Of a DNA stretch of 64,000 nt, positions 1 through 64,000 are shown one piece after another. Position 1 is the first letter of the stretch, and each line of letters starts with the position of its first letter. The position numbers and the translations under genes were made by a program. The stretch lies in contig NZ_CP099918.1 in NCBI RefSeq assembly GCF_030994125.1, positions 620,001 to 684,000 on the forward strand, read 5' to 3'. The notes under the pieces are model-generated. The model made no database searches. It saw only the letters and a program-made list of their open reading frames with translations, and had not been told where the DNA came from. The stretch is from Pseudoalteromonas xiamenensis (GTDB lineage Bacteria; Pseudomonadota; Gammaproteobacteria; Enterobacterales; Alteromonadaceae).

Positions 1-1578
1 TTGCAATCCATTACCTTCGTTTGGCAAATAATGCTGACAGGTTTCGGCTAGTGCATCGTAAAGGGCAAACGATTGTAAAAAGAACGGCATATACGCAGCA
101 CAACTTTCCAAGAAGTAGCCATCAATACGTTTTAATTCTGTATTCAATTCCGTCAGAGAAAGATTCGCTAAGTCCAAAGCAAGGAAACGTTTGGTTTCTC
201 TTTCGCGAAGCGAAATCATGTTTTCAACGGTTTTCCCTGCTGTACGCATGTTGTGAACTTGTTGTTTCAACCAATGCCACGCACTTTTCGTGTATGCCCA
301 GCCATCGACACCTTCGCCATACGGGTTTTTGTAATTCGTAAAGTCGATATCTGATGTTGCATAACGCGTGGTAAATTTCATCTGATCGCGTGTTGGAGGA
401 CATTGACGGAGCAACATCGCAGAACCAGAAATATTGAGATAAACCTGACCTTGGATGTAGCCCATATAAATAGACCAATCACCAATATCAGCTAACCCCA
501 TCGTTTTGACTGCTGGGCCATGAATGTGTTTTTGATAAAACTCACAAAATGACAAGCCGAGCGGCGTCATCAAACCAGTAACGATTTCCCCCGTGTCCAT
601 ACGAGAAAAGAACGCACCTTCTTTAATTGGCTGGGACGTTTCCCATGGGTTTGCATAGACAACACTCGACGCTTGATTGGTCGTCGTAACAGGACGTGCC
701 TGCAACAACCATACTTTGTCGTCTTTTACTGCCCACTCGATGTCCAATGCACAGCAGTAAAGCGTTTCAGCTTGCTTTGCAAGTGTCCACAATTGCTCTA
801 AATGGTGCGCCGTCAAACAGGCACTGTCGCGTTTTTCTGTTGGTGTTTCAACCAAGGCAATGTGACCATTTTCTTGACGTATACAATAGTGAGATTTATG
901 ACGTAATTGTTTTTCAACACATTCTCCGCTCACTTTGTCTAACGTGAAGGTATCCGTAGAAACTTGCCCAGAGACAACGCCTTCTCCCAATCCCCAACAA
1001 CCATCAATAACCAATCTGTCTTCGCGGTTGGAGATGGGGTCACGAGTAAACAAAACCCCCGCACAATCAGCGGCCACCATCGTTTGCAGTACAACAGCAA
1101 TGGCCGTTTGTGAGGCATCTGCATTGCGATAACCCGCAGCGCGCTCAGCCCAAAGCGATGCCCAGCACGCTTGCACTTTATTCAATACCGCTTCTTGCCC
1201 ATTGATGTGTAAGTACGTTTCATATTGACCCGCAAAAGACTGACTTTGACCATCTTCATCCAGCGCTGAAGAACGCACGGCAACATCGCTACTTGACCCT
1301 AAATGCTCATACGCTGAGACAATGGCATCACGAATCGCATCCGGTAAATTAGCCTCGAGAATCGCGCTGCGAATTTGTTCAAGATCACCGCTATTCATCA
1401 CTTCGCTTGGCACTGCGTCACCGATAAACTGTTCATAGGCGTGTGCAGTCACACAAAACGCTGGCGGTACTGGTAAACCTGCCTGCACTAAGTGATTAAG
1501 CGAGTGTGCTTTACCACCGAGACTCGTCCTTTCTAGCGTGTTATTACCCGTAATTTCTACGACGTATGAAGAACTCAT
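1..1578 (-). CDS. pigC: PigC-like prodigiosin condensing enzyme, C-terminus off the window
   Basis: PEP-synthase-like ligase that joins the monopyrrole MAP and the bipyrrole MBC in the last step of prodigiosin synthesis. The frame stays open from the ATG at 1578 to the left edge (526 codons), so the swivelling-His part is not seen. The N-terminus has [20 protein letters not shown] and [20 protein letters not shown], typical of the PPDK/PEP-synthase ATP-grasp domain, then [19 protein letters not shown]; the middle, with [18 protein letters not shown], matches what I remember of Serratia PigC. The start is fixed by GGAGG seven bases upstream, inside the 3' end of pigB; start and pigB stop overlap as ATGA, pointing to coupled translation. 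Family known, product inferred from similarity and the pigA-pigB context. Confidence 0.9.
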
Positions 1579-3602
1579 AAAACTACCTCCGAAGTGTCGC
1601 GCTTGTCTTGATTAGATAGGTGAGGTTGAACCGCGTCACGAACACGCCTAACCGCAATATGTGCAGCCGCAATAGCACTTTCGATGTTACCAACGCCAAT
1701 ACTATCTTGGTTGGCGAAATGAATGTGACCGATTGATTGACTTGCCGTTTCAAATAGTTGCTGCGCTTGCTGACCCATCACGGATGTCACGAGCCCTTGC
1801 GGCCAATACCATATTTGAATGTCTTCAACGATGTTCGGATTAATACCTTGATTTTCAAGCACGCGCGCAATTTCAAAGTAACTTTGTTGTTGAAGACCAA
1901 AGAAATCCTCTTTCGCTGTCTGTCCTTGGCGCTCATCTCGAGTTGTCGGCTTGAGCATTGTTAGTACCCCGACATTGCTTTTCGTGGTGTCATCCATCCA
2001 GTTCGCTACTAAACACGTACCAGCTCGGCACCACGAGAAAGGTGAGTTTTTCGGTGCCGGTTCAATCATGTATCCACCGAATGACGAGGTCATAACAGGT
2101 TTGGTCAATAATGCGTTAGCGAGATAATAGTCTTCGTGTCGAATCGCTTGAATTGCGTCCAGTTGTGCTTTTGGAATATCGTCGAAAAGCGCAGTAAACG
2201 CAGGCTTCGGTGCAGCCCAAATAAGTTGTTTGGCTACAATAGTGAACGCTTGTTCTCCTCGTTCAAAGGCAATCTGCACACCCTCATTGATGTTCTCAAG
2301 TGCAGTAACCTTCGCCTCATTCGCCAGCGTGACATTTTTCTTCGCGCTCAAATAATTGTTCAATGCACTACTAATGTTGCCATTTCCGCCAGCTAACGTG
2401 ACTAAATTGCCTCGCAGATAACCAACCAAGAAATGCAATCCAACATACGCTGATACTTGATGGATATCTAAACACTCGACACGAAGCGTTGTCTCAACGG
2501 CGTTTTCAACCAATTTGCCCAATTTTTTAGGTGGCACTAGGTGTTCTGGAAGTTCTGGTCGATTAGCTTCATCAAACAAGTAGGTATACAAAGACATTTT
2601 GTCCATAACAGCCATATCGGTTTGAGACCAAGCGTCGTTCTCAACAAACGGTACAGCAGGATACAGCGGCTTACTCGGATGAAAATTGTCTAAGAATTGA
2701 TAAAGGTCAGCAAAGATGGGATCGCCCAATTGCTTAGGTGAAACCACATAAGGCTTACCGATCAAGGCGTTTTTCAACAATTGGCCCGTTAACGCCCACA
2801 CCGACGGTTTAATCAGATAACTCGGAAATTTTAAGAAACCAACAGTAACCTCAAGGATTGAACTTAATAACAACTTCGTGTCAAAAAAGACTAACGTTGC
2901 CGCAGCACTATTCTTGTAAGCATCGGCTAATCCAAGCTTCTTCAACAATGCGGCCATTTGCGAGCCTGGTTGTGGTTCCTGAAAACAAACCCCCGCGGTT
3001 GGGTGCTTTAAATTATCATGCAAGTGAAAGCGCGCATTGCCGCCAAATGTTGGACTCTTTTCAAGCACTAATACTCTCGCGTCTTCAAATTCACTCGCAG
3101 CGGTCAAACCGGATACACCACCACCGACGATGACAACATCGTACTGGCTATCAAACACATTTGACTCCGGTCGTTTTAAGCTTTTAGGCTCTGAGAATTT
3201 TTTACTGAGAAGTGCCTTGAGTTTTGGTAAACGTTGATGCTGTAAACGCAAGAAATAAAGCGATGCAAGTATAAAAATACTATCTAGAAATATGACTTTA
3301 GGTTCGGCGCGGTGCAATATTGTCATAAAGACCACCATCATCGCCAACTGCGCATATATCACTCGCTTCACCCAACGAGGATTGAGCCAAAGCGCTAAAC
3401 CAGAACCGAATAAACAAATGCCTACAAACGCAGACATCAACATGCCATGCTCTGCAAACCACAGACTCGGTGCATAATACCAAGTTCCTTCATTTGCTTT
3501 TGCTGCACGCGCAAGTATCTCCGGAATATTTTCAAGCGCAGGAAACGCTTTGCCAATCCCAGCTAACATATATAGAACCGCAAAAATACGTTGAATAACC
3601 AT
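1575..3602 (-). CDS. pigB: PigB-like membrane FAD amine oxidase (MAP synthesis)
   Basis: About 675 aa. In prodigiosin producers PigB oxidises dihydro-MAP to the monopyrrole MAP. The first about 115 residues form a DoxX-like block of four hydrophobic segments (for example [20 protein letters not shown]), followed near residue 155 by a Rossmann FAD site, [17 protein letters not shown], with the acidic end of the second strand at VLVLEKS, then an amine-oxidase/phytoene-desaturase-like body. ATG at 3602 is preferred over the in-frame GTG at 3611 because AAGGAG lies eight bases before it. It begins one base after the pigA stop and overlaps pigC by four, so the three genes are one transcript. Role inferred from architecture and gene order. 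Confidence 0.88.
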
Positions 3603-3603
3603 G

Positions 3604-4758
3604 CTATGCACTCCTTAGCCCAAGCTTACGCGCGATAATTTCGCGCTGAATATCATTAGTTCCTGAAAACGTTCTACTCGGCAGTACATCAAGTAGTTGG
3701 CGGATAATGCCCATTTCTCTGTCCATCGCACTGCCACCAAAGGTTTGTATGGCATCGAGCGCCGATTGTACGGCGTAGTCAGAAATCAACATTTTGCTCA
3801 TTGCAATGTCCATTTCCGCGTCTAAACCTTGGTCATACTTCCAACCTGCGCGATAAAGCATCAATTTGCATTGCTCAAGACGAAGTTTCATGTCGATGAT
3901 GCGATTGGACACAGATTGAAAGTGGCCTATGCGTTTTTTGAATTGTTTACGTTCTTTTGCGTATTCGATGGTACTTTCTACAATTCGCTCAAGTGCACCT
4001 GCAAACAGCGCAAACAAGCAGCCTTTTTCCCAAATCATAGAGTCATGAAATATCGCGCCGCCCGCACCTTCGCTACCGATGAGGTGAGTTTCCGGCACAA
4101 ACACGTCATCAAAAAACACATCACTCCAAGGACAGGTACTTAAACAATCTTTAGGGTGATTCGCCCCAACACTTAAACCTGCCGCACTTTTCTCAACTAA
4201 AAAGCAAGACACCCCCATAAAACCAAATTCAGGCGCCGTTTTGGCATAGACGATAAAGACGTCCGCGACTGGAGCATTTGTAATGAACGTCTTTTGACCA
4301 TTTAAGAGGTAACCACCATCCACTTTCTTCGCAGTGGCGGCCATCGCATAGATATCAGAGCCCGCGGTCGGTTCGGTTGCCGCATTGGCCGCTATCATGC
4401 CGCCAGTGCTTAACGCCTCAAGGTACGTTTGTTTTAAATACGTAGAGCCGAATCGAGCCAATGGCATGACACAGGCGAATAGATGCGCGCACATAGAGAA
4501 CGCCAAACCAAGATCTCGACTGCCCTTACCGAGCGCTTCAACCATTAACATGGTGTTTTGTACGTTCAACCCAGAACCACAATACATTTCGTCTATAGGG
4601 AGTCCCGCAAATCCAAACTCAGCGGCTTTTTGCCAAAGCGGTTTGTCAAAGACATGTTTTGACAGTCTTGTTGCAGCCCCTTTATCCAAGACTTCTTGTG
4701 AAAAGCGCAAGGCTGAATCGTAGAGCGATTGTTGATAGCTAGTAATAGCAAAATCCAT
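3604..4758 (-). CDS. pigA: PigA-like L-prolyl-carrier-protein dehydrogenase
   Basis: Acyl-CoA-dehydrogenase-family flavoprotein of 384 aa, usual length for the family. In prodigiosin synthesis PigA oxidises proline bound to the carrier protein PigG to pyrrole-2-carboxyl, the first step of the MBC branch. Family marks: NAATEPTAGSDIYAM (FAD/substrate loop), a mid-protein beta domain with GQKTFITNAP, and the C-terminal FSGTNDIQREIIARKLGL. It is first in the leftward pigA-pigB-pigC operon, with a near-consensus promoter just upstream. By sequence alone it could be an ordinary acyl-CoA dehydrogenase; the adjacent pigB and pigC make the pigment role likely. The carrier protein and ligase genes should lie beyond the left edge. 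Confidence 0.86.
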   Translation of the reverse strand: MDFAITSYQQSLYDSALRFSQEVLDKGAATRLSKHVFDKPLWQKAAEFGFAGLPIDEMYCGSGLNVQNTMLMVEALGKGSRDLGLAFSMCAHLFACVMPLARFGSTYLKQTYLEALSTGGMIAANAATEPTAGSDIYAMAATAKKVDGGYLLNGQKTFITNAPVADVFIVYAKTAPEFGFMGVSCFLVEKSAAGLSVGANHPKDCLSTCPWSDVFFDDVFVPETHLIGSEGAGGAIFHDSMIWEKGCLFALFAGALERIVESTIEYAKERKQFKKRIGHFQSVSNRIIDMKLRLEQCKLMLYRAGWKYDQGLDAEMDIAMSKMLISDYAVQSALDAIQTFGGSAMDREMGIIRQLLDVLPSRTFSGTNDIQREIIARKLGLRSA

Positions 4759-4806
4759 AGCAGTCCACTTTTGAAATTAATAAATCAATCCTTTCAATGA
4801 GGACGT

Positions 4807-4836
4807 ATTATGAGGATTCCGCTGCACTTGTGTCAA
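4807..4836 (-). promoter_or_regulatory. Near-consensus sigma-70 promoter of the pig operon
   Basis: On the minus strand a perfect TTGACA (complement of 4831-4836) is followed after 18 bases by CATAAT (complement of 4807-4812). It leaves a leader of roughly 40 bases before the pigA ATG at 4758. Seen directly; that it drives pigment expression is inference. I see no clear lux-type or other named operator around it. Confidence 0.65.
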
Positions 4837-5470
4837 TAATGTTAACTGTGTTTTTTATTTGTTTTTATTTTGTAATATTTGATTTATCCATATTTGTTTC
4901 ACATTTGTCCTGTATCAAGGCAACACCATGTATTTTATAATATTTATTAAAAGCATTCGTCACAAAATCGTCATTTGATAATGTTAACTGAAATGATGAA
5001 AGTGATTGAAAACATAGAGTAAAGACGTTAAAAAACGGCCTTTTGACTTTTTTACCTGCATTAGACCACAAGAAAACCAATACTTTATCACTACAACCAA
5101 AACCAATTATCCCATTTAATGCAATTCAATGATTTTCTAGTTGTTTGTAATTTAGGAAAAAAATAAAATATTGGCCATTCTTGTTTTTACCAAAATCGCA
5201 ACAGCATCGTTAACAAAAAGATGACACGTAGTCCGCTTTGCCAAAAAATAGTTACGCAGCCGTGATCGTGTGGTCGATGTTCAACTTGAATAAATTTTAC
5301 GCATATTTTACATGCAAACGGTGAGTACGAGGCGTTATGGGCTGAACGTTGGTGTTAGCTTCAAATAGGGCGTGTAGGAAGTAGTCAATCAAACAAACGC
5401 CTCTGAACGGGATATATTGAAAAACAGGTAACAGCAGGGTGATTTACTTTACTCCTGAAGGTAAGGCATT
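4837..5470. other. Long AT-rich intergenic region between pigA and malate synthase
   Basis: More than 600 bases without a convincing gene, upstream of the pig promoter and downstream of the malate synthase terminator. A 71-codon open frame on the minus strand (4865-5080) has no ribosome site or recognisable features and is not called. The length suits a regulatory region for the pigment operon, but no operator was identified. Confidence 0.4.
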
Positions 5471-5492
5471 AAAAAGCCTCTTACGAGGCCTT
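5471..5492 (-). terminator. Rho-independent terminator of malate synthase
   Basis: On the minus strand the stem AAGCCTC/GAGGCCTT type hairpin (arms 5474-5480 and 5485-5491, loop GTAA) is followed by TTTTT, eight bases after the malate synthase stop codon. Confidence 0.8.
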
Positions 5493-5500
5493 GTTTAATG

Positions 5501-7681
5501 TTAGACGTTTCGCTGTGCTTTATACCGTTTACGGAACGCGTGCAATAGTGGTTCAGTATAACCATTTGGTTGCAGCGTACCTTCAAAGACAAGTGCCAGC
5601 GCCGCTTGGTAGGCTAAGTTAGTCAGCAAGCCTTGTTCAGTTTTCGCCATTGGCTGATAGGCAGCATCATGTTCATTTTGCCCGTCAACAACGCCCGCCA
5701 TTTTCGCAAACGTTGATTCCACTTGTGCTTTGGTGCAAATACCATGAAACAACCAATTTGCAATATGCTGGCTGGATATACGCAGTGTGGCTCTGTCTTC
5801 CATTAAGCCAACGTGATTAATATCCGGTACTTTAGAACAGCCAACACCTTGGTCTATCCAACGAACCACGTAACCCAAGATACCTTGAGCGTTGTTGTCT
5901 AACTCAGCTTGAATATCTTCTTTACTTAACGAAACAGTATGCATTAACGGCGGAGTCAACAAAGTCGTTAAAGAGGCTTCTTGGCGTGTTTTAAGCTGGT
6001 TCTGCATGTCAAATACGTCAACTTGATGGTAATGCAATGCATGCAGCGTCGCTGCGGTCGGGGAGGGAACCCAAGCCGTATTTGCACCGGATTGAGGATG
6101 CCCTATTTTTTGCTCCATCATCATCGCCATTTTATCTGGAATAGGCCACATGCCTTTACCTATCTGTGCTTTATGTTGGAATCCACACGATAACCCGATA
6201 TCTACATTTCTATCTTCATACGCCGTGATCCAAGGCTCCCCTTTTATTTTCGCTTTTGGCAACACAGGTCCGGCTTGCATCGAGGTGTGAATTTCATCAC
6301 CGGTTCTATCCAAAAACCCAGTATTGATAAACACAACACGGTGTTTAGCTTCAAAAATGCAGGCTTTTAGGTTTGCCGATGTACGACGTTCCTCATCCAT
6401 GATGCCCATTTTGAGGGTAAAGCGAGGAAGAGAAAGAGCGTCTTCAACCGCGGCAAATAAATGATTGGTAAATGCCACCTCTTCAGGGCCATGCATTTTA
6501 GGTTTTACAATGTTTATACTTGCCGCGCTCGAGTTCTTAAATGGACTATTTCCTTGTAGATCATGTAGCGCGCATAACGAAGTGATCATCGCGTCCATGA
6601 TCCCTTCAAAAATTGGCGCGCCTTGCTCATCTATAATGGCATCGTTACTCATCAAATGTCCGACGTTGCGTACGAACATCATACTGCGACCTTTTAACGT
6701 GATCCGTTCTTGTGATTTACCAGTGTATTGCCTGTCCGCGGCCAGCGTTCGCGTTTGAACTTCACCTTGTTTAACAAACGTCTCACTTAACGTGCCTTTC
6801 ATTAAACCGAGCCAATTACGGTATACCCCAACTTTGTCTTCAGCATCCACGGCAGCAACGGAGTCTTCGCAATCCATAATCGTGGTTGCCGCAGCTTCTA
6901 ACACAACGTCTTTAATACCGGCTTTGTCTGCAGCACCAACCGGGTGGAACGGATCAAATTGGATTTCTATGTGTAGTCCATTATGTTTGAACAGCAAACA
7001 CGTTGGAGCGTTGATTTGGCCTTGAAAACCGATGAATTGCTCTGGATTTGCTAGCTTCACTTGCGTCGAGTCACGCAACGTAACGACCAATTCTTCATTG
7101 ATGAGTGCGTAATTCGTGCTTTCGATGTGAGAGCCACTGACCAGCGGCAACACTTTATCTAAAAACTGCCTCGCATAAGCCATCACCTTGAATCCACGCA
7201 CGGGGTTGTAACTGTTCGTGCGTTCTGCACCATCCTCTTCGCTGAGTACATCCGTGCCATACAGCGCATCATACAAACTACCCCAACGCGCGTTTGCTGC
7301 GTTCAAAGCGAATCGAGCGTTGCTCACTGGCACAACAAGTTGCGGTGCGGCAGTGAGGGCGATTTCAGGTTCGACGTGCTCAGTCTGAATCGCAAAAGGC
7401 GCTGGTTCGTTCACTAAATAGCCGATAGCCTCCAAAAATGTCCGATATTCATCCATGCTATAACTCGAATTAGCACGATGAAATTCATCAATTTTGTTCT
7501 GTAAATCATCTCTTTTTGCTAACAGTGCACGATTGATAGGCGAAAGCGAGATGATGAGTGACGCGAACTTCGACCAGAACGCGTCTACAGCGATGCCCGT
7601 ACCTGGCAACGCTTCTTGGTTAATAAACTGATAGAGTGCAGGGTGAATTGAGAGGCCTGCATGTTGCACCATGTTAGTCAT
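5501..7681 (-). CDS. glcB: Malate synthase G
   Basis: Condenses glyoxylate and acetyl-CoA to malate; with the divergent isocitrate lyase it completes the glyoxylate shunt for growth on acetate and fatty acids. 726 aa, against 723 for E. coli GlcB. The signature MDCEDSVAAVDAEDKVGVYR is present, as is the G-form N-terminal extension absent from the short A form. I start at ATG 7681, because AAGGA sits seven bases before it; an in-frame GTG at 7696 lacks such a site. The gene stands alone with its own terminator. Codon use and length are ordinary. Confidence 0.95.
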   Translation of the reverse strand: MTNMVQHAGLSIHPALYQFINQEALPGTGIAVDAFWSKFASLIISLSPINRALLAKRDDLQNKIDEFHRANSSYSMDEYRTFLEAIGYLVNEPAPFAIQTEHVEPEIALTAAPQLVVPVSNARFALNAANARWGSLYDALYGTDVLSEEDGAERTNSYNPVRGFKVMAYARQFLDKVLPLVSGSHIESTNYALINEELVVTLRDSTQVKLANPEQFIGFQGQINAPTCLLFKHNGLHIEIQFDPFHPVGAADKAGIKDVVLEAAATTIMDCEDSVAAVDAEDKVGVYRNWLGLMKGTLSETFVKQGEVQTRTLAADRQYTGKSQERITLKGRSMMFVRNVGHLMSNDAIIDEQGAPIFEGIMDAMITSLCALHDLQGNSPFKNSSAASINIVKPKMHGPEEVAFTNHLFAAVEDALSLPRFTLKMGIMDEERRTSANLKACIFEAKHRVVFINTGFLDRTGDEIHTSMQAGPVLPKAKIKGEPWITAYEDRNVDIGLSCGFQHKAQIGKGMWPIPDKMAMMMEQKIGHPQSGANTAWVPSPTAATLHALHYHQVDVFDMQNQLKTRQEASLTTLLTPPLMHTVSLSKEDIQAELDNNAQGILGYVVRWIDQGVGCSKVPDINHVGLMEDRATLRISSQHIANWLFHGICTKAQVESTFAKMAGVVDGQNEHDAAYQPMAKTEQGLLTNLAYQAALALVFEGTLQPNGYTEPLLHAFRKRYKAQRNV

Positions 7682-7916
7682 GAGCAATTCCTTCACATAA
7701 TTTTGAACGGGTTAATAAAAACCATACCCGAAAATGCCCAAAAACAAACCACCTTTACCATTCACAAAAAATATAGCCAGAATAACAACTATAAATTTAA
7801 AAAATCATCAAAACAGGCCTAGGTTGTAATTAAGCGCTACGGGACCTCTCACTCAACCCAGTAAGCGCAAGGTTTAAGTTTGAAATTACTGTTTACCCGT
7901 TCAAAGGATACCGATT

Positions 7917-9521
7917 ATGACTCGCTACCAAACACAACTAGACACGTTTGCTACGCTTTGTGAACGTCAAGGCAACGCTTGGAAATCAATTGACCCAGAA
8001 TTTGCAAACCGCATGAACTTACAAAACCGCTTTAAAACGGGTTTAGACATCGCAAAATACACGGCGAAAATCATGCGCGAAGATATGGCAGCCTACGACC
8101 TAGATTCATCTCAATACACACAATCTTTGGGGTGCTGGCATGGTTTCGTTGCTCAACAAATGTTGATGGCTGTAAAACGTCACAGAAAAACAACGAAACG
8201 TGCGTATGTTTATTTAAGTGGTTGGATGGTCGCAGCACTACGCTCGGAATTTGGACCACTTCCAGACCAAAGTATGCATGAGAAAACCTCCGTTCCTGCT
8301 CTCATCGAGGAAATTTATACCTTCTTGAAACAGGCTGATGCTCGAGAGCTTGACCACCTTTACAAAGAACTTGATTTGGCACGTGCAACCGGTGGCGATG
8401 TTGACGCAGTGCTAGCTAAAATCGATAACTTCGAGACGCATGTTGTACCAATTATTGCCGACATTGACGCAGGTTTTGGGAATGAGGAAGCAACCTATTT
8501 ACTCGCGAAGAAGATGATTGAAGCGGGCGCTTGTGCAATCCAAATTGAAAACCAAGTGTCTGATGCGAAACAGTGTGGCCACCAAGCGGGTAAAGTGACC
8601 GTACCGCACGAAGATTTCTTGGCAAAAATTAACGCCGTACGCTACGCCTTTTTAGAGCTTGGCGTAGAAGATGGCGTAATTGTTGCGCGTACCGACTCGC
8701 TTGGTGCCAGCCTGACTCAAAAAGTACCGGTATCACGTCGCCCTGGCGATTTAGCGAGTCAATACACGGCATTTTTAGACACGACACCAATCACAAATAT
8801 TGCTGATTTAGAAGAAGGTGATATGGCCATCAAATTAAATGGTGAATTGTGCAAACCAGTGCGCTTAGATAATGGACTTTACCAATTCCGAGAGGGTACA
8901 GAAAAAGATCGAGTAGTACTAGATTGCGTTACAAGCCTACAAGCTGGCGCGGATCTGTTATGGATTGAAACTGAAAAGCCTAACGTGAAACAAATTGCAG
9001 AACTTGTGAACCGAGTACGTGAGCAAGTACCGAATGCTAAATTGGTCTACAACAATTCACCTAGCTTTAACTGGACACTGAAATTCCGTGAGCAAGTGTA
9101 TTCTGATTGGAAAGCAGCAGGTAAAGATTTAAGTGCGTATCCAAACCCTGCAACGGATGCCAAAGCGCTGATGGCAAAAGAGATGGATGGAACAGAGTTA
9201 GCCGCTGCTGCAGACGAGCTAGTACAACAATTCCAACGTGACGGCGCTCGTGAAGCCGGTATTTTCCATCACCTTATCACTTTACCAACGTATCACACGG
9301 CCGCACTTAGCACGGATATTCTGTCGGAAGGCTATTTTGGTGACTTAGGGATGCTTGCGTACGTACGAGATGTTCAACGTCAAGAAATTCGCCGCGAACA
9401 AGCTTCGGTAAAACACCAAGACTTAGCTGGTTCAAATATAGGTGACACGCATAAGGAATACTTCTCTGGCGAAAATGCGCTTAAAGCGGGTGGTGAAGCC
9501 AACACCATGAACCAATTCTAA
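7917..9521 (+). CDS. aceA: Isocitrate lyase (long form)
   Basis: Cleaves isocitrate to glyoxylate and succinate, the first step of the glyoxylate shunt. 534 aa, the long class seen in Pseudomonas and marine gammaproteobacteria rather than the 434-aa E. coli type. The catalytic cysteine lies in KQCGHQAGKVTVPHED; metal and substrate residues are in PIIADIDAGFGNEEATYLLA and VYNNSPSFNW. AAAGGA lies eight bases before the ATG. It is divergent from malate synthase with 235 bases between the starts, so the pair probably shares a control region. A strong terminator follows. Confidence 0.96.
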   Translation: MTRYQTQLDTFATLCERQGNAWKSIDPEFANRMNLQNRFKTGLDIAKYTAKIMREDMAAYDLDSSQYTQSLGCWHGFVAQQMLMAVKRHRKTTKRAYVYLSGWMVAALRSEFGPLPDQSMHEKTSVPALIEEIYTFLKQADARELDHLYKELDLARATGGDVDAVLAKIDNFETHVVPIIADIDAGFGNEEATYLLAKKMIEAGACAIQIENQVSDAKQCGHQAGKVTVPHEDFLAKINAVRYAFLELGVEDGVIVARTDSLGASLTQKVPVSRRPGDLASQYTAFLDTTPITNIADLEEGDMAIKLNGELCKPVRLDNGLYQFREGTEKDRVVLDCVTSLQAGADLLWIETEKPNVKQIAELVNRVREQVPNAKLVYNNSPSFNWTLKFREQVYSDWKAAGKDLSAYPNPATDAKALMAKEMDGTELAAAADELVQQFQRDGAREAGIFHHLITLPTYHTAALSTDILSEGYFGDLGMLAYVRDVQRQEIRREQASVKHQDLAGSNIGDTHKEYFSGENALKAGGEANTMNQF

Positions 9522-9561
9522 GGGGAGTGTTCTCCTAGGATGTTATAATCAGTTCCCTTTC

Positions 9562-9588
9562 AAAGGGCCCTCTCGGGCCCTTTTATTT
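9562..9588 (+). terminator. Terminator of isocitrate lyase
   Basis: Perfect nine-base stem AAAGGGCCC/GGGCCCTTT (9562-9570 and 9575-9583) with a TCTC loop and a T-rich tail, about 40 bases after the aceA stop. Confidence 0.88.
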
Positions 9589-9907
9589 TCCCTGCGTCAC
9601 GCTAGATCACCTTTTTACCAACCCTTAAAACATCCGAATTCGAATGAATATCCGGTCAAGGCATTTCTATATTTATCAGTATCTTACAAAAATATGGTTA
9701 GACCTATATAGAGTGAAACGGTTGAGTTCAGAACGATTTTTTACGTACTGACACAACGCACTGACTCTCTCAGCACCACATTGAACCATTGTCCAAAGAG
9801 CAACAAAGAATAAAAGACCAACTGTAAAGGGGGTTTACAATTTCTCTCCATATTTTGAACACATTTAGAAAGTAGATTAAACGTAGGTCAATGGGGATAA
9901 AAATCGA
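9589..9907. other. Intergenic region before the sensor kinase
   Basis: About 320 bases with no open frame worth calling. It must hold the promoter of the sensor kinase that starts at 9908, but no clear -35/-10 pair or operator was identified. Confidence 0.4.
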
Positions 9908-11944
9908 ATGAAATCAATACGCGCTTTCTTATTGAGTTCTGCATTAGTATTTTGCGCGCAATCTAAAGCAATACCGGAATCGATACAAGAGCAAATTAAT
10001 CAGGGTAACCTTACTCAAGCACTAGACGCATTGAGACAGGAGCCAGCCGTCACTTACGCGTCAAAAATAGACGTCGATACGACCATTGCAAAAATCTACC
10101 GTCTACAATCACGCTATCAAGATGCCCTCGATATTCTCGATTCTCTTTCTCATCGCCCCAATATTCCACTTGAACTTGCTTTTGAAATCGCGACAGAAAA
10201 GGGCATCAGCGCGCGAAATATTTCGAAAAACTTAGTTGCCTTAGACGCTTATAAAGAAGCTCTAGAAATCGCAAAAACGCTTAGAGACGACGAGCTCATT
10301 GCAAAAACGTACATTAATTTGGGTGTACTCAGTGAGAACTCGACCAATCTATCTACGTCGATGGGGTATTACGAGCAGGCCAAAACCTTTCTCCAAAACA
10401 GTACAAACTGGGCTATAAAAGGTTCTCTTGAATTTAATATTGCCGCGATTAATGAGCGAATGGGTGATTTTGAACAAGCGAAAGCGTATTTAACGAGAGC
10501 ACTAGAGTATGACCGACGATCTGGAAATTTAACCAATGTGGGTTTCACGACGCTCAAACTTGCCGTAATGGCGGCGAGACAAGGTGAACCGAGTGAAGGG
10601 TTAATCGAGCTGACGAAAGCAATCGACGAACTCAAACAGATTCAAGCCAATGAGTTAGTTTCTCGTGCTTATTACGCCTTAGCCGATGTATACAAAAAGC
10701 TGAATTTAAACACGGAGCGCAGAGATGCAGCGCTCCACTCGCTTGAGTTCGCTTTGTTAACTCAGTCTCGAATTCAACAAGCTCACGGCTATCTCGCGGT
10801 GATAGAAAGCGAACTCGAAGCGAACAATGTTGATGCGGCAAAGGGCTACTTAACGCCTTATGAACGTTTAGTGAAAGAAACAAAATCTCCTCATCACCAA
10901 TACATGTTAATGAAAATGAATGCTCAAATTGCCGAACTCGAAGGAAAATTTGAAGCAGCCACGCTTACTTACAAAACCCTATTGGATACGCAATATCAAA
11001 CCTTCGAAGAAAAGCTGAAAGCACAATCGCAACATCACAAGTCGTCGCTCGACATGTTGTCAAAGCAGCAGCAAGTGGTTGAACTCGATAGAGACCGTAA
11101 GCTGACCATTTCACAACTTGAAAATGCAAAGTTACAGCAACAACGGTGGTTGTTGGCGTTTGGCCTTACCTTTATTTTTGTCTGTACGTTTATCTATTTG
11201 TATGTTCATAAACGTCGCTCTGCAGAACTTAGAGCACAATTGTATGAAGCCAATATCCGCCAGAAAGATCAACTCCTCGCTGATATTTCGCATGAGCTTC
11301 GTACGCCACTCAGCGTGTTGAAATTGCATATTGAAGCGATGGAACACAATTTAATTGATGATAAAACCGTTGCTTATGAAAAAATCAACGACAAAATCAG
11401 CCAATTAAATCACCTTATTTCGGATGTGTACCAATTATCACAAGCCGAAAACAATGCGCTGACGGTATACAATGAGAAATACAATGTTCATCAATTGATG
11501 ACCAGTTACAGCTACGACATGCAGCGCATGATTAGCAAACATAATTTACGTTTTGTTTGTGATATTGCCGTTGCTCGAGACATCAGCATGTACGTAGATA
11601 AACCTAAACTGGATAGAATTATCAACAACCTGACCAAAAATGCGTGTTTATATACAGATTCTCCTGGATTAGTTAGGCTTAAAGTCCGACTCAATCCACA
11701 ATATGTTTTTATTCAAATCGATGATTCATCGCCTGGCGTAACCAATGATCAACTATCCAAATTGTTCGAACGCTTGTATCGAGTGGACACGTCTCGCAGC
11801 CGTGCATCAGGCGGTTCAGGTTTAGGACTCTCTATTTGTCAAAGTTTGGCTCAAGTTATGCAAGGAAAAATCAACTTGAAGCAAGGCAAGTATGGAGGTT
11901 TATGTGTCAAACTCCTCCTACCATACGAATTTAATGCAAATTAA
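9908..11944 (+). CDS. TPR-containing membrane sensor histidine kinase, orphan
   Basis: 678 aa. An N-terminal signal peptide (ends near SKA, residue 21) leads into tetratricopeptide repeats over about residues 30-330, probably periplasmic. A coiled coil (about 345-400) and one membrane span (WLLAFGLTFIFVCTFIYLYV) follow. The cytoplasmic part has a HisKA domain with the phospho-accepting His462 in DISHELRTPLSVLK, and an ATPase domain with GGSGLGLSICQSLAQVM. No response regulator gene is adjacent; an unpaired OmpR-type regulator lies at 36.2-36.9 kb. The stimulus cannot be told from sequence; TPR sensors of this kind often bind proteins or peptides. Confidence 0.88.
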   Translation: MKSIRAFLLSSALVFCAQSKAIPESIQEQINQGNLTQALDALRQEPAVTYASKIDVDTTIAKIYRLQSRYQDALDILDSLSHRPNIPLELAFEIATEKGISARNISKNLVALDAYKEALEIAKTLRDDELIAKTYINLGVLSENSTNLSTSMGYYEQAKTFLQNSTNWAIKGSLEFNIAAINERMGDFEQAKAYLTRALEYDRRSGNLTNVGFTTLKLAVMAARQGEPSEGLIELTKAIDELKQIQANELVSRAYYALADVYKKLNLNTERRDAALHSLEFALLTQSRIQQAHGYLAVIESELEANNVDAAKGYLTPYERLVKETKSPHHQYMLMKMNAQIAELEGKFEAATLTYKTLLDTQYQTFEEKLKAQSQHHKSSLDMLSKQQQVVELDRDRKLTISQLENAKLQQQRWLLAFGLTFIFVCTFIYLYVHKRRSAELRAQLYEANIRQKDQLLADISHELRTPLSVLKLHIEAMEHNLIDDKTVAYEKINDKISQLNHLISDVYQLSQAENNALTVYNEKYNVHQLMTSYSYDMQRMISKHNLRFVCDIAVARDISMYVDKPKLDRIINNLTKNACLYTDSPGLVRLKVRLNPQYVFIQIDDSSPGVTNDQLSKLFERLYRVDTSRSRASGGSGLGLSICQSLAQVMQGKINLKQGKYGGLCVKLLLPYEFNAN

Positions 11945-12023
11945 CGGGAATATCCCCAATTCATCCATTTTTCATCCACATTGCTTTGCTTAAATTCTAA
12001 ATATAGAGAACAGGAGCAATTTT

Positions 12024-12518
12024 ATGGAAAATCGCACAATCAAGCATGAAGAATGGCTTAAAATTGTAGACTCTCGAGCGACTAAAAAAACGAACCGAAA
12101 GCAGAGTAAAGCAGTCGCAGGGAAGCGACCTTCTACCCATATTTGGTTTACGCTTTTCTTTATTACCTTAACCTGCATTTTTGGTTATCGTATGATGGAT
12201 AAAGAAACTCAGGTGAGCGTCAATTCATTGTCAGCTAACGCAAAGCAGTTAATTGAACGCCACTTTAGCAAGCAATTTATGATGGGGAGCTGGCAGCTCA
12301 GTCGCGTTAAGTTTGGCGACAGCGAAATCGGTGTCTATGTCCAAATTCCAAATGAACTTGCCTTATCGGCGGAAGACCAAAAGCGTTATATTCAACAATC
12401 GCTTTGCCCGTCGGGTGACGACTACATTTGGCAAAGTATTGGTCAACACGGGTTGTTCATTCATTTGTTTACCAATAATTTGCGGAATAGTCAGTACGCA
12501 CAGTGCCTAAGAGCCTAA
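12024..12518 (+). CDS. Hypothetical single-span membrane protein
   Basis: 164 aa, not recognised. A basic N-terminal cytoplasmic stretch of about 40 residues is followed by one hydrophobic span (IWFTLFFITLTCIFGYRMM) and a soluble C-terminal domain with two cysteines (Cys134 and Cys161 by rough count), presumably outside the membrane. CAGGAGC upstream serves as ribosome site. It follows the sensor kinase by about 80 bases in the same direction and has its own terminator, so it may be co-transcribed with it. Confidence 0.6.
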   Translation: MENRTIKHEEWLKIVDSRATKKTNRKQSKAVAGKRPSTHIWFTLFFITLTCIFGYRMMDKETQVSVNSLSANAKQLIERHFSKQFMMGSWQLSRVKFGDSEIGVYVQIPNELALSAEDQKRYIQQSLCPSGDDYIWQSIGQHGLFIHLFTNNLRNSQYAQCLRA

Positions 12519-12535
12519 TAAAAAAAGAAAATGAG

Positions 12536-12560
12536 AAGCGCCATTAGGGCGCTTTTTTGT
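12536..12560 (+). terminator. Terminator after the 164-aa membrane protein
   Basis: Stem AAGCGCC/GGCGCTT (12536-12542 and 12548-12554) followed by a T-run; lies about 20 bases after the stop codon. Confidence 0.85.
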
Positions 12561-12723
12561 TTTGGTACGGTTAGTACAGTTATCGACTGAATACACTCTC
12601 CAATGAACTTACTTGTGTAACGATGACCTCGCCCTTTTTATTCTGGATGCGATGGTGAAAAAAGTGGCACTATTAATCACAACATCTCCTCAATTTCGAT
12701 AACGTTAAGTAGGCATCATCAAA

Positions 12724-13080
12724 ATGAATATGAAGGAATTTGCGAATTTAGTCGGCTTATCTTCTTACACGCTTCGATATTACGAAAAAATTGGCTTGCT
12801 TAAACATATCCAAAGAAATGGCAGTGGTCATCGCGTATACTCGTCTAAAGACGCACAATGGGTCGCCTTTATTAAACGCCTCAAAGAAACCGCTATGCCA
12901 CTGGAAGATATTTTAGCGTACGCAACGCTGAGAGAAGGAGGCCCGAACACAGCACTTGAGCGCCAAAAATTACTTGAACGTCACCAAAAATACTTGAAAC
13001 AACATATCGCTCAACAGCAAACCCACCTCGCTGCGCTTGAAGAAAAAATAAATCTATATAAAAACAATAAAGTTCGTTGA
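12724..13080 (+). CDS. MerR-family transcriptional regulator
   Basis: 118 aa. The N-terminal winged helix has the family pattern MKEFANLVGLSSYTLRYYEKIGLL followed by RRN/GHRVYS-type wing and a C-terminal dimerisation helix (about residues 80-112). There is no cysteine set for metals, so it resembles the small-effector or redox-independent branch. Its stop codon overlaps the -35 element of the next promoter, which carries a dyad in a 19-bp spacer typical of MerR control; its likely target is the downstream CMD-family gene. Confidence 0.88.
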   Translation: MNMKEFANLVGLSSYTLRYYEKIGLLKHIQRNGSGHRVYSSKDAQWVAFIKRLKETAMPLEDILAYATLREGGPNTALERQKLLERHQKYLKQHIAQQQTHLAALEEKINLYKNNKVR

Positions 13081-13107
13081 CTTAGAGTGAACTCTAACTT
13101 TTATGCT
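13077..13107 (+). promoter_or_regulatory. MerR-type promoter with 19-bp spacer and perfect dyad
   Basis: TTGACT (13077-13082) and TATGCT (13102-13107) are separated by 19 bases, too long for ordinary sigma-70 promoters and characteristic of MerR-activated ones. Between them lies a perfect inverted repeat TTAGAGT-GA-ACTCTAA (13082-13097). It precedes the CMD-family gene and follows directly on the merR gene. Confidence 0.72.
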
Positions 13108-13138
13108 GCACCTAACTTTTACCAATAGGAGCATCGAC

Positions 13139-13528
13139 ATGGACAATTCTCGATTCAACATAGGCCTTAAACTACTTGAAAAAATTGATGGCGAGGCTGG
13201 CCAAAACGTCATTGAAAGCCTGCAGGATATTTGCCCTGATTTAGCCAAATATACTATTGAGTATCCCTTTGGCGATATCTATGCTCGTTCGGGTTTGGAT
13301 TTAAAATCGAGAGAGATAGCGACTGTCGCGGCGTTAACCGCGCTCGGTCACTGTACACCACAACTAAAAGTTCACTTAAATGCAGCGCTTAACGTTGGAT
13401 GCACAGAAGAGGAAATCAAAGAAATCCTTCTTCAGATGTCCGTTTATGCGGGGTTTCCTGCTGCACTCAATGGCATGTTTGCGTTTAAAGAAGTGCTAGA
13501 ACAAAGAAACTTAAAGCAACACGGTTAA
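13139..13528 (+). CDS. Carboxymuconolactone decarboxylase (CMD) family protein
   Basis: About 129 aa. The family alpha-helical fold is suggested by RSGLDLKSREIATVAALTAL and HLNAALNVGCTEEEIKEILL, which match CMD/gamma-carboxymuconolactone decarboxylase-like proteins. The AhpD-type CxxC pair is absent, so a peroxidase role is unlikely. The start is ATG 13139 with AGGAG seven bases before it; an upstream in-frame ATG at 13103 lies inside the promoter -10 and is rejected. It is apparently controlled by the MerR protein encoded just upstream. The substrate is unknown. Confidence 0.82.
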   Translation: MDNSRFNIGLKLLEKIDGEAGQNVIESLQDICPDLAKYTIEYPFGDIYARSGLDLKSREIATVAALTALGHCTPQLKVHLNAALNVGCTEEEIKEILLQMSVYAGFPAALNGMFAFKEVLEQRNLKQHG

Positions 13529-13712
13529 TTCATACACCGTAACCTCAGGCCACAACAGTGTCAGATACATCTACGGTGGCATGTTAGGGCCTGATGCTAA
13601 AGAGAATATTGCTTGTACCCACTCCGGCTAACTGGTAGCGTATTGTTAATAAGTCAACAATGTGGCACTGTCGCTTTGTATTGGAAATGGATAAACAAGG
13701 ACGTCAAAAAAC

Positions 13713-14141
13713 ATGAATATCTACCTCACGATTGCGGGTTTTCTCAGTGCTATCGCAGCGGTATTGCATTTAGGCTGTATTTACTTTGGCGCACCTTGGT
13801 ATCGCTTTTTTGGTGCTGGCGAACAAATGGCAAGACTCGCAGAGCACGGTAGTAGTAAGCCTGCATGGATAACGTGTGGAGTGGCTCTTGTACTCAGTGT
13901 ATGGGCGTTATACGCCTTTTCTGGTGCAGGTATCGTCCAAAAACTCCCTTTTACCCGTTTAGTTCTAATCGCTATCTGCTTGATCTACACAACAAGAGGT
14001 ATAGCCGGTTTTTTCTTTGTCCTCTCACCTATGGGTCGCTCCGTCGAGTTTTGGATTTGGAGTTCAATCATTTGCTTAACGATAGGCCTTATTCACTGCA
14101 TTGGTCTCAAGCAGCAGTGGGTAAATCTCTCACCGTTGTAA
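13713..14141 (+). CDS. Small integral membrane protein, four spans
   Basis: 142 aa with four hydrophobic segments: near residues 4-24, 49-70, 76-96 (LVLIAICLIYTTRGIAGFFF) and 112-132. Not assigned to a named family with confidence; similar short proteins are annotated only as hypothetical. It follows the CMD-family gene by about 180 bases on the same strand and could be part of the same regulatory unit, though spacing argues for its own promoter. Confidence 0.6.
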   Translation: MNIYLTIAGFLSAIAAVLHLGCIYFGAPWYRFFGAGEQMARLAEHGSSKPAWITCGVALVLSVWALYAFSGAGIVQKLPFTRLVLIAICLIYTTRGIAGFFFVLSPMGRSVEFWIWSSIICLTIGLIHCIGLKQQWVNLSPL

Positions 14142-14504
14142 CGGACACTTTTCTTCCCACTTATCTGTGTGGGAGAGAAATAAGTTCCATATTGCGTATT
14201 AAAATATCATACCCAAATGGCCGCGATGGCATCGGTACGCGCCATTTCTAATAGGTTTCTACCTCAGGACTTGTTTAGGCGAATGCCTCAAAAGAGCGAA
14301 TTGCATATCTTTAATACTTCATTTATCGGGTAAGTTGGTCTTTTACTTTGTATTTTTTTAACGACACACAGCTAAGAAACGACTGTGTATAAACACGGTT
14401 TTTGAAAGTTTTTCATATAGTCAGAAAAACGAGCGATTTGGTCGTTTTTGGCTGCTATCAATAAAGATAAATGTGAAATAAAACGTTTTATCGCAATTAG
14501 TTAG
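14142..14504. other. Gene-free stretch with a hairpin, left border of a cassette cluster
   Basis: About 360 bases without a gene. It contains a hairpin with eight-base arms AAAAACGA/TCGTTTTT (14425-14432 and 14442-14449) that may end transcription, and a 14-bp palindrome ATAAAACGTTTTAT close to the first cassette gene. No attC or integrase was recognised here. Confidence 0.45.
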
Positions 14505-14840
14505 TTGTTGTGTTTAAAATGTAAAAATCAGAAAATCGAGACGTCCGCAGGCAGAAAAACAACGTGTCCCATAAATACTAAAATGTTATGTGCACATGGA
14601 GAAGCGGTGTTTAAATCTAAAGAATTGAGTTCATTGCTTGACGAAGAATTGAAAAATGGTAATCAAATTGCTGAAAAATCTTCTTGGCCACCGAAATGTG
14701 AGACTCTAATTATTCTAAATAGTAGGTTTACAGAAAAATACGAAAGTAATAACTTGGTGTACCGAAAAATTAAAGACTCTCATTATTGGTATGCTGAATA
14801 TTCAACAATTGACGAATCAGAATGTTTAGCTTGTAAGTAG
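14505..14840 (+). CDS. Hypothetical integron-cassette protein with cysteine pairs
   Basis: Up to 111 aa, not recognised. The frame opens at a TTG (14505) directly after a stop codon; an ATG at 14583 is the other candidate start. The longer form has an N-terminal CLKC, a further Cys and a C-terminal CLAC, a pattern that could bind zinc. No ribosome site is visible, as is common for cassette genes. An attC site follows six bases after the stop, marking it as the cargo of an integron cassette. Base composition is AT-richer than the flanks. Confidence 0.55.
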   Translation: MLCLKCKNQKIETSAGRKTTCPINTKMLCAHGEAVFKSKELSSLLDEELKNGNQIAEKSSWPPKCETLIILNSRFTEKYESNNLVYRKIKDSHYWYAEYSTIDESECLACK

Positions 14841-14845
14841 TGCGC

Positions 14846-14926
14846 ATATAACAAGGCCATTAAACATCGCGCACTGTGTGCGCTGAACTCGCAACAAGTT
14901 GCTCGCCGTTAATGGCGGCGTTAGGC
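14846..14926 (+). repeat. attC site of the first cassette
   Basis: Starts ATAACAAGG and ends GCGTTAGGC, the simple-site pair of integron attC elements. The ends are complementary: GCCATTAA near the left pairs with TTAATGGC near the right, and the middle is partly self-complementary. About 81 bases, within the normal attC range. The next cassette gene starts 27 bases beyond the GTTAGGC. Confidence 0.75.
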
Positions 14927-14952
14927 ATCATAATTAACTACGGATATTTAAA

Positions 14953-15330
14953 ATGAGTAATGTATTTCAAATAACTAGCTGGGATGAAACACCCTATATT
15001 GAAAATCAAGATGGTTCGAAAAAAAGTCACGCGAAAATTACACAAAGCTATAGTGGTGTAATTGAAGGTTCCAGTGAAATTCAATATTTAATGTCTTATC
15101 AATCAGCGGCTTCAGCGCTATTCGTAGGCTTTGAGGTAGTTACAGGCAAAGTTAATGGTAAGTCTGGTAGCTTCACTCTTCAGCACAATGGCAAATTTGA
15201 AAATGGTGTTGCCAGTAGTAATTTTTTAATTGTTTCAGGCACTGATGAGCTTGCAAACATTGAAGGTTCCGGTTCATTTAAGTCAGGTGAGTCTGGTCAA
15301 GCGAACTATGAGTTAACAACAAACGCCTAA
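14953..15330 (+). CDS. DUF3224-family protein, integron cassette cargo
   Basis: 125 aa, matching small beta-barrel-like proteins of the DUF3224 family: SYSGVIEGSSEIQYLMSY, then a VTGKVNGKSGSFTLQHNG strand pair and IEGSGSFKSGESGQANY near the end. No enzyme function is established for the family. Its stop codon lies inside the left end of the following attC, the compact arrangement typical of cassettes. Confidence 0.8.
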   Translation: MSNVFQITSWDETPYIENQDGSKKSHAKITQSYSGVIEGSSEIQYLMSYQSAASALFVGFEVVTGKVNGKSGSFTLQHNGKFENGVASSNFLIVSGTDELANIEGSGSFKSGESGQANYELTTNA

Positions 15331-15396
15331 CAAGGCCAATCACAATCGCCCACAAAAAGCGCGGGCTGGACTCGCTAACGCTCGCCGGCGTTAGAA
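15325..15396 (+). repeat. attC site of the DUF3224 cassette
   Basis: Begins GCCTAACAAGGCC and ends GCCGGCGTTAGAA; CTAAC and GGC on the left pair with GCC and GTTAG on the right. About 72 bases. The last base of the right core is not canonical (GTTAGAA), so this end may have drifted. No further cassette follows. Confidence 0.7.
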
Positions 15397-15641
15397 GCGT
15401 CAGCCCATCGAAATTTTTATGCGAAATTCGCCTAATACAGCCGACGACCTAAAACATTTTTGTCCAGAAACGAGTTTCAACGAGTATGATACTTTGATAC
15501 TCAGTTGTGGCTCGATTCGGTCTTGGAAGTAGCCATTAGAATAAATCTTTATTTTTTAATCATGTTTAATCTAAAACGGTACGAGCAGGGTTACTTAGCT
15601 GTTTCGTATGCACTTTTAAAGTCCTCTGCCGCAATTTGATC

Positions 15642-15890
15642 TTAAGGCTTTTTGATGTTTTTTAAGAGGGGATCGTCATTTTGCTTTTTGGGTTTACGTT
15701 GCTCCTGTTTCGCTTTTTCCACATTTTTAAACGCGGGAGGTGGGATTGGAAATAAGGTGATGAGCGGTAAGCATGCGATTAACAAATAAGCACCTTTAGG
15801 CATTTTTTTTGCCCAGCGAATAAGTCGTCGGCCAAAAATAAGGGGGATTAGCAAAAACACCGCAAAAAAAACGAATTCCTTAACGTCCAT
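15642..15890 (-). CDS. Hypothetical small membrane protein
   Basis: 82 aa with two predicted membrane segments (about residues 5-20 and 35-50) and a very basic C-terminal tail rich in Lys, Gln and Pro. Not recognised. It is transcribed leftward towards the cassette cluster; the 245 bases in between hold nothing else I can name. Confidence 0.5.
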   Translation of the reverse strand: MDVKEFVFFAVFLLIPLIFGRRLIRWAKKMPKGAYLLIACLPLITLFPIPPPAFKNVEKAKQEQRKPKKQNDDPLLKNIKKP

Positions 15891-16047
15891 GCGCCCATCA
15901 TTTTTCCATCACAAGAATATTGTGGATATTGGGTTGGCCACCAAGAAAGCAAGCGCTACTTTCTTTTTTATTCGAAACACATAAATCGCTCCATCAAGTT
16001 ACTGCGTACAACCCAACTTGGGTCAAACAGTCAATTTGGGGTAATCA

Positions 16048-17511
16048 TTGATAGACATCAGCGTAGTCTGGTTTAAACGAGACCTTCGTATCACAGACCA
16101 CAAGCCTTTAAAAGAGGCTATCGACCGTGGTAAGCCTGTATTATTACTTTACCTCTTTGAGCCGTTTCTACTTGCTGATCCTCATTATGAGGAACGGCAT
16201 TGGCGTTTTGTTTGGCAATCCTTGCAAGACCTAAACTCACAGCTAGCCCCCTATCAAGCTCGCATTTATGTTCTTAACGCTGATGCTAGCAACGTTTTCT
16301 CCACATTATCACAACATTTTTCAATCTCGTGCGTGTACTCTCATCAAGAAATTGGATTACAGAATACCTTTCAACGCGACAAAGACATCCACCAGCAGCT
16401 GGAAAAGTTAGGTATTCCTTGGCTCGAGTTCCAAACTGGCGCCGTGATCCGCGGTTTACCAACACGCGTGAACTGGGATAAAAGATGGGATGAATTCATG
16501 CGTGCCGAACTAGACACGCCCTATTTAGAAGAAGCCTCTTGGGTAGACACGACTTGCTTAGCACACCTTATCGTTAACCCTGAACGTGCTTGGCAACACA
16601 AGCACAAGGGTATGCAAACGGGCGGACCAACACTTGGATGGCTGACACTTAACGACTTTTTCCAAGAACGAGGCAAGAGCTACGCCTACAACATTTCAAA
16701 ACCAGAGGCCAGTCGCGTTGCCTGTTCACGGCTTTCGCCTTATCTTGCTTGGGGTAACCTGTCACTTCGCGAAGTCTATCAAGCGGTGCTTGCGCATTGG
16801 CACCAGAAAGGCTTTCGACGCAGCGTAATCGCACTTGTCTCTCGGTTGCATTGGCATTGTCATTTTATGCAAAAATTTGAGTCGGAATGCGACATGGAGT
16901 TTCGGCCAGTTAATCAAGGTTATGCGCAATTTCCTTATCGTACCTTTCCAGAAATCAACAACGATTTGGCAGCATGGAAATCAGGTAAAACCGGTATTCC
17001 TTTGGTGGATGCCTGCATGCGCTGTTTACACCACACGGGGTATTTAAATTTCAGAATGCGAGCGATGCTAGTCAGTGTACTCACCCATCATTTGAACATT
17101 GATTGGCGACTCGGTGTCACTCACCTTGCCCGACTGTTTTTAGATTTTGAGCCAGGGATACATTACTCTCAGTTTCAAATGCAAGCGGGCGTGACGGGCA
17201 CAAATACGATCCGGATCTACAACCCCATCAAACAGGCACAGGAACACGATCCTGACGGTGTTTTCATCAAAAAATGGCTACCTGAATTAGCGGAAGTGCC
17301 TCCGGCATTTACGCACGATCCGAGTTTACTCACGCAAATGGAGACCATCATGTATGGATTGCGCGAGGATTCGCGTTACCTCAATCCCATTATTGATGTG
17401 AATAAAGCATCAGCGGACGCTAGGGCGCGTTTATGGGCGTACCGTAAACGGCTGGATGTGAGAAAGGAGAATGGACGAATTATAGAAAAGCATGTCAGGC
17501 CATCGACATAA
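16048..17511 (+). CDS. Cryptochrome/photolyase family protein
   Basis: Blue-light FAD flavoprotein of 487 aa, either a DNA photolyase that splits pyrimidine dimers or a cryptochrome. The N-terminal alpha/beta antenna domain opens with VVWFKRDLRITDHKPL; the C-terminal FAD domain has RLSPYLAWGNLSLREVY, FEPGIHYSQFQMQAGVTG and CMRCLHHTGYLNFRMRAM. The start is a TTG with GGGG six bases before it. It stands alone and converges with the nitroreductase gene, 25 bases away. Repair versus sensing cannot be decided from sequence alone. Confidence 0.88.
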   Translation: MIDISVVWFKRDLRITDHKPLKEAIDRGKPVLLLYLFEPFLLADPHYEERHWRFVWQSLQDLNSQLAPYQARIYVLNADASNVFSTLSQHFSISCVYSHQEIGLQNTFQRDKDIHQQLEKLGIPWLEFQTGAVIRGLPTRVNWDKRWDEFMRAELDTPYLEEASWVDTTCLAHLIVNPERAWQHKHKGMQTGGPTLGWLTLNDFFQERGKSYAYNISKPEASRVACSRLSPYLAWGNLSLREVYQAVLAHWHQKGFRRSVIALVSRLHWHCHFMQKFESECDMEFRPVNQGYAQFPYRTFPEINNDLAAWKSGKTGIPLVDACMRCLHHTGYLNFRMRAMLVSVLTHHLNIDWRLGVTHLARLFLDFEPGIHYSQFQMQAGVTGTNTIRIYNPIKQAQEHDPDGVFIKKWLPELAEVPPAFTHDPSLLTQMETIMYGLREDSRYLNPIIDVNKASADARARLWAYRKRLDVRKENGRIIEKHVRPST

Positions 17512-17536
17512 CAATGGCCTGACTATGACAGTCGAA

Positions 17537-18244
17537 TTAGAACCACGTCACCATCTGTTCAGTCGTACGACGTGTTTTGTCACGTGATGGGTCTTCAAGA
17601 CGATAGCCAAACGCTGCCATTACACACGGTACATAACGCTCAGTGTCGATACCAAAATGCGTCTTTAATACGTCGGTTGCTTTGTCTAATTCAAACCCCT
17701 CAATAGGGCAAGAATCTATGCCGAGTAATGCCGCTGACGTCATCATGTTGCCCAATGCAATATAAGCTTGTTTAGCAGACCAATCTGTAATTTGGCGACG
17801 GCCTTCAATACCAAAATCATGTTCTTGAAACTTTTGATATGCCGTGTTCATAAAATCAATCACTTCGTTGGGTAACTGCTTCACATTTTTCATGTGATTT
17901 TGCAAATACTCACTGTTGTGTCGCATATTAACATCGGTATGCGCCAAGAAAATCACAAAGTGGCTTGCTGTACCAAGCTGGCCTTTAGATCCATTAAACG
18001 CGCCATTTGCCCCCCAGCTAAACTCACGGAATAGTTCACGCTTCTCTGGCGACTGCACAACCAAAAGATTCCATGGTTCCATACCGAAGGAGCTCGGTGA
18101 CAATCGAGCGGCTTCTAAAATACGATTAAAGTCGGCATCGGCTACCTTTTTTGTGTCGTCAAACACTTTGGTCGCATGACGAAATTCAAATGCGTTTTGC
18201 AATGCCTGATGCATTGCTTGGTTATCGATAGTTGATCCCATCAT
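17537..18244 (-). CDS. NAD(P)H-dependent nitroreductase family oxidoreductase
   Basis: 235 aa flavoprotein of the NfsB/YdgI type, which binds FMN and reduces nitroaromatics or quinones. Marks are the N-terminal RHATKVFDDTKKV (FMN phosphate contact), LSPSSFGMEPWNLLVV, and the late ALLGIDSCPIEGFE. GAGGATCA precedes a double ATG; the first is used. It is divergent from the LysR gene at 18.4 kb with about 135 bases between, a common arrangement in which the LysR protein controls the oxidoreductase. Confidence 0.9.
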   Translation of the reverse strand: MMGSTIDNQAMHQALQNAFEFRHATKVFDDTKKVADADFNRILEAARLSPSSFGMEPWNLLVVQSPEKRELFREFSWGANGAFNGSKGQLGTASHFVIFLAHTDVNMRHNSEYLQNHMKNVKQLPNEVIDFMNTAYQKFQEHDFGIEGRRQITDWSAKQAYIALGNMMTSAALLGIDSCPIEGFELDKATDVLKTHFGIDTERYVPCVMAAFGYRLEDPSRDKTRRTTEQMVTWF

Positions 18245-18380
18245 TGATCCTCAATAGTTATTTCTATAACAACACCTGCTTCACGCAAGGCACCTTAGCT
18301 TGTGGAATTGCATTCTATGAAATAAACTATTCATTGATAATACCAATTAATCGATAAACACTTTTTAGATTTTATTGAAG

Positions 18381-19292
18381 ATGAACATTGAATACTTGCA
18401 ACTCTTCCTTCGTGTAGCGAACACGCTCAACATCAGCCAAGCTGGGCAAGAATTAGGGTTGTCCGCTGCTGTGGCCAGTACACACCTCAATAAACTTGAG
18501 AAGTCGCTCGGGGTCAAACTGATTTACCGTACAACTCGGCAAATCTCCCTAACTGAAGAAGGCCGTATTTTCTTACCGCATGCGGAAAGTGTGCTTTCTG
18601 CTGTTGAAGCGGCTAGAGCCGCAGTAGGTTCAGGCAGTACAAATCCCAAAGGCGTTTTACGGATGACCGCATCCGCTTCTTTTGGACGGCAACACCTTGT
18701 TCCTGCCATTGGATCGTTTTTAAAAAAATACCCTGATATTCAGATAGACATGAGCTTTTCTGATGCAATGGTCGACTTAGTGGAGGGGGGCTTTGATGTG
18801 GCGATCCGCAGCGCACCACTTAAAGATTCCAACCTCATTGCGCGAAAATTAGCAAACGACAGACGTATCGTGTGCGCATCCCCAAGTTACTTAGAGCAGT
18901 TCGGGATACCTAAGCACCCCAATGAGGTGAAACACCATCAGTGCGTTAATTTCAGGGACAGGGATGTCTGGACCTTCAGAACCCCTGAAGGGAAGTTAGC
19001 GATAAAAACCAACACCAAAATTCGCACCGACAATGGTGAATCGATGCGAGATGCAAGCCTTGAAGGGTTAGGGCTGGCCATTAGCTCTACGTGGAATATT
19101 TATAAACACCTCCAGCGCGGCGAGCTTGTACAAGTACTTGACGACTATCCTTTGGATATTGATGTTGCAATCTGGGCGGTTTACCCAAGCTCTCGCCTAG
19201 TCCCGCCCAAATTACGCGTATTCATCGACTTTCTTAGTGCCTGGTTTGGTGATACACCTTATTGGGAATCTGAACTCAGTTCGAAGGAGTAA
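18381..19292 (+). CDS. LysR-family transcriptional regulator
   Basis: About 303 aa. The N-terminal winged helix (IEYLQLFLRVANTLNISQAGQELGLSAAVASTHL) and the periplasmic-binding-like effector domain are full length. I use the ATG at 18381; a TTG at 18375 is two codons upstream. It belongs to the CrgA-like group by the FDVAIR motif in the effector domain. It is divergent from the nitroreductase gene and probably controls it. Its 3' end overlaps the convergent protease-like gene by 17 bases. Confidence 0.9.
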   Translation: MNIEYLQLFLRVANTLNISQAGQELGLSAAVASTHLNKLEKSLGVKLIYRTTRQISLTEEGRIFLPHAESVLSAVEAARAAVGSGSTNPKGVLRMTASASFGRQHLVPAIGSFLKKYPDIQIDMSFSDAMVDLVEGGFDVAIRSAPLKDSNLIARKLANDRRIVCASPSYLEQFGIPKHPNEVKHHQCVNFRDRDVWTFRTPEGKLAIKTNTKIRTDNGESMRDASLEGLGLAISSTWNIYKHLQRGELVQVLDDYPLDIDVAIWAVYPSSRLVPPKLRVFIDFLSAWFGDTPYWESELSSKE

Positions 19293-20517
19293 CATTCAGA
19301 TACTCAAGCGCTTTATTCAACACTACATCTCTGTCATCAAGTATGTCTTGCCAACTCGGTGAGACTGAAATAGCGGGATACAGCGCGTCGGTTGGTGTTT
19401 CAACAAAAGCATAATACCGCTCGGATACACTAAAACGACGTTCAGAGTGAGGTAAAGTGAACATCAAAAGTTCGCCATAGTGATTGGGATCGCCACCCGT
19501 TGGCGAACCTATCAATGTCGCGTTTAAAATTTGATGATATTGCGCTGCATTACTCATGGCCGCAGAAAACGTCCCACCATTGATTAATACAACGACACCC
19601 CGTTGCCAATTCACCGTATCGAGATGTGATAAACACGAAGAAAACGCAAGTCCGGTATAAAAACTACCACCGCCATTATCTCGAAGATCGATAATAAGGT
19701 GCCGTGTTTGTCTTTTTGTCAGTTGTTTAATCAATGTAGTACACGAACCAATGACCTCGTCGAAAGTGGGGTAGGTGTCAAAATCAAAATAGGCTGTTTT
19801 CGTCGCGTCAAAATAGCGCATTTGAATACCGGGCATGCCAATATCGTTCGCAGTTGCCCGTTCCTGCTGTTTTGGCAATACCGTCTGTATTTGGTTAAAT
19901 GCTTTCATATCCAAAACATCAACCGTTTGAGACTGAGACTTACCATTCACATTAAAGGTAAACATCGCCTTGGTCGGCGATTTGGTTATACCAACAGCAA
20001 ATAGTACTTTTGCCAGCGTTACTTGAAATGCAAATCGGTCTTGCGCACTGTAACGATTGTCGACGCCATACAAATAAGGCTGCAACTGCTCAAAAACATC
20101 GGGTATCGTCCTTCCATCGATAGCGATGACTTCCTGACCAATCAAGGCTTCGTACTCTGATGTTGCACCAACAATCTTTAGTGCGCCATCTAGATATAAA
20201 AACAGAAACGGGAAATGCTGATGTGGGCCAGACATCGGATAATAATTTGAATGACCATCTTTGATACTCGCCATAAGTTTCATCAATTGTGATTCCACTT
20301 CGACTTCAGAGAGCTTGGGTAAATGCGCAAGAATCGCGTTAACGTGGTTATCAAAATCGGGCTCTGGCTGGCTATGAAAAGCATTTAAGTGATGCGTTTT
20401 CACTTGTTCTTGTAAATAAAGAATGTCTTCACGCCAGTTATCCAGTTGTGTACCAGATAAGCCATATGCCTTGCTCAGGCTAAATAACATTAAACAGAGT
20501 AAATACCACTTATGCAT
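19276..20517 (-). CDS. Secreted S41-family peptidase-like protein
   Basis: About 413 aa with an N-terminal signal peptide (KWYLLCLMLFSLSKAYG). The C-terminal half has the tail-specific protease fold: LIIDLRDNGGGSFYTGLAFS, then VVLINGGTFSAAMSNAAQ with the probable catalytic serine in TFSAA, and GSPTGGDPNHYGE. No PDZ domain is evident. The start is ATG 20517, since GGGAGA lies shortly before it and it gives a clean signal peptide; a longer frame runs upstream without a ribosome site. It overlaps the end of the GlxA-type regulator gene by eight bases, so the two are probably co-expressed. Confidence 0.8.
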   Translation of the reverse strand: MHKWYLLCLMLFSLSKAYGLSGTQLDNWREDILYLQEQVKTHHLNAFHSQPEPDFDNHVNAILAHLPKLSEVEVESQLMKLMASIKDGHSNYYPMSGPHQHFPFLFLYLDGALKIVGATSEYEALIGQEVIAIDGRTIPDVFEQLQPYLYGVDNRYSAQDRFAFQVTLAKVLFAVGITKSPTKAMFTFNVNGKSQSQTVDVLDMKAFNQIQTVLPKQQERATANDIGMPGIQMRYFDATKTAYFDFDTYPTFDEVIGSCTTLIKQLTKRQTRHLIIDLRDNGGGSFYTGLAFSSCLSHLDTVNWQRGVVVLINGGTFSAAMSNAAQYHQILNATLIGSPTGGDPNHYGELLMFTLPHSERRFSVSERYYAFVETPTDALYPAISVSPSWQDILDDRDVVLNKALEYLNVTPSN

Positions 20518-21472
20518 GTTCTTCTCTCCCTTGGTGTTGGACATATACCGACGGTGAAACGCCGAAGTACTGAGAAAACGCTCGTCTAAAACTGTCGTAG
20601 TTGTTAAAACCCACTTTCGTTGCAACATTTGTAAGATTCGCCTGAGATTGTGAAAGCAAATCTCTTGCGCGCTCTAATCGGAGTTTTCGGACATACTGAC
20701 TGGGACTGCTGCCGAGGTGTGACTTAAACAAACGGGTAAGTTGGCGTTCACTTAAACAGGCTTTATCTGCCATTTGTGCGACGGTTGTGGTGTGATGCAG
20801 TTGCGAAGGAAGCCACTCGATCAGTGTCGATAAACGTTGGCTTTCACCTGTCTGTATCGCTAACAAATCAGAATACTGTGTTTGTTGGCCGCTACGTTGT
20901 AAATACACAACGAGCTCCTTCGCCACTTTGGCTGCCATGGCTGTTCCAAAATCTTCACCAATCAACGCAAGTGCAAGGTCCACTCCGGATAATACGCCCG
21001 CAGATGACCACACAGCACCATCGTTAATAAATAGCGGATCGAGTTTCACTCGACACTGCGGAAATTGTTCAGCGAGTTGCTGACAATGACGCCAATGCGT
21101 TGTAATCGTCAGCGATTTTTCAGGATAGATTTGCGGAAGTAAAAAAGACCCTGTGCAAATACTAATTACACGACTGGCATGGTCAGCGATAGCTCTTAGT
21201 TGCACGGCTTGCTGTGTCGTCAGTTTTAACGTGCGCATCCCCACGCCACCACACAAAATAAGGGTGTCGCAGCGAACGTTGTCATTCAATCCCGCTTCGG
21301 CGTGCACCTGTTGTCCGTATGCTGTGGCAATTAGTCCAGAATGCAGACTCAACAGCTGAGTTTGATACGCATTCTGAACCAGCGCGTTGGTTTCCATAAA
21401 GGCATCAAGCGGGCCAAATAAGTCGAGTGCTTGAAATCCATCGGCAATAAAAAAAGTCAGTTTTTGAGTCAT
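20510..21472 (-). CDS. GlxA-type regulator: DJ-1/PfpI domain plus AraC DNA-binding domain
   Basis: 320 aa. The N-terminal DJ-1/PfpI-like domain (about residues 1-185) includes CDTLILCGGVGMRTL and VISICTGSFLL, with the nucleophile-elbow cysteine in CTGS. The C-terminal AraC/XylS double helix-turn-helix has CLSERQLTRLFKSHLGSSPS and VGFNNYDSFRRAFSQYFGVS. GGAGG lies seven bases before the ATG. The overlapping downstream gene encodes a secreted S41-like protein, a possible target. Effector unknown. Confidence 0.9.
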   Translation of the reverse strand: MTQKLTFFIADGFQALDLFGPLDAFMETNALVQNAYQTQLLSLHSGLIATAYGQQVHAEAGLNDNVRCDTLILCGGVGMRTLKLTTQQAVQLRAIADHASRVISICTGSFLLPQIYPEKSLTITTHWRHCQQLAEQFPQCRVKLDPLFINDGAVWSSAGVLSGVDLALALIGEDFGTAMAAKVAKELVVYLQRSGQQTQYSDLLAIQTGESQRLSTLIEWLPSQLHHTTTVAQMADKACLSERQLTRLFKSHLGSSPSQYVRKLRLERARDLLSQSQANLTNVATKVGFNNYDSFRRAFSQYFGVSPSVYVQHQGREEHA

Positions 21473-21559
21473 GCTATGTCCTCCTGATACAACAATATCA
21501 AACCCAACAGTGTCGTTTAATTCATTTTCACGACAAAAACAGACATAAATTTCGCCGAA

Positions 21560-22468
21560 TTATACTTTTACTAGTGCGAGTTCGGATTCAAGCGCCTCAA
21601 GAAACCATCTGACTTTTCGTGGTAAATATTGACTCATGGTGTAAAGTGCATTGATTTCAAAGCCTTTAACCGGAAATTGAGGTAACACTTCGACAAGCTC
21701 ACCCGAGGCAATCGCCTCTTCATAAAGCCAACGCGGGCCCCAATTAATGCCTAAATCAGCCAACACGAACTGTTTTATGGAGCGTAGGCTGTTGGCCATC
21801 ACATTACCTTGCGAAGGTGAAAACTCATACGTATGACCGGACTCAAACTGGAGCGGCATTTTGGTTTGATCTTTGGAATAAAAAACAAACCGATGGTGTA
21901 TTAAATCATCGATGTTTTTAGGCTCCCCAGCCTCTGCGAGGTAAGCAGGGCTACTCACCAACACCCTCGGGATCGTTCCTAAGTGCTTCGCATAAAGCTC
22001 TGAATTTGCCGGTTTTCCGATCCGGATTGCGACGTCAATGTTGTATTTGGGTAAATCCGCTAAATTAGATCCCATTAACATTTCAACTCGTAATTTGGGA
22101 TGTTGTTTCAGCATCTTGGTGATAATAGGCGCAATGAAATAATCACCTAAATCAACAGTAGTCGCGATTCGCAACAACCCGCCAATTTGGGTTTGATTAC
22201 AAAAGAGTTCGGCTTCCAGCGTTTCTTGAGCACTTAAAAGATGCTTCAGTCCTTCGTAATACGCCATTCCCGAATCCGTCGGAATCGTTCTGACGGTTGA
22301 GCGATGGAACAACTTGGTGTTCAATCGCTCTTCTAATTTGGCCATTTTACGACTTACCGTAGATGGTTCAATATTCAACTCTTCCGCTGCTTTTTTAAGG
22401 CTGCCTACTTCAACAACACGGACAAATAGGGCTTCTGAACTCAACATAGCTAATTGCAAAAATGACAT
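21560..22468 (-). CDS. LysR-family transcriptional regulator
   Basis: About 302 aa; the winged helix has VEVGSLKKAAEELNIEPSTV and the effector domain NIDVAIRIGKPANSELYAKH, the CrgA-like subgroup. Two starts are possible (22468 and 22447); neither has a clear ribosome site. It is divergent from the metallo-hydrolase gene at 22.6 kb, with about 100 bases between, and is the obvious candidate to regulate it. Confidence 0.88.
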   Translation of the reverse strand: MSFLQLAMLSSEALFVRVVEVGSLKKAAEELNIEPSTVSRKMAKLEERLNTKLFHRSTVRTIPTDSGMAYYEGLKHLLSAQETLEAELFCNQTQIGGLLRIATTVDLGDYFIAPIITKMLKQHPKLRVEMLMGSNLADLPKYNIDVAIRIGKPANSELYAKHLGTIPRVLVSSPAYLAEAGEPKNIDDLIHHRFVFYSKDQTKMPLQFESGHTYEFSPSQGNVMANSLRSIKQFVLADLGINWGPRWLYEEAIASGELVEVLPQFPVKGFEINALYTMSQYLPRKVRWFLEALESELALVKV

Positions 22469-22571
22469 TTAGGTTTTGCAATTTTAGGCATTCATAACAA
22501 ATACAGCAATAAATATACTGACTCCATTGAGCTTTGACTCAACTGACTTTAACCAGACAATGGAGAACGCC

Positions 22572-23492
22572 ATGATTCGTTTTTTACGCTTTACACAAAC
22601 AACCTTATTGGTTGTCGCCAGTGTGCTATTCCCTAGTTTGCCTACCTTGGCCACTGAGATAAAACCATATCAAGAAATCGCCGAAAACATCTATTCGTAC
22701 AGTACTGATGGTGGCTACATTTCCATGTTCGCCATCACAGCGAAACAAGTCGTTGTATTTGAAACCATGAATTCAGCACATGCAAAAGGTATGCTGGCGA
22801 CAATTCGTTCATTAACGAATAAACCAATTAAATACGCCTTTCAAAGTCACAATCATTGGGACCACGCAAGTGGCGGCCAAGTGTTTTTAGACAGTGGCGC
22901 TCAAACCATCGCCCATGCAGAAGCGGCACGCTGGATGGCAGCAAACCCGTATCCTGATATGGTCATGCCCTCCGTGACGTGGCAAGGTACAGTGACGCAC
23001 TTTGACGTTGATGAACTGGATATTGAATTGCATTATTTTGGCATGAACCACGGTTTAGGGATGACCGTATTTTACCTCCCTAAACAAAAATTGGTTTACT
23101 TAGCCGACATCGTTACACCAAATCGAGTGATTTTCTCCGTCGTTCCTGATTTTAATTTGAGAGAGTGGGAGCGCAGCTTGCACGACGTGTTAGCACTTGA
23201 TTTCACCAAAGCGGTATTTTCTCATAATGAGTACAGCGACTTTCTCGCAGCAGGTGATCGCAACGATGTCCAAGCACAACTTGATTACTTGCGCGATCTG
23301 CGACAAGCGTTTTACCAAGCACTAAAAGAAGGGGTAAACCCGATGCTCATACCAAGCACATTAAAATTGCCTAAGTATGAAAACTGGGTGGGTTACAAAG
23401 AATGGTTACCAATGAACGTATGGCGCGTCCTAGCCGATGAGTTTATGGGTCCTTTTCCTTGGCATCCAGAGGAAGCGGAAGCCACGAAGTAG
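22572..23492 (+). CDS. Exported metallo-beta-lactamase-fold hydrolase
   Basis: About 306 aa with a signal peptide (residues 1-27, ending LPTLAT). Zinc ligands are seen in SHNHWDHASGG (HxHxDH), then His in HYFGMNHGLGM, Asp in VYLADIV and His in FSHNEYSD. GGAG six bases before the ATG at 22572 fixes the start. Substrate is unknown; the fold covers lactonases, sulfatases and thioesterases. It stands alone, divergent from a LysR gene. Confidence 0.85.
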   Translation: MIRFLRFTQTTLLVVASVLFPSLPTLATEIKPYQEIAENIYSYSTDGGYISMFAITAKQVVVFETMNSAHAKGMLATIRSLTNKPIKYAFQSHNHWDHASGGQVFLDSGAQTIAHAEAARWMAANPYPDMVMPSVTWQGTVTHFDVDELDIELHYFGMNHGLGMTVFYLPKQKLVYLADIVTPNRVIFSVVPDFNLREWERSLHDVLALDFTKAVFSHNEYSDFLAAGDRNDVQAQLDYLRDLRQAFYQALKEGVNPMLIPSTLKLPKYENWVGYKEWLPMNVWRVLADEFMGPFPWHPEEAEATK

Positions 23493-23550
23493 CAGTTAAC
23501 GTGATTGAGAGAAACGATAACCTCGTTTTTCTCAACGCATTCCAATACAA

Positions 23551-23841
23551 CTAATCCGCAATGAGGCGATTATCATCGCGATTTTTACGGCGATATAAGA
23601 AAGGAACGCCCACAGACAGTGAAATCAACGTCATTAAAGTAAAGTTAACAATCGCGGCAAAAATAAAATAAGGATCGAGATAGTTCAAGCTCGAGTATGA
23701 GCTAAATTGGAAAATGACAGAACCGACAATGCTCGATGCAATTGTCGCAACTGGAAACTTTCGAATAAACGCATGCGCAACAGTCGAGACAATGATACCT
23801 ATTCCCAGTAATACACATAATCCAATAATGCCTTCGTTCAT
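23551..23841 (-). CDS. Hypothetical small membrane protein, three spans
   Basis: 96 aa with hydrophobic segments near residues 4-24, 31-47 and 57-82 and a charged C-terminal tail. Not recognised. It converges with the metallo-hydrolase gene and has no adjacent partner on its own strand. About 245 bases upstream are gene-free and AT-rich. Confidence 0.5.
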   Translation of the reverse strand: MNEGIIGLCVLLGIGIIVSTVAHAFIRKFPVATIASSIVGSVIFQFSSYSSLNYLDPYFIFAAIVNFTLMTLISLSVGVPFLYRRKNRDDNRLIAD

Positions 23842-24088
23842 TGCTGCACATCCTTTTCAATCAAATCGTGAGAGTCGCTCTTCTCTGAGCGCATGAGACA
23901 GAAGAATAACCTCTTGTTATTCGTCTCTTGAACCGATACTAATTTAAGAATTTTGCTGAGACAACACCTGAATGCAAAAAATAATACATTCTTTTTTATT
24001 ATCCATGACGATAATAAAATACAAAGGTATTATTTTTGCGTTTGAGTAAATAATCTAAATCAGGCTGATTACCACGAAAATAAAACGA

Positions 24089-24538
24089 TTAGTCTGCCCA
24101 CCTACGCTGTATATTCGCCATTAAACGACCGATTAGCACTATCGCAATCGCGCCAGTCAAAACGGGTGTCAGTAGAAACATCCAGCTTTGTCCAGACAAC
24201 ATGATTAACAATGGATTGGCCCCCGCTGGCGGATGCGTTGTTTTGGTAATTAACATTGCGCTTACGGCAAGTCCTGTCGCTAACGCCATCGAAACAGGCG
24301 TCACCGCAAAAAACTGTACGAAGAAAACACCGATAAATGCCGTTATGAGATGACCTAAAATCACATTTTTAGGTTGCGCAAGTGGACTCTGAGGTACCCC
24401 GAACACTAACACCGTTGTTGCACCAAACGGAGCCATAAGCAACACAACGTCTTGAAAAGACGCATCAAAAATAGACAGTAAAGCGATGGCGACAAACGCA
24501 CCGAAGCCTGCAAAAAGTGAAAGCATAACGTTTTTCAT
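24089..24538 (-). CDS. HPP-family membrane protein
   Basis: 149 aa with four or five membrane spans and the motif TKTTHPPAGANPLLIML that names the family. Some plant and cyanobacterial relatives transport nitrite into plastids or cells; the bacterial role is not settled. GAGGACACA precedes the ATG. It is divergent from a tetR gene, and a large paired operator sits in between, so the TetR protein almost certainly represses it. Confidence 0.85.
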   Translation of the reverse strand: MKNVMLSLFAGFGAFVAIALLSIFDASFQDVVLLMAPFGATTVLVFGVPQSPLAQPKNVILGHLITAFIGVFFVQFFAVTPVSMALATGLAVSAMLITKTTHPPAGANPLLIMLSGQSWMFLLTPVLTGAIAIVLIGRLMANIQRRWAD

Positions 24539-24557
24539 TGTGTCCTCGTTCTTTAAA

Positions 24558-24603
24558 GTAGACCGATTTGTCTACCTCATATAGAGTAGACAAATCGGTC
24601 TAC
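24558..24603. promoter_or_regulatory. Double palindromic TetR operator
   Basis: Two 18-base elements, GTAGACCGATTTGTCTAC (24558-24575) and its exact reverse complement (24586-24603), flank a 10-base spacer. Each is itself a dyad with GTAGAC/GTCTAC ends. It lies between the divergent HPP and tetR starts, as expected for an autoregulating TetR repressor. Confidence 0.82.
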
Positions 24604-24661
24604 ATCTGTCAATGTTTTAGTGATTAATCGAGTAGGTTGTAAATACAGAAAAGGAAAGCGA

Positions 24662-25228
24662 ATGAGTTCAAAGCGACAACTGTTAATTGATACGGCGCTT
24701 GGTTTGTTTTACCACAAAGGTATACATGCCGTCGGCGTAAACGAGATCTTGGCCACATCAGGCATTGCTAAAAAAACCTTGTATAGCCACTTTGAAAGCA
24801 AAAATGCATTGTTGATGGCAGCCCTTGAAGTACGCCACGAACGATTTATGACATGGCTGTCACAAACGATAGATAATGTACAAACGAGTCAACAACTTAT
24901 TGAACGTCTATTCAAAGGCCTAGCAACGTGGTTTAACAGCGATGACGATACGCTAGGCCCATTTCGAGGGTGTTTTTTTATTAATACCTCCGCAGAATTT
25001 AGCGAAATCGATGAACCCATTACGGCCTATTGCCGTGCACATAAGCAAGCCGTACGTGACGAAATTGCACGACACTTACCTGAGCAAAATGAACCATTGC
25101 TTGAGGCCATTTTTGTAATGATGGAAGGTGCCATCGTGACTGCTCAAATGACCCATCAGGGCGAACTTCTTTGTCAGAGAAGCGCTGCAATGCTAACGCG
25201 CCTTTGCAATGTCCCAAGTCAAGCGTAA
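24662..25228 (+). CDS. TetR-family transcriptional regulator
   Basis: 188 aa. The N-terminal helix-turn-helix has LFYHKGIHAVGVNEILATSG and IAKKTLYSHFESKNALL, a good TetR match; the C-terminal ligand domain is ordinary in length. Start ATG 24662 follows AAGGAAAG; an upstream in-frame start at 24620 has no ribosome site and lies near the operator. It is divergent from the HPP gene and shares the double operator with it. Confidence 0.92.
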   Translation: MSSKRQLLIDTALGLFYHKGIHAVGVNEILATSGIAKKTLYSHFESKNALLMAALEVRHERFMTWLSQTIDNVQTSQQLIERLFKGLATWFNSDDDTLGPFRGCFFINTSAEFSEIDEPITAYCRAHKQAVRDEIARHLPEQNEPLLEAIFVMMEGAIVTAQMTHQGELLCQRSAAMLTRLCNVPSQA

Positions 25229-25310
25229 TGCCTCCGTTTAGCGGCGATTGGTATTGTCATGACGACGTGGTATAAACACCACATTAGCAAGAACAATAAA
25301 AATCACCGCT

Positions 25311-27088
25311 ATGCTTTATTACTTCAATGACTTTGTTTTTGACAGTCAATCGCTTGTATTGCTGCAAGGTAAAACGTCCGTTGCAATACGCCATAACGAA
25401 GCAAAAGTACTAAAAGTTTTGTTGGAACGCTCTGGTGACGTTGTCAGTAAAGAACAACTACTTGAAGCGGTCTGGCAAAACAAAGTTGTGTCTGAGCAAG
25501 CCATCTTTCAGAATATTAGTCATTTACGCGCCTTATTCGGCAATGACGCAATTAAGACGTTTGCCAAACGCGGTTATCAATGGCAAGTTGCCTTTGAAAT
25601 AGGGCAAGAGGGCATAACGCCCGTCCCCATACTCATTGCGAAAAAGACACCTAAAACGTCCTTATGGGTCGCTTCTGCGCTCACGGTATTGCTGGTCATC
25701 GGGCTTTTCTTCGGGCAGGTGTCGAACGTGAAGTCAACCTTTCCAAGTATATCAACCGTTCCGTTCGCGCTTGATGGCAACGACATCAACTCTGTTACTT
25801 GGCGCCCATCGACTATTTCAACAAAGCGTATCGATTCGTACACGGTGTCTCAATTCCAAGGCGCTGAGGCACTTAACTACACGAGGTTAAAAGCAGAGCA
25901 TCCGCTTGTCTTAGTCGGTGATATTACAACCAGTGATAATCAATTTTTGCTCGATTTTACACTCACAGGCGATGCATCGAGATGGAATGGTCAACTTCTT
26001 GCAGATTCGATAGACCAATTAAATGAAAAACTCGAAGCCCATCTCATCAACGCAGAGATAATAGAACTGGTTAACAGCACCATGAGCGCCGATGTCCGAG
26101 TGGCAAAACTCTTGCTCCTCCACCAGCAACATGAACACGATTTTGTGATCTTGAACCAGCTGATATCGGCTTACATCAAGACGCAGCAACTCGACATTGC
26201 GATGACGCTCGCAGACAAACTCGAGCGCGATGCAATTACACTTAAAGAACCTCAACAAAACGCTAATGCCCTTTTACTTCAAAGTACCATTTTAACTGAG
26301 AAAGGGCTTTATGAGTTAAGTGAGTATAAACTTACAAACGCCATCGCTTTATTTGAACAACACAATGACTACAAGCGTCTCGCTGACGCCTTCGCAGCAC
26401 AATCGTGGCTACTACACAAAAAAAGGATTATCCCGCACTCAAAGAAAGCTTACTCAATTCAGCCCGCTTCGCCGAGACATCGAAAGACATTGAACGTGAA
26501 TTGCACGCGTTAACCTATCTGTCAGTGATGGCTCACAAGCACAAACAAGATGAAGATGCCTATTTCTATCTGCAACAAGCTAAGATGCAAATGGACACCT
26601 ATTCACTACCTCAGTATCAATATGCCAAAATTCCGTTCCACTATGCGATTTACGCTAAAACGGCCGCGCAAAAAGAGCCTCACCTGCTGCGCGTGCTCGA
26701 ACTTACCGAACTAACGCCCGACCACTGGGTGGCACAATCCAGTCGAAAACAACTGATGGACTATTACCTTGATACTGCACGATTAGATCAGGCAAAACAA
26801 CTTGTTGCACCTCTTACCAACGACAACGCTGAAAACAACTTGCTGCGCGCGCGCGTGGCCTTTTCGCAATCCAATGTTCAAGAATTTCTAGCTCTTGCAA
26901 CTAAAGCGTTTGAACAAGCCAGAAGAACAGGACAGGTCAGCCTGAGTTTAGACATCGCATTGATCCTATGCAGTGCGCCAGAGCTCCAAACAAACTACGA
27001 CTTCTATACAAACTACATCAGTGAACATGCGACCCCAAACTGGTCTGAGCAAAACAAACTGAAGCTCAACGCGTTAAACATGATTTGA
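25311..27088 (+). CDS. Winged-helix (CadC/ToxR-type) regulator with TPR-like region, frameshifted
   Basis: Two frames together make one protein of about 592 aa. The first (25311-26513) has an OmpR/CadC winged helix (about 20-95: VVSKEQLLEAVWQNKVVSEQ), one membrane span (LWVASALTVLLVIGLFFGQV) and a periplasmic helical region; the second (in frame to 27088) continues the helical TPR-like repeats. The break is at a seven-A run (26418-26424); one extra A would join the frames exactly. Either a base-calling loss, a true frameshift, or slippage on the A-run. A ToxR-like membrane regulator is known of the family; target and signal are unknown. Confidence 0.75.
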
Positions 27089-27276
27089 TAGGGACGGTTT
27101 TACAAAAAGAGTTCTGTCGTAAACTTAACGACGTGCTAGAAGCGGTTACCATGCATAGTGATTGATTCATATTGCCTCTATCTGAACTATATACACAGCT
27201 ATAAGTAGTGAAGCTTAAAATACCAATGAAATGGAACGCTATGTAATGGATAAACATCGCTCGGCTATGCGGTGAA
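27089..27276. other. Gene-free stretch before the cassette remnants
   Basis: No open frame or motif I can support; it is AT-rich and leads into a frame without a start codon that continues to 27491. Confidence 0.35.
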
Positions 27277-27491
27277 AAACATATTTCTTTGAAATTCATA
27301 GGAAAAATAAATTTCATAGCGAGCCAGGTCAGGCTCGAATACGTAAAGGCTCGTTTTTCAGCCGACTTTTTCAGTTGTCTGAACGAAAAACAGTTGATAG
27401 CTTATTGCCATCATTAAAAAATAATTCATTGGATGAATTATATAGGGTTTTGGATAACTTCCTTAGTCGGGAATTATTGCTAATACGTTAG
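27277..27491 (+). pseudogene. C-terminal fragment of an unknown gene
   Basis: An open frame of about 70 codons without an ATG, ending ...SLDELYRVLDNFLSREL and a TAG that lies within GTTAGGC. The last 40 residues read like a real helical protein; the beginning is truncated by the TGA at 27274. No family recognised. It borders decayed integron cassettes, so it may be a leftover of a rearranged cassette. Confidence 0.35.
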
Positions 27492-27507
27492 GCAGCAAGA
27501 AAAAATC

Positions 27508-27657
27508 ATGCGAACAAGTGTATTCCTAAGTCACAATTATAAAGACAAAGATTTCGTTAGAAAGCTTGCCAGAGATATAGATGCTCACGGTATCAAAGTC
27601 TGGATAGATGAAGCAGAAATGAAAATCGGTGATTCTTTAGTCCAGAAAGAAGAATGA
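27508..27657 (+). pseudogene. Truncated TIR-domain protein, likely cassette remnant
   Basis: 49 codons: RTSVFLSHNYKDKDFVRKLA then DAHGIKVWIDEAEMKIGDSL, the first two to three elements of a TIR (TIR_2-type) domain, followed by QKEE and a stop. A whole domain is about 130 residues, so the catalytic-glutamate and later parts are missing. It begins 15 bases after a GTTAGGC, as cassette genes do, and about 80 bases after it comes the left end of an attC-like site (CCTAACAAACGGCT, 27737-27750). Bacterial TIR proteins often cleave NAD in phage defence; this copy is surely inactive. Confidence 0.6.
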
Positions 27658-27836
27658 AAGTCACCGTCATGTGCTCTTATGAGGGGGCGCCTTTAACCGT
27701 GAGCTTTGGAACCAAATACTACAACATGTAATAATACCTAACAAACGGCTCCACGCAGACGTCCAAACCTACGCTCTTTTTGTCGTTTTCGCTGCACTTA
27801 ATTTACCACAAAAATATCTCTGGTTTGGGCATTGGT

Positions 27837-27898
27837 ATGACTCCCACTGTCAAGTTAAACCCTCGAAAATGCGGAGGCTAGCACCGTGTGGGAGTCAT
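27837..27898. repeat. 62-bp segment bounded by perfect 11-bp inverted repeats
   Basis: ATGACTCCCAC (27837-27847) and GTGGGAGTCAT (27888-27898) are exact reverse complements. The 40 bases between are not complementary over their length. It sits between the TIR fragment and the YciI-like gene. It could be a miniature element or the joined ends of a lost insertion sequence; no flanking target duplication was recognised. Confidence 0.5.
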
Positions 27899-27947
27899 TA
27901 TGTCTAAGTACCACTATGTTGCAGCGCAAAAAATATAAGGATTATGT

Positions 27948-28232
27948 ATGTTCATCATTTCTTTGACTTATCAGGTGCCTCTAGAGAAAGTCGATGCTGT
28001 TATTCCTGAGCATGTGGCTTATCTCAATGAACAATATGCTAAAGGCCACTTTATTCTATCTGGGCGCAAAGAACCAAGAACTGGTGGTGTCATCATTTCC
28101 ACTATGAGTGATCTAAATAAACTTAATGACATACTCGCGCAAGATCCTTTCCACATAGAAGGCCTAGCAAGTTATGAAGTAACAGAAATTGTGCCGACAA
28201 AAGCGTCAGAAAAGCTAGAGTTCCTAGTCTAG
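27948..28232 (+). CDS. YciI-like protein, integron cassette cargo
   Basis: 94 aa, a ferredoxin-like dimeric alpha+beta fold of the YCII family: MFIISLTYQVPLEKVDAVIP, the HFILSGRKEPRTGGVII strand and DPFHIEGLASYEVTEI, where family members have a conserved His-Asp pair. Function of most YciI-like proteins is unknown. AAGG precedes the ATG. A long attC of the Vibrio type follows immediately. Confidence 0.85.
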   Translation: MFIISLTYQVPLEKVDAVIPEHVAYLNEQYAKGHFILSGRKEPRTGGVIISTMSDLNKLNDILAQDPFHIEGLASYEVTEIVPTKASEKLEFLV

Positions 28233-28243
28233 CATCTTGCACA

Positions 28244-28368
28244 TAACTAACAATTTAAGAGGGATTCCTAACGTTTGGCATTTTTGCATCTACTTCAATT
28301 TTAGTGGTTACGGTATAATGCTTCAGGTTGGGTGGTAGCGTTGCTCACCCCTTAATTGGGCGTTGCCA
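28244..28368 (+). repeat. Long attC site, Vibrio-repeat type
   Basis: Begins ATAACTAACAATTTAAGAGGG and ends CACCCCTTAATTGGGCGTTG, about 125 bases, closely resembling the superintegron repeats of Vibrio and relatives. AATTTAAGAGGG on the left pairs imperfectly with CCCCTTAATT on the right; GGCATTTTTGC and similar internal pieces are also typical. Confidence 0.82.
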
Positions 28369-28461
28369 ACTCAATTAAATTAGCCACAAATAAAACTGTA
28401 TATACATACAGCATTCGATATAATCCCTAGAAAACTTATTCGACTATTTCATAGGGATATT

Positions 28462-28950
28462 ATGCTTACAGATTTTGAACTAAACGCGCCAAAGGACTTT
28501 GATTTTATAATTGGCGATTGGACAGTAAAACATCGTAGATTGAAAGACATCTTGAATAATTGTGATGAATGGATTGAATTTAAAGGTGATTCATCCACTA
28601 GGAAAACTCTAGGTGGGTTCGGAAATTTGGAAGACAATCATCTGCATTTTCCAGAGTCATCATTTCGAGCTGTAGCACTTCGTTCTTATAATTCAGAATC
28701 AGGAGAGTGGTCAATCTGGTGGTTGGATGGGCGCTCTCCCAACACTTTAGATGTCCCTGTAGTAGGTAGTTTTAATGACGGAGTTGGTGTGTTTTATGCT
28801 GACGATGTACTTGATGGTGTTAGTATAAAAGTTAGATTCAAGTGGATCTCGTTAGACCCAAATACACCTCGGTGGGAGCAGGCTTTTTCAAAAGATGATG
28901 GCAAAACCTGGGAAACTAATTGGACAATGGAATTTTCACAGAATAAGTGA
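28462..28950 (+). CDS. DUF1579-like protein, cassette-type
   Basis: 162 aa beta-rich protein: FDFIIGDWTVKHRRLKDIL, SSFRAVALRSYNSESGEWS, WWLDGRSPNTLDVPVVGSF and WEQAFSKDDGKTWETNWTME. It resembles widespread small proteins annotated as hypothetical or DUF1579; no function is established. It lies between an attC and another short gene. No complete attC is visible in the 68 bases after its stop. Confidence 0.7.
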   Translation: MLTDFELNAPKDFDFIIGDWTVKHRRLKDILNNCDEWIEFKGDSSTRKTLGGFGNLEDNHLHFPESSFRAVALRSYNSESGEWSIWWLDGRSPNTLDVPVVGSFNDGVGVFYADDVLDGVSIKVRFKWISLDPNTPRWEQAFSKDDGKTWETNWTMEFSQNK

Positions 28951-29018
28951 AGTGTAATCGTTGGCTAGACACGTTATAATTGAAGAATTAGCTGCCTATT
29001 GAAACTAAGGAGAATTAA

Positions 29019-29306
29019 ATGGATTTATTTTTCACGTTAGCTTTACCAATAATTATAATTATAGGACTCCTCCGTGTCTTCAAAGTTAAGTGGCCGATTG
29101 CATTATTAATTGTCTTTGGGTTAGCTGCATTTTCTACTTTTATTGTTAATTTTACCTTTTGTGAAATACTGAAAACAAAATGTGAGCCGCATGGATTAAA
29201 TGTTATTGGCTATTTTTTTCATTGGCTTTTAGTCTCTTCTATAGCCTCAGCTTTAGATTTTATGTTCTACAAGATGTTTAATAAACAGCTAAAGCCGGTA
29301 GCCTAA
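29019..29306 (+). CDS. Hypothetical membrane protein, cassette-type
   Basis: 95 aa with three hydrophobic segments (about residues 3-18, 25-45 and 65-85). AAGGAG lies eight bases before the ATG. Not recognised. It is the last gene of the cassette cluster; an attC-like hairpin follows the stop within five bases. Confidence 0.6.
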   Translation: MDLFFTLALPIIIIIGLLRVFKVKWPIALLIVFGLAAFSTFIVNFTFCEILKTKCEPHGLNVIGYFFHWLLVSSIASALDFMFYKMFNKQLKPVA

Positions 29307-29307
29307 A

Positions 29308-29362
29308 ACATAACAAATGTGGATAGGTGTCGCGTAGCCGACACCTTATCTGGGTGTTGAAC
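29308..29362 (+). repeat. Short attC-like hairpin closing the cassette cluster
   Basis: Starts ACATAAC and ends with GTTGAAC, which fits the core GTTRRRY. Between them is a stem GATA-GGTGTCG/CGACACC-TATC (29322-29332 and 29339-29350, one bulge) with a six-base loop. At 55 bases it is near the lower size limit of attC sites. Confidence 0.6.
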
Positions 29363-29593
29363 AAGTCCTGCGTTGAGGTGATGCTAAAATTACAATTGCT
29401 AATGCTGTTAAGCTCCTCAATAAATTCAGGCGTGCTATTGAACATTATTTACTGCATTACGGTTAGCAAAACAGGCTGAAACTCGGCAACATTGATAGTG
29501 TGATTACGTCAAAGTCGCGTGGTACTTATACCGTCAGCATCCCTTAGTAATCGCACTTATTCAGCCTTTTAAATCCCTTTCCGCAACCTCTTT
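29363..29593. other. Intergenic stretch with short coding-like scraps
   Basis: No intact gene. Two short plus-strand frames read like protein (KITIANAVKLLNKFRRAIEH and KLGNIDSVITSKSRGTYTVS) but have no starts and lie in different frames, so they may be decayed pieces of one lost gene. Not identified. Confidence 0.3.
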
Positions 29594-31239
29594 TTACAGT
29601 AATTGGAACCAATTGAGCTTCCAATGTGTTGACCTCGATTTGAGTGTAAGCATCAACTTACCCTCAGGAAGATACACTTTCTCACCTGACTGAGTTTGCC
29701 ATTGATGATACCCCCCGTGTTTTTAATCGCGGCTTGCGCAATCGGCTTGTCATCTAAGAATACTGAGAAGCCCTCAACATCTTGTGGTGCTGCAACACGA
29801 TAACTCAGTTGATAGTAGCCCGCTTTTTTGACATTCAGTTGGTAGCTAAATTCAGCGGTGGCTTCGATACCATTGCGACCGGATAAATTGAAATCACCTC
29901 GTCCATCGGTGCTCATCGCAATGCTGGCCCCGGTTAAAGAGTTCACATGTTCAGCTTCTATCTTTCCTGGAATCGGTGAAAAACCCAGTGGCGATAACAC
30001 AGGTTCACTGTATGCGCTTTGCAAATGTCCTTTAACGGCCACAACCGTATATTCCACTTGGTGCGTAGGTGTAGGTTCTCTAAACGTGGGCTCATTGATA
30101 TTGGCCGCGATTAGACGAAACATGCTGTCTCGCACTTTATTTCGGAAAACCCGATACTCCGTCACAAGGGGATCTGGGTGCTTATCCCAAACCAGAGAAA
30201 CAAGCCCTCCATCTTCTGTGAGCATAAGATTTGCGACGGGTTCCACAAAGTCAAAACGGTCTACTCGATTGATTTTCTCGCGAGCCTGCGCCGCATGAAG
30301 TGCAGCTTCAAACAGTTGAGTTTCTTTGCTTTTTTTAGTGCTTTGTCCATCCATCGCGATACGAAACCCATCCACGCCGCCGATGAAATCCTCAGGAATG
30401 CTGGAACGAAAACTGTGTGGCCAATTATTCCAATGCCAGCTCCCTCCGCGCGTTGAGCGTTCTTCACAGTTTACGTGTTGACGAGCCGCACCGGTTGCCG
30501 ATGCGTCGTCATAATTATCAGCGTAACAATCGGCCATAAACTCCAAAACGTTGCTGACAATATCATGCACACCAAATGGATTCGGTTTATACATCCCGAC
30601 GATACTCGCATACGCCGACCCGTCAGAGCAGCTTGCCATGCCAGTATCCCAGTTTTTATAACTCGTATTCGCATCACGCTGTAAGCGACTTTCACCGTAC
30701 AAATCTGCGGTATTCGCGTATTCACAGACAGCGCTGCGAGACTCATCATCGCCAAAAAAATAATCCGTTGAGGTGCCCGCCCTTGCAGCGTATTCCCATT
30801 CTGCTTCTGTGGGTAGCCGATATGGTTTCCCTGTTTCCTTTGCCAACCAATCAACGTAAGCTTGTGCGGCGCGCCAGCCAATGCACACGACAGGCTGATA
30901 CTCACTCGTGGTCAGCGCGTTCTGTTGCCAGTTTCCCTTTGTTGCGGGTTTGAACCAACCATCTAATTCATGCCGGCATTGTGTCGGCATTGGGTAGTTC
31001 GTCGCTTCTACAAATCGAGCAAACTCTTTCACAGTCACTTCATATTTTCCCAAGCTAAATGAATTCAGTGAAACAGTGTGAACAGGTTGCGCATTTTGCC
31101 TTTTTATCGTGCCCATCTCATACGTCCCCGCGGGGATAGTCACTAAGATAGGCTCTATTGGACGAATTGAATCACCTGCGTAGAGTGCTGAACTCATTAG
31201 CCATGCACCTGTTGCCAGTGCGAATTGTGAGAATGTCAT
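29594..31239 (-). CDS. Secreted FGE-sulfatase-domain protein with C-terminal sugar-binding-like domain, frameshifted
   Basis: About 548 aa when one base is restored. Signal peptide at the N-terminus; then a formylglycine-generating-enzyme-like domain (about 30-300: GTYEMGTIKRQNAQPVHTVS, KYEVTVKEFARFVE, RLPTEAEWEYAARAG, RGGSWHWNNWPHSFRSS), a fibronectin-like part, and a CBM6/35-like beta-sandwich. The called frame ends at 29653, but beyond a six-G run (29711-29716) the next frame continues sensibly (LPEGKLMLTLKSRSTHWKL) to a TAA at 29594; one extra G joins them. FGE-domain proteins modify sulfatases or bind sugars; the exact role is unknown. Confidence 0.72.
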
Positions 31240-31592
31240 CTCGCGTTCCTTAACGTTGTTTTAATAGTCGAGGCGAGTGTGAAGAATGCGCAACATGGAG
31301 TCTTAGGAAAGCGCTATTTTTTCCAAAAAATAGAAAAATGATAGAAAATACGAGGATTGGGTAAATTTACCTTATAGCTCAACTATATGATTAGTATGGA
31401 TAAAACAGATTAAATCCACTCATCCATCAAACATACCTCATTGAAGAGAGGGAAAGAGAATCAGCGCAGCATTAGTGAGAGAGTTAAGTCATAACAGACC
31501 GATCAATTTAACGAAGTGGATTGGTATTAAGCTTGAATAGCGATAAGTCGATTCGCTTACATTTGGCGCATCGACTTACCTAACTGGATTGG
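31240..31592. other. Intergenic region with a 20-bp palindrome
   Basis: About 350 bases upstream of the FGE-like gene and downstream of the metallo-hydrolase gene. It contains CTATTTTTT-CC-AAAAAATAG (31314-31333), a hairpin or operator-like palindrome about 75 bases before the FGE-like start. Nothing else was recognised. Confidence 0.4.
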
Positions 31593-31593
31593 A

Positions 31594-32544
31594 TTAAACG
31601 CCTTGTTGTTTTTCAACCATCATTTCAACAAGGTATTGAATGCTTGAATCAAAGTCCTGATACTCCGCACGATATTGAGGCCCGAGACTGGATTGCAGAC
31701 GTTTAACAATACTCTCTACTCTTTCAGCCTGCGAAAGACCGGTTTTTACCCCTTTCCAAACCGAAGTCAAAAAGGCTATATCACGGGAAATTGCGCTTTT
31801 GGGTGCTGGCTCACCATGCCCTGTTAATATTGATTTAGGCGCTAACTGCTCGAGTTTTTTCAATGTTGCGATGAGATTTGTCACGTTTCCTCGAGGGGTC
31901 ATAATGGGCAAATAGTGTGTGCTCAGCAAATCGCCACCCAACACAATACGTTGGTTTGGAAGCCATAAATATATATCGCCCGGTGAATGCCCATTCTGTG
32001 CAAGATGGAATTCGACTTCTTCATGACCAAACTGCCGTTTAAGCGATTTATCAATCATGGTCGTTGGGTAAATTAACGGACTTTCTCCCGTTATACCTTG
32101 CGTCATTTTCTGAAATGCTTTTACATCAGCAGGCCCATCTTCAGCCATGGTCTGTAACGTAAGCGAAGATGAAATGAACTCGACTTCAGACGACTTAAAA
32201 GCGCCATTGCCAAGCCAATGATCTGCATGACTATGCGAATTCACCACCCATCGAATCGGTTGTTCCGTCACGTCTTGAATGGCGTTTTTGATAGCCTGAC
32301 CAATTGATTCTGACGACCCCGTGTCAACCACCAGTACGCCATCACCCGTAATGATAAAATGGCTATTTGAATTCCAACCTTGGTTTTCAGCAGTGGGACG
32401 ACCATAAGAAGGCGCAACGATACTGTACACGTTGTCACTCACTTTTATCGCAGTGAGCTTAAGCGATACGGGAGAGGTGCTTGCCGAGACGCATGCATTG
32501 CTCAAAAATAGAAAAAAACTCATACACTGAAACAGTTTTACCAT
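31594..32544 (-). CDS. Exported metallo-beta-lactamase-fold hydrolase
   Basis: 316 aa with a signal peptide (FQCMSFFLFLSNACVSAS). Zinc ligands: NSHSHADHWLGNG (HxHxDH), His in LAQNGHSPGDIYLW, Asp in VLGGDLLST and His in LTGHGEP. It resembles the quinoprotein-relay/SoxH-like group more than true beta-lactamases. It stands alone. Different in sequence from the other MBL protein at 22.6 kb, so not a recent duplicate. Confidence 0.83.
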   Translation of the reverse strand: MVKLFQCMSFFLFLSNACVSASTSPVSLKLTAIKVSDNVYSIVAPSYGRPTAENQGWNSNSHFIITGDGVLVVDTGSSESIGQAIKNAIQDVTEQPIRWVVNSHSHADHWLGNGAFKSSEVEFISSSLTLQTMAEDGPADVKAFQKMTQGITGESPLIYPTTMIDKSLKRQFGHEEVEFHLAQNGHSPGDIYLWLPNQRIVLGGDLLSTHYLPIMTPRGNVTNLIATLKKLEQLAPKSILTGHGEPAPKSAISRDIAFLTSVWKGVKTGLSQAERVESIVKRLQSSLGPQYRAEYQDFDSSIQYLVEMMVEKQQGV

Positions 32545-32815
32545 ACGCGAGTCCTACCTTTTTATTGTCGTAATTAGTCGGAAGTATCAAAAGCTTTCAG
32601 TCCCTGTAAAACTACCATTTAGCTTAAAATAAACTCAAGTCAGCAGTGCAGAGAAAGTGTAAGCAAGGATGTATCGATACATGTTAACGCCAAGGCTGCA
32701 AGACTCGCGCTGTGCTCATAGCCACTGAATAAAAAGTTACAGCAGCATTGTTCGAGACCTTGAACTATGCTGCTACTTCTTAAGCCTACGTATTTAAACG
32801 CGAGATCTCATTCAC

Positions 32816-33448
32816 TTAAGTAATGTAAACAGATCCCAACATCGCCATACCAAATAATAGAAATGTGAAACCGCTCATTTTATTGAATCGCCGACGTTTT
32901 TCTTCATTCTCTACGAGTTGCTTAAGCTGACTGGCAAGTGCAGCATAACCAAAATAGATCGTAAAATGGATAAGTGAACTGACAATACATAGCGTAACCA
33001 CTTGCGGTACTAACGCGAACGTTGGGCTAATAAATTGAGGCAAAAGCGCCGATACAAAAATTAATGCTTTTGGATTTAATAATGTAACCCAAAATGCCTG
33101 TTTGAAAATCAGCCATGGTTGATGATGAAATGAGGATTGCATGCTATCAGTATTAGACTGAGATACGGGTGTGCGGAATAACTTAATGCCTAAATAACAG
33201 AGATAACTAGCGCCAATCACCTTAATAAGTACGAGAAGTTCACTCCATGCCAACATAACGGTGCCTAAACCGGTCGCACTAATGATCAACAAAAGTTGAA
33301 ATGCAGCAACGTTACCAAGCACGCCTAATCCCGCAGCTTTCCTGCCATGGTTCATTCCATTATTTACCGCAAGTAACACGGACGGCCCGGGTGATAGAAA
33401 AAGAACGGTAATAACCACCGCGTAAGTTACGTATTGTTCGATATTCAT
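32816..33448 (-). CDS. LysE/RhtB-family amino-acid exporter
   Basis: 210 aa with about six membrane spans. The family opening VLFLSPGPSVLLAVNNGMNHG and the central LLNPKALIFVSALLPQF are both present. It exports an amino acid or derivative of unknown identity. A perfect AAGGAGG precedes the ATG, which overlaps the stop of the monooxygenase gene as ATGA, so the two form an operon. Confidence 0.9.
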   Translation of the reverse strand: MNIEQYVTYAVVITVLFLSPGPSVLLAVNNGMNHGRKAAGLGVLGNVAAFQLLLIISATGLGTVMLAWSELLVLIKVIGASYLCYLGIKLFRTPVSQSNTDSMQSSFHHQPWLIFKQAFWVTLLNPKALIFVSALLPQFISPTFALVPQVVTLCIVSSLIHFTIYFGYAALASQLKQLVENEEKRRRFNKMSGFTFLLFGMAMLGSVYIT

Positions 33449-33777
33449 TTAACCTCCTTTTTATTAGTGACGTTGCGCTCGTTGCCATAATCACGAATAA
33501 CATTGCTCACACGTATCCTGTAATTGCTGAAAAGCTCAATTTTCCCTTTTTCTTGAGCGACTTGATGTTCAACATGCGCTTTCCACTGCGAAATTGCGGC
33601 TTCGTTTTGCCAAAAGGACAAAGATAAGAATGAATCAGGGTCAGCGAGGTTTTGAAAACGCTCGACAGAAATAAACCCTTCAATCTGACTAAGTTTGCCT
33701 TTTAGCGCCTGTGCCATGTCGAAATAGCGTGCTTTACCTTCCGCTTTAAGTGTCACTTCAAAAATTACAGCAATCAT
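33445..33777 (-). CDS. Antibiotic-biosynthesis-monooxygenase (ABM) domain protein
   Basis: 110 aa with the dimeric ferredoxin-like ABM fold: IAVIFEVTLKAEGKARYFDMA, EGFISVERFQNLADPDSFLS and FWQNEAAISQWKAHVEHQ. AGGAG lies eight bases before the ATG. ABM proteins include quinol monooxygenases and haem-degrading enzymes; which applies is unclear. First gene of a two-gene operon with the LysE exporter, divergent from the ArsR-family regulator. Confidence 0.86.
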   Translation of the reverse strand: MIAVIFEVTLKAEGKARYFDMAQALKGKLSQIEGFISVERFQNLADPDSFLSLSFWQNEAAISQWKAHVEHQVAQEKGKIELFSNYRIRVSNVIRDYGNERNVTNKKEVK

Positions 33778-33915
33778 CTGTTTGCTCCTGTCGGATCTCG
33801 TTGGTATTCAATAAAACAGGTCATGTTCAAACCGGTTGTCTCCATTTCAGTTTTTTGGCAGTCTACTTGCCAATAAAACGTGATGCTTCGATGTCCACCG
33901 AACTGTGAGGGGAAA

Positions 33916-34590
33916 ATGGAACCTAATATTGCTTACATCGGAAATTTGCTTGGCGATACGGCCCGTTCCAAAATGCTAACGGCTCTAATGAGTGGCAAGG
34001 CATTAACCGCAACAGAGTTATCGCTTGAAGCAGACATAACGCCTCAAACCGCGAGCAGTCATCTGCTGAAATTGGTTGAAGGAGAACTGTTAATTGTTCG
34101 AAAGCAGGGTCGCCACAAGTATTTTCAGCTCAAAAGTACCGAAGTCGCCGAACTGATCGAGCGCATGCTTAACATTAGTGCCTTAGTATCACATCCTCGA
34201 ATTGCGACGGGGCCTAAAAACGAAAGGTTGAGAAAAGCCCGAATTTGCTATGATCATCTAGCGGGGGAGTTAGGCGTCAAATTGTTCGACGCATTAGTGA
34301 AAAAAGGCTGGCTCATCGAAACCCATACCAAGCTTACCTTGACGGCAACAGGGCTCGAATTTTTTAGCAAAATAGGCGTTGACTTTAAGTCCCTTAACCT
34401 TAGCCGTAGGCCAATTTGTAAGGCATGTTTAGATTGGAGTGAAAGAAGAAGTCATTTGGCTGGCAGCCTCGGTGAATGGGTGTTAAATGATGCACTGAAT
34501 CGTCAGTGGGCAACTCAAGCCTTGGACTCCAGAGTCATTCAGTTCACCTCAGAAGGCCTCCGCGCCTTTACCAAAAGATATGGAGTTTGA
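33916..34590 (+). CDS. ArsR-family transcriptional regulator
   Basis: About 224 aa, longer than classic ArsR proteins (about 100). The N-terminal winged helix has LLGDTARSKMLTALMSGKAL and ITPQTASSHLLKLVEGELL; the C-terminal part has a second helical domain with an ICKACLDWSERRSHLAG motif with two cysteines. The start is ATG 33916 with GAGGGG upstream. It is divergent from the ABM-LysE operon and probably represses it. Confidence 0.87.
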   Translation: MEPNIAYIGNLLGDTARSKMLTALMSGKALTATELSLEADITPQTASSHLLKLVEGELLIVRKQGRHKYFQLKSTEVAELIERMLNISALVSHPRIATGPKNERLRKARICYDHLAGELGVKLFDALVKKGWLIETHTKLTLTATGLEFFSKIGVDFKSLNLSRRPICKACLDWSERRSHLAGSLGEWVLNDALNRQWATQALDSRVIQFTSEGLRAFTKRYGV

Positions 34591-34707
34591 ATGTACTCAC
34601 TAAAGGGGGGTGAGTATTACCGCACAACACCTGATGAGCATGACCTATCATCATCGTATCTCGGTCGATTCAACGAACCCGTAAATGAGCTTTGAACTGT
34701 GTTGCTT

Positions 34708-34728
34708 AAGGCCCACACTCAGGGCCTT
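34708..34728. terminator. Bidirectional hairpin between arsR-family gene and rmuC
   Basis: Stem AAGGCCC/GGGCCTT (34708-34714 and 34722-34728) with a seven-base loop. It lies ten bases before the end of rmuC. The T-tract is weak on both strands, so terminator function is only likely. Confidence 0.5.
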
Positions 34729-34737
34729 TATATCAAA

Positions 34738-36165
34738 CTACGGTTCAAGCTCGAGTTTCGCTTTTTCCAAGCTCTCAGGGGGTAGCTCTTTGGTAACTGA
34801 AACACCCAACTCTTTAAATTCTGAAGCTTGTTTAATGAGATTACCTTTGCCCATATAAAGTTGAGAAAATGCGCGTTCATAACTTTCTTTTGCTTTATCC
34901 AATTGCTTACCGACCCCTTCCATGCTGCTCAAGAAACTATTTAATTTAGTGTAAAAACGTTCTGCACGCTGAGCGAGTTCACGAGCATAGTGACTTTGCG
35001 CTTCAAATCGCCAAAGCTGCTTTACAATGTTCAAACTGGTGAGCAGGGTAGTGGGGGTTGCCACCAAAATATTGCGCTCTAATGCTTGCTGATAAAGTGT
35101 CGGCTCGCATTTCAACGCTTCAACAAATGCCGACTCTATAGGCATAAATAAAATAACCACTTCTGGCGAATTTAACCCAGGCAAACTTTGGTACATTTTA
35201 TCCGCCAACTCGTTGATCCGAGCGGCAACCGCATTTACGTGTTCCTGCAATGCTTGCTTGGCTTCTACCTCTGTTTCAGCATTCACGTAACGTGTGTAAG
35301 CATTGAATGACGTTTTCGCATCAATAACTAAATGGCGCTCTTGCGGTAAGTGAACAATCACATCGGGACGATATTTTCCGTCAATGGTATTGAAATGAAC
35401 TTCACGTTCATAATCTTTACCCAGTCGTAATCCAGCACTGTCTAACACGTTTTCCAACATCAATTCCCCCCAATTTCCCTGGGTTTTCTTTTGACCTTGT
35501 AGTGCGGTTGTGAGTCGGTGCGCTTGCTCTGTAATGGCTTGGCTGTTTGCCTGCAAATGCAACAGCTCCTGTTTAAGCGCTGCGCGCTGCTTGAGATCTT
35601 CGCTATGGATAGCCTCCATTTTGTCACGAAATCCTTTCAGCTCGCCTTGTACAGGCTTTAACAACTGCTCAATACTTTGCTGGCTCATGTTTGTAAACTT
35701 TGCGGATTTCTCTTCAAAGATTTGATTCGCGAGCAAACTGAACTCTTTTTTCAAATGTTCTTTAGCCGCTTCAAGTTGCGCCAGTTGTTCTTTGAAGGAT
35801 TGTTCTTTCATTTCGAGCGTATTGCGTATGCCATGCAATTCAATTTCTAGTTCTTGGGCAAGCGCTTGAGTCTCTTTGGTTTCTGTTTGTGATTGACGCC
35901 AATAAGCGTTCAACTGTTGGTTCTGCTGTTCGAGTTGCTCGGCTTTGGTTTTGAAATGTTGGACAAGTTCTCTGCTTTGCCCCAGTTGCTCTGAAAGATC
36001 GTTGTTTAATCCGTCAGATTCGGCAAGTTGATCTTTACTTACTTGTAGCGCTTTACTGAGCGACAGTGCATTTGAACGAGCAGAAAAGTACAAAGGCAAA
36101 GTTGCGAGTAAACCGACACCGGAACCCAGAAGAATGGATAGCCAATTCAGAGTGATAAAGTCCAT
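34738..36165 (-). CDS. rmuC: DNA recombination protein RmuC
   Basis: 475 aa with an N-terminal membrane anchor (WLSILLGSGVGLLATLPLYF), a long coiled coil (about residues 30-190) and the RmuC nuclease-like core (VIVHLPQERHLVIDAKTSFN, IELADKMYQSL-type segment, VVILFMPIESAFVEAL). In E. coli RmuC limits inversions at short inverted repeats. Length matches the family. Single gene. Confidence 0.92.
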   Translation of the reverse strand: MDFITLNWLSILLGSGVGLLATLPLYFSARSNALSLSKALQVSKDQLAESDGLNNDLSEQLGQSRELVQHFKTKAEQLEQQNQQLNAYWRQSQTETKETQALAQELEIELHGIRNTLEMKEQSFKEQLAQLEAAKEHLKKEFSLLANQIFEEKSAKFTNMSQQSIEQLLKPVQGELKGFRDKMEAIHSEDLKQRAALKQELLHLQANSQAITEQAHRLTTALQGQKKTQGNWGELMLENVLDSAGLRLGKDYEREVHFNTIDGKYRPDVIVHLPQERHLVIDAKTSFNAYTRYVNAETEVEAKQALQEHVNAVAARINELADKMYQSLPGLNSPEVVILFMPIESAFVEALKCEPTLYQQALERNILVATPTTLLTSLNIVKQLWRFEAQSHYARELAQRAERFYTKLNSFLSSMEGVGKQLDKAKESYERAFSQLYMGKGNLIKQASEFKELGVSVTKELPPESLEKAKLELEP

Positions 36166-36248
36166 GGAATGCAGCCAATGTATTGTTCTTTTTTAAGAAT
36201 AATACATCAGCTCAGAGAAATGACCTAGAGATTGCCTGACCCTTTAAA

Positions 36249-36935
36249 TTAATCAGTCAGTTGCTGAGCGTTGTAACGGTAACCCGCCCCGTAGACCGAC
36301 TCAACTAGTTTTGGACAGCAATCGAGTTGCTTGATTTTTTTGCGGATATTTTTGATATGGCTATCAATAACACGATCAGAAATATCAAAGTTATCCGGCT
36401 GAATGTAATCCAAAATTTGCTGGCGAGAAAACACTCTGTTCGGTGCTTTGTAGAGCAACGCAAAAACTTCAAATTCAACTTTCGTCAAGCCAAGTGATTT
36501 ACCAAATAAATTCACGATTAACGCATGTTCGTCAACTTCAATTTGGTTTACGGGCGTCGATTCAGCAGCAACTGGCGTACAACGACGTAAAATCGCTTTA
36601 ACTCGCATAACCAGTTCAGCGGCACTAAATGGTTTACAGACATAATCGTCTGCCCCCACTTCCAATCCTTTTAGTCGATCTGCTTCTTCTGCTTTAGCAG
36701 TTAACATCACGACAGGCACATGCGAGAATGTGCGGATTTCGCGTAAACAATCTACCCCATTTTTATTGGGTAACATGATGTCGAGGAGCACAACATCTGG
36801 TGAGTGAGTCCTTACACTGTCAATCACCAACGCACCATCAGCTACATGGGTAGTTTTAAATCCGCTTGCTTCAAAAAATAACTTAACTTGCGCAGCGATA
36901 TCAAAATCGTCTTCCACAATTAAGACGTGACTCAT
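36249..36935 (-). CDS. OmpR-family response regulator, no adjacent kinase
   Basis: 228 aa. Receiver domain with acidic pocket VEDD, phospho-acceptor Asp52 in VVLLDIMLPNKNG and conserved Lys in DDYVCKPF; C-terminal winged helix with FSRQQILDYIQ and VIDSHIKNIRKKIKQL. It lies 14 bases after a small gene on the same strand and is probably co-transcribed with it. The only lone histidine kinase in the window is at 9.9 kb; pairing is conjecture. Confidence 0.93.
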   Translation of the reverse strand: MSHVLIVEDDFDIAAQVKLFFEASGFKTTHVADGALVIDSVRTHSPDVVLLDIMLPNKNGVDCLREIRTFSHVPVVMLTAKAEEADRLKGLEVGADDYVCKPFSAAELVMRVKAILRRCTPVAAESTPVNQIEVDEHALIVNLFGKSLGLTKVEFEVFALLYKAPNRVFSRQQILDYIQPDNFDISDRVIDSHIKNIRKKIKQLDCCPKLVESVYGAGYRYNAQQLTD

Positions 36936-36949
36936 GATGTTTCTAAACC

Positions 36950-37156
36950 TTAATTACAACCTTTCAGTTGTTTTAATTGACGCTCAACTTGACGCTTCAA
37001 TTGAGACGATAACGTATCATCGAATAATAACATACCTAAGATACTTTTGAGATCGTCACTATTTGCCACTTCTTCAACTAAGAGTTTATCTAAGTACGAT
37101 TCAGTTTCAATGAACGTCAGTTCCGTAGTTTTCCTTTGTGCTTCGATTTGTAACAT
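36950..37156 (-). CDS. Hypothetical small protein preceding the response regulator
   Basis: 68 aa, mostly helical and charged, not recognised. GGAGG nine bases before ATG 37156 supports this start over an in-frame one at 37186. Possibly a partner or modulator of the response regulator with which it shares a transcript. Confidence 0.6.
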   Translation of the reverse strand: MLQIEAQRKTTELTFIETESYLDKLLVEEVANSDDLKSILGMLLFDDTLSSQLKRQVERQLKQLKGCN

Positions 37157-37253
37157 GATGGCGCTCCTCCATTTCAATGATGTCATTTAAATACATAAAT
37201 ATGGATCAAATATGGAAAGGATTTATTTGTTGAAAAAACACTCACAAAAAGCC

Positions 37254-37282
37254 AAATAAAAAGCCGACACATCGGTCGGCTT
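37254..37282 (-). terminator. Terminator downstream of the SNF2 helicase gene
   Basis: Eight-base stem AAGCCGAC/GTCGGCTT (37261-37268 and 37275-37282) followed on the minus strand by TTTTT. It lies about 215 bases past the helicase stop; the stretch 37283-37497 holds no gene. Confidence 0.7.
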
Positions 37283-37497
37283 CATTACAAATACGTAATC
37301 AAAAGGGGGAAATCAACATATGCTTACTGACAATTGCTCAACAAGCATAATTATAGACTTCTGTTTTATTCCAAAAGTTCAAATTATTTTTCGAAATTTG
37401 TAACCTGTTTGGATTATGTTTATAAATCAATAAGTTTAATACTCGGTTCAACCAAATCTCGCCATTTAAAGACACAACACGCCTACAAGAATGGGTT

Positions 37498-40400
37498 TTA
37501 CTTTAATAACTCGAGCATTTGTTTTTCGTCGAATTTACTCAAGCTTACGCTCTTATCCTCGAACAAGGCGTCAACCAATGCCTGCTTATCCTTTTGCATT
37601 TGATACACTTTTTGTTCTATGGAGTTGTTCATAATAAGCTTGTAGACAAACACAGGTTTGTCTTGCCCTATTCGATAGGCCCGGTCTGTAGCTTGAGCTT
37701 CGACGGCTGGATTCCACCAAGGGTCAAAATGAATAACGGTATCAGCTTGCGTTAAATTCAACCCTGTGCCGCCAGCTTTTAAGCTGATCAAGAACACATC
37801 GCTGTGACCTTGAGTAAATTCACTGATCACCTTATCTCGATGACGCGTCTGGCCCGTTAGCATAGCAAAGCGGATACCTTGTTTCGTACATTGCGCAGCA
37901 ATTAAATCCAAAACACTCGTAAACTGGCTAAAAATAATAACTTTACGACCTTCAGCCAACATAATAGGTAAATGATGACCTAACCACTCAAATTTTGCAC
38001 TCAAAGCGGTTGAATTCGCATCGACTAAGCTTGGATGACAACAGATTTGGCGAAGTTTCAGCAACGCATCTAAGAATGCCAATTTACTGCGCTCAACCCC
38101 TTGCTCTCGGAAGAGATCCAATAATTTGAGCTCAAGATTCGAGAGCACCGCTTGGTAAAGCGCCGATTGTGCCGTCGAAAACTCCAATTCTTTGACCAGC
38201 TCAGTTTTGCTAGGTAATTCTTTTACCACATCCGCTTTCGTACGACGGAGTATAAACGGCGCCAACAGTTGTTTCAGCTCAGATGCTCGCTCTCTGTCGT
38301 TGTCACGTTCGATGGGTAGCTGGAAATACTGCTTAAATTGTTGTTTGGTACCGAGAACATCGGGCATTACAAAATCAAGCAGCGATTTAAGTTCAAGTAA
38401 GTTGTTTTCAACTGGCGTGCCGCTCAAACACAGTTTAAAGCCGGCAGACAACTGTTTGACGCATTTCGAAATTTGCGCCGACTCATTTTTAATGTATTGC
38501 GCTTCATCCAGAACAATAGAATCGAAATCGAGCGCTTTGTAGTGGACCAAATCACGCTTTAGTAGCGGATACGTTGTTAAAATAAAACGCGCCTTTGCCA
38601 GTTCAGGGAAATATTTTTCACGCTGAGAACCGTGTATAGTCAACAGCGGTAGATGAGGAGCAAAACGCGCAAATTCACTCTGCCAGTTACCAACTAAGCT
38701 AGTTGGACACACGATCAAACTCGGTTTCGTCGTCAGAATATTGTGCTGCGAAATAAAGTAAGCGATAACTTGCAGTGTTTTACCAAGACCCATGTCATCA
38801 GCAAGAATACCACCTAACTTATGACGGTTGAGGAAACTTAACCAATGCAAGCCTTGCTGCTGATAATCACGTAATTTAAAGGTTTGTTCGCCAAGATTCT
38901 GTACAACTTGTTCTGCACTTTGAGGTGTGTTCAATTCCTCTAAGTAACGTTGCAACGCTTTATCTTTGCAATCTGGATTCACCGCTGAATAATTCATCAG
39001 CGAACGAGCAAAAGATAACGGGAACTTGAACTGAGAACTTGAAGCGTAATAGCTAAATCTGGCTTGTAGCTCTAACAATGCACTGTACGCTTCCATTGCG
39101 ATGGCGTAATTCTTGTCTCCAAGTGACACGTAGTGGAATTTATTTGCGAACTGATTCGCTTCCAACTCAGCACTCTTGTCCCAATGCAAAGAAATAAGCT
39201 GGCCATCAAACCTCACCTTACCAAGAATATGGTGATGACTATCTCGCTTTAGCTCAAGCGTTACTTTCGGCGTGTTGACTTTGTATTCTGGTCCAGAGCC
39301 TAGAATACTCCACCCAAGTTGAATGAGTTGAGGCTTCACTTCATACTCAAACCAATGGCTTGCGGTATACCCGGTCAACGGTAACGTAAACAACCACTTT
39401 TCGGGGTCGCTCAACACTAAACCAAAACTCTTAAGCTGCGCGGCAGACTTGCTGAGTTTCGCCTGCAAATCGTCTTTCAAAACCTGCTTTGCCTTTGCAA
39501 CAGACAGCGTCATCACAAGCTGTTCATCATCGCTTACGTCAAGCATCAACGTTGGCGCGAGTGGATCGGTGGTTTTTACAATTGAAGAAGACTTTTTCAA
39601 ATGTTTAGGGGCAGGTACGATTTGCGGTCCTAAGATACTTTGAAAACGCGAGACAACTTGCTCTAAGCGGGCGTCAGGTATCGCCGGCATATTCATCATG
39701 TGGGCAAGCTGTTTTCCAGACAGTGCTGTTTGTACATAGCCAATTTGGGACAATTGGGTGTCCAAATACATAGGCGGTTCAGTTTGCACCAACTGCCACG
39801 ATTGTTCGGAGCCTAAGGTGAACGTTAATTGCCAATCTGATTTCGAGGCTTGCCAGTTTAAATCGAGCTTTTTCGCCTGACTCACCGTGACGGGATTTCG
39901 CGAACTTGAAAAGAAAAGTCGTTTTGTTCTCGCCATTTGCATGAGGGCATGCACACCCCATTCACCACTGATTATAAGATTACCAGGTGTGTTTTGTGAC
40001 CGTACCCAACTGAGTAAACGGAAATCAGATTCAAGCAATCCTTTGGGTACGACTTGACTATTGAGCTGTTGCTCAGTCAGAGCTCGACCTAACGGATAAT
40101 GTCCATCCGGACGATAAGGACTCATTTTGGGTTGTAAAACAAGCTCTTTGCCCTTTGCTTCGAGAATAAAGAGCAGGACTTGTTCTTCGATGATCGTGTT
40201 ATTTAGGCTAATGGTTTCTAGTTCATTCAACCAATCGTTGACAAGAAACTCTTCGCCAAAACCACCCGAATTGTCAATTTTCAGCTTTAGCAACACTGCC
40301 GCGATGTGGCGACATTTTGAATTTCGAGAGCAAGTACACTGCGCTTCCACGGAAGGTTCACCTTTCACCATTCGAATACGAATGTGCTGAGTGAATGTGT

Positions 40401-40623
40401 TGCCATGGTTCCCTAATATTTGGGCGTCAATTGTTGAAAACGAACTTGAATGTTCTAAAAAGCTAATCTGACCGTCATTCAGATATTCTTTAGCTTTTGT
40501 CAGCAGTGCAGCGTTAAAAAACTGCTTTAAAAACCGCTCTGAAAGCGGAAACTGCTGTGCCTGTTCTTCCTTAATTTCAGCAAATAACGCGAATAATTGC
40601 TCTTTAGACAGCTGAGATGACAT
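37498..40623 (-). CDS. SNF2-family helicase with SWIM zinc finger
   Basis: 1041 aa. An N-terminal SWIM finger (about residues 95-110, CTCSRNSKCRHIAAVLL) precedes a long linker and the two-lobed Swi2/Snf2 ATPase: Walker A in GILADDMGLGKTLQVIAYF, Walker B DEAQ in FDSIVLDEAQYIKN, and motif VI QATDRAYRIGQDKPVFVYKL in the C-terminal lobe. Related bacterial proteins are called HepA/RapA-like or SNF2-SWIM; they translocate on DNA, but the physiological role is open. It has no operon partner; it lies next to parB by position only. Confidence 0.92.
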   Translation of the reverse strand: MSSQLSKEQLFALFAEIKEEQAQQFPLSERFLKQFFNAALLTKAKEYLNDGQISFLEHSSSFSTIDAQILGNHGNTFTQHIRIRMVKGEPSVEAQCTCSRNSKCRHIAAVLLKLKIDNSGGFGEEFLVNDWLNELETISLNNTIIEEQVLLFILEAKGKELVLQPKMSPYRPDGHYPLGRALTEQQLNSQVVPKGLLESDFRLLSWVRSQNTPGNLIISGEWGVHALMQMARTKRLFFSSSRNPVTVSQAKKLDLNWQASKSDWQLTFTLGSEQSWQLVQTEPPMYLDTQLSQIGYVQTALSGKQLAHMMNMPAIPDARLEQVVSRFQSILGPQIVPAPKHLKKSSSIVKTTDPLAPTLMLDVSDDEQLVMTLSVAKAKQVLKDDLQAKLSKSAAQLKSFGLVLSDPEKWLFTLPLTGYTASHWFEYEVKPQLIQLGWSILGSGPEYKVNTPKVTLELKRDSHHHILGKVRFDGQLISLHWDKSAELEANQFANKFHYVSLGDKNYAIAMEAYSALLELQARFSYYASSSQFKFPLSFARSLMNYSAVNPDCKDKALQRYLEELNTPQSAEQVVQNLGEQTFKLRDYQQQGLHWLSFLNRHKLGGILADDMGLGKTLQVIAYFISQHNILTTKPSLIVCPTSLVGNWQSEFARFAPHLPLLTIHGSQREKYFPELAKARFILTTYPLLKRDLVHYKALDFDSIVLDEAQYIKNESAQISKCVKQLSAGFKLCLSGTPVENNLLELKSLLDFVMPDVLGTKQQFKQYFQLPIERDNDRERASELKQLLAPFILRRTKADVVKELPSKTELVKELEFSTAQSALYQAVLSNLELKLLDLFREQGVERSKLAFLDALLKLRQICCHPSLVDANSTALSAKFEWLGHHLPIMLAEGRKVIIFSQFTSVLDLIAAQCTKQGIRFAMLTGQTRHRDKVISEFTQGHSDVFLISLKAGGTGLNLTQADTVIHFDPWWNPAVEAQATDRAYRIGQDKPVFVYKLIMNNSIEQKVYQMQKDKQALVDALFEDKSVSLSKFDEKQMLELLK

Positions 40624-40728
40624 TGACCCGAGGTAACGAATGAAATATCCAGCCAGTATATGACTTTGTTGAGTTGAGCTAAAGGGAAATTATCGCATTT
40701 TCTGGGCTTTTCATACTGGTTGGACATG

Positions 40729-40749
40729 AAAAGGGCTCATTGCGAGCCC
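40729..40749 (-). terminator. Terminator of the parAB operon
   Basis: On the minus strand GGGGCTC, loop GCAAT, GAGCCC followed by TTTT (arms 40733-40738 and 40744-40749); seven bases after the parB stop. Confidence 0.85.
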
Positions 40750-40755
40750 CTTAAA

Positions 40756-41718
40756 TTAATTATAACCAGCTAACAAACGTTGCAATTGTTCCAACCGTTT
40801 GTCGGTCATTACCCGATTATCTATCTTGATTGTAACGTCGCCACTTTTTAAGTTGCGCTGTAATTTAACGAAATCACTACTCACCAACATCTCTGTTCGT
40901 ACTGCTTTGTCATCAAACGTCGTCAGATACTTGGTAATGAGCACGGCTTTCTTGTCATCAGACAACTCTTCGCTAAAGAAAGATTGGCTTTTTACTTCAT
41001 TAACGAGCAACTCAAACATTTCTTTGTCTTCTAGAATCGCCGCTATGAGCTTTTTAGCAGCCTCCCGACCTAAGTGGTTTGCAGTTGGATACAGTTCCAA
41101 AACCTGTTGTGGAATGGCTTCATACGCTTTAATTGAATCGGCGATAGCAGTATGAGATACACCTTCAATCGCCGCTATTTCGCGGTATGACCCCTTTTTG
41201 CCTTGTTCGATTAGTGCATCTCGCGTAGCGCAATAAGCTTGGCCCAATTCCCACAAACTAGGTGCAATGTATTGATCTGATGAGACCGCCAACGCTTCTG
41301 CATCAGCTTCTGTAAAATCCGTCGACTGTAATACAACATAATCAGCACCAGCCATGAGACACGCTTTTCTTCGACGAGTTCCAGCAAGCACAAGACACTG
41401 ATCTTCTTTAATCCAACAAAGAGCAGGGTGTAGGTTACGCCCATCCGCTTTAATTGCAGGAAGAATATCTGAGACCGCTTTTTCATTCAAAAGCGCTTGA
41501 ACACGTCTATTTTTGCCATAGACCGTCGTCGTTGCTTCGATTAGATCATGAGGAATAACAACACACTTTAGACGAATGACTCGACTTGAGTCACTCGGCG
41601 AGGGCATTGTGATCACATCACCAACATTCACTTTTTCTAATAACGCGTCTAACGAACCCGCTTCAACAGGAGACGCAAAAGGATCGATACTAGTGTCATT
41701 TTTTCTTTTTTTAACCAC
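40756..41718 (-). CDS. parB: ParB partition protein
   Basis: 320 aa. The N-terminal ParB/Srx-like nuclease-fold domain has ALCWIKEDQCLVLAGTRRRK with the GxRR box (GTRRRKA), then a helix-turn-helix (KGSYREIAAIEGVSHTAIAD) and a basic C-terminal end. The start is a GTG with AAGGA eight bases before it. It follows parA by 12 bases. It binds parS and, with ParA, segregates this replicon. Closer to plasmid and chromid ParB than to the chromosomal Spo0J type; no consensus chromosomal parS was spotted. Confidence 0.92.
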   Translation of the reverse strand: MVKKRKNDTSIDPFASPVEAGSLDALLEKVNVGDVITMPSPSDSSRVIRLKCVVIPHDLIEATTTVYGKNRRVQALLNEKAVSDILPAIKADGRNLHPALCWIKEDQCLVLAGTRRRKACLMAGADYVVLQSTDFTEADAEALAVSSDQYIAPSLWELGQAYCATRDALIEQGKKGSYREIAAIEGVSHTAIADSIKAYEAIPQQVLELYPTANHLGREAAKKLIAAILEDKEMFELLVNEVKSQSFFSEELSDDKKAVLITKYLTTFDDKAVRTEMLVSSDFVKLQRNLKSGDVTIKIDNRVMTDKRLEQLQRLLAGYN

Positions 41719-41730
41719 GTGCTACTTCCT

Positions 41731-42969
41731 TTACGCCGTTTCATCTAATTGAGATTGCGTTGATCCCCAGTTTGCACGGATCAACATCTCTAATTCATCG
41801 ACGACGTCTTTAATGTTTTCTTGTGATTTTATCAATGATTCGCGGCTCGCTAAACTGTCAGACGTTTTTTGGTCAAAAATAGTGTTAAACGACGACGAGC
41901 TTGCTGTAATTGCAGCACTATGATTAATAGGATAACTCATGACTTGACGACCGAAAGCGCTTCTCACGTCCTTTACGATGTCGCGTTGGGAATGGTTTCC
42001 TTTGACATAATTTGTGACCACGAATTGCATAAAATCCCAACCCTGATGACCGAGCGCAGCAACGGTATGGTAGATCTCGCCTAATCGTTTCAAATACTTA
42101 TTGTTTGCGTCAAAATCAACGGCCTCGGGATGCACAGGAATAAGCATCGCTGTTGAAGCCATTAACGCATTGTAAAACATGAAGTTTAATGACGGCGCCG
42201 TGTCAATTAAGATCAGATCAAATTCATGTTCGATAGGTTCAATAACTTTCTCTAGTAACTTGTGATAGTGACGAGTTTGGGCATAACCTGAGCTTTCCTT
42301 TAACAAGGTTGCGGTTTCATGCTCAAAGTAAAAGTCATCCATACCCGAAGGTAGTACGCGAATGTTTGGAATATGCGTAGGCCTAAACGATTGACTCACC
42401 ACTGATTCCCATGTTTCACCATCATCAAGTTCTATACAATCGCGCATAAGATCGCCAACGGTGATAGGATCGGGCTCACTGCTTGGGAAAAAACTAGACG
42501 AAGAACCTTGAGGATCGAGGTCAATTATACCAATGCGATAACGTTTGATGTTTGTAGTGGCCAGCGCTGCGGCGATATTGACTAGGCTGGTTGTCTTACC
42601 ACAGCCACCTTTCAACGAGTTGATCACTATGACTTGCAATTTGTCGGAAGGTTGTCTGTGATCTGGCTTAATACCTAAGACTTCGGCCATTTCGAAAATA
42701 TTGCTTAACGTATAAGCATAATGACCATTAGCACCTTTCTTTATGTCTATTGCGTCAAAATCACCTTGATCGTGTCTACGTTTTAACGTGCGGTTGTTAC
42801 AACCCAGTAAATCTGCAGCAGCTTTCTGTGTGTATGTTCTCAGCTCTTTATCTTCTGTTTTTAAGTGAGCTCGATAATGTTGAATTCTTCCTTCAAGTGA
42901 CTTTTCGGCGACTTCTGCCGTGGCTTTTAACAGGCGATACGTTGCCAGCGCTTTATTATTGATAGACAT
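41731..42969 (-). CDS. parA: ParA partition ATPase with N-terminal HTH (type Ia)
   Basis: 412 aa from the ATG at 42969, chosen because GAGGA lies nine bases before it; an ATG at 43011 is in frame without one. The N-terminal part has a winged-helix-like AAADLLGCNNRTLKRRHDQG as in P1/F-type ParA, which repress their own promoter. Deviant Walker A: NSLKGGCGKTTSLVNIAAAL; Walker A' IIDLDPQGSSS; Walker B LILIDTAPSLN. First gene of the parAB operon, pointing away from the origin. Confidence 0.94.
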   Translation of the reverse strand: MSINNKALATYRLLKATAEVAEKSLEGRIQHYRAHLKTEDKELRTYTQKAAADLLGCNNRTLKRRHDQGDFDAIDIKKGANGHYAYTLSNIFEMAEVLGIKPDHRQPSDKLQVIVINSLKGGCGKTTSLVNIAAALATTNIKRYRIGIIDLDPQGSSSSFFPSSEPDPITVGDLMRDCIELDDGETWESVVSQSFRPTHIPNIRVLPSGMDDFYFEHETATLLKESSGYAQTRHYHKLLEKVIEPIEHEFDLILIDTAPSLNFMFYNALMASTAMLIPVHPEAVDFDANNKYLKRLGEIYHTVAALGHQGWDFMQFVVTNYVKGNHSQRDIVKDVRSAFGRQVMSYPINHSAAITASSSSFNTIFDQKTSDSLASRESLIKSQENIKDVVDELEMLIRANWGSTQSQLDETA

Positions 42970-43002
42970 ACACAATATCCTCGATGTAGTGTCTATTATT
43001 AT

Positions 43003-43045
43003 ATTGTCCATCTCTTTTGTTGTAAAACTATAAATTAATGGACAT
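43003..43045. promoter_or_regulatory. Inverted repeat upstream of parA, candidate ParA operator
   Basis: TGTCCAT (43005-43011) and ATGGACA (43038-43044) are inverted around an AT-rich 26-base spacer, 35-75 bases before the parA start. Type Ia ParA proteins repress their own operons through such sites; here this is inference from position. Confidence 0.45.
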
Positions 43046-43313
43046 TACAAAAAGTTTTGATTGTTTACTTACTTTAAGAATAATAAGTAAGTCTAAGAAT
43101 GGTTAATATATAAGGTAATAAAGGCTAAGAAGCTAAAAACATCATTTATCTTATTGTTTTTATTGAATTTAGTATATAATTATTGGATCGTAAAATTACC
43201 AAGTAAAGATCAGATCTTTACATACAAACAGATCGGAATATTACTAAGCCCTATTTATGCGAGACTAGATGTGCACAATTTACACACAGAATTACTCACA
43301 AAATAGGTCGTTG

Positions 43314-43331
43314 AGATCTAAATTTTACCAA
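43314..43331 (-). repeat. Iteron, inverted copy
   Basis: Minus strand TTGGTAAAATTTAGATCT; differs in few positions from the three direct copies at 43.5 kb. A weaker plus-strand relative (CAAGTAAAGATCAGATCT) is at 43200-43217. Confidence 0.65.
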
Positions 43332-43388
43332 CTAAAACAGAAGTTTAATCCACAGAATCATTGAAATGGGTGACACAGAGTAGATATA

Positions 43389-43419
43389 GATCGGATCTGC
43401 ACTAAGTATAGATCCGATC
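43389..43419. repeat. Perfect inverted repeat in the origin
   Basis: GATCGGATCT (43389-43398) and AGATCCGATC (43410-43419) around an 11-base spacer. Contains four GATC sites. It could be an initiator operator or a handcuffing/replication-control site; function unknown. Confidence 0.65.
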
Positions 43420-43440
43420 CGTACCAGCTCAACAAGAAGT

Positions 43441-43449
43441 TATCCACAG
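43441..43449 (+). promoter_or_regulatory. DnaA box
   Basis: TTATCCACA, the perfect consensus DnaA box, between the inverted repeat and the direct iterons. Confidence 0.7.
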
Positions 43450-43515
43450 GAGGGCTTGTAAACCCCGTCTTTTGGAGGATTCAAGACGGCTTTATACTTA
43501 AATACACACCTTTAG

Positions 43516-43632
43516 TTAGTAAAAATTAGATCTTAATTGCATTACTTAGTAAAATAATGATCTCGAAAACAGCTACACTTAGTAAAAATGTGATCTAAAA
43601 AATATGTTTAGGCCAGATCCGTTTTTTACTAA
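43516..43632. repeat. Iteron cluster upstream of the initiator gene
   Basis: Three direct 18-mers at 43516-43533, 43546-43563 and 43579-43596 (TTAGTAAAAATTAGATCT, TTAGTAAAATAATGATCT, TTAGTAAAAATGTGATCT), spaced 30 and 33 bases, so on roughly the same helix face, and one inverted copy at 43615-43632 (TTAGTAAAAAACGGATCT on the minus strand). The inverted copy closest to the gene is suited to autorepression of the initiator. Confidence 0.82.
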
Positions 43633-43701
43633 CTTAAGACATTAACTTTTGTCGCTGATTGTGGTGTTATTAGCTGTCAAATATTTTAAGGAAGTGGAAC
43701 A

Positions 43702-44907
43702 ATGAGCCGTAAGGTTAACATCTCGGTTGAAAATTTGCCTGATACACTTCGCGGGCAGATCCACGGGGTGGAAAGCGCTATCGATAATGAAAGTCTGGCG
43801 TTGTTCACTGATAACAAAGATGTCAGAGTGACATTAGAAAATTCGAAACAAAGTCTAAGAGCCTACTCGAATACCTTCAACCATTATGATCTTTGGGGTA
43901 GATTTGTCCGCTCAGGTCACAAAAAGTTGCCGCTTGAAGAAGCACCAAAGAAAACCATCGTCACAAGACGTATTTCAGAAAAGGTGGATGGAGTGCTTTA
44001 TGAAGGTGAAATTAAGATTACGCCTGCAGTGGTGAGTAGTAAGAAAGAAGGTGACGAAGTCGAATATTTGGTTTGGCCATCTGATAGAGAAGAAAAAGTA
44101 GAACGAGCACTCATACGTCTGGCTTCGAAAGGCAAAATTGTTAAAATTAATTTTAAGTCCGGTATTCAATATGCCGTGATATTTTCGATGAATGAATTGG
44201 CGCAGGAGCTTAAAGCGGTCGGTCAGTCAATGCCTTATCCGCAGATCAAAGAATCGTTGGAAGCTCTACAAGGTTCAAAGTTATCGTTTAAATATACAGC
44301 GGTTGATACTCGCAATCCGGAAATTGACGATTCATTCTATGAGTCAAATATGAACTTTTTATCTTCACTGCATTTCAGTGGGAAAAAAGGGCAGGGCGGA
44401 AATATCAAATGTGTTGCGTGTTTGAATGCTTTCGTCCACAACATGATTGATAATCTCGAGTACAAAGGTTACTACTTTAACAGTGCACAAGAATTAAAAC
44501 GTGGTCTTTCTCGTTGGATGATGCTTCGCTTGTATCATCTATGGCGTTATGCTGCACCAGGTAAAACATACCATTTCCGACTTATTTCGATTATGGAAAA
44601 ATATGGCACTATTGGTGATGACGATGAAATTACGGAAAACAAACTCAAAGCACTTCGTCGAGATATGACCACAACGATGAAAGATCTTATGGAAAAAGGT
44701 GCGATTTCATCATACGAGATCTCGAATATTAAAGACGATGATAGTGGAAAAATCATCGATTACGTCTATGAAATGCATCCTTCTGCGCAATTCTGCGAGG
44801 AGATTTTAACGCTTAACAAACATCATAAACGAATTGAAATACAAGGTGGAAAACGCAGCGTTGAAGTCATTGATGAAGACACGTTAGAAGAAATAGTAAA
44901 GGATTGA
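43702..44907 (+). CDS. Replication initiator protein of the chromid
   Basis: 401 aa. Not a DnaA or RctB-like protein as far as can be seen; the arrangement of tandem winged-helix-like regions (NHYDLWGRFVRSG near the N-terminus, LKRGLSRWMMLRLYHLWRY and MTTTMKDLMEKGAISSYEIS in the C-terminal half) fits iteron-binding plasmid-type initiators. Its gene starts 70 bases after an iteron cluster, has AAGGAAG upstream, and is followed by parAB on the other side of the origin. Function is inferred mainly from this context. It ends in a terminator shared with the convergent tus gene. Confidence 0.82.
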   Translation: MSRKVNISVENLPDTLRGQIHGVESAIDNESLALFTDNKDVRVTLENSKQSLRAYSNTFNHYDLWGRFVRSGHKKLPLEEAPKKTIVTRRISEKVDGVLYEGEIKITPAVVSSKKEGDEVEYLVWPSDREEKVERALIRLASKGKIVKINFKSGIQYAVIFSMNELAQELKAVGQSMPYPQIKESLEALQGSKLSFKYTAVDTRNPEIDDSFYESNMNFLSSLHFSGKKGQGGNIKCVACLNAFVHNMIDNLEYKGYYFNSAQELKRGLSRWMMLRLYHLWRYAAPGKTYHFRLISIMEKYGTIGDDDEITENKLKALRRDMTTTMKDLMEKGAISSYEISNIKDDDSGKIIDYVYEMHPSAQFCEEILTLNKHHKRIEIQGGKRSVEVIDEDTLEEIVKD

Positions 44908-44922
44908 TTCGCTTTTAAAGCT

Positions 44923-45831
44923 TCATTGCACTAAGGCCACAAATGTGGCCTTTTTAACATAATTAATCAGCTTTTTTTCCAAGTAAATTCTATCTACAAG
45001 AAAATCATATTCCTTCTTTCTAGGGTTTGGCTTTGAGGCAACAAAGTCGTTTAAATCCCCAAGTTTGATTTCTTTGCTCGGATTCAAAACAAAAAATGGT
45101 AGTGCTCCACTTACGTGGTATCGATGCGTGTTGGTAAAACGAACGTTCACTTCGGGGGTCACGCGTGTTGGACGTCGTATTCTTAATTTATCTGTAGATT
45201 TCAATGAAACAACTCTAGTTTTTTCGGATTCTACTAATCTTTGCCACGAGGCTTGGTCTATCATTCTTGGATTTGAATAATTCGAAGAACGTTCTAAAAG
45301 TGCTAACGCCTGTTCTTTGGTGAGTGTTTTAGTTGCATGCTTTTGCATCCACGTAAAACGAACTGACTTTGGATCGTCAGATTCGAAATGTATTTGCCGA
45401 TAAGCGGCGAGGGTGATTAACCCAGGAATAGCGGAATGCACAAGTTCGAATCTTGCGTCATTATTACTGATGGAAAGCACAATTTTTTTGAAATCCAGTT
45501 TGGCTTGATTAATTTGTCTAAGTCTGTTTTCAATCATCTTCTCAGGGTCGTTAATGCAAATCAATCCGGGGTGGCGTTTAATCACCTTACCACTTTGGTT
45601 TTCCTTTAAGAATAAATCTTGAAAAGCACTAGCGCACTTTGTTAGTGCTTGCTCACCAACATACGTAGAAACATCGATTCGGTCAGATAGCTCTTCTTCC
45701 ATTCCTTTTTCGGTAGTCGGCAATTCGAAATATTTACAGCTCAGTAATTCTACGGAGTCCATTTCTTCGCATAGTAAAGTTAAACATTCATTCAAATAAT
45801 TAAAGGCCGAGGAAATCTTAAACTTATCCAT
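44923..45831 (-). CDS. tus: Tus-type replication terminator protein
   Basis: 302 aa against 309 for E. coli Tus. Segments such as RFELVHSAIPGLITLAAYRQ, VRFTWMQKHATKTLTKEQ, SWQRLVESEK and LRIRRPTRVTPEVNVRF match the E. coli protein at equivalent places (for example RFEWVHRHLPGLITLNAYR as I remember it). Tus binds Ter sites as a monomer and stops the replicative helicase in one direction only. The gene converges on the initiator gene, 1.3-2.6 kb from the origin. A Ter-like 14-mer lies three bases before its start codon, over the ribosome-site region, so the protein probably controls its own synthesis, as E. coli Tus does at TerB. Confidence 0.9.
   Translation of the reverse strand: MDKFKISSAFNYLNECLTLLCEEMDSVELLSCKYFELPTTEKGMEEELSDRIDVSTYVGEQALTKCASAFQDLFLKENQSGKVIKRHPGLICINDPEKMIENRLRQINQAKLDFKKIVLSISNNDARFELVHSAIPGLITLAAYRQIHFESDDPKSVRFTWMQKHATKTLTKEQALALLERSSNYSNPRMIDQASWQRLVESEKTRVVSLKSTDKLRIRRPTRVTPEVNVRFTNTHRYHVSGALPFFVLNPSKEIKLGDLNDFVASKPNPRKKEYDFLVDRIYLEKKLINYVKKATFVALVQ
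44933..44955 (+). terminator. Terminator of the initiator gene
   Basis: AAGGCCAC, loop AAAT, GTGGCCTT followed by TTT (44933-44940 and 44945-44952), 26 bases after the initiator stop; it overlaps the 3' end of tus and may serve both. Confidence 0.82.
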
Positions 45832-45833
45832 AA

Positions 45834-45847
45834 GAACACATCATACT
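45834..45847 (-). other. Ter-like site 1, at the tus start
   Basis: Minus strand AGTATGATGTGTTC, an exact 14-base match to site 2 in the opposite orientation. E. coli Ter has AGTATG then TGT at the same spacing (AGTATGTTGTAACTAA). Three bases from the tus ATG. By the E. coli rule it would block forks coming from the right. Confidence 0.62.
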
Positions 45848-45942
45848 AATAATCAATTCTAGAATTATACCGCGACTCTTCTTTTGATCAATTTAGTTTT
45901 TAAGGTTTGTACGGTGTAGAGGTAATAAATAGACAAAAGCTC

Positions 45943-45956
45943 AGTATGATGTGTTC
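45943..45956 (+). other. Ter-like site 2
   Basis: AGTATGATGTGTTC, exact copy of site 1 facing the other way, 95 bases apart. By the E. coli rule it would block forks coming from the origin. Confidence 0.62.
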
Positions 45957-46009
45957 ATTCGTTTCTATCTATGTTCACTGTTGCAAAGGCAACACAAAGC
46001 TGTCTTTTA

Positions 46010-46023
46010 TGTAAGATGTGTTC
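46010..46023 (+). other. Ter-like site 3, degenerate
   Basis: TGTAAGATGTGTTC, 12 of 14 positions, same orientation as site 2, between tus and the DAHP synthase gene. Confidence 0.42.
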
Positions 46024-46078
46024 GCTTGGAGGCCTTATTTTCCTTGCTTGTCACCAATATATTCGTTAAGTTTCGATG

Positions 46079-46092
46079 TGTGTAAATACACA
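46079..46092 (+). promoter_or_regulatory. Short dyad upstream of DAHP synthase
   Basis: TGTGT-AAAT-ACACA, 20 bases before the start codon, over the leader. It might be an operator for an amino-acid-responsive repressor, but does not match a TyrR or TrpR site well. Confidence 0.25.
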
Positions 46093-46111
46093 TTAGGAAT
46101 GAGGAAAATTA

Positions 46112-47464
46112 ATGAAAAATTGGAGCCCTAACAGTTGGAGAGAATGTCCAATTGTTCAGCAGCCGGAGTACCCTGACAAGTCAGTACTGGCCTCTGTTGA
46201 AAAAGAACTAAACGCAGCCCCGCCGCTTGTTTTCGCGGAAGAAACTCGTAGCCTCTATAAAAGTTTGGCCGATGTTTGTGAAGGTAAGGCCTTTTTACTT
46301 CAGGGCGGTGACTGTGCTGAGTCGTTTGGTGATTTCAGCGCAACGAATATTCGCGATACATTTAAAACAATATTACAAATGGCTGTTGTTTTAACTTACG
46401 GCGGTAAATGTCCTGTCGTAAAAATCGCTCGAATGGCTGGACAGTACGCAAAACCGCGTTCGTCTGATTACGAAACAATTAACGGTATCGCATTACCGTC
46501 ATACCGCGGCGACATCATCAACAGCTTTGAATTTACTGAAGCTGCGCGTATCCCTGATCCGCAGCGTTTAATGAAGGCCTATCATCATAGCGCCGCAACT
46601 CTAAACTTGCTCAGAGCCTTTGCTCAAGGCGGTCTTGCTGATTTACATCAAGTTCATCGATGGAATATGAGTTTCGTTGCAGCTAACCCACTAAAAGATA
46701 AATTCCAACAAGTAGCGGATCGAATTCAAGAAGCGCTTGAGTTTATGGAAGTATGTGGCATTTCTAGCAGCAACGCTCCAAACCTAAGAGAAACGTCTTT
46801 GTATACTTCTCATGAAGCTTTACTTCTAGGCTACGAAGAAGCACTAACTCGACGTGACCACCTAAGCGGTGATTGGTATGATTGTTCGGCACACTTTGTT
46901 TGGATTGGCGAACGTACTCGTCAATTAGATCATGCTCACATCGAGTTTTTCCGTGGTATTAAAAACCCAATCGGTGTAAAAGTCGGTCCGGGTATGAAAC
47001 CAGATGAGCTTATTGAACTCATTGATGCGCTCAACCCTGAAAATATACCAGGTAGATTGACGCTTATTACCCGCATGGGTGCAGATCTACTTCCAGAGAA
47101 ACTGCCTGCACTTGTCCGTAAGGTACAACAAGAAGGCCGCAAAGTAATTTGGTCATCCGATCCTATGCACGGTAATACAGAGAAAGCCTCGACTGGATAT
47201 AAAACGCGTAATTTCGATAATATTCTGAAAGAAATTAGCCAGTTTTTCGCCGTTCATAAAGCGGAAGGCTCATACCCAGGTGGCGTACATTTAGAAATGA
47301 CGGGTCAACACGTGACCGAATGTGTTGGTGGTGCGTACGGTCTGTCAGACGAAGACCTAGCTCAGCGTTATAGAACACAATGTGATCCACGTCTTAATGC
47401 AGACCAAGTACTCGAACTAGGATTCCTAGTCGCTGATCTGCTTAAAGACGCCAGAGCAAGTTAA
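46112..47464 (+). CDS. DAHP synthase, class II
   Basis: Joins PEP and erythrose-4-phosphate in the first step of aromatic amino acid synthesis. 450 aa, the plant/actinobacterial class II length, unlike the about 350-aa E. coli AroF/G/H. Marks: [42 protein letters not shown] and [15 protein letters not shown] with metal and PEP ligands. AGGAAA precedes the ATG. It lies beside ppsR and ppsA, whose product PEP it uses. A bidirectional terminator separates it from the convergent ppsR. Confidence 0.95.
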
Positions 47465-47466
47465 AT

Positions 47467-47491
47467 AAAAAGGAGCACGAGCTCCTTTTTT
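47467..47491. terminator. Bidirectional terminator between DAHP synthase and ppsR
   Basis: GGAGC-ACGA-GCTCC (47472-47476 and 47481-47485) with A-runs on the left and T-runs on the right, serving both convergent genes. Confidence 0.88.
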
Positions 47492-48299
47492 AATATTTAC
47501 GTCTTTCCAAACCAGCCTCAGAGATTATCTTCGCCGAAATTTCCTCTACAGAAAACGACGTTGAATTTAGGAATGGAGTCTTGTTTTTCTTGAATAATCG
47601 TTCGACTTCCATTACTTCCATTCGACATTGACGGATAGACGCGTATCGAGAATTTGCCATTCTTTCTTCTCGAATTGCCGATAATCGTTCAGGACTTATC
47701 GTTAAGCCAAAAAGCTTATGCTTGTATGGCAATAAACATCTTGGGTAACTGCCAGATTCCAAATCATCTTCCGTCATTGGATAATTTGCTGCTTTAATAC
47801 CGTATTGGAGCGCAAGATATAAACTTGTGGGCGTTTTACCACTTCGACTTACACCCACTAAAATAATGTCAGCTTTTTCATAATCTTTAACATTTGCCCC
47901 GTCATCATTCGCGAGAGCATAGTTCACCGCATCTATCCGGTAGTCGTAGCTCTTTTCGTGCATACTATGAGTTCGGTGAACCTTTGGCACTGGCTCGAGT
48001 TTAAGTTCATGTTTGATTCGTTCACTAAATACACTTAGAAAGTCATAACACACAGCATCCGAAGAACTGATAATTTCACTAAGTTTATGATTCACAAACG
48101 TGAAGAAAACTAATGGGCGTTCTCCCGACTTAGCGGCAGTTTGGTCAATGATTCGTTTTATCTCTAATGCCTTTTCAGGCGTTTCTACAAACGGGATCGT
48201 GCGGTGGTTAAATTCAGTTGGAAACAAAGAAAGTGTTGCGTGTCCAAACACTTCTGACGTGATGGCTGTACCATCGGAAATATAAAAAGCAGTTCTCAT
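47490..48299 (-). CDS. ppsR: PEP synthase regulatory protein (kinase/pyrophosphorylase)
   Basis: 269 aa of the DUF299/PSRP family, which phosphorylates PEP synthase with ADP and removes the group with phosphate. The P-loop-like DIILVGVSRSGKTPTSLYLA and the N-terminal YISDGTAITSEVFGHATLS are diagnostic. It is divergent from ppsA, its substrate, with about 140 bases between the starts. Confidence 0.95.
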   Translation of the reverse strand: MRTAFYISDGTAITSEVFGHATLSLFPTEFNHRTIPFVETPEKALEIKRIIDQTAAKSGERPLVFFTFVNHKLSEIISSSDAVCYDFLSVFSERIKHELKLEPVPKVHRTHSMHEKSYDYRIDAVNYALANDDGANVKDYEKADIILVGVSRSGKTPTSLYLALQYGIKAANYPMTEDDLESGSYPRCLLPYKHKLFGLTISPERLSAIREERMANSRYASIRQCRMEVMEVERLFKKNKTPFLNSTSFSVEEISAKIISEAGLERRKY

Positions 48300-48440
48300 T
48301 TGATTTTTTTCACGTTACTTTGGCCTCGAATTTGAGCCAATAGGTTTACGACAGATGTCCCACCAGTGTAGAATGCTCACGACTTTTTTAAAAGAGTCAC
48401 CTTTCTCTCACATTTAAAATTTGTTTTTGGAGACAGTTCC

Positions 48441-50813
48441 GTGCAAGACTACGTTCTCTGGTACCAAGAATTGGGCATGAATGATGTCCCAAGAGTGGGT
48501 GGTAAAAACGCATCACTCGGGGAAATGATATCTAACCTGGCAAACGCCGGTGTGCAAGTTCCGGGTGGATTTGCAACGACAGCCGAAGCTTATAATGAGT
48601 TTCTAGAGCAGTCGGGGATAAATGAAAAAATCCACACAACGTTAGATACCCTCGATGTAGATGACGTAAATGAATTAGCCAAGGTTGGCGCCCAAATAAG
48701 ACAATGGATTATAGATACCCCCTTCCAACCTGAACTAGACCAAGCTATCCGTGAAGCTTATCAAACTCTACACGGAAATCCTGATACAGATGTCTCCTTC
48801 GCAGTACGTTCCTCTGCAACCGCAGAAGATATGCCTGATGCTTCTTTCGCTGGCCAACAAGAAACTTTTCTAAACGTTCGTGGTATTGATGCGGTCATGG
48901 TCGCTATCAAACACGTATTTGCCTCACTATTCAACGACCGTGCTATTTCTTATCGCGTACACCAAGGTTACGACCACCGTGGCGTTGCTTTGTCAGCAGG
49001 CGTACAGCGTATGGTCCGTTCAGACAAAGCGTCATCAGGTGTAATGTTCAGTATTGATACGGAATCTGGTTTCGAAGATGTTGTTTTCGTTACGTCATCT
49101 TTTGGTCTCGGTGAAATGGTTGTGCAGGGCGCTGTTAACCCAGACGAATTTTACGTCCATAAGCCGACCCTTGCTAGAGGTAACCCTGCAGTCGTTCGCC
49201 GTAACATCGGCTCGAAAGCAGTTCAAATGATTTACTCTAACGACCTAGAACATGGTAAACAAGTTTCTATCGTTAACGTGGAGCCTGCTAAATCGAACCA
49301 ATTCTCTATAACAGATGAAGAAGTTCAAGAGCTTGCAAAACAAGCTGTGATCATCGAAAAACACTACGGTCGTCCAATGGACATTGAGTGGGCAAAAGAC
49401 GGTAACGACGGCAAACTTTATATCGTTCAAGCCCGTCCCGAGACGGTACGTTCAAATGAAGATGCAAACGTCATGGAACGTTTCCAATTGAAAGCACATT
49501 CAACGGTCGTTGCTGAAGGACGTGCAATTGGTCACAAAATTGGTTCTGGCATAGTACGTGTCTTGAACTCAATAGACGAAATGGACAAAGTTCAACAAGG
49601 TGACGTGCTCGTAACGGACATGACAGACCCAGACTGGGAGCCTATCATGAAACGTGCAGCCGCAATCGTAACGAATCGCGGTGGACGTACCTGTCACGCG
49701 GCAATCATTGCGCGTGAATTGGGTATTCCAGCAGTAGTAGGCTGTGGTAACGCAACTGACTTGATTAAAAATAATCAGCTAGTCACTGTTTCGTGTGCAG
49801 AGGGTGACACTGGCTATATTTATGATGGTAAACTTGAGTATGATGTGTTGACATCTCGCGTTGACCAAATGCCAGACTTACCGATGAAAATTATGATGAA
49901 CGTCGGTAATCCGGATAGAGCGTTCGATTTCGCTCGTCTACCACATGCGGGGATCGGTCTTGCTCGTCTTGAGTTCATCATTAACCGTATGATAGGTGTT
50001 CATCCAAAAGCGTTAATTAACTTTGACGCACAAGATACGGATCTACAAGATACCATTCGCGACATGATGGCAGGTTATTCCTCTCCAGTTGAGTTTTATG
50101 TCAGCAAACTGGTAGAAGGTATTGCGACGTTAGGTTGTGCATTTGCGCCTGAACGCGTAATCGTGCGTATGTCAGACTTCAAGTCGAATGAATACGCTAA
50201 CTTAGTTGGCGGACATCAGTACGAACCTGAAGAAGAAAACCCAATGATTGGTTTCCGTGGCGCATCTCGCTACATTTCTGAAGACTTCCGCGAATGTTTT
50301 GCACTTGAGTGTGAAGCGATTAAACGTGTTCGCAACGAAATGGGCTTAACGAACGTAGAAATCATGATCCCATTCGTACGTACACTTGAAGAAGCCGCAC
50401 GTGTTATCGAGCTACTTGAAGAGCACGGTTTAAAGCGTGGAGAGAACGGACTTAAAGTCATCATGATGTGCGAACTGCCTTCAAATGCTTTATTAGCTGA
50501 AGAGTTCCTCGAATATTTTGACGGTTTCTCGATTGGTTCGAATGACCTGACGCAATTAACACTTGGTCTTGACCGCGATTCAGGATTGATTGCTCATTTG
50601 TTTGACGAGCGTAATCCTGCAATTAAGAAACTTCTTTCAATGGCGATTCAAACGGCTAAAGCGAAAGGCAAGTACGTAGGTATTTGTGGACAAGGCCCTT
50701 CTGACCATGAAGATTTTGCGGCTTGGTTAGTGGACGAAGGTATCGACTCAGTTTCATTAAACCCTGATACAGTTCTAGAAACTTGGTTGTACTTGGCTGA
50801 AAAGTTTAAGTAA
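48441..50813 (+). CDS. ppsA: Phosphoenolpyruvate synthase
   Basis: Makes PEP from pyruvate and ATP; feeds gluconeogenesis and aromatic synthesis. 790 aa (E. coli 792). ATP-grasp domain ([35 protein letters not shown]), swivelling domain with catalytic His in [20 protein letters not shown], and PEP-binding TIM barrel ending in [17 protein letters not shown]. With the glyoxylate shunt it supports growth on two- and three-carbon compounds. A Ter-like 14-mer lies inside the gene at 49.84 kb. Ends in a strong terminator. Confidence 0.97.
49837..49850 (+). other. Ter-like site 4, inside ppsA
   Basis: AGTATGATGTGTTG, 13 of 14 positions, same orientation as site 2. It is inside a coding region, so chance plus codon choice cannot be excluded, though a 13-base match is unlikely by chance in 64 kb. 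Confidence 0.5.
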
Positions 50814-50825
50814 AAACGATATGTG

Positions 50826-50852
50826 ATGGCCAACGTTGTTGGCCATTTTTAT
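50826..50852 (+). terminator. Terminator of ppsA
   Basis: ATGGCCAA, loop CGTTG, TTGGCCAT followed by TTTT (50826-50833 and 50839-50846). It also overlaps the 3' end of the convergent small gene. Confidence 0.85.
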
Positions 50853-51055
50853 TTAAACCGTCTGTCTAGTTTAATACTTGCACTTTTAAATGCTTTTTGT
50901 GCTTTTCTTAAATATTGCTTGGCGTTTTCATTAATCATTGAAAAACAAACAAGTGCGGCTAATAAAAATAAAATTGAAGGCCCTGGTACCACAATAAACA
51001 CTACCGCAAGAACGATAAACAAAGTCCCCAGTAAGTAATATTTCGTCTTTTTCAT
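50849..51055 (-). CDS. Small membrane protein of the PGPGW type
   Basis: 68 aa, one or two membrane spans with VFIVVPGPSILFLLAALVCF, resembling the PGPGW transmembrane family whose motif is here PGPS. GGGG lies seven bases before ATG 51055; a TTG four codons upstream is the alternative start. Basic C-terminal tail. Function unknown. Confidence 0.65.
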   Translation of the reverse strand: MKKTKYYLLGTLFIVLAVVFIVVPGPSILFLLAALVCFSMINENAKQYLRKAQKAFKSASIKLDRRFK

Positions 51056-51248
51056 AATCAACCCCAATGCAACAGCGATATTAATAGAAAGTTAGCCTCA
51101 ATGGCATGCTAATAAACAAATTTCTTAGTACTACTATAATTGAACATGCAAAAAAAGTTGTTTCGTGTTGTAACAAAGAATGTAAATCCCAATTTTCTTA
51201 ATAACACAACATGGTACAATAGATAAAAAGTCGCAGAACTTCAGCATC

Positions 51249-54200
51249 ATGATTGCAAAACTTACCAAACAGGTCACTTCTAACGAATTACTTAACAAGT
51301 ATATTCACGTCTTGAATCAAAACGGTTTTACTGGCGAAACCGACACAAGCTATGCCACGCGGCTAGTAAACTCAACTGACAACAGTATTTACCAAGAAGT
51401 CCCCCAAGCAGTCATCTACCCAAAAAATCCGAAAGACATTCAAGTTGCTTTGCAAACCGCATCGAGTGATCCATTCTTGTCTCTCACCTTTGGTCCTCGC
51501 GGTGGTGGTACTGGCACAAACGGACAAAGTTTGACACCTGGCATTGTGCTCGACCTTTCGAAACATATGCGCGAGATTCTTGAGATCAACGTTGAAGAAC
51601 GCTGGGTAAAAGTTCAAGCGGGTGTGATCAAAGACCAATTAAATGATTTTCTAAAACCATATGGGTTCTTCTTTTCACCTGACCTGTCGACCAGTAATCG
51701 AGCAACAGTGGGCGGTATGATTAATACCGATGCATCCGGGCAGGGTTCTTTAGTCTATGGAAAAACCAGTGACCATGTGCTTGCGCTAACAACTTACTTA
51801 GTTGATGGTACTGAGCTAAATACAGCGCCAATGCCAATTGAAAAAGCGAAATTACTTGCGGAACAAGACACAAAAATCGGCAAAATTTATAAGCACGTAT
51901 TAGAAACTTGTATTGAAAAACGAGCGCTAATATTACAAAAATTTCCACGCTTAAATCGTTTTCTAACGGGTTATGACTTAGAACATACGTTAAGTGAAGA
52001 CTTACAAACTTTTGACTTAAGCCGGCTTATTACTGGTTCAGAAGGATCGCTGGGTGTTGTCGCAACAGCAAAATTGAATATTACACCAATTCAACCATTT
52101 AAAACGTTAATAAACATAAAATACGATACCTTTGATTCAGCATTGAGAAATTCACCATTTCTCGTTTCAGCTAACGCAACATCTGTTGAGACCGTAGATA
52201 GCAAAGTTCTGAATCTAGCTCGTGAAGATATTATTTGGCACTCAGTATCTAATCTTATTCAAGATGTACCGAATAAAGATATGCAAGGCCTAAACATGGT
52301 TGAGTTCAATGGCGAAACGCCGGAAGAGATCCAGACCAAAGTTGAATCCTTGTGTGCTAAATTGGACTCCATGATTGAAGCTAGGCAGGCAGGTATCATT
52401 GGTTATCAGCTGACGAGCGACAAGTCCGACATTTTAAAAATCTATGCAATGCGTAAGAAATCAGTTGGGCTTTTAGGCAATGCAAAAGGAAACCAAAAAC
52501 CTATCGCGTTTGCTGAAGATACCGCTGTGCCACCGGAAAATCTGGCTGACTATATCGTTGAGTTTAGACAACTATTGGACAGCAAAGGATTGAACTATGG
52601 CATGTTCGGTCATGTCGATGCGGGTGTACTGCACGTTAGACCCGCACTTGACATGTGCGATCCCGAACAAGAAAAAATGATGCGCCAGATTTCAGATGAA
52701 GTTGTGTCTCTTACTGCAAAATACGGCGGTCTTATGTGGGGCGAACATGGTAAGGGATACCGCAGTGAATACGGTCCCACTTTTTTCGGGGAAGAATTGT
52801 TTACTGAACTTAGAAAAGTAAAAACCGCATTTGACAAAGACAACCGACTTAATCCTGGTAAAATTTGTACACCTTTGGACTCTAAGGCATCACTCGTGTC
52901 CGTAGATGGTCAAAAGCGCGCTTGGTTTGACAAACAAATAGATGTAACTGTTCGCGAAAGTTTCGACAACGCCATGACCTGTAATGGTAACGGACTTTGT
53001 TATAACTATGATGAAGCTTCGCCGATGTGTCCATCCTATAAAGTCACAAAGGATAGACGCTATTCTCCAAAAGGCCGCGCTACATTAATGAAAGAATGGT
53101 TGCGATTGCAAGAAAATCAGAACGTAAATATTTTAGACATCGAAAAAACGTTAATTGACTCTGCAAACGATACTACTTGGTGGGAAAGGGTAGTACATAC
53201 TTACAAACGTAATAAAGGTGAGTATGATTTTTCGCATGAGGTTAAAGAATCGATGGATGAATGTTTGGCTTGTAAGGCATGTACAACTGCCTGCCCAATT
53301 AAAGTTGACGTACCAACATTTAGATCTCGTTTTTTAAATCTGTACCACAGTAAATATCTACGTCCTATAAAAGATATTTTTGTCGGCCAGGTTGAACAAA
53401 CAGCACCATTAATGGCTAAAGCGCCAAAACTCGTAAACTCTTTGCTCGCCTTTAAACCTGTGTCATGGATACTAAAGTCAGTTATTGGGTATGTAGATAC
53501 CCCCGAACTTTCAGTACCTACACTTAAGAATTTAGTATCGGACATAAATAAATTTAGCATGGTTGAGTTTTCTAACTTGTCCGATTCCGAGTTGGCTAAA
53601 ACCGTTTTAGTTGTTCAAGACCCATTCACTACCTTTTATGACGCTCAGTTAGTTGCAGATTTTGTTTCGCTGATCCAAAAGCTCGGATACACACCATATC
53701 TACTGCCATTTTTACCTAATGGAAAACCACAACACGTAAAAGGCTTTTTGAAAGAGTTTAAAACAACAGCCCAAAATGCCGCTGAATTTTTTAATCAACT
53801 TTCCGATTTTGACGTCCCTCTTGTAGGTCTTGATGCGTCACTCGTCATGGTTTATCGAGATGAGTATAAAGGCATATTAACGGAGAAGGAGCGAGGCGAT
53901 TTTCATGTCTTACTCGCACATGAATGGTTAGAAAGCATAAGCTTCTCGGATATACAATCCAAGACTCATCTTAAAAAGCCAATTACACTTTTACAGCATT
54001 GTACCGAAACGACGGCAATGCCAAAATCAACGAACGTTTGGAAAACTATTTTCAATACCTTAGATATTGAAGTTAAAACACCAGCAACAGGTTGTTGCGG
54101 TATGGCCGGTACATACGGTCATGAAATTCAGAATCAAGATAACTCTAGAAAACTCTATGAAATGAGCTGGCAGCACCATGTTCGATCAACTGATTTAGAT

Positions 54201-54299
54201 TCGTTAGCGGTTACGGGTTTTTCATGTCGATGTCAGGTGAAACGATTCGAAAATTCGAAACCAAAACATCCAATTCAAATTTTGAACGACATTTTATAG
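51249..54299 (+). CDS. ydiJ: YdiJ-type FAD and Fe-S D-2-hydroxyacid dehydrogenase
   Basis: 1016 aa (E. coli YdiJ 1018), a fusion of a GlcD-like FAD domain and a GlcF-like Fe-S domain. FAD-binding: FGPRGGGTGTNGQSLTPGIV and TVGGMINTDASGQGS; mid-region CNGNGLCYNYDEASPMC; 4Fe-4S ligands in ECLACKACTTACPIKVDVP; C-terminal CCG motif ATGCCGMAGTYGHE. E. coli YdiJ oxidises D-2-hydroxyglutarate; lactate is another possible substrate. It follows ppsA on the same strand with a small gene between, as part of a neighbourhood shared with E. coli. Confidence 0.92.
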   Translation: MIAKLTKQVTSNELLNKYIHVLNQNGFTGETDTSYATRLVNSTDNSIYQEVPQAVIYPKNPKDIQVALQTASSDPFLSLTFGPRGGGTGTNGQSLTPGIVLDLSKHMREILEINVEERWVKVQAGVIKDQLNDFLKPYGFFFSPDLSTSNRATVGGMINTDASGQGSLVYGKTSDHVLALTTYLVDGTELNTAPMPIEKAKLLAEQDTKIGKIYKHVLETCIEKRALILQKFPRLNRFLTGYDLEHTLSEDLQTFDLSRLITGSEGSLGVVATAKLNITPIQPFKTLINIKYDTFDSALRNSPFLVSANATSVETVDSKVLNLAREDIIWHSVSNLIQDVPNKDMQGLNMVEFNGETPEEIQTKVESLCAKLDSMIEARQAGIIGYQLTSDKSDILKIYAMRKKSVGLLGNAKGNQKPIAFAEDTAVPPENLADYIVEFRQLLDSKGLNYGMFGHVDAGVLHVRPALDMCDPEQEKMMRQISDEVVSLTAKYGGLMWGEHGKGYRSEYGPTFFGEELFTELRKVKTAFDKDNRLNPGKICTPLDSKASLVSVDGQKRAWFDKQIDVTVRESFDNAMTCNGNGLCYNYDEASPMCPSYKVTKDRRYSPKGRATLMKEWLRLQENQNVNILDIEKTLIDSANDTTWWERVVHTYKRNKGEYDFSHEVKESMDECLACKACTTACPIKVDVPTFRSRFLNLYHSKYLRPIKDIFVGQVEQTAPLMAKAPKLVNSLLAFKPVSWILKSVIGYVDTPELSVPTLKNLVSDINKFSMVEFSNLSDSELAKTVLVVQDPFTTFYDAQLVADFVSLIQKLGYTPYLLPFLPNGKPQHVKGFLKEFKTTAQNAAEFFNQLSDFDVPLVGLDASLVMVYRDEYKGILTEKERGDFHVLLAHEWLESISFSDIQSKTHLKKPITLLQHCTETTAMPKSTNVWKTIFNTLDIEVKTPATGCCGMAGTYGHEIQNQDNSRKLYEMSWQHHVRSTDLDSLAVTGFSCRCQVKRFENSKPKHPIQILNDIL

Positions 54300-54314
54300 A
54301 ATACAGTAAATCAC

Positions 54315-54342
54315 TTGGGCTTTTCATATAAAGCCCAATTTA
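54315..54342 (+). terminator. Terminator after ydiJ
   Basis: TTGGGCTT (54315-54322) and AAGCCCAA (54331-54338) with an eight-base loop and a short T-run; 16 bases after the stop. Confidence 0.62.
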
Positions 54343-54387
54343 ACATAATAGAAAAGTCGCTTTTTTATCCGAATGAAAATGGGGACG

Positions 54388-55602
54388 TTATAGCTTTCGC
54401 TTCAAACCGGAAATCGCGCGCTCTTTCACATTGGTCTGAATATAGATCTGGTCGGTAGTGGCGATTTTTGCATGCCCAAGATCTTCAGACAAATGCTTCA
54501 ACGGTCTGATTTGTGCGTCATGAGTTGCGCCTGTGTGCCTCAACCAATGTGCTGTAGCACTCGCTAACTGTTCAGCTTCATCCACAAAACCATCTTTTCT
54601 TAATGAAGCCTCAGCCAAATCAAAACTTTCTTGTACTAAACGTCGAAGTTGCCTTACTGTCATGCCACCTTGACCCCGAATTTTATGGATCACAGGATAG
54701 GCTTCATCGACTCTGGGCAAAGGGGTCAAACCACGATAAAGCCGATATCGTCTTAAATATTCAACGATATCATCGCTTAACGTAACATCTCGCAACTTGT
54801 TTCCTTTACCCATCACTCTAAAAAACCAAAATCCGTCTGCATCTTGCCAAAAATGGCTCATAACAGGGGACCAATGCGGTCTTTCAGAAAGCTCAGATAT
54901 TCGCAGATACAATCCTTTTAAGCAGGCCAATACAAACAAATTTCGCTCTAAATTAGGCTGGTCCGCACAAGCGTCTTTTGTCACATTGAAAACATATTCC
55001 CACTGGAGATTACTCAGAGTATCCGGCAAGTTAATTTGAGATTGTACAACGAGGTAAGGTGAGTTCTTTTTTACTACAGGGACAAAGTTAGAAAAACATT
55101 TTTCTTCAAGGAGCGCAAATTTAAAAAAAACATTCAACGCAGTAAACATCGCGGCCAACGTTTGTTGACTCACTTGAACCTGCTTATTTATAAAAGGTCG
55201 CCATAAACTATTTACTTGGCGTCTACCTTCACTTTCTTTATACCGCCATTGAACACTTTCCGAACACCAATCTTTTCGAGGTTCTACGACAAAATCAGTG
55301 TAAGCTTCAATGTCTTCTCTACGCAAAGTAAAAACAGACTGTCCATTGATTAACCAAGCCCATAAACAAAATCGCTCAATTTCATTACGAAACCGATTAA
55401 ATGTCCCTTCGGACTTTCGACCATAAACATACAAAAATTGATAAACAAAATGTAGCTCTTGCTCAAGCGTTGGAATAGTGCTTTGAAAGTTGGTAATAAA
55501 GGAAGCCAGTTCTGGATACTCTGTGTTTAATGTGCCATCTTCGATGTGCGCAATTTGATATCTGAGTTGTTTAAACACATCGACTAAAGGCACAAATGTC
55601 AT
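54388..55602 (-). CDS. Tyrosine recombinase / site-specific integrase
   Basis: 404 aa. Catalytic residues are all visible: Arg in LYLRISELSERPH, Lys in VMGKGNKLRDVTLS, His-x-x-Arg in AHWLRHTGATHD, His in DLGHAKIATT and Tyr in DQIYIQTNVK. The N-terminal core-binding domain is longer than in XerC/D (about 300 aa), so this is not a housekeeping Xer protein. No phage or transposon genes surround it. A 12-base sequence just upstream recurs near the dif candidate at 62.85 kb; those may be its target sites. Confidence 0.9.
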   Translation of the reverse strand: MTFVPLVDVFKQLRYQIAHIEDGTLNTEYPELASFITNFQSTIPTLEQELHFVYQFLYVYGRKSEGTFNRFRNEIERFCLWAWLINGQSVFTLRREDIEAYTDFVVEPRKDWCSESVQWRYKESEGRRQVNSLWRPFINKQVQVSQQTLAAMFTALNVFFKFALLEEKCFSNFVPVVKKNSPYLVVQSQINLPDTLSNLQWEYVFNVTKDACADQPNLERNLFVLACLKGLYLRISELSERPHWSPVMSHFWQDADGFWFFRVMGKGNKLRDVTLSDDIVEYLRRYRLYRGLTPLPRVDEAYPVIHKIRGQGGMTVRQLRRLVQESFDLAEASLRKDGFVDEAEQLASATAHWLRHTGATHDAQIRPLKHLSEDLGHAKIATTDQIYIQTNVKERAISGLKRKL

Positions 55603-55640
55603 TGGAATTGATCCCTTTTTTAGGTCTAATTCTATTTCTT

Positions 55641-55664
55641 ATGTCCGATACTGTCCAGCCTAGC
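55641..55664 (-). repeat. Candidate recombinase site next to the integrase gene
   Basis: Minus strand CTAGGC, five bases, then AGTATCGGACAT. The same CTAGGC and AGTATCGGACAT occur without the five extra bases at 62854-62871. It lies 40 bases before the integrase start. Confidence 0.4.
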
Positions 55665-55713
55665 TGCATTAATTTTAAAAGTTAGGCTCGCTATTTCATG
55701 CGAGCCAAATCAT

Positions 55714-56787
55714 TTAGAGTAGAGCCTGTTTCTTAATAAACTCAACTAAGTCTTTAGAAATAGCTTGATGTTCAGTTTGAGTAGGGTGCCAAACGCAGCC
55801 TTCAAAAGTAGAACTGAACACGTGAGAATATAGCTGGGACACCTCATTATCCTTCAATAAGGTCATTGCTTTTTCAGTCGCAGGGATGATCAAGTCATAC
55901 GGGTAAGCAGGCCGCGGCATGTAAACTATCGGAACGGCAGGATACCGACTTCGAATTTGTAACGTGTACGCGACCATCTCACTAACCCATGCATTTTCAA
56001 CGTCTGAAATGGTTTGCCAAGGTTCGCCATTTTGTGGATCTGTACTGAAGTCATTTGTTCCGACCTCAATGATGATTAAGTTTGGAAATCTATCTTCAAA
56101 TTCTGTTTTGTCGCTAAATAAAGCCGAGAGTCTGTCTGTGTATGTACGGATTGTGTGATGGGGTTGGTTACCCGACCAATTGCGGATCAGTCCAAGTCCA
56201 GAATAGGAAACTTGAGTAAAACTAGCCCCAAGGGATTTTGCACTCAAGTAAGGAAAAGCAACTCGGGCATTACTCGTATTCACAATTTCTTGCCAATCAC
56301 AATCTCGCTTACTTGACTCACTACCAAACCCGGCACTAATTGAATCACCAATAAACAAAATATGCGGCTGGCTTTTAACCACACCTTCTGTTTGACCATC
56401 CATCTCAAATTTGAAGATGCGAGAGTTATGTTCATAGTTTTCCCAACGCTTCACCAGTTCAATGATTACATCCGCTGGATTTTCACTTTCAAAAAGCACG
56501 AAATTTTCCGGTTCGCCGGAATAGCTTGTCAGAATTTTTTTATACAATTGCCCGTTGATTAAAACATCAAATTGATCACCAAAACCGGCCAGTTTGACGC
56601 TGAGTTTTTTGCCTATCAAGCGAGTTTTAACCTGAGTACCTGGCCAATTAAAAGTAACAGAACCGTCTGTGTAGTGTTTCGATATTCTACCTTCATACGA
56701 TATTGTATGATGTGTTCCTTCTATAGTTTTTGATTGCGCATAACAGGATAGGGCAAATGCCGCTATCATCAATGTTGGCTTGTACAT
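55714..56787 (-). CDS. Secreted SGNH esterase, carbohydrate esterase family 2-like
   Basis: 357 aa with a signal peptide (LMIAAFALSCYAQSK). An N-terminal jelly-roll (about residues 25-130, GSVTFNWPGTQVKTRLIG) is followed by the SGNH hydrolase domain with the catalytic Ser in ILFIGDSISAGFG, Gly and Asn in IIEVGTNDFST, and Asp/His in CVWHPTQTEHQ. The two-domain order is that of CE2 acetyl-xylan/glucomannan esterases. Substrate inferred only from family. The start of the gene overlaps a Ter-like 14-mer at 56.7 kb. Confidence 0.86.
   Translation of the reverse strand: MYKPTLMIAAFALSCYAQSKTIEGTHHTISYEGRISKHYTDGSVTFNWPGTQVKTRLIGKKLSVKLAGFGDQFDVLINGQLYKKILTSYSGEPENFVLFESENPADVIIELVKRWENYEHNSRIFKFEMDGQTEGVVKSQPHILFIGDSISAGFGSESSKRDCDWQEIVNTSNARVAFPYLSAKSLGASFTQVSYSGLGLIRNWSGNQPHHTIRTYTDRLSALFSDKTEFEDRFPNLIIIEVGTNDFSTDPQNGEPWQTISDVENAWVSEMVAYTLQIRSRYPAVPIVYMPRPAYPYDLIIPATEKAMTLLKDNEVSQLYSHVFSSTFEGCVWHPTQTEHQAISKDLVEFIKKQALL
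56704..56717 (+). other. Ter-like site 5, inside the esterase gene
   Basis: TGTATGATGTGTTC, 13 of 14 positions, same orientation as sites 2-4. Confidence 0.5.
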
Positions 56788-57030
56788 GTTGCATTCCTTT
56801 TGTGGTTTGTATCCACAAAAACTTTACCGTATTTAGTAATCGTTTATGCTATGCAAAGATTGATTTTTGATTGAAAAATATTCATTTTTTTAGGAACACC
56901 AAACTGATTATTAACGTTTAACGTGTTCCCTTTGCCAACAGTCAGCTATTTGCAAAACAAAAATATGATTGGTCTGATACTGGTTTAACTGTTGTAGTAG
57001 CCCGCAAGAAAACGATGGTTATTTCACCAG

Positions 57031-57924
57031 CTATGCTTTGTTATGTAACAGTTTGCTACTCACCTTAATTAGACTTACTACAATTAGGCCCGCACAAAAA
57101 CCAAGCACTGCGTTGAAACTTAAAGAGAGCAATGTTTTAAAAGCGTTATTGCTAATATTAAGTGAATCGACGTAATGGCCTAAAAAAGGCAAACCATGAG
57201 AAAGAATTTCTCCACCAATGAGTAAACAGGCAACCATACCGACAAAAGACAATAGCGACATCAGTTGCGTCGCTAAACTGAGCAACCCTTTACCAAATAA
57301 ATATTTGAACCCCGTCGCTCGCTTTTTGATTTCATTACGAATAATGTGTAACGCAATATCATCGAGTTTAACGAATAGGCCAACTAAGCCATACACACCA
57401 ACCGTCATGATTACGGCGATAATGGAAAGCACGATAAATTGCATCATCATCGTTTGGTCCTGTATAGAACCCAGAGCAATGACAATGATTTCCGCACTTA
57501 GAACGGTATCCATTTTTATTGCATCTTTTATTTTCTCTTTTTCAAATTCAAGCAACGAGACATTTTCATCTTGAACTGCTGCCAACAAAGCTTCATGGTG
57601 AGCCGACTTTTTAAATAGGTGTAGGAGTTTTTCACTTCCTTCATAACACAAAAATAGTCCGCCGAGCATTAGCAAAGGTTGGATTAAGAATGGTAAAAAA
57701 AAGCTTAGCGCTAAAGCGATTGGGACGACTATCGCCTTATTTAGAAAGCTGCCTTTTGCTACAGCCCAAACAACCGGAAGTTCACGTTCAGGCTTAATAT
57801 CACCAGATAAACTTTGTGCGTTCACCGCTAAATCATCACCTAATACAGGTGCTGTTTTACTCGCCGCAACTTTTGTTAGAAAAACGATGTCATCCAATAG
57901 TGCGAAAAATGATCCACCAGCCAT
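57031..57924 (-). CDS. DUF808/YedI-type inner membrane protein
   Basis: 297 aa (E. coli YedI 305). The family opening AGGSFFALLDDIVFLTKVAA is clear, followed by LLMLGGLFLCYEGSEKLLHL and six or so hydrophobic segments. Function unknown in all species I recall. Single gene, divergent from the deaminase. Confidence 0.9.
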   Translation of the reverse strand: MAGGSFFALLDDIVFLTKVAASKTAPVLGDDLAVNAQSLSGDIKPERELPVVWAVAKGSFLNKAIVVPIALALSFFLPFLIQPLLMLGGLFLCYEGSEKLLHLFKKSAHHEALLAAVQDENVSLLEFEKEKIKDAIKMDTVLSAEIIVIALGSIQDQTMMMQFIVLSIIAVIMTVGVYGLVGLFVKLDDIALHIIRNEIKKRATGFKYLFGKGLLSLATQLMSLLSFVGMVACLLIGGEILSHGLPFLGHYVDSLNISNNAFKTLLSLSFNAVLGFCAGLIVVSLIKVSSKLLHNKA

Positions 57925-58081
57925 ACGTTATAAACTTAATATCTTTATTTAGAATAAATTCACTTTATCTCAAGCGCTTAGAGGATGCTATTAAAGAATT
58001 ACAAAATCAGACACATAAGTACTAGACAAATGAAACACAATTTTGTTTCTATATTCTTGTATTACTGCCCAAGGGAAAACA

Positions 58082-58561
58082 ATGAACTACGAAAACTATG
58101 TCAAGTTAGCAATCGAAAGTGCAATTAAATCAGCAGTTAATGGAAACCTACCTTACGGCTGCATCTTGCTATCTCCTGAAGGGCAGGTAATAGAAACCGG
58201 TGAAAATTCAATTGTTACTAAACCCGACTTAATAGGCCATGCTGAGATTAACTTAATACAGGCGCTCAAAAGTGAATACTCTTCAGAGTATTTAAAACAA
58301 TGTACGATAGTGACAAGTGACGAACCATGCTCTATGTGCTCATCCGCTATTTATTGGGCCGGTTTCAAAACGCTCGTTTTCGGTTTAAGTAAACAACGAT
58401 TCTATCGGGAATTTGGCAGAGATAATCCTGATTGGGATTTCGAAATATCAGCAAAAGATATTCTATCTAAAGGTGGACGAGAAACAGAGGTCATCGGACC
58501 ATTCTTGGAAGACAAAGTACTTGAAATGCACAAAGCCTATAAGGCAGGAAAATTAAAATGA
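58082..58561 (+). CDS. Nucleoside/nucleobase deaminase
   Basis: 159 aa cytidine-deaminase-fold enzyme. Zinc and catalytic residues are seen in LIGHAEINLIQAL (HAE) and SDEPCSMCSSAIYWAG (PCxxC). The C-terminal part resembles guanine deaminase/TadA-like proteins; the exact base cannot be told. The ATG at 58082 follows AAGGG; a longer frame upstream has no ribosome site. Confidence 0.87.
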   Translation: MNYENYVKLAIESAIKSAVNGNLPYGCILLSPEGQVIETGENSIVTKPDLIGHAEINLIQALKSEYSSEYLKQCTIVTSDEPCSMCSSAIYWAGFKTLVFGLSKQRFYREFGRDNPDWDFEISAKDILSKGGRETEVIGPFLEDKVLEMHKAYKAGKLK

Positions 58562-58621
58562 GCTAGTGTTAAAGTAGAATTGTCTCGATTCGAAAGGGTT
58601 TAGTTTCAGGATGAACCTAGT

Positions 58622-59597
58622 ATGTGGTTAAGACCGTTAATTAACCTATTTTTTTCTGTTTTTCATGTCATTGCGTGTCTTACACGATAGCAGTGGTTGG
58701 AAAGACTAAGAATGACAGTTTTTATGAACAGTCTTATAAAGGCTGTTTAGAATTTGCTAAAACTCACACAGATGTAAGTTGTCTATATGACGGCGCTGAC
58801 GATTATCAAGACGTTAGAACACAAGTGCTTGTGGTTAACGATTTAATCCAAAAAAACATCGATGCATTAATGGTGTCGACGACCGACTCGAATTTCTTAA
58901 TCAAAGGCGCACTAAAACTCGCGAAAAAAAGAACATTCCAGTACTTACATTTGACTCGGATCTTCTACAACAAGATAGCGATTACCGAATTGCCTACGTC
59001 GGTACGAATAACTTTGATTTTGGTGTCGCGCTCGGAAATGCCGCTAAAAGTCACAAGAAAAAAACGCCTCAACCGATTTGTATTCAAACAGGACATAGAA
59101 CAACACCCAACCTAAATAAACGGGTAGAAGGAGTACGCTTTGCATTATCAGGCCAAAGCAAAAATCGACTCGATGGTACATCGGGTTGGATAGAATACGA
59201 GCGATGTCCGCTTTACACGATGGGTAAAAGAGAAGACGCCTTAAAACAACTCGTAACGATTATTGATGATGTCGAACCGCCAATTTTTATAGCGGTTGCA
59301 GGATTTGCCCAATTTAATCCTCAATATAGTAATGAAATTCAGCGATTTAAAAACAAACTGTCCAATGACGAAATAACGATAATTTCAGCAGATACCGAAA
59401 TGAGCCAGTTAGAAATACTCAAACTCGGCCTGTCGACAATTAATATCGGACAAAATCCATTTGAAATGGGGAGAAAAGGCGCAGAGATTCTATTTGAATA
59501 TCTAGTAGAAGGTAAGCGACCTATAACTGACAAACTTTACTTAAACTTTCACTATTGTGACCGTTCAAATGCTGATACCTGTACAATCAACCATTAA
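58622..59597 (+). CDS. Periplasmic sugar-binding-like protein, frameshifted
   Basis: Reading 58675-58930 and then the neighbouring frame to 59597 gives one type-I periplasmic-binding-protein fold of about 305-325 aa: SYTIAVVGKTKNDSFYEQSY, then NIPVLTFDSDLLQQDSDYRI, ICIQTGHRTTPNLNKRVEGV and INIGQNPFEMGRKGAEILFE. One A missing from a seven-A run (58924-58930) explains the break. A signal-peptide-like start (ATG 58622, WLRPLINLFF) is in a third frame, joined if one T is added to the T7 run at 58649-58655. Ligand probably a sugar, by fold; no ABC transporter is adjacent. It precedes an AraC gene. Confidence 0.68.
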
Positions 59598-59701
59598 AGC
59601 CATCAAGTCGCAACTCTGTGCTAAGTCAGCAATTTTGTTCTATTCAACCTTTGTGCTCATTTCTATACTTAATCATCTAGTGAACAAACGAGCAAAGACC
59701 C

Positions 59702-60526
59702 ATGCCTGAACGTTTTCAATATCTTCGAAGTAGTCATCATGAAGGCCTCAGTACATTCAGTGCTCGCATAACCTCGTTTAGTTATGACAAACATGCACAT
59801 GAAGAGTACAGCATCGGCGTTACGCGCAAAGGACGACAAGACTTTTTTAGCAGCGGAGTTTTTCACAAAAGTAACGCGGGCAATGTCATATTCTTTAACC
59901 CAGAACAAGTCCATGATGGCTGCGCTGGTGAACGCACAGAATTGGAATATGACATGATCTATATTCCAGAAACTACGCTCATCAATTTAATGGGCACGCT
60001 TGGTCGTTTTTCTAAAGAACAAGCTCGATTGAAAACGTCCTTGTTCCATGACATTGCGCTCCGCAATCAAGTATTAAAGCTTGGGCAGCAAATGCACCAA
60101 CCATCAAATTCTCAACTTGAGGAAGAAGCTGCTCTTCTCAATATCGCTCAGTCTGTTGTTCGATTAGGCGGAGGTACACTTATTGACGGGCGAAATAACG
60201 TGCGTAAAGACAAGCTACTTTTGCAGGCAAAAGATTTTATTCAGGATAATTTAAATACCAAATTGACTGTCGACGACATATCAAATGCCGCTTCATTGTC
60301 TAAGTATCACTTTATTCGATTGTTCAATGAACAGTTTGGAATTACTCCACACCAATATGTTTTAAATTGCAGGCTTATTAGGGCAAAACACGCTATTGAG
60401 CGTGGTGAAGGGGCATTGGATGTTGCGGTTCAATTTGGGTTTTCAGACATCAACCATTTAAACCGAAAATTTAAGCGTGTTTTCGGCATTACACCACATC
60501 AATATCAACGACAACTGAGCTACTAG
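59702..60526 (+). CDS. AraC-family transcriptional regulator
   Basis: 274 aa with a cupin-like ligand domain (HEEYSIGVTRKGRQDFF, VIFFNPEQVHDGCAGE) and a C-terminal double helix-turn-helix (SLSKYHFIRLFNEQFGITPH, FGFSDINHLNRKFKRVFGIT). It belongs to the group that sits beside LysE exporters, as here: the LysE gene starts 31 bases downstream. It probably activates that exporter. Confidence 0.9.
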   Translation: MPERFQYLRSSHHEGLSTFSARITSFSYDKHAHEEYSIGVTRKGRQDFFSSGVFHKSNAGNVIFFNPEQVHDGCAGERTELEYDMIYIPETTLINLMGTLGRFSKEQARLKTSLFHDIALRNQVLKLGQQMHQPSNSQLEEEAALLNIAQSVVRLGGGTLIDGRNNVRKDKLLLQAKDFIQDNLNTKLTVDDISNAASLSKYHFIRLFNEQFGITPHQYVLNCRLIRAKHAIERGEGALDVAVQFGFSDINHLNRKFKRVFGITPHQYQRQLSY

Positions 60527-60557
60527 TTTCAAACCATCATCCAATCTAGAGCAGATC

Positions 60558-61142
60558 ATGATAGACATCATTTTTTATGCATTTGGCGTTATGTATACGC
60601 CTGGGCCTGTGAATGCTATTGGCCTAAATAATGGTATTCAAAAACAACCTAGCCTAATTCGTTTTTTTGCAGGCGTAGGCGCGGCGATGTTTATACTCTT
60701 TTTCGCATTTGCGCTAGTAGGAGAGACGTTAATGAACGAAACCATCATTAAGCTCGCCTCAGTCCTTGGAGCGATATATGTTCTTTGGCTCTCGTATAAA
60801 ATATTCAACGCTAACATTGCGTTAAAGCAAGAATGTGAGAATAGGGCGCTTACATTTCGAGATGGTTTGTTAATGCAACTACTTAATCCAAAGGCGATGG
60901 TCGTGGTTTTACCTGTTGCGACGATTCAATTTCCAGCAGCGGGAATTGGCGGTATCGAGATTATTTTGTGGTGTATCGGCTTGGCCATATTCGCATTTGG
61001 TGCTCCTTTTTCTTATTTTCTTTTTGGACGCTTATTAGGTAATTCATTAAAAAGCGATGTAGCACTACACATAATAAACAAACTTATGGCGTTCTTTTTA
61101 TTTATCGTTGCTATCAGCATGGCAACAAACCCTTTTATTTAA
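60558..61142 (+). CDS. LysE/RhtB-family exporter
   Basis: 194 aa, about six spans, opening VMYTPGPVNAIGLNNGIQKQ and central LLMQLLNPKAMVVVLPVATI. Directly downstream of the AraC regulator and followed at 25 bases by the DUF2000 gene; the three form a likely operon. Only distantly like the LysE protein at 32.8 kb. Confidence 0.88.
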   Translation: MIDIIFYAFGVMYTPGPVNAIGLNNGIQKQPSLIRFFAGVGAAMFILFFAFALVGETLMNETIIKLASVLGAIYVLWLSYKIFNANIALKQECENRALTFRDGLLMQLLNPKAMVVVLPVATIQFPAAGIGGIEIILWCIGLAIFAFGAPFSYFLFGRLLGNSLKSDVALHIINKLMAFFLFIVAISMATNPFI

Positions 61143-61166
61143 ACTTAATAGAATACAGAGGTTAAC

Positions 61167-61577
61167 ATGCAATTCGAGACCAAATTCACTATTGTTGTCG
61201 CCGATGATTTACCTATGTGGCAAAAGCTAAACGTAGTCAGCTTTTTAGCCGGCGGCGTGACTAAAAGCGAACACGTTAATACGGGTAAACACTATCTCGA
61301 CAGCGAAGGTAACACCTATCTGCCACTGTGTACTCAACCTATTATCGTTCTAAAAGCACCTAGAAATAAACTGCCTACCTTCATTCAGCGTGCAAAAAAA
61401 GACCGGACTGATGTTGCGATTTTTATCGATGATATGTTTTACACTGGTTTTGATGAAGCGAATCGAAAAACCACCGAAAAATACACAAGTGAAAACCTTC
61501 CCCTTGTTGGCATCGCTATGTGCACTGACAAAAAAATAGTCGATAAAATTTTTAAAGGCGCCAAGTTACATGATTAA
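61167..61577 (+). CDS. DUF2000-family protein
   Basis: 136 aa, FETKFTIVVADDLPMWQKLN, VSFLAGGVTKSEH and TQPIIVLKAPRNKL; an alpha/beta fold related to peptidyl-tRNA hydrolase II. No function established. AGAGG precedes the ATG. Last gene of the AraC-LysE-DUF2000 unit; DUF2000 genes often accompany AraC/LysE pairs. Confidence 0.85.
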   Translation: MQFETKFTIVVADDLPMWQKLNVVSFLAGGVTKSEHVNTGKHYLDSEGNTYLPLCTQPIIVLKAPRNKLPTFIQRAKKDRTDVAIFIDDMFYTGFDEANRKTTEKYTSENLPLVGIAMCTDKKIVDKIFKGAKLHD

Positions 61578-61654
61578 CTGTTCACTAGATATAATAGAAG
61601 CGTTATCGAGCTAAACATTAAAAACGTCACTCATTAGTTCTGATTTCAGCTGGC

Positions 61655-62269
61655 ATGTATAGTATTATTAATCACACACAAAATTTACTTACAGCGTTAG
61701 ATCACAATATGAGTAATCGAGATCTAAATAGTGCATTTGCACTGATCAAGTTTTTTAGTAAAAAGGAACACTACTTGAGCTTTTTAAATGGAAACACTTT
61801 GTTTCGTACTCCTCATTATTACAGGACATGTGAAGATGTAGGTAGGGGCGATAGAAACGAATCTTGTCTACTATTTTGGGGGAAAAAATTTGGAGGCCAG
61901 AAACCAAAGTTTGAACTGATTGGGAATTCCAATTTAGACTTTGAAACATATGAAAGTGTCCTCATTTATCCAACTACGGAGCAAAACGATTCATGGATGC
62001 AGTCTTGGGCAATTATGGGACCTCATAATGGCTTCGAACATTCACTAGAGCAACTGCAAGAAGAATTTGGTTTTTACTTTGTCGTTTTACCTGCGAAGAA
62101 CATAGCAAAATACGCCAAACTGGTTGAAAAACATAGCGGTTCAAAGATTACATACGGAGCCATAAGATACTCTGAAAATCCTAAAGAGCGCTCATTGACT
62201 GTTAAAGATACCAAATTTAGTTACCAAAAAGAGTTTAGGTTTTATACGGGTCAATGTGCTAAAGATTAA
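61655..62269 (+). CDS. Hypothetical protein, possibly cut short by an in-frame stop
   Basis: 204 aa, not named; the pattern HYLSFLNGNTLFRTPHYYRT, GRGDRNESC and YQKEFRFYTG resembles a loose family of accessory-region proteins with lineage-specific spread. After the TAA the same frame stays open for about 47 codons (DMYFTIPELNTMLLDAKSLK, to 62413), and these read like a continuation. A longer protein with a nonsense change, or two genes, are both possible. Nothing is known of its role; AT-rich relative to neighbours. Confidence 0.5.
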   Translation: MYSIINHTQNLLTALDHNMSNRDLNSAFALIKFFSKKEHYLSFLNGNTLFRTPHYYRTCEDVGRGDRNESCLLFWGKKFGGQKPKFELIGNSNLDFETYESVLIYPTTEQNDSWMQSWAIMGPHNGFEHSLEQLQEEFGFYFVVLPAKNIAKYAKLVEKHSGSKITYGAIRYSENPKERSLTVKDTKFSYQKEFRFYTGQCAKD

Positions 62270-62413
62270 CTAACCGATATGTATTTCACAATTCCTGAAT
62301 TAAACACGATGCTTTTAGATGCTAAGTCTCTCAAACTAACTTCACCCAATGGAGATATAAGATACTGTTCAGTGGGTAATAGAGGCGTATTAACTATCAA
62401 TAGTACTCTTTAA

Positions 62414-62796
62414 ACACTGTTAAAAATGATTTAAACCCGATTAAAAATGGCGAAAAGTGATCTAATTCTAAACGTCTTTCGATCAATAATGATCTCGAAT
62501 TGAAAGGGTTTGATAGGTTTTTGTCTAAAATCATCTGTCTTTTAACATTTGGAAGGGAAAGCACTAAATTTTAACGACACCTTGATTTTCTAGGCCTGCG
62601 AAGGTTCGACCATTCGATTTTTCAAATATCCCCAAATCTAAAAATGAACGACCCCTTACATATAAAACAGTATAGCGACAGAAATTCTTTTAATTGCTAA
62701 ACATCACCAGAACAAAAAATCTCAAAGTGCCGCGAAATCTCAACTTAAATGGCGATGATCAAATCAAAGGCGTGAGCAGAAAACCCACAACACATT
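62414..62796. other. Gene-free region before the dif candidate
   Basis: About 380 bases with no gene. It contains several GATC sites (62456-62500) but no iteron of the origin type. Probably untranslated border of the terminus region. Confidence 0.4.
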
Positions 62797-62824
62797 ATTT
62801 AACATAACGTAATTTATCGGCATT
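62797..62824 (-). other. Candidate dif site of the chromid (dif2)
   Basis: On the minus strand an 11-base XerC arm AATGCCGATAA, six central bases ATTACG and a perfect XerD arm TTATGTTAAAT, giving the standard 28-base 11-6-11 layout. Vibrio cholerae dif2 also starts AATGC and ends GTTATGTTAAAT. Intergenic. This is where XerC/XerD would resolve dimers of the replicon. Confidence 0.72.
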
Positions 62825-62844
62825 TACTAATTTATCATTAGCAA

Positions 62845-62871
62845 TGTCCAATACTAGGCAGTATCGGACAT
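62845..62871. repeat. Palindromic recombinase-like site beside dif
   Basis: TGTCCAATACT (62845-62855), spacer AGGC, AGTATCGGACA (62860-62870): 11-base arms inverted with one mismatch. The right half with the next T, AGTATCGGACAT, recurs upstream of the integrase gene at 55.64 kb. It lies 20 bases from the dif candidate. Confidence 0.45.
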
Positions 62872-62902
62872 TATGGTGTTTTAATCTGATTAGCATTGAG
62901 GC

Positions 62903-64000
62903 TTATAACTTACTGGCTTTCACTTTAAACGATTCCAATAATTCTTTGGGTACACGTTTAAATTGAGCACCTAGATGTACTTTATTCGCGGATGAAGTTT
63001 GGTGGTCGTTCAATACGACGTCTGGATAACTCTCGTTCTTCCAACTTTTGAGTCTGTCGAATAGCTCATTGATCTTTTTGCTTTGCATTGAATCAAAGCT
63101 TGAATATTGCGATTCAAACTCGGCAATTTCATAGTTAGCGTTATCAAAAGTTATCACTGAGGCACTACGAATGTTGTAGCGAATATCATTTCTCGCGTAG
63201 TCGATAAGATGTGTACGAAACTTTTCTGGTTCATTGTCGAACACGTCCATCGTACTTTGGTAATATTCAGCCACTTGAATATCACCTTTTTCCCCAAACC
63301 ATAAACCACGATTGGAGTTAATGAACTCTCTAGCAAGATAACTTAGCTGTGAATATACGTTATCTTTAGTAAAAGCTTTTGACGTTAACGATGGACTTCC
63401 TACATTGCCCTGATAAAAACCGTAGATAACGACTGGGTTCTTAAATTTGTCTAAGACAATCTTATACTTAATGTCGTTAAGGGACAGTCGCGTATTACGA
63501 TGCTTGATAAATTTTTTGTTGAGGAACGTCGTTCTCTCGGAGATCTCATCTTTTAAATCTGTGATTGGGTAAATCTTAATAAGTTGCTCAAGCATACTGA
63601 CATTATAAAGGTTCAGCCAATACGCAAGCTGTTCTGCGGGAGGTAGTTCTGAAATTTCAATCTGTTCACTAACATGCTCTAAACTTTCTCGCACTTTAGG
63701 GAACGCAGAGGCTAAACGTGAAGCGCTTACTTCTTTGAATAAGAAGCGATTTGCTTCAATCACGGACGTTCGGTTGATTCGATAACGGATATGAGTGCCA
63801 GTGGACCAATTACTTTTTCGCGCATTAAGTCCCCTCTTTTTAGTTATTCCTACATTCACTACGGAGACCGCAAGAATATCGTCAATATCTTTATAATTTA
63901 GCGAAGGAACCTGATTGAAAGAGACTCGGTCATTGGAAACTGCCACGTGTGATATCGATAGCAAACAAACGAATAAAAACTTTATGAGCCAAAAAGACTT
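62903..64000 (-). CDS. DUF547-domain protein, start beyond the window
   Basis: At least 366 codons on the minus strand; the reading frame is open to the right edge and the visible N-terminus (FWLIKFLFVCLLSISHVAVS) is a signal peptide, so the start lies just outside. The domain motifs LAYWLNLYNVSMLEQLIKIY and GFYQGNVGSPSL are those of DUF547, of unknown function, exported or lipoprotein. A TTG at 63964 is not believed to be the start. Confidence 0.8.
   Translation of the reverse strand, partial: KSFWLIKFLFVCLLSISHVAVSNDRVSFNQVPSLNYKDIDDILAVSVVNVGITKKRGLNARKSNWSTGTHIRYRINRTSVIEANRFLFKEVSASRLASAFPKVRESLEHVSEQIEISELPPAEQLAYWLNLYNVSMLEQLIKIYPITDLKDEISERTTFLNKKFIKHRNTRLSLNDIKYKIVLDKFKNPVVIYGFYQGNVGSPSLTSKAFTKDNVYSQLSYLAREFINSNRGLWFGEKGDIQVAEYYQSTMDVFDNEPEKFRTHLIDYARNDIRYNIRSASVITFDNANYEIAEFESQYSSFDSMQSKKINELFDRLKSWKNESYPDVVLNDHQTSSANKVHLGAQFKRVPKELLESFKVKASKL

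Follow-up and report, generated by a model that had tools for sequence, protein, structure and literature searches.

A replication fork that reaches the AGTATG end of a Ter site is stopped in E. coli. In the K-12 strain, TerA(-), dif and TerC(+) follow one another in this order, and TerB(+) stands just ahead of tus, in the sense of the gene. In plasmid R1, terRL and terRR block one fork almost immediately and let the second go all the way round before it is blocked (Krabbe et al. 1997, as summarized in PMC10331603). In Edwardsiella and Dickeya, Type I traps lie opposite oriC on the sole chromosome, with the Ter that guards tus as an innermost site and with a single Ter able to bound a replichore (Toft et al., as summarized in PMC10331603).

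The chromids of Pseudoalteromonas have been published as unidirectional replicons with tus and dif2 adjoining ori2 (PMC7858055, PMC6549158, PMC13342612), and single-slope marker-frequency profiles were reported for P. tunicata together with seven further strains (PMC7858055) and for P. translucida TAC125 (PMC13342612). Xie et al. 2021 described the ori2-repA-tus cluster, a dif2 near ori2 and both uni- and bidirectional clades, and left open how a bacterial chromosome replicates one way; using the E. coli ter consensus as query, they found no site on the P. tunicata chromid (PMC7858055). The analogy with R1 and a ter within the tus promoter were proposed without a sequence (PMC8347550, PMC10331603), and a 2023 review marks the chromid ter site by a question mark (PMC10331603). 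The initial annotation of the present locus had referred to unidirectional chromids with origin-proximal termini, which agrees with these publications, and had offered a fork trap as the mechanism, an idea already in print as conjecture (PMC7858055, PMC8347550, PMC10331603). No Ter sequence for the genus was found in the available text of PMC8707476, PMC8496264, PMC3025954 and PMC12809603, nor by term in PMC12053903, and our search, which mostly covered literature outside subscription, found no report of such a sequence, of chromid sites or of a main-chromosome trap. The Ter sites and their comparative test are new here; the sites would fill the published question-mark gap, and the motif makes the question of one-way replication testable.

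The locus described below resembles the R1 trap in that Ter sites beside the origin would enforce one-way replication, whereas R1 is a plasmid and the present replicon has 0.9 Mb, its own tus by the origin and another Ter sequence. As its RepA-like ORF had no match in a Pfam search, it is not classed as an R1 replicon, and only its way of working would be R1-like. With the E. coli trap it shares the Tus family, the AGTATG and TGT elements of Ter, the (-)-dif-(+) order and a Ter of tus sense in the tus leader, but it differs in the 3' half of Ter, in having tus and the dif1 trap on separate replicons and in its two or three exact main-chromosome sites. With the Type I traps it has in common that the Ter guarding tus is an innermost site and that a replichore can be bounded by a single Ter, but the chromid trap lies beside ori2.

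Organization of the chromid origin region

The window is the whole 64,000-nucleotide stretch analysed (C2:620001-684000) of Pseudoalteromonas xiamenensis, whose genome of 4,598,500 bp consists of two contigs, contig C2 being the 918,912-bp chromid. A part of this chromid shorter than 20 kb contains the origin ori2 with repA and tus, and also five Ter-like sites and a candidate for dif2 (Table 1). The repeat search bore out the iteron origin that had been proposed, with direct and inverted copies at 43.18-43.65 kb; its position beside repA matches the published minimal replicons of the genus (PMC7858055). The Tus homologue was likewise where it had been placed, and phmmer aligned it with E. coli Tus (PDB 1ecr) with an E-value of 2.5e-31, the E. 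coli residues F140 and H144 being conserved in the alignment. Its closest named relative is Tus of P. luteoviolacea ATCC 29581, with 66% identity.

Table 1. Features of the chromid origin region (nucleotide positions in the window) and Ter-dif2-Ter arrangements in three relatives (positions in kb)
Feature	Position	Strand	Identification
Probable parB2	40756..41718	-	ORF adjoining parA2, named from position; Pfam search without match
ParA-like ATPase (parA2)	41731..43011	-	Pfam AAA_31, E 1.3e-26
ori2	43180..43650	.	Iteron-like repeats of TTAGTAAAAATnnGATCT type, direct and inverted (repeat search); adjoins repA
RepA-like initiator, 401 aa	43702..44907	+	ORF; position orthologous to 'replication protein A' of named chromids
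Tus, 302 aa	44923..45831	-	PF05472, E = 1.4e-77
Ter site 1	45834..45847	-	Exact 14-mer; tus sense; 2 bases ahead of tus start codon
Ter site 2	45943..45956	+	Exact 14-mer; conserved block in 19-locus alignment
Ter site 3	46010..46023	+	2 mismatches to 14-mer; core GTAAGATGTGTTC complete
Ter-like site 4, doubtful	49837..49850	+	1 mismatch, at last core base; inside ORF
Ter site 5, outer	56704..56717	+	1 mismatch, complete core; inside ORF
dif2 candidate	62797..62824	-	AATGCCGATAA ATTACG TTATGTTAAAT; XerD arm TTATGTTAAAT perfect, XerC arm diverged
Ter-dif2-Ter, G044	825, dif2 863, 926	-, +
Ter-dif2-Ter, G100	737, dif2 819, 850	-, +	(+) site with one mismatch
Ter-dif2-Ter, draft G097	20, dif2 56, 119	-, +	Single contig

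Sites 1 and 2 face each other across a pocket of 95 bp, a layout of opposed sites that forks could enter but not leave, and site 2 would be a blocking site of the R1 type, placed between the origin and the long arm at a distance of 2.3 kb from the ori2 end. All five Ter-like copies listed by the initial annotation were recovered in place, two exact and three with one or two mismatches, but sites 4 and 5, which lie within ORFs, are less certain. Site 4, within a phosphoenolpyruvate synthase-like ORF, is the weakest of the five and may be a chance match. Outer sites 8-14 kb out are also present in six relatives (G031, G041, G045, G073, G099 and G107). With three or fewer mismatches allowed, the 14-mer was not above chance in the window (8 copies found, where 6.22 would be expected; 29 of 100 shuffled sequences had as many), and proof was therefore sought in relatives.

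The dif candidate expected at 62.8 kb is present with its perfect XerD arm. It was found with the XerD-arm pattern, and a search of the window with E. coli dif at up to three mismatches did not find it. The dif2 21-mer is also carried on the chromid in 8 of 30 other genomes searched.

A Ter motif of the genus Pseudoalteromonas

Upstream of tus, an alignment of 19 loci has a mean column identity of 45%, apart from two conserved opposed blocks, one directly before the tus start codon and the other ~100 bp beyond. Both blocks contain the core GATGTGTTC. A search with the core GTANGATGTGTTC revealed 599 sites against 9 for a reversed-pattern control, and every one of the 107 Pseudoalteromonas genomes searched has the core. 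In 226 distinct contexts, A or T is favoured directly 5' of the core and TT or CT 3' of it. Comparison of AGTATGATGTGTTC with E. coli AGTATGTTGTAACT showed a common 5' part, as expected of related Ter sites, and a 3' part that is not common; the AGTATG and TGT of E. coli Ter AGTATGTTGTAACTA recur in the genus motif, and the rest of its 3' part is different. This 3' difference may be why the E. coli consensus search fails on P. tunicata.

Outside the genus but within the same order, the core matched 14 times, in 12 of 117 genomes, and the reversed control 9 times, so that the core is at about the chance level there, although 29 of these genomes encode a Tus homologue. The Ter core therefore looks specific to Pseudoalteromonas, where Tus is encoded in 107 of 108 genomes.

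Orientation of Ter sites at tus loci

At distances above 80 bp upstream of tus, the 97 tus loci contain 198 exact sites in (+) and none in (-) orientation, so that all of them are turned in the direction that would block a rightward fork from ori2. Counted once per distinct Tus (n = 74), the numbers are 155 and 0. At least one exact (+) site stands upstream of tus in 91 of the 97 loci and for 70 of the 74 distinct Tus. Since 31 of the 97 loci reach less than 2 kb upstream, outer sites are undercounted here. In 26 assemblies (four or fewer contigs, tus-adjacent sites and site positions listed), no exact chromid site is more than 15 kb away from tus.

Among the 74 distinct loci the (-) site lies at the 5' end of tus in 53 and on the 3' side in 8, and the order of the trap is kept despite this shift. 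It is retained in 61 of the 70 loci having (+) sites; the (+) sites themselves are present in 70 of 70 loci outside one clade. Five loci (G007, G041, G052, G061 and G107) gave no (-) site near tus at up to two mismatches, and in G031 a (-) site with two mismatches is interspersed with the (+) sites.

Because site 1 overlaps the tus leader, it is probably the tus operator, through which Tus would repress its own gene. The tus promoter is flanked by sites 1 and 2, and E. coli TerB, at the equivalent place, is described as autoregulatory (PMC10331603), so that all sites might be read as operators through which tus and the gene divergent from it are controlled by Tus or by some other protein. That they do nothing else is highly improbable, however, given sites kilobases away that always have one orientation, and we set this explanation aside in view of the Ter pairs around dif1, and around dif2 far from tus in the bidirectional-looking clade, both described below.

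GC skew and the direction of chromid replication

GC skew of the studied chromid is negative in 82 of 87 10-kb bins (the bins leave out 54,912 bp), the single sign expected of a unidirectional chromid. The predicted leftward, effectively unidirectional replication agrees with this skew, as the proposed layout and site polarity do with the 198 of 198 upstream sites in blocking orientation. In the cumulative-skew check suggested beforehand, the peak lies 9.7 kb right of the ori2 end, between sites 4 and 5, and not at site 2. Either the large rightward genes there confound the skew, or forks leak to the outer sites. Among relatives, all 20 samples over G103, G055, G041, G031, G107 and G073 were negative, as were 4 of 5 in G099, 2 of 3 in G086 and 3 of 5 in G045.

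We propose that one-way copying is forced by a Tus-Ter fork trap that encloses the tus promoter and lies 2.3 kb away from the origin of the chromid, and consider this reading likely. We infer from the sequences that Tus binds these sites, that forks arrest there and that two forks initiate at ori2. The right-moving fork would cross site 1 permissively and halt at site 2, with site 3 and perhaps sites 4 and 5 as back-up, while the left-moving fork would copy the remaining ~917 kb, crossing dif2 and sites 5 to 2 permissively. The forks would meet between sites 1 and 2, where site 1 would bar the left-moving fork from re-entering the origin.

Xie et al. left open whether one or two forks start (PMC7858055), and an intrinsically one-way origin might send out a single left-moving fork, with site 1 stopping re-entry and the (+) sites acting against stray forks. 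The (-) site found in most loci, 61 of the 70 with (+) sites, would suit such a start. We nevertheless regard it as unlikely: the (+) sites, which are commoner than the (-) site, often several at a locus and present in all 70 outside the exceptional clade, would hardly be needed by a one-fork origin, and members of that clade, with bidirectional skew, appear to use the same repA-ori2-tus neighbourhood. As (+) sites are useful only against a right-moving fork and all 70 loci keep them, two forks, one of them blocked, are favoured.

The block might instead be leaky, so that some right-moving forks cross Ter and end nearer dif2, and Tus-Ter merely biases the mode of replication. The arc between Ter and dif2, where dif2 is 98-154 kb away, bears on this point. 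Skew there is negative in 8 of 13 bins for NC201 and in 1 of 2 samples for G099, but neither in the one sample from G086 nor in the two from G045, and the near-zero or positive values in G061, G045, G086 and parts of NC201, together with the multiple back-up (+) sites at some loci, fit leakage. By contrast, both samples of G031 and G073 in this arc are negative, right up to the Ter region, and skew at such scale is confounded by gene orientation and by recent insertions near dif2. Such leakage seems to us unlikely, and the tight trap remains our preferred reading.

G061 is an exception to the simple rule that links origin-proximal sites with one-way skew. It has two (+) sites beside tus and dif2 at 410 kb, and right of tus its skew is positive at 165, 224, 258, 338 and 494 kb and negative at 414, 564, 714, 823 and 1152 kb. 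Inactivity or leakiness of its sites might account for this, as might a recent rebuilding of the arm. A simple inversion carrying dif2 is unsupported, dif2 having its usual orientation relative to tus.

The presence of several (+) sites would fit a block that has to hold while the other fork copies ~0.7-1.3 Mb. The number of exact (+) sites does not track chromid size, which was rejected as its determinant (Spearman 0.28, P = 0.29, 16 chromids, counts compiled by hand).

A probable second trap around dif1 on the main chromosome

Beyond what the initial annotation had claimed, a probable second trap surrounds dif1. Of 32 assemblies with four or fewer contigs, five lacked listed sites or dif1; among the remaining 27, dif1 lies in a pocket between a (-) and one or two (+) Ter sites in 21, the pair being 23 to 144 kb apart. 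Three others have one-sided sites (in correct order in the two where dif1 was found) and three have no exact site; the wrong order never occurs. Only two or three exact-core main-chromosome sites were found per assembly in the 21 with a pair.

The distance from dnaA to dif1 could be estimated in 18 of the 27 assemblies, mostly via rounded genome sizes. In 17 it amounts to 0.47-0.52 of the circle; among these 17, three have no exact Ter and one has a one-sided site. In G055 it is 0.35, and the Ter pair encloses dif1 despite this position. This arrangement supports the E. coli polarity in the genus without assuming it, because the reversed polarity would bar oriC forks from the dif1 region.

Tus on the (-)/(+) pair round dif1 would trap the forks of the main chromosome, and the chromid-encoded Tus probably serves both the chromid and the main chromosome. 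If so, it would tie the two replicons together. Altogether, the comparative evidence argues strongly for a real, conserved and interpretable variant of the Tus-Ter trap.

A clade with displaced Ter sites and bidirectional-looking chromids

The four distinct Tus (of 74) without (+) upstream sites form one clade with a support of 100/100 in a midpoint-rooted tree. At these loci no degenerate Ter was found near tus at up to two mismatches within 10 kb on each side (~2.8 kb on the origin side in G100). The two complete chromids, of G044 and G100, have 1.60 and 1.62 Mb, consistent with the 1.60-1.67 Mb published for bidirectional Pseudoalteromonas chromids (PMC7858055). In both, the first five skew samples right of tus are positive and the next five negative, with the turn between 696 and 923 kb in G044 (dif2 at 832 in this series) and between 687 and 911 kb in G100 (dif2 at 776). 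The interval of the turn includes dif2 and a Ter pair, opposite ori2, and draft G097 has the same order (Table 1); in G063, a Ter near dif2 was seen on the (-) side only.

Ter thus stands at the antipode where skew looks bidirectional, which supports the trap reading of the replication mode. In this clade, forks from ori2 would replicate the chromid bidirectionally and end at the Ter pair round dif2. The mostly unidirectional genus, set against a bidirectional-looking clade with displaced sites, suggests that the placement of the barrier sets the mode. On balance we lean towards one Tus serving two traps on two replicons, with Ter placement rather than a change of initiator deciding between one-way and two-way chromid replication.

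A search of the main chromosomes of G044 and G100 gave no Ter site, either exact or with one mismatch, so that their clade either lacks the dif1 trap or has a diverged one. The chromid of G044 has an extra exact site at 304 kb, on the arm from ori2 to the trap, in the orientation permissive for the ori2 fork.

Ter sites enclosing dif1 on the main chromosome

Beyond the window, the dif1-like site on the main chromosome (C1) of P. xiamenensis is enclosed by a second pair of Ter sites, one on each strand, and this pair belongs to the main finding together with the probable origin-proximal Tus-Ter fork trap on the chromid (C2).

Features on the main chromosome (C1) and in the chromid window
Feature	Position	Strand	Remark
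Ter site	C1:219937-219950	(-)	inside a 432-codon open frame
dif1-like site	C1:264995		
Ter site	C1:278046-278059	(+)	outside every frame of at least 80 codons
Tyrosine recombinase	window 54388-55602	(-)	PF00589

Distribution of Tus in the genus and on plasmids

Among the 108 genus genomes searched, G003 is the only one without a Tus match, and its assembly, a single contig of 3.6 Mb, may simply omit the chromid. The Ter pair around dif1 is still present in G003 despite the absent Tus match. Second, more distant Tus homologues were found on the third contigs of G005, G007, G013 and G037, and on contigs of G020, G030, G038, G063, G070, G074, G088 and G104; at least some of them lie on a small, plasmid-looking third contig. 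In PLSDB, a tblastn search revealed a Tus homologue in 2545 plasmid records, 2146 of which are typed as conjugative.

Variant Ter arrangements in G007 and G061

The tus locus of G007 (L119) contains 15 Ter-like sites on the ori side of tus, all in one orientation, which span about 1.5-4.1 kb from the tus start and are mostly spaced about 182 bp apart. In all 15 sites the G preceding TATG is replaced by another base; the whole looks like a decayed or modified Ter array.

The chromid of G061 (stretches L108, L200-L205 and L236-L239) has tus-adjacent Ter sites, yet its GC skew looks bidirectional, and its dif2 lies 410 kb away. On the main chromosome of G061, the motif search found no Ter site, either exact or with one mismatch. 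Judged from these sequence features, G061 perhaps represents a second, independent switch of replication mode.

Other features of the P. xiamenensis chromid

A tyrosine recombinase gene sits between ori2 and dif2, and may have a connection with the dif2 region. In P. shioyasakiensis A316 and Pseudoalteromonas sp. THAF3, the chromid carries an annotated recombinase at the same position and in the same gene order. Elsewhere on the chromid, C2:520001-550000 forms an island with a G+C content of 0.52-0.54, compared to 0.39-0.47 in the other 10-kb bins examined.
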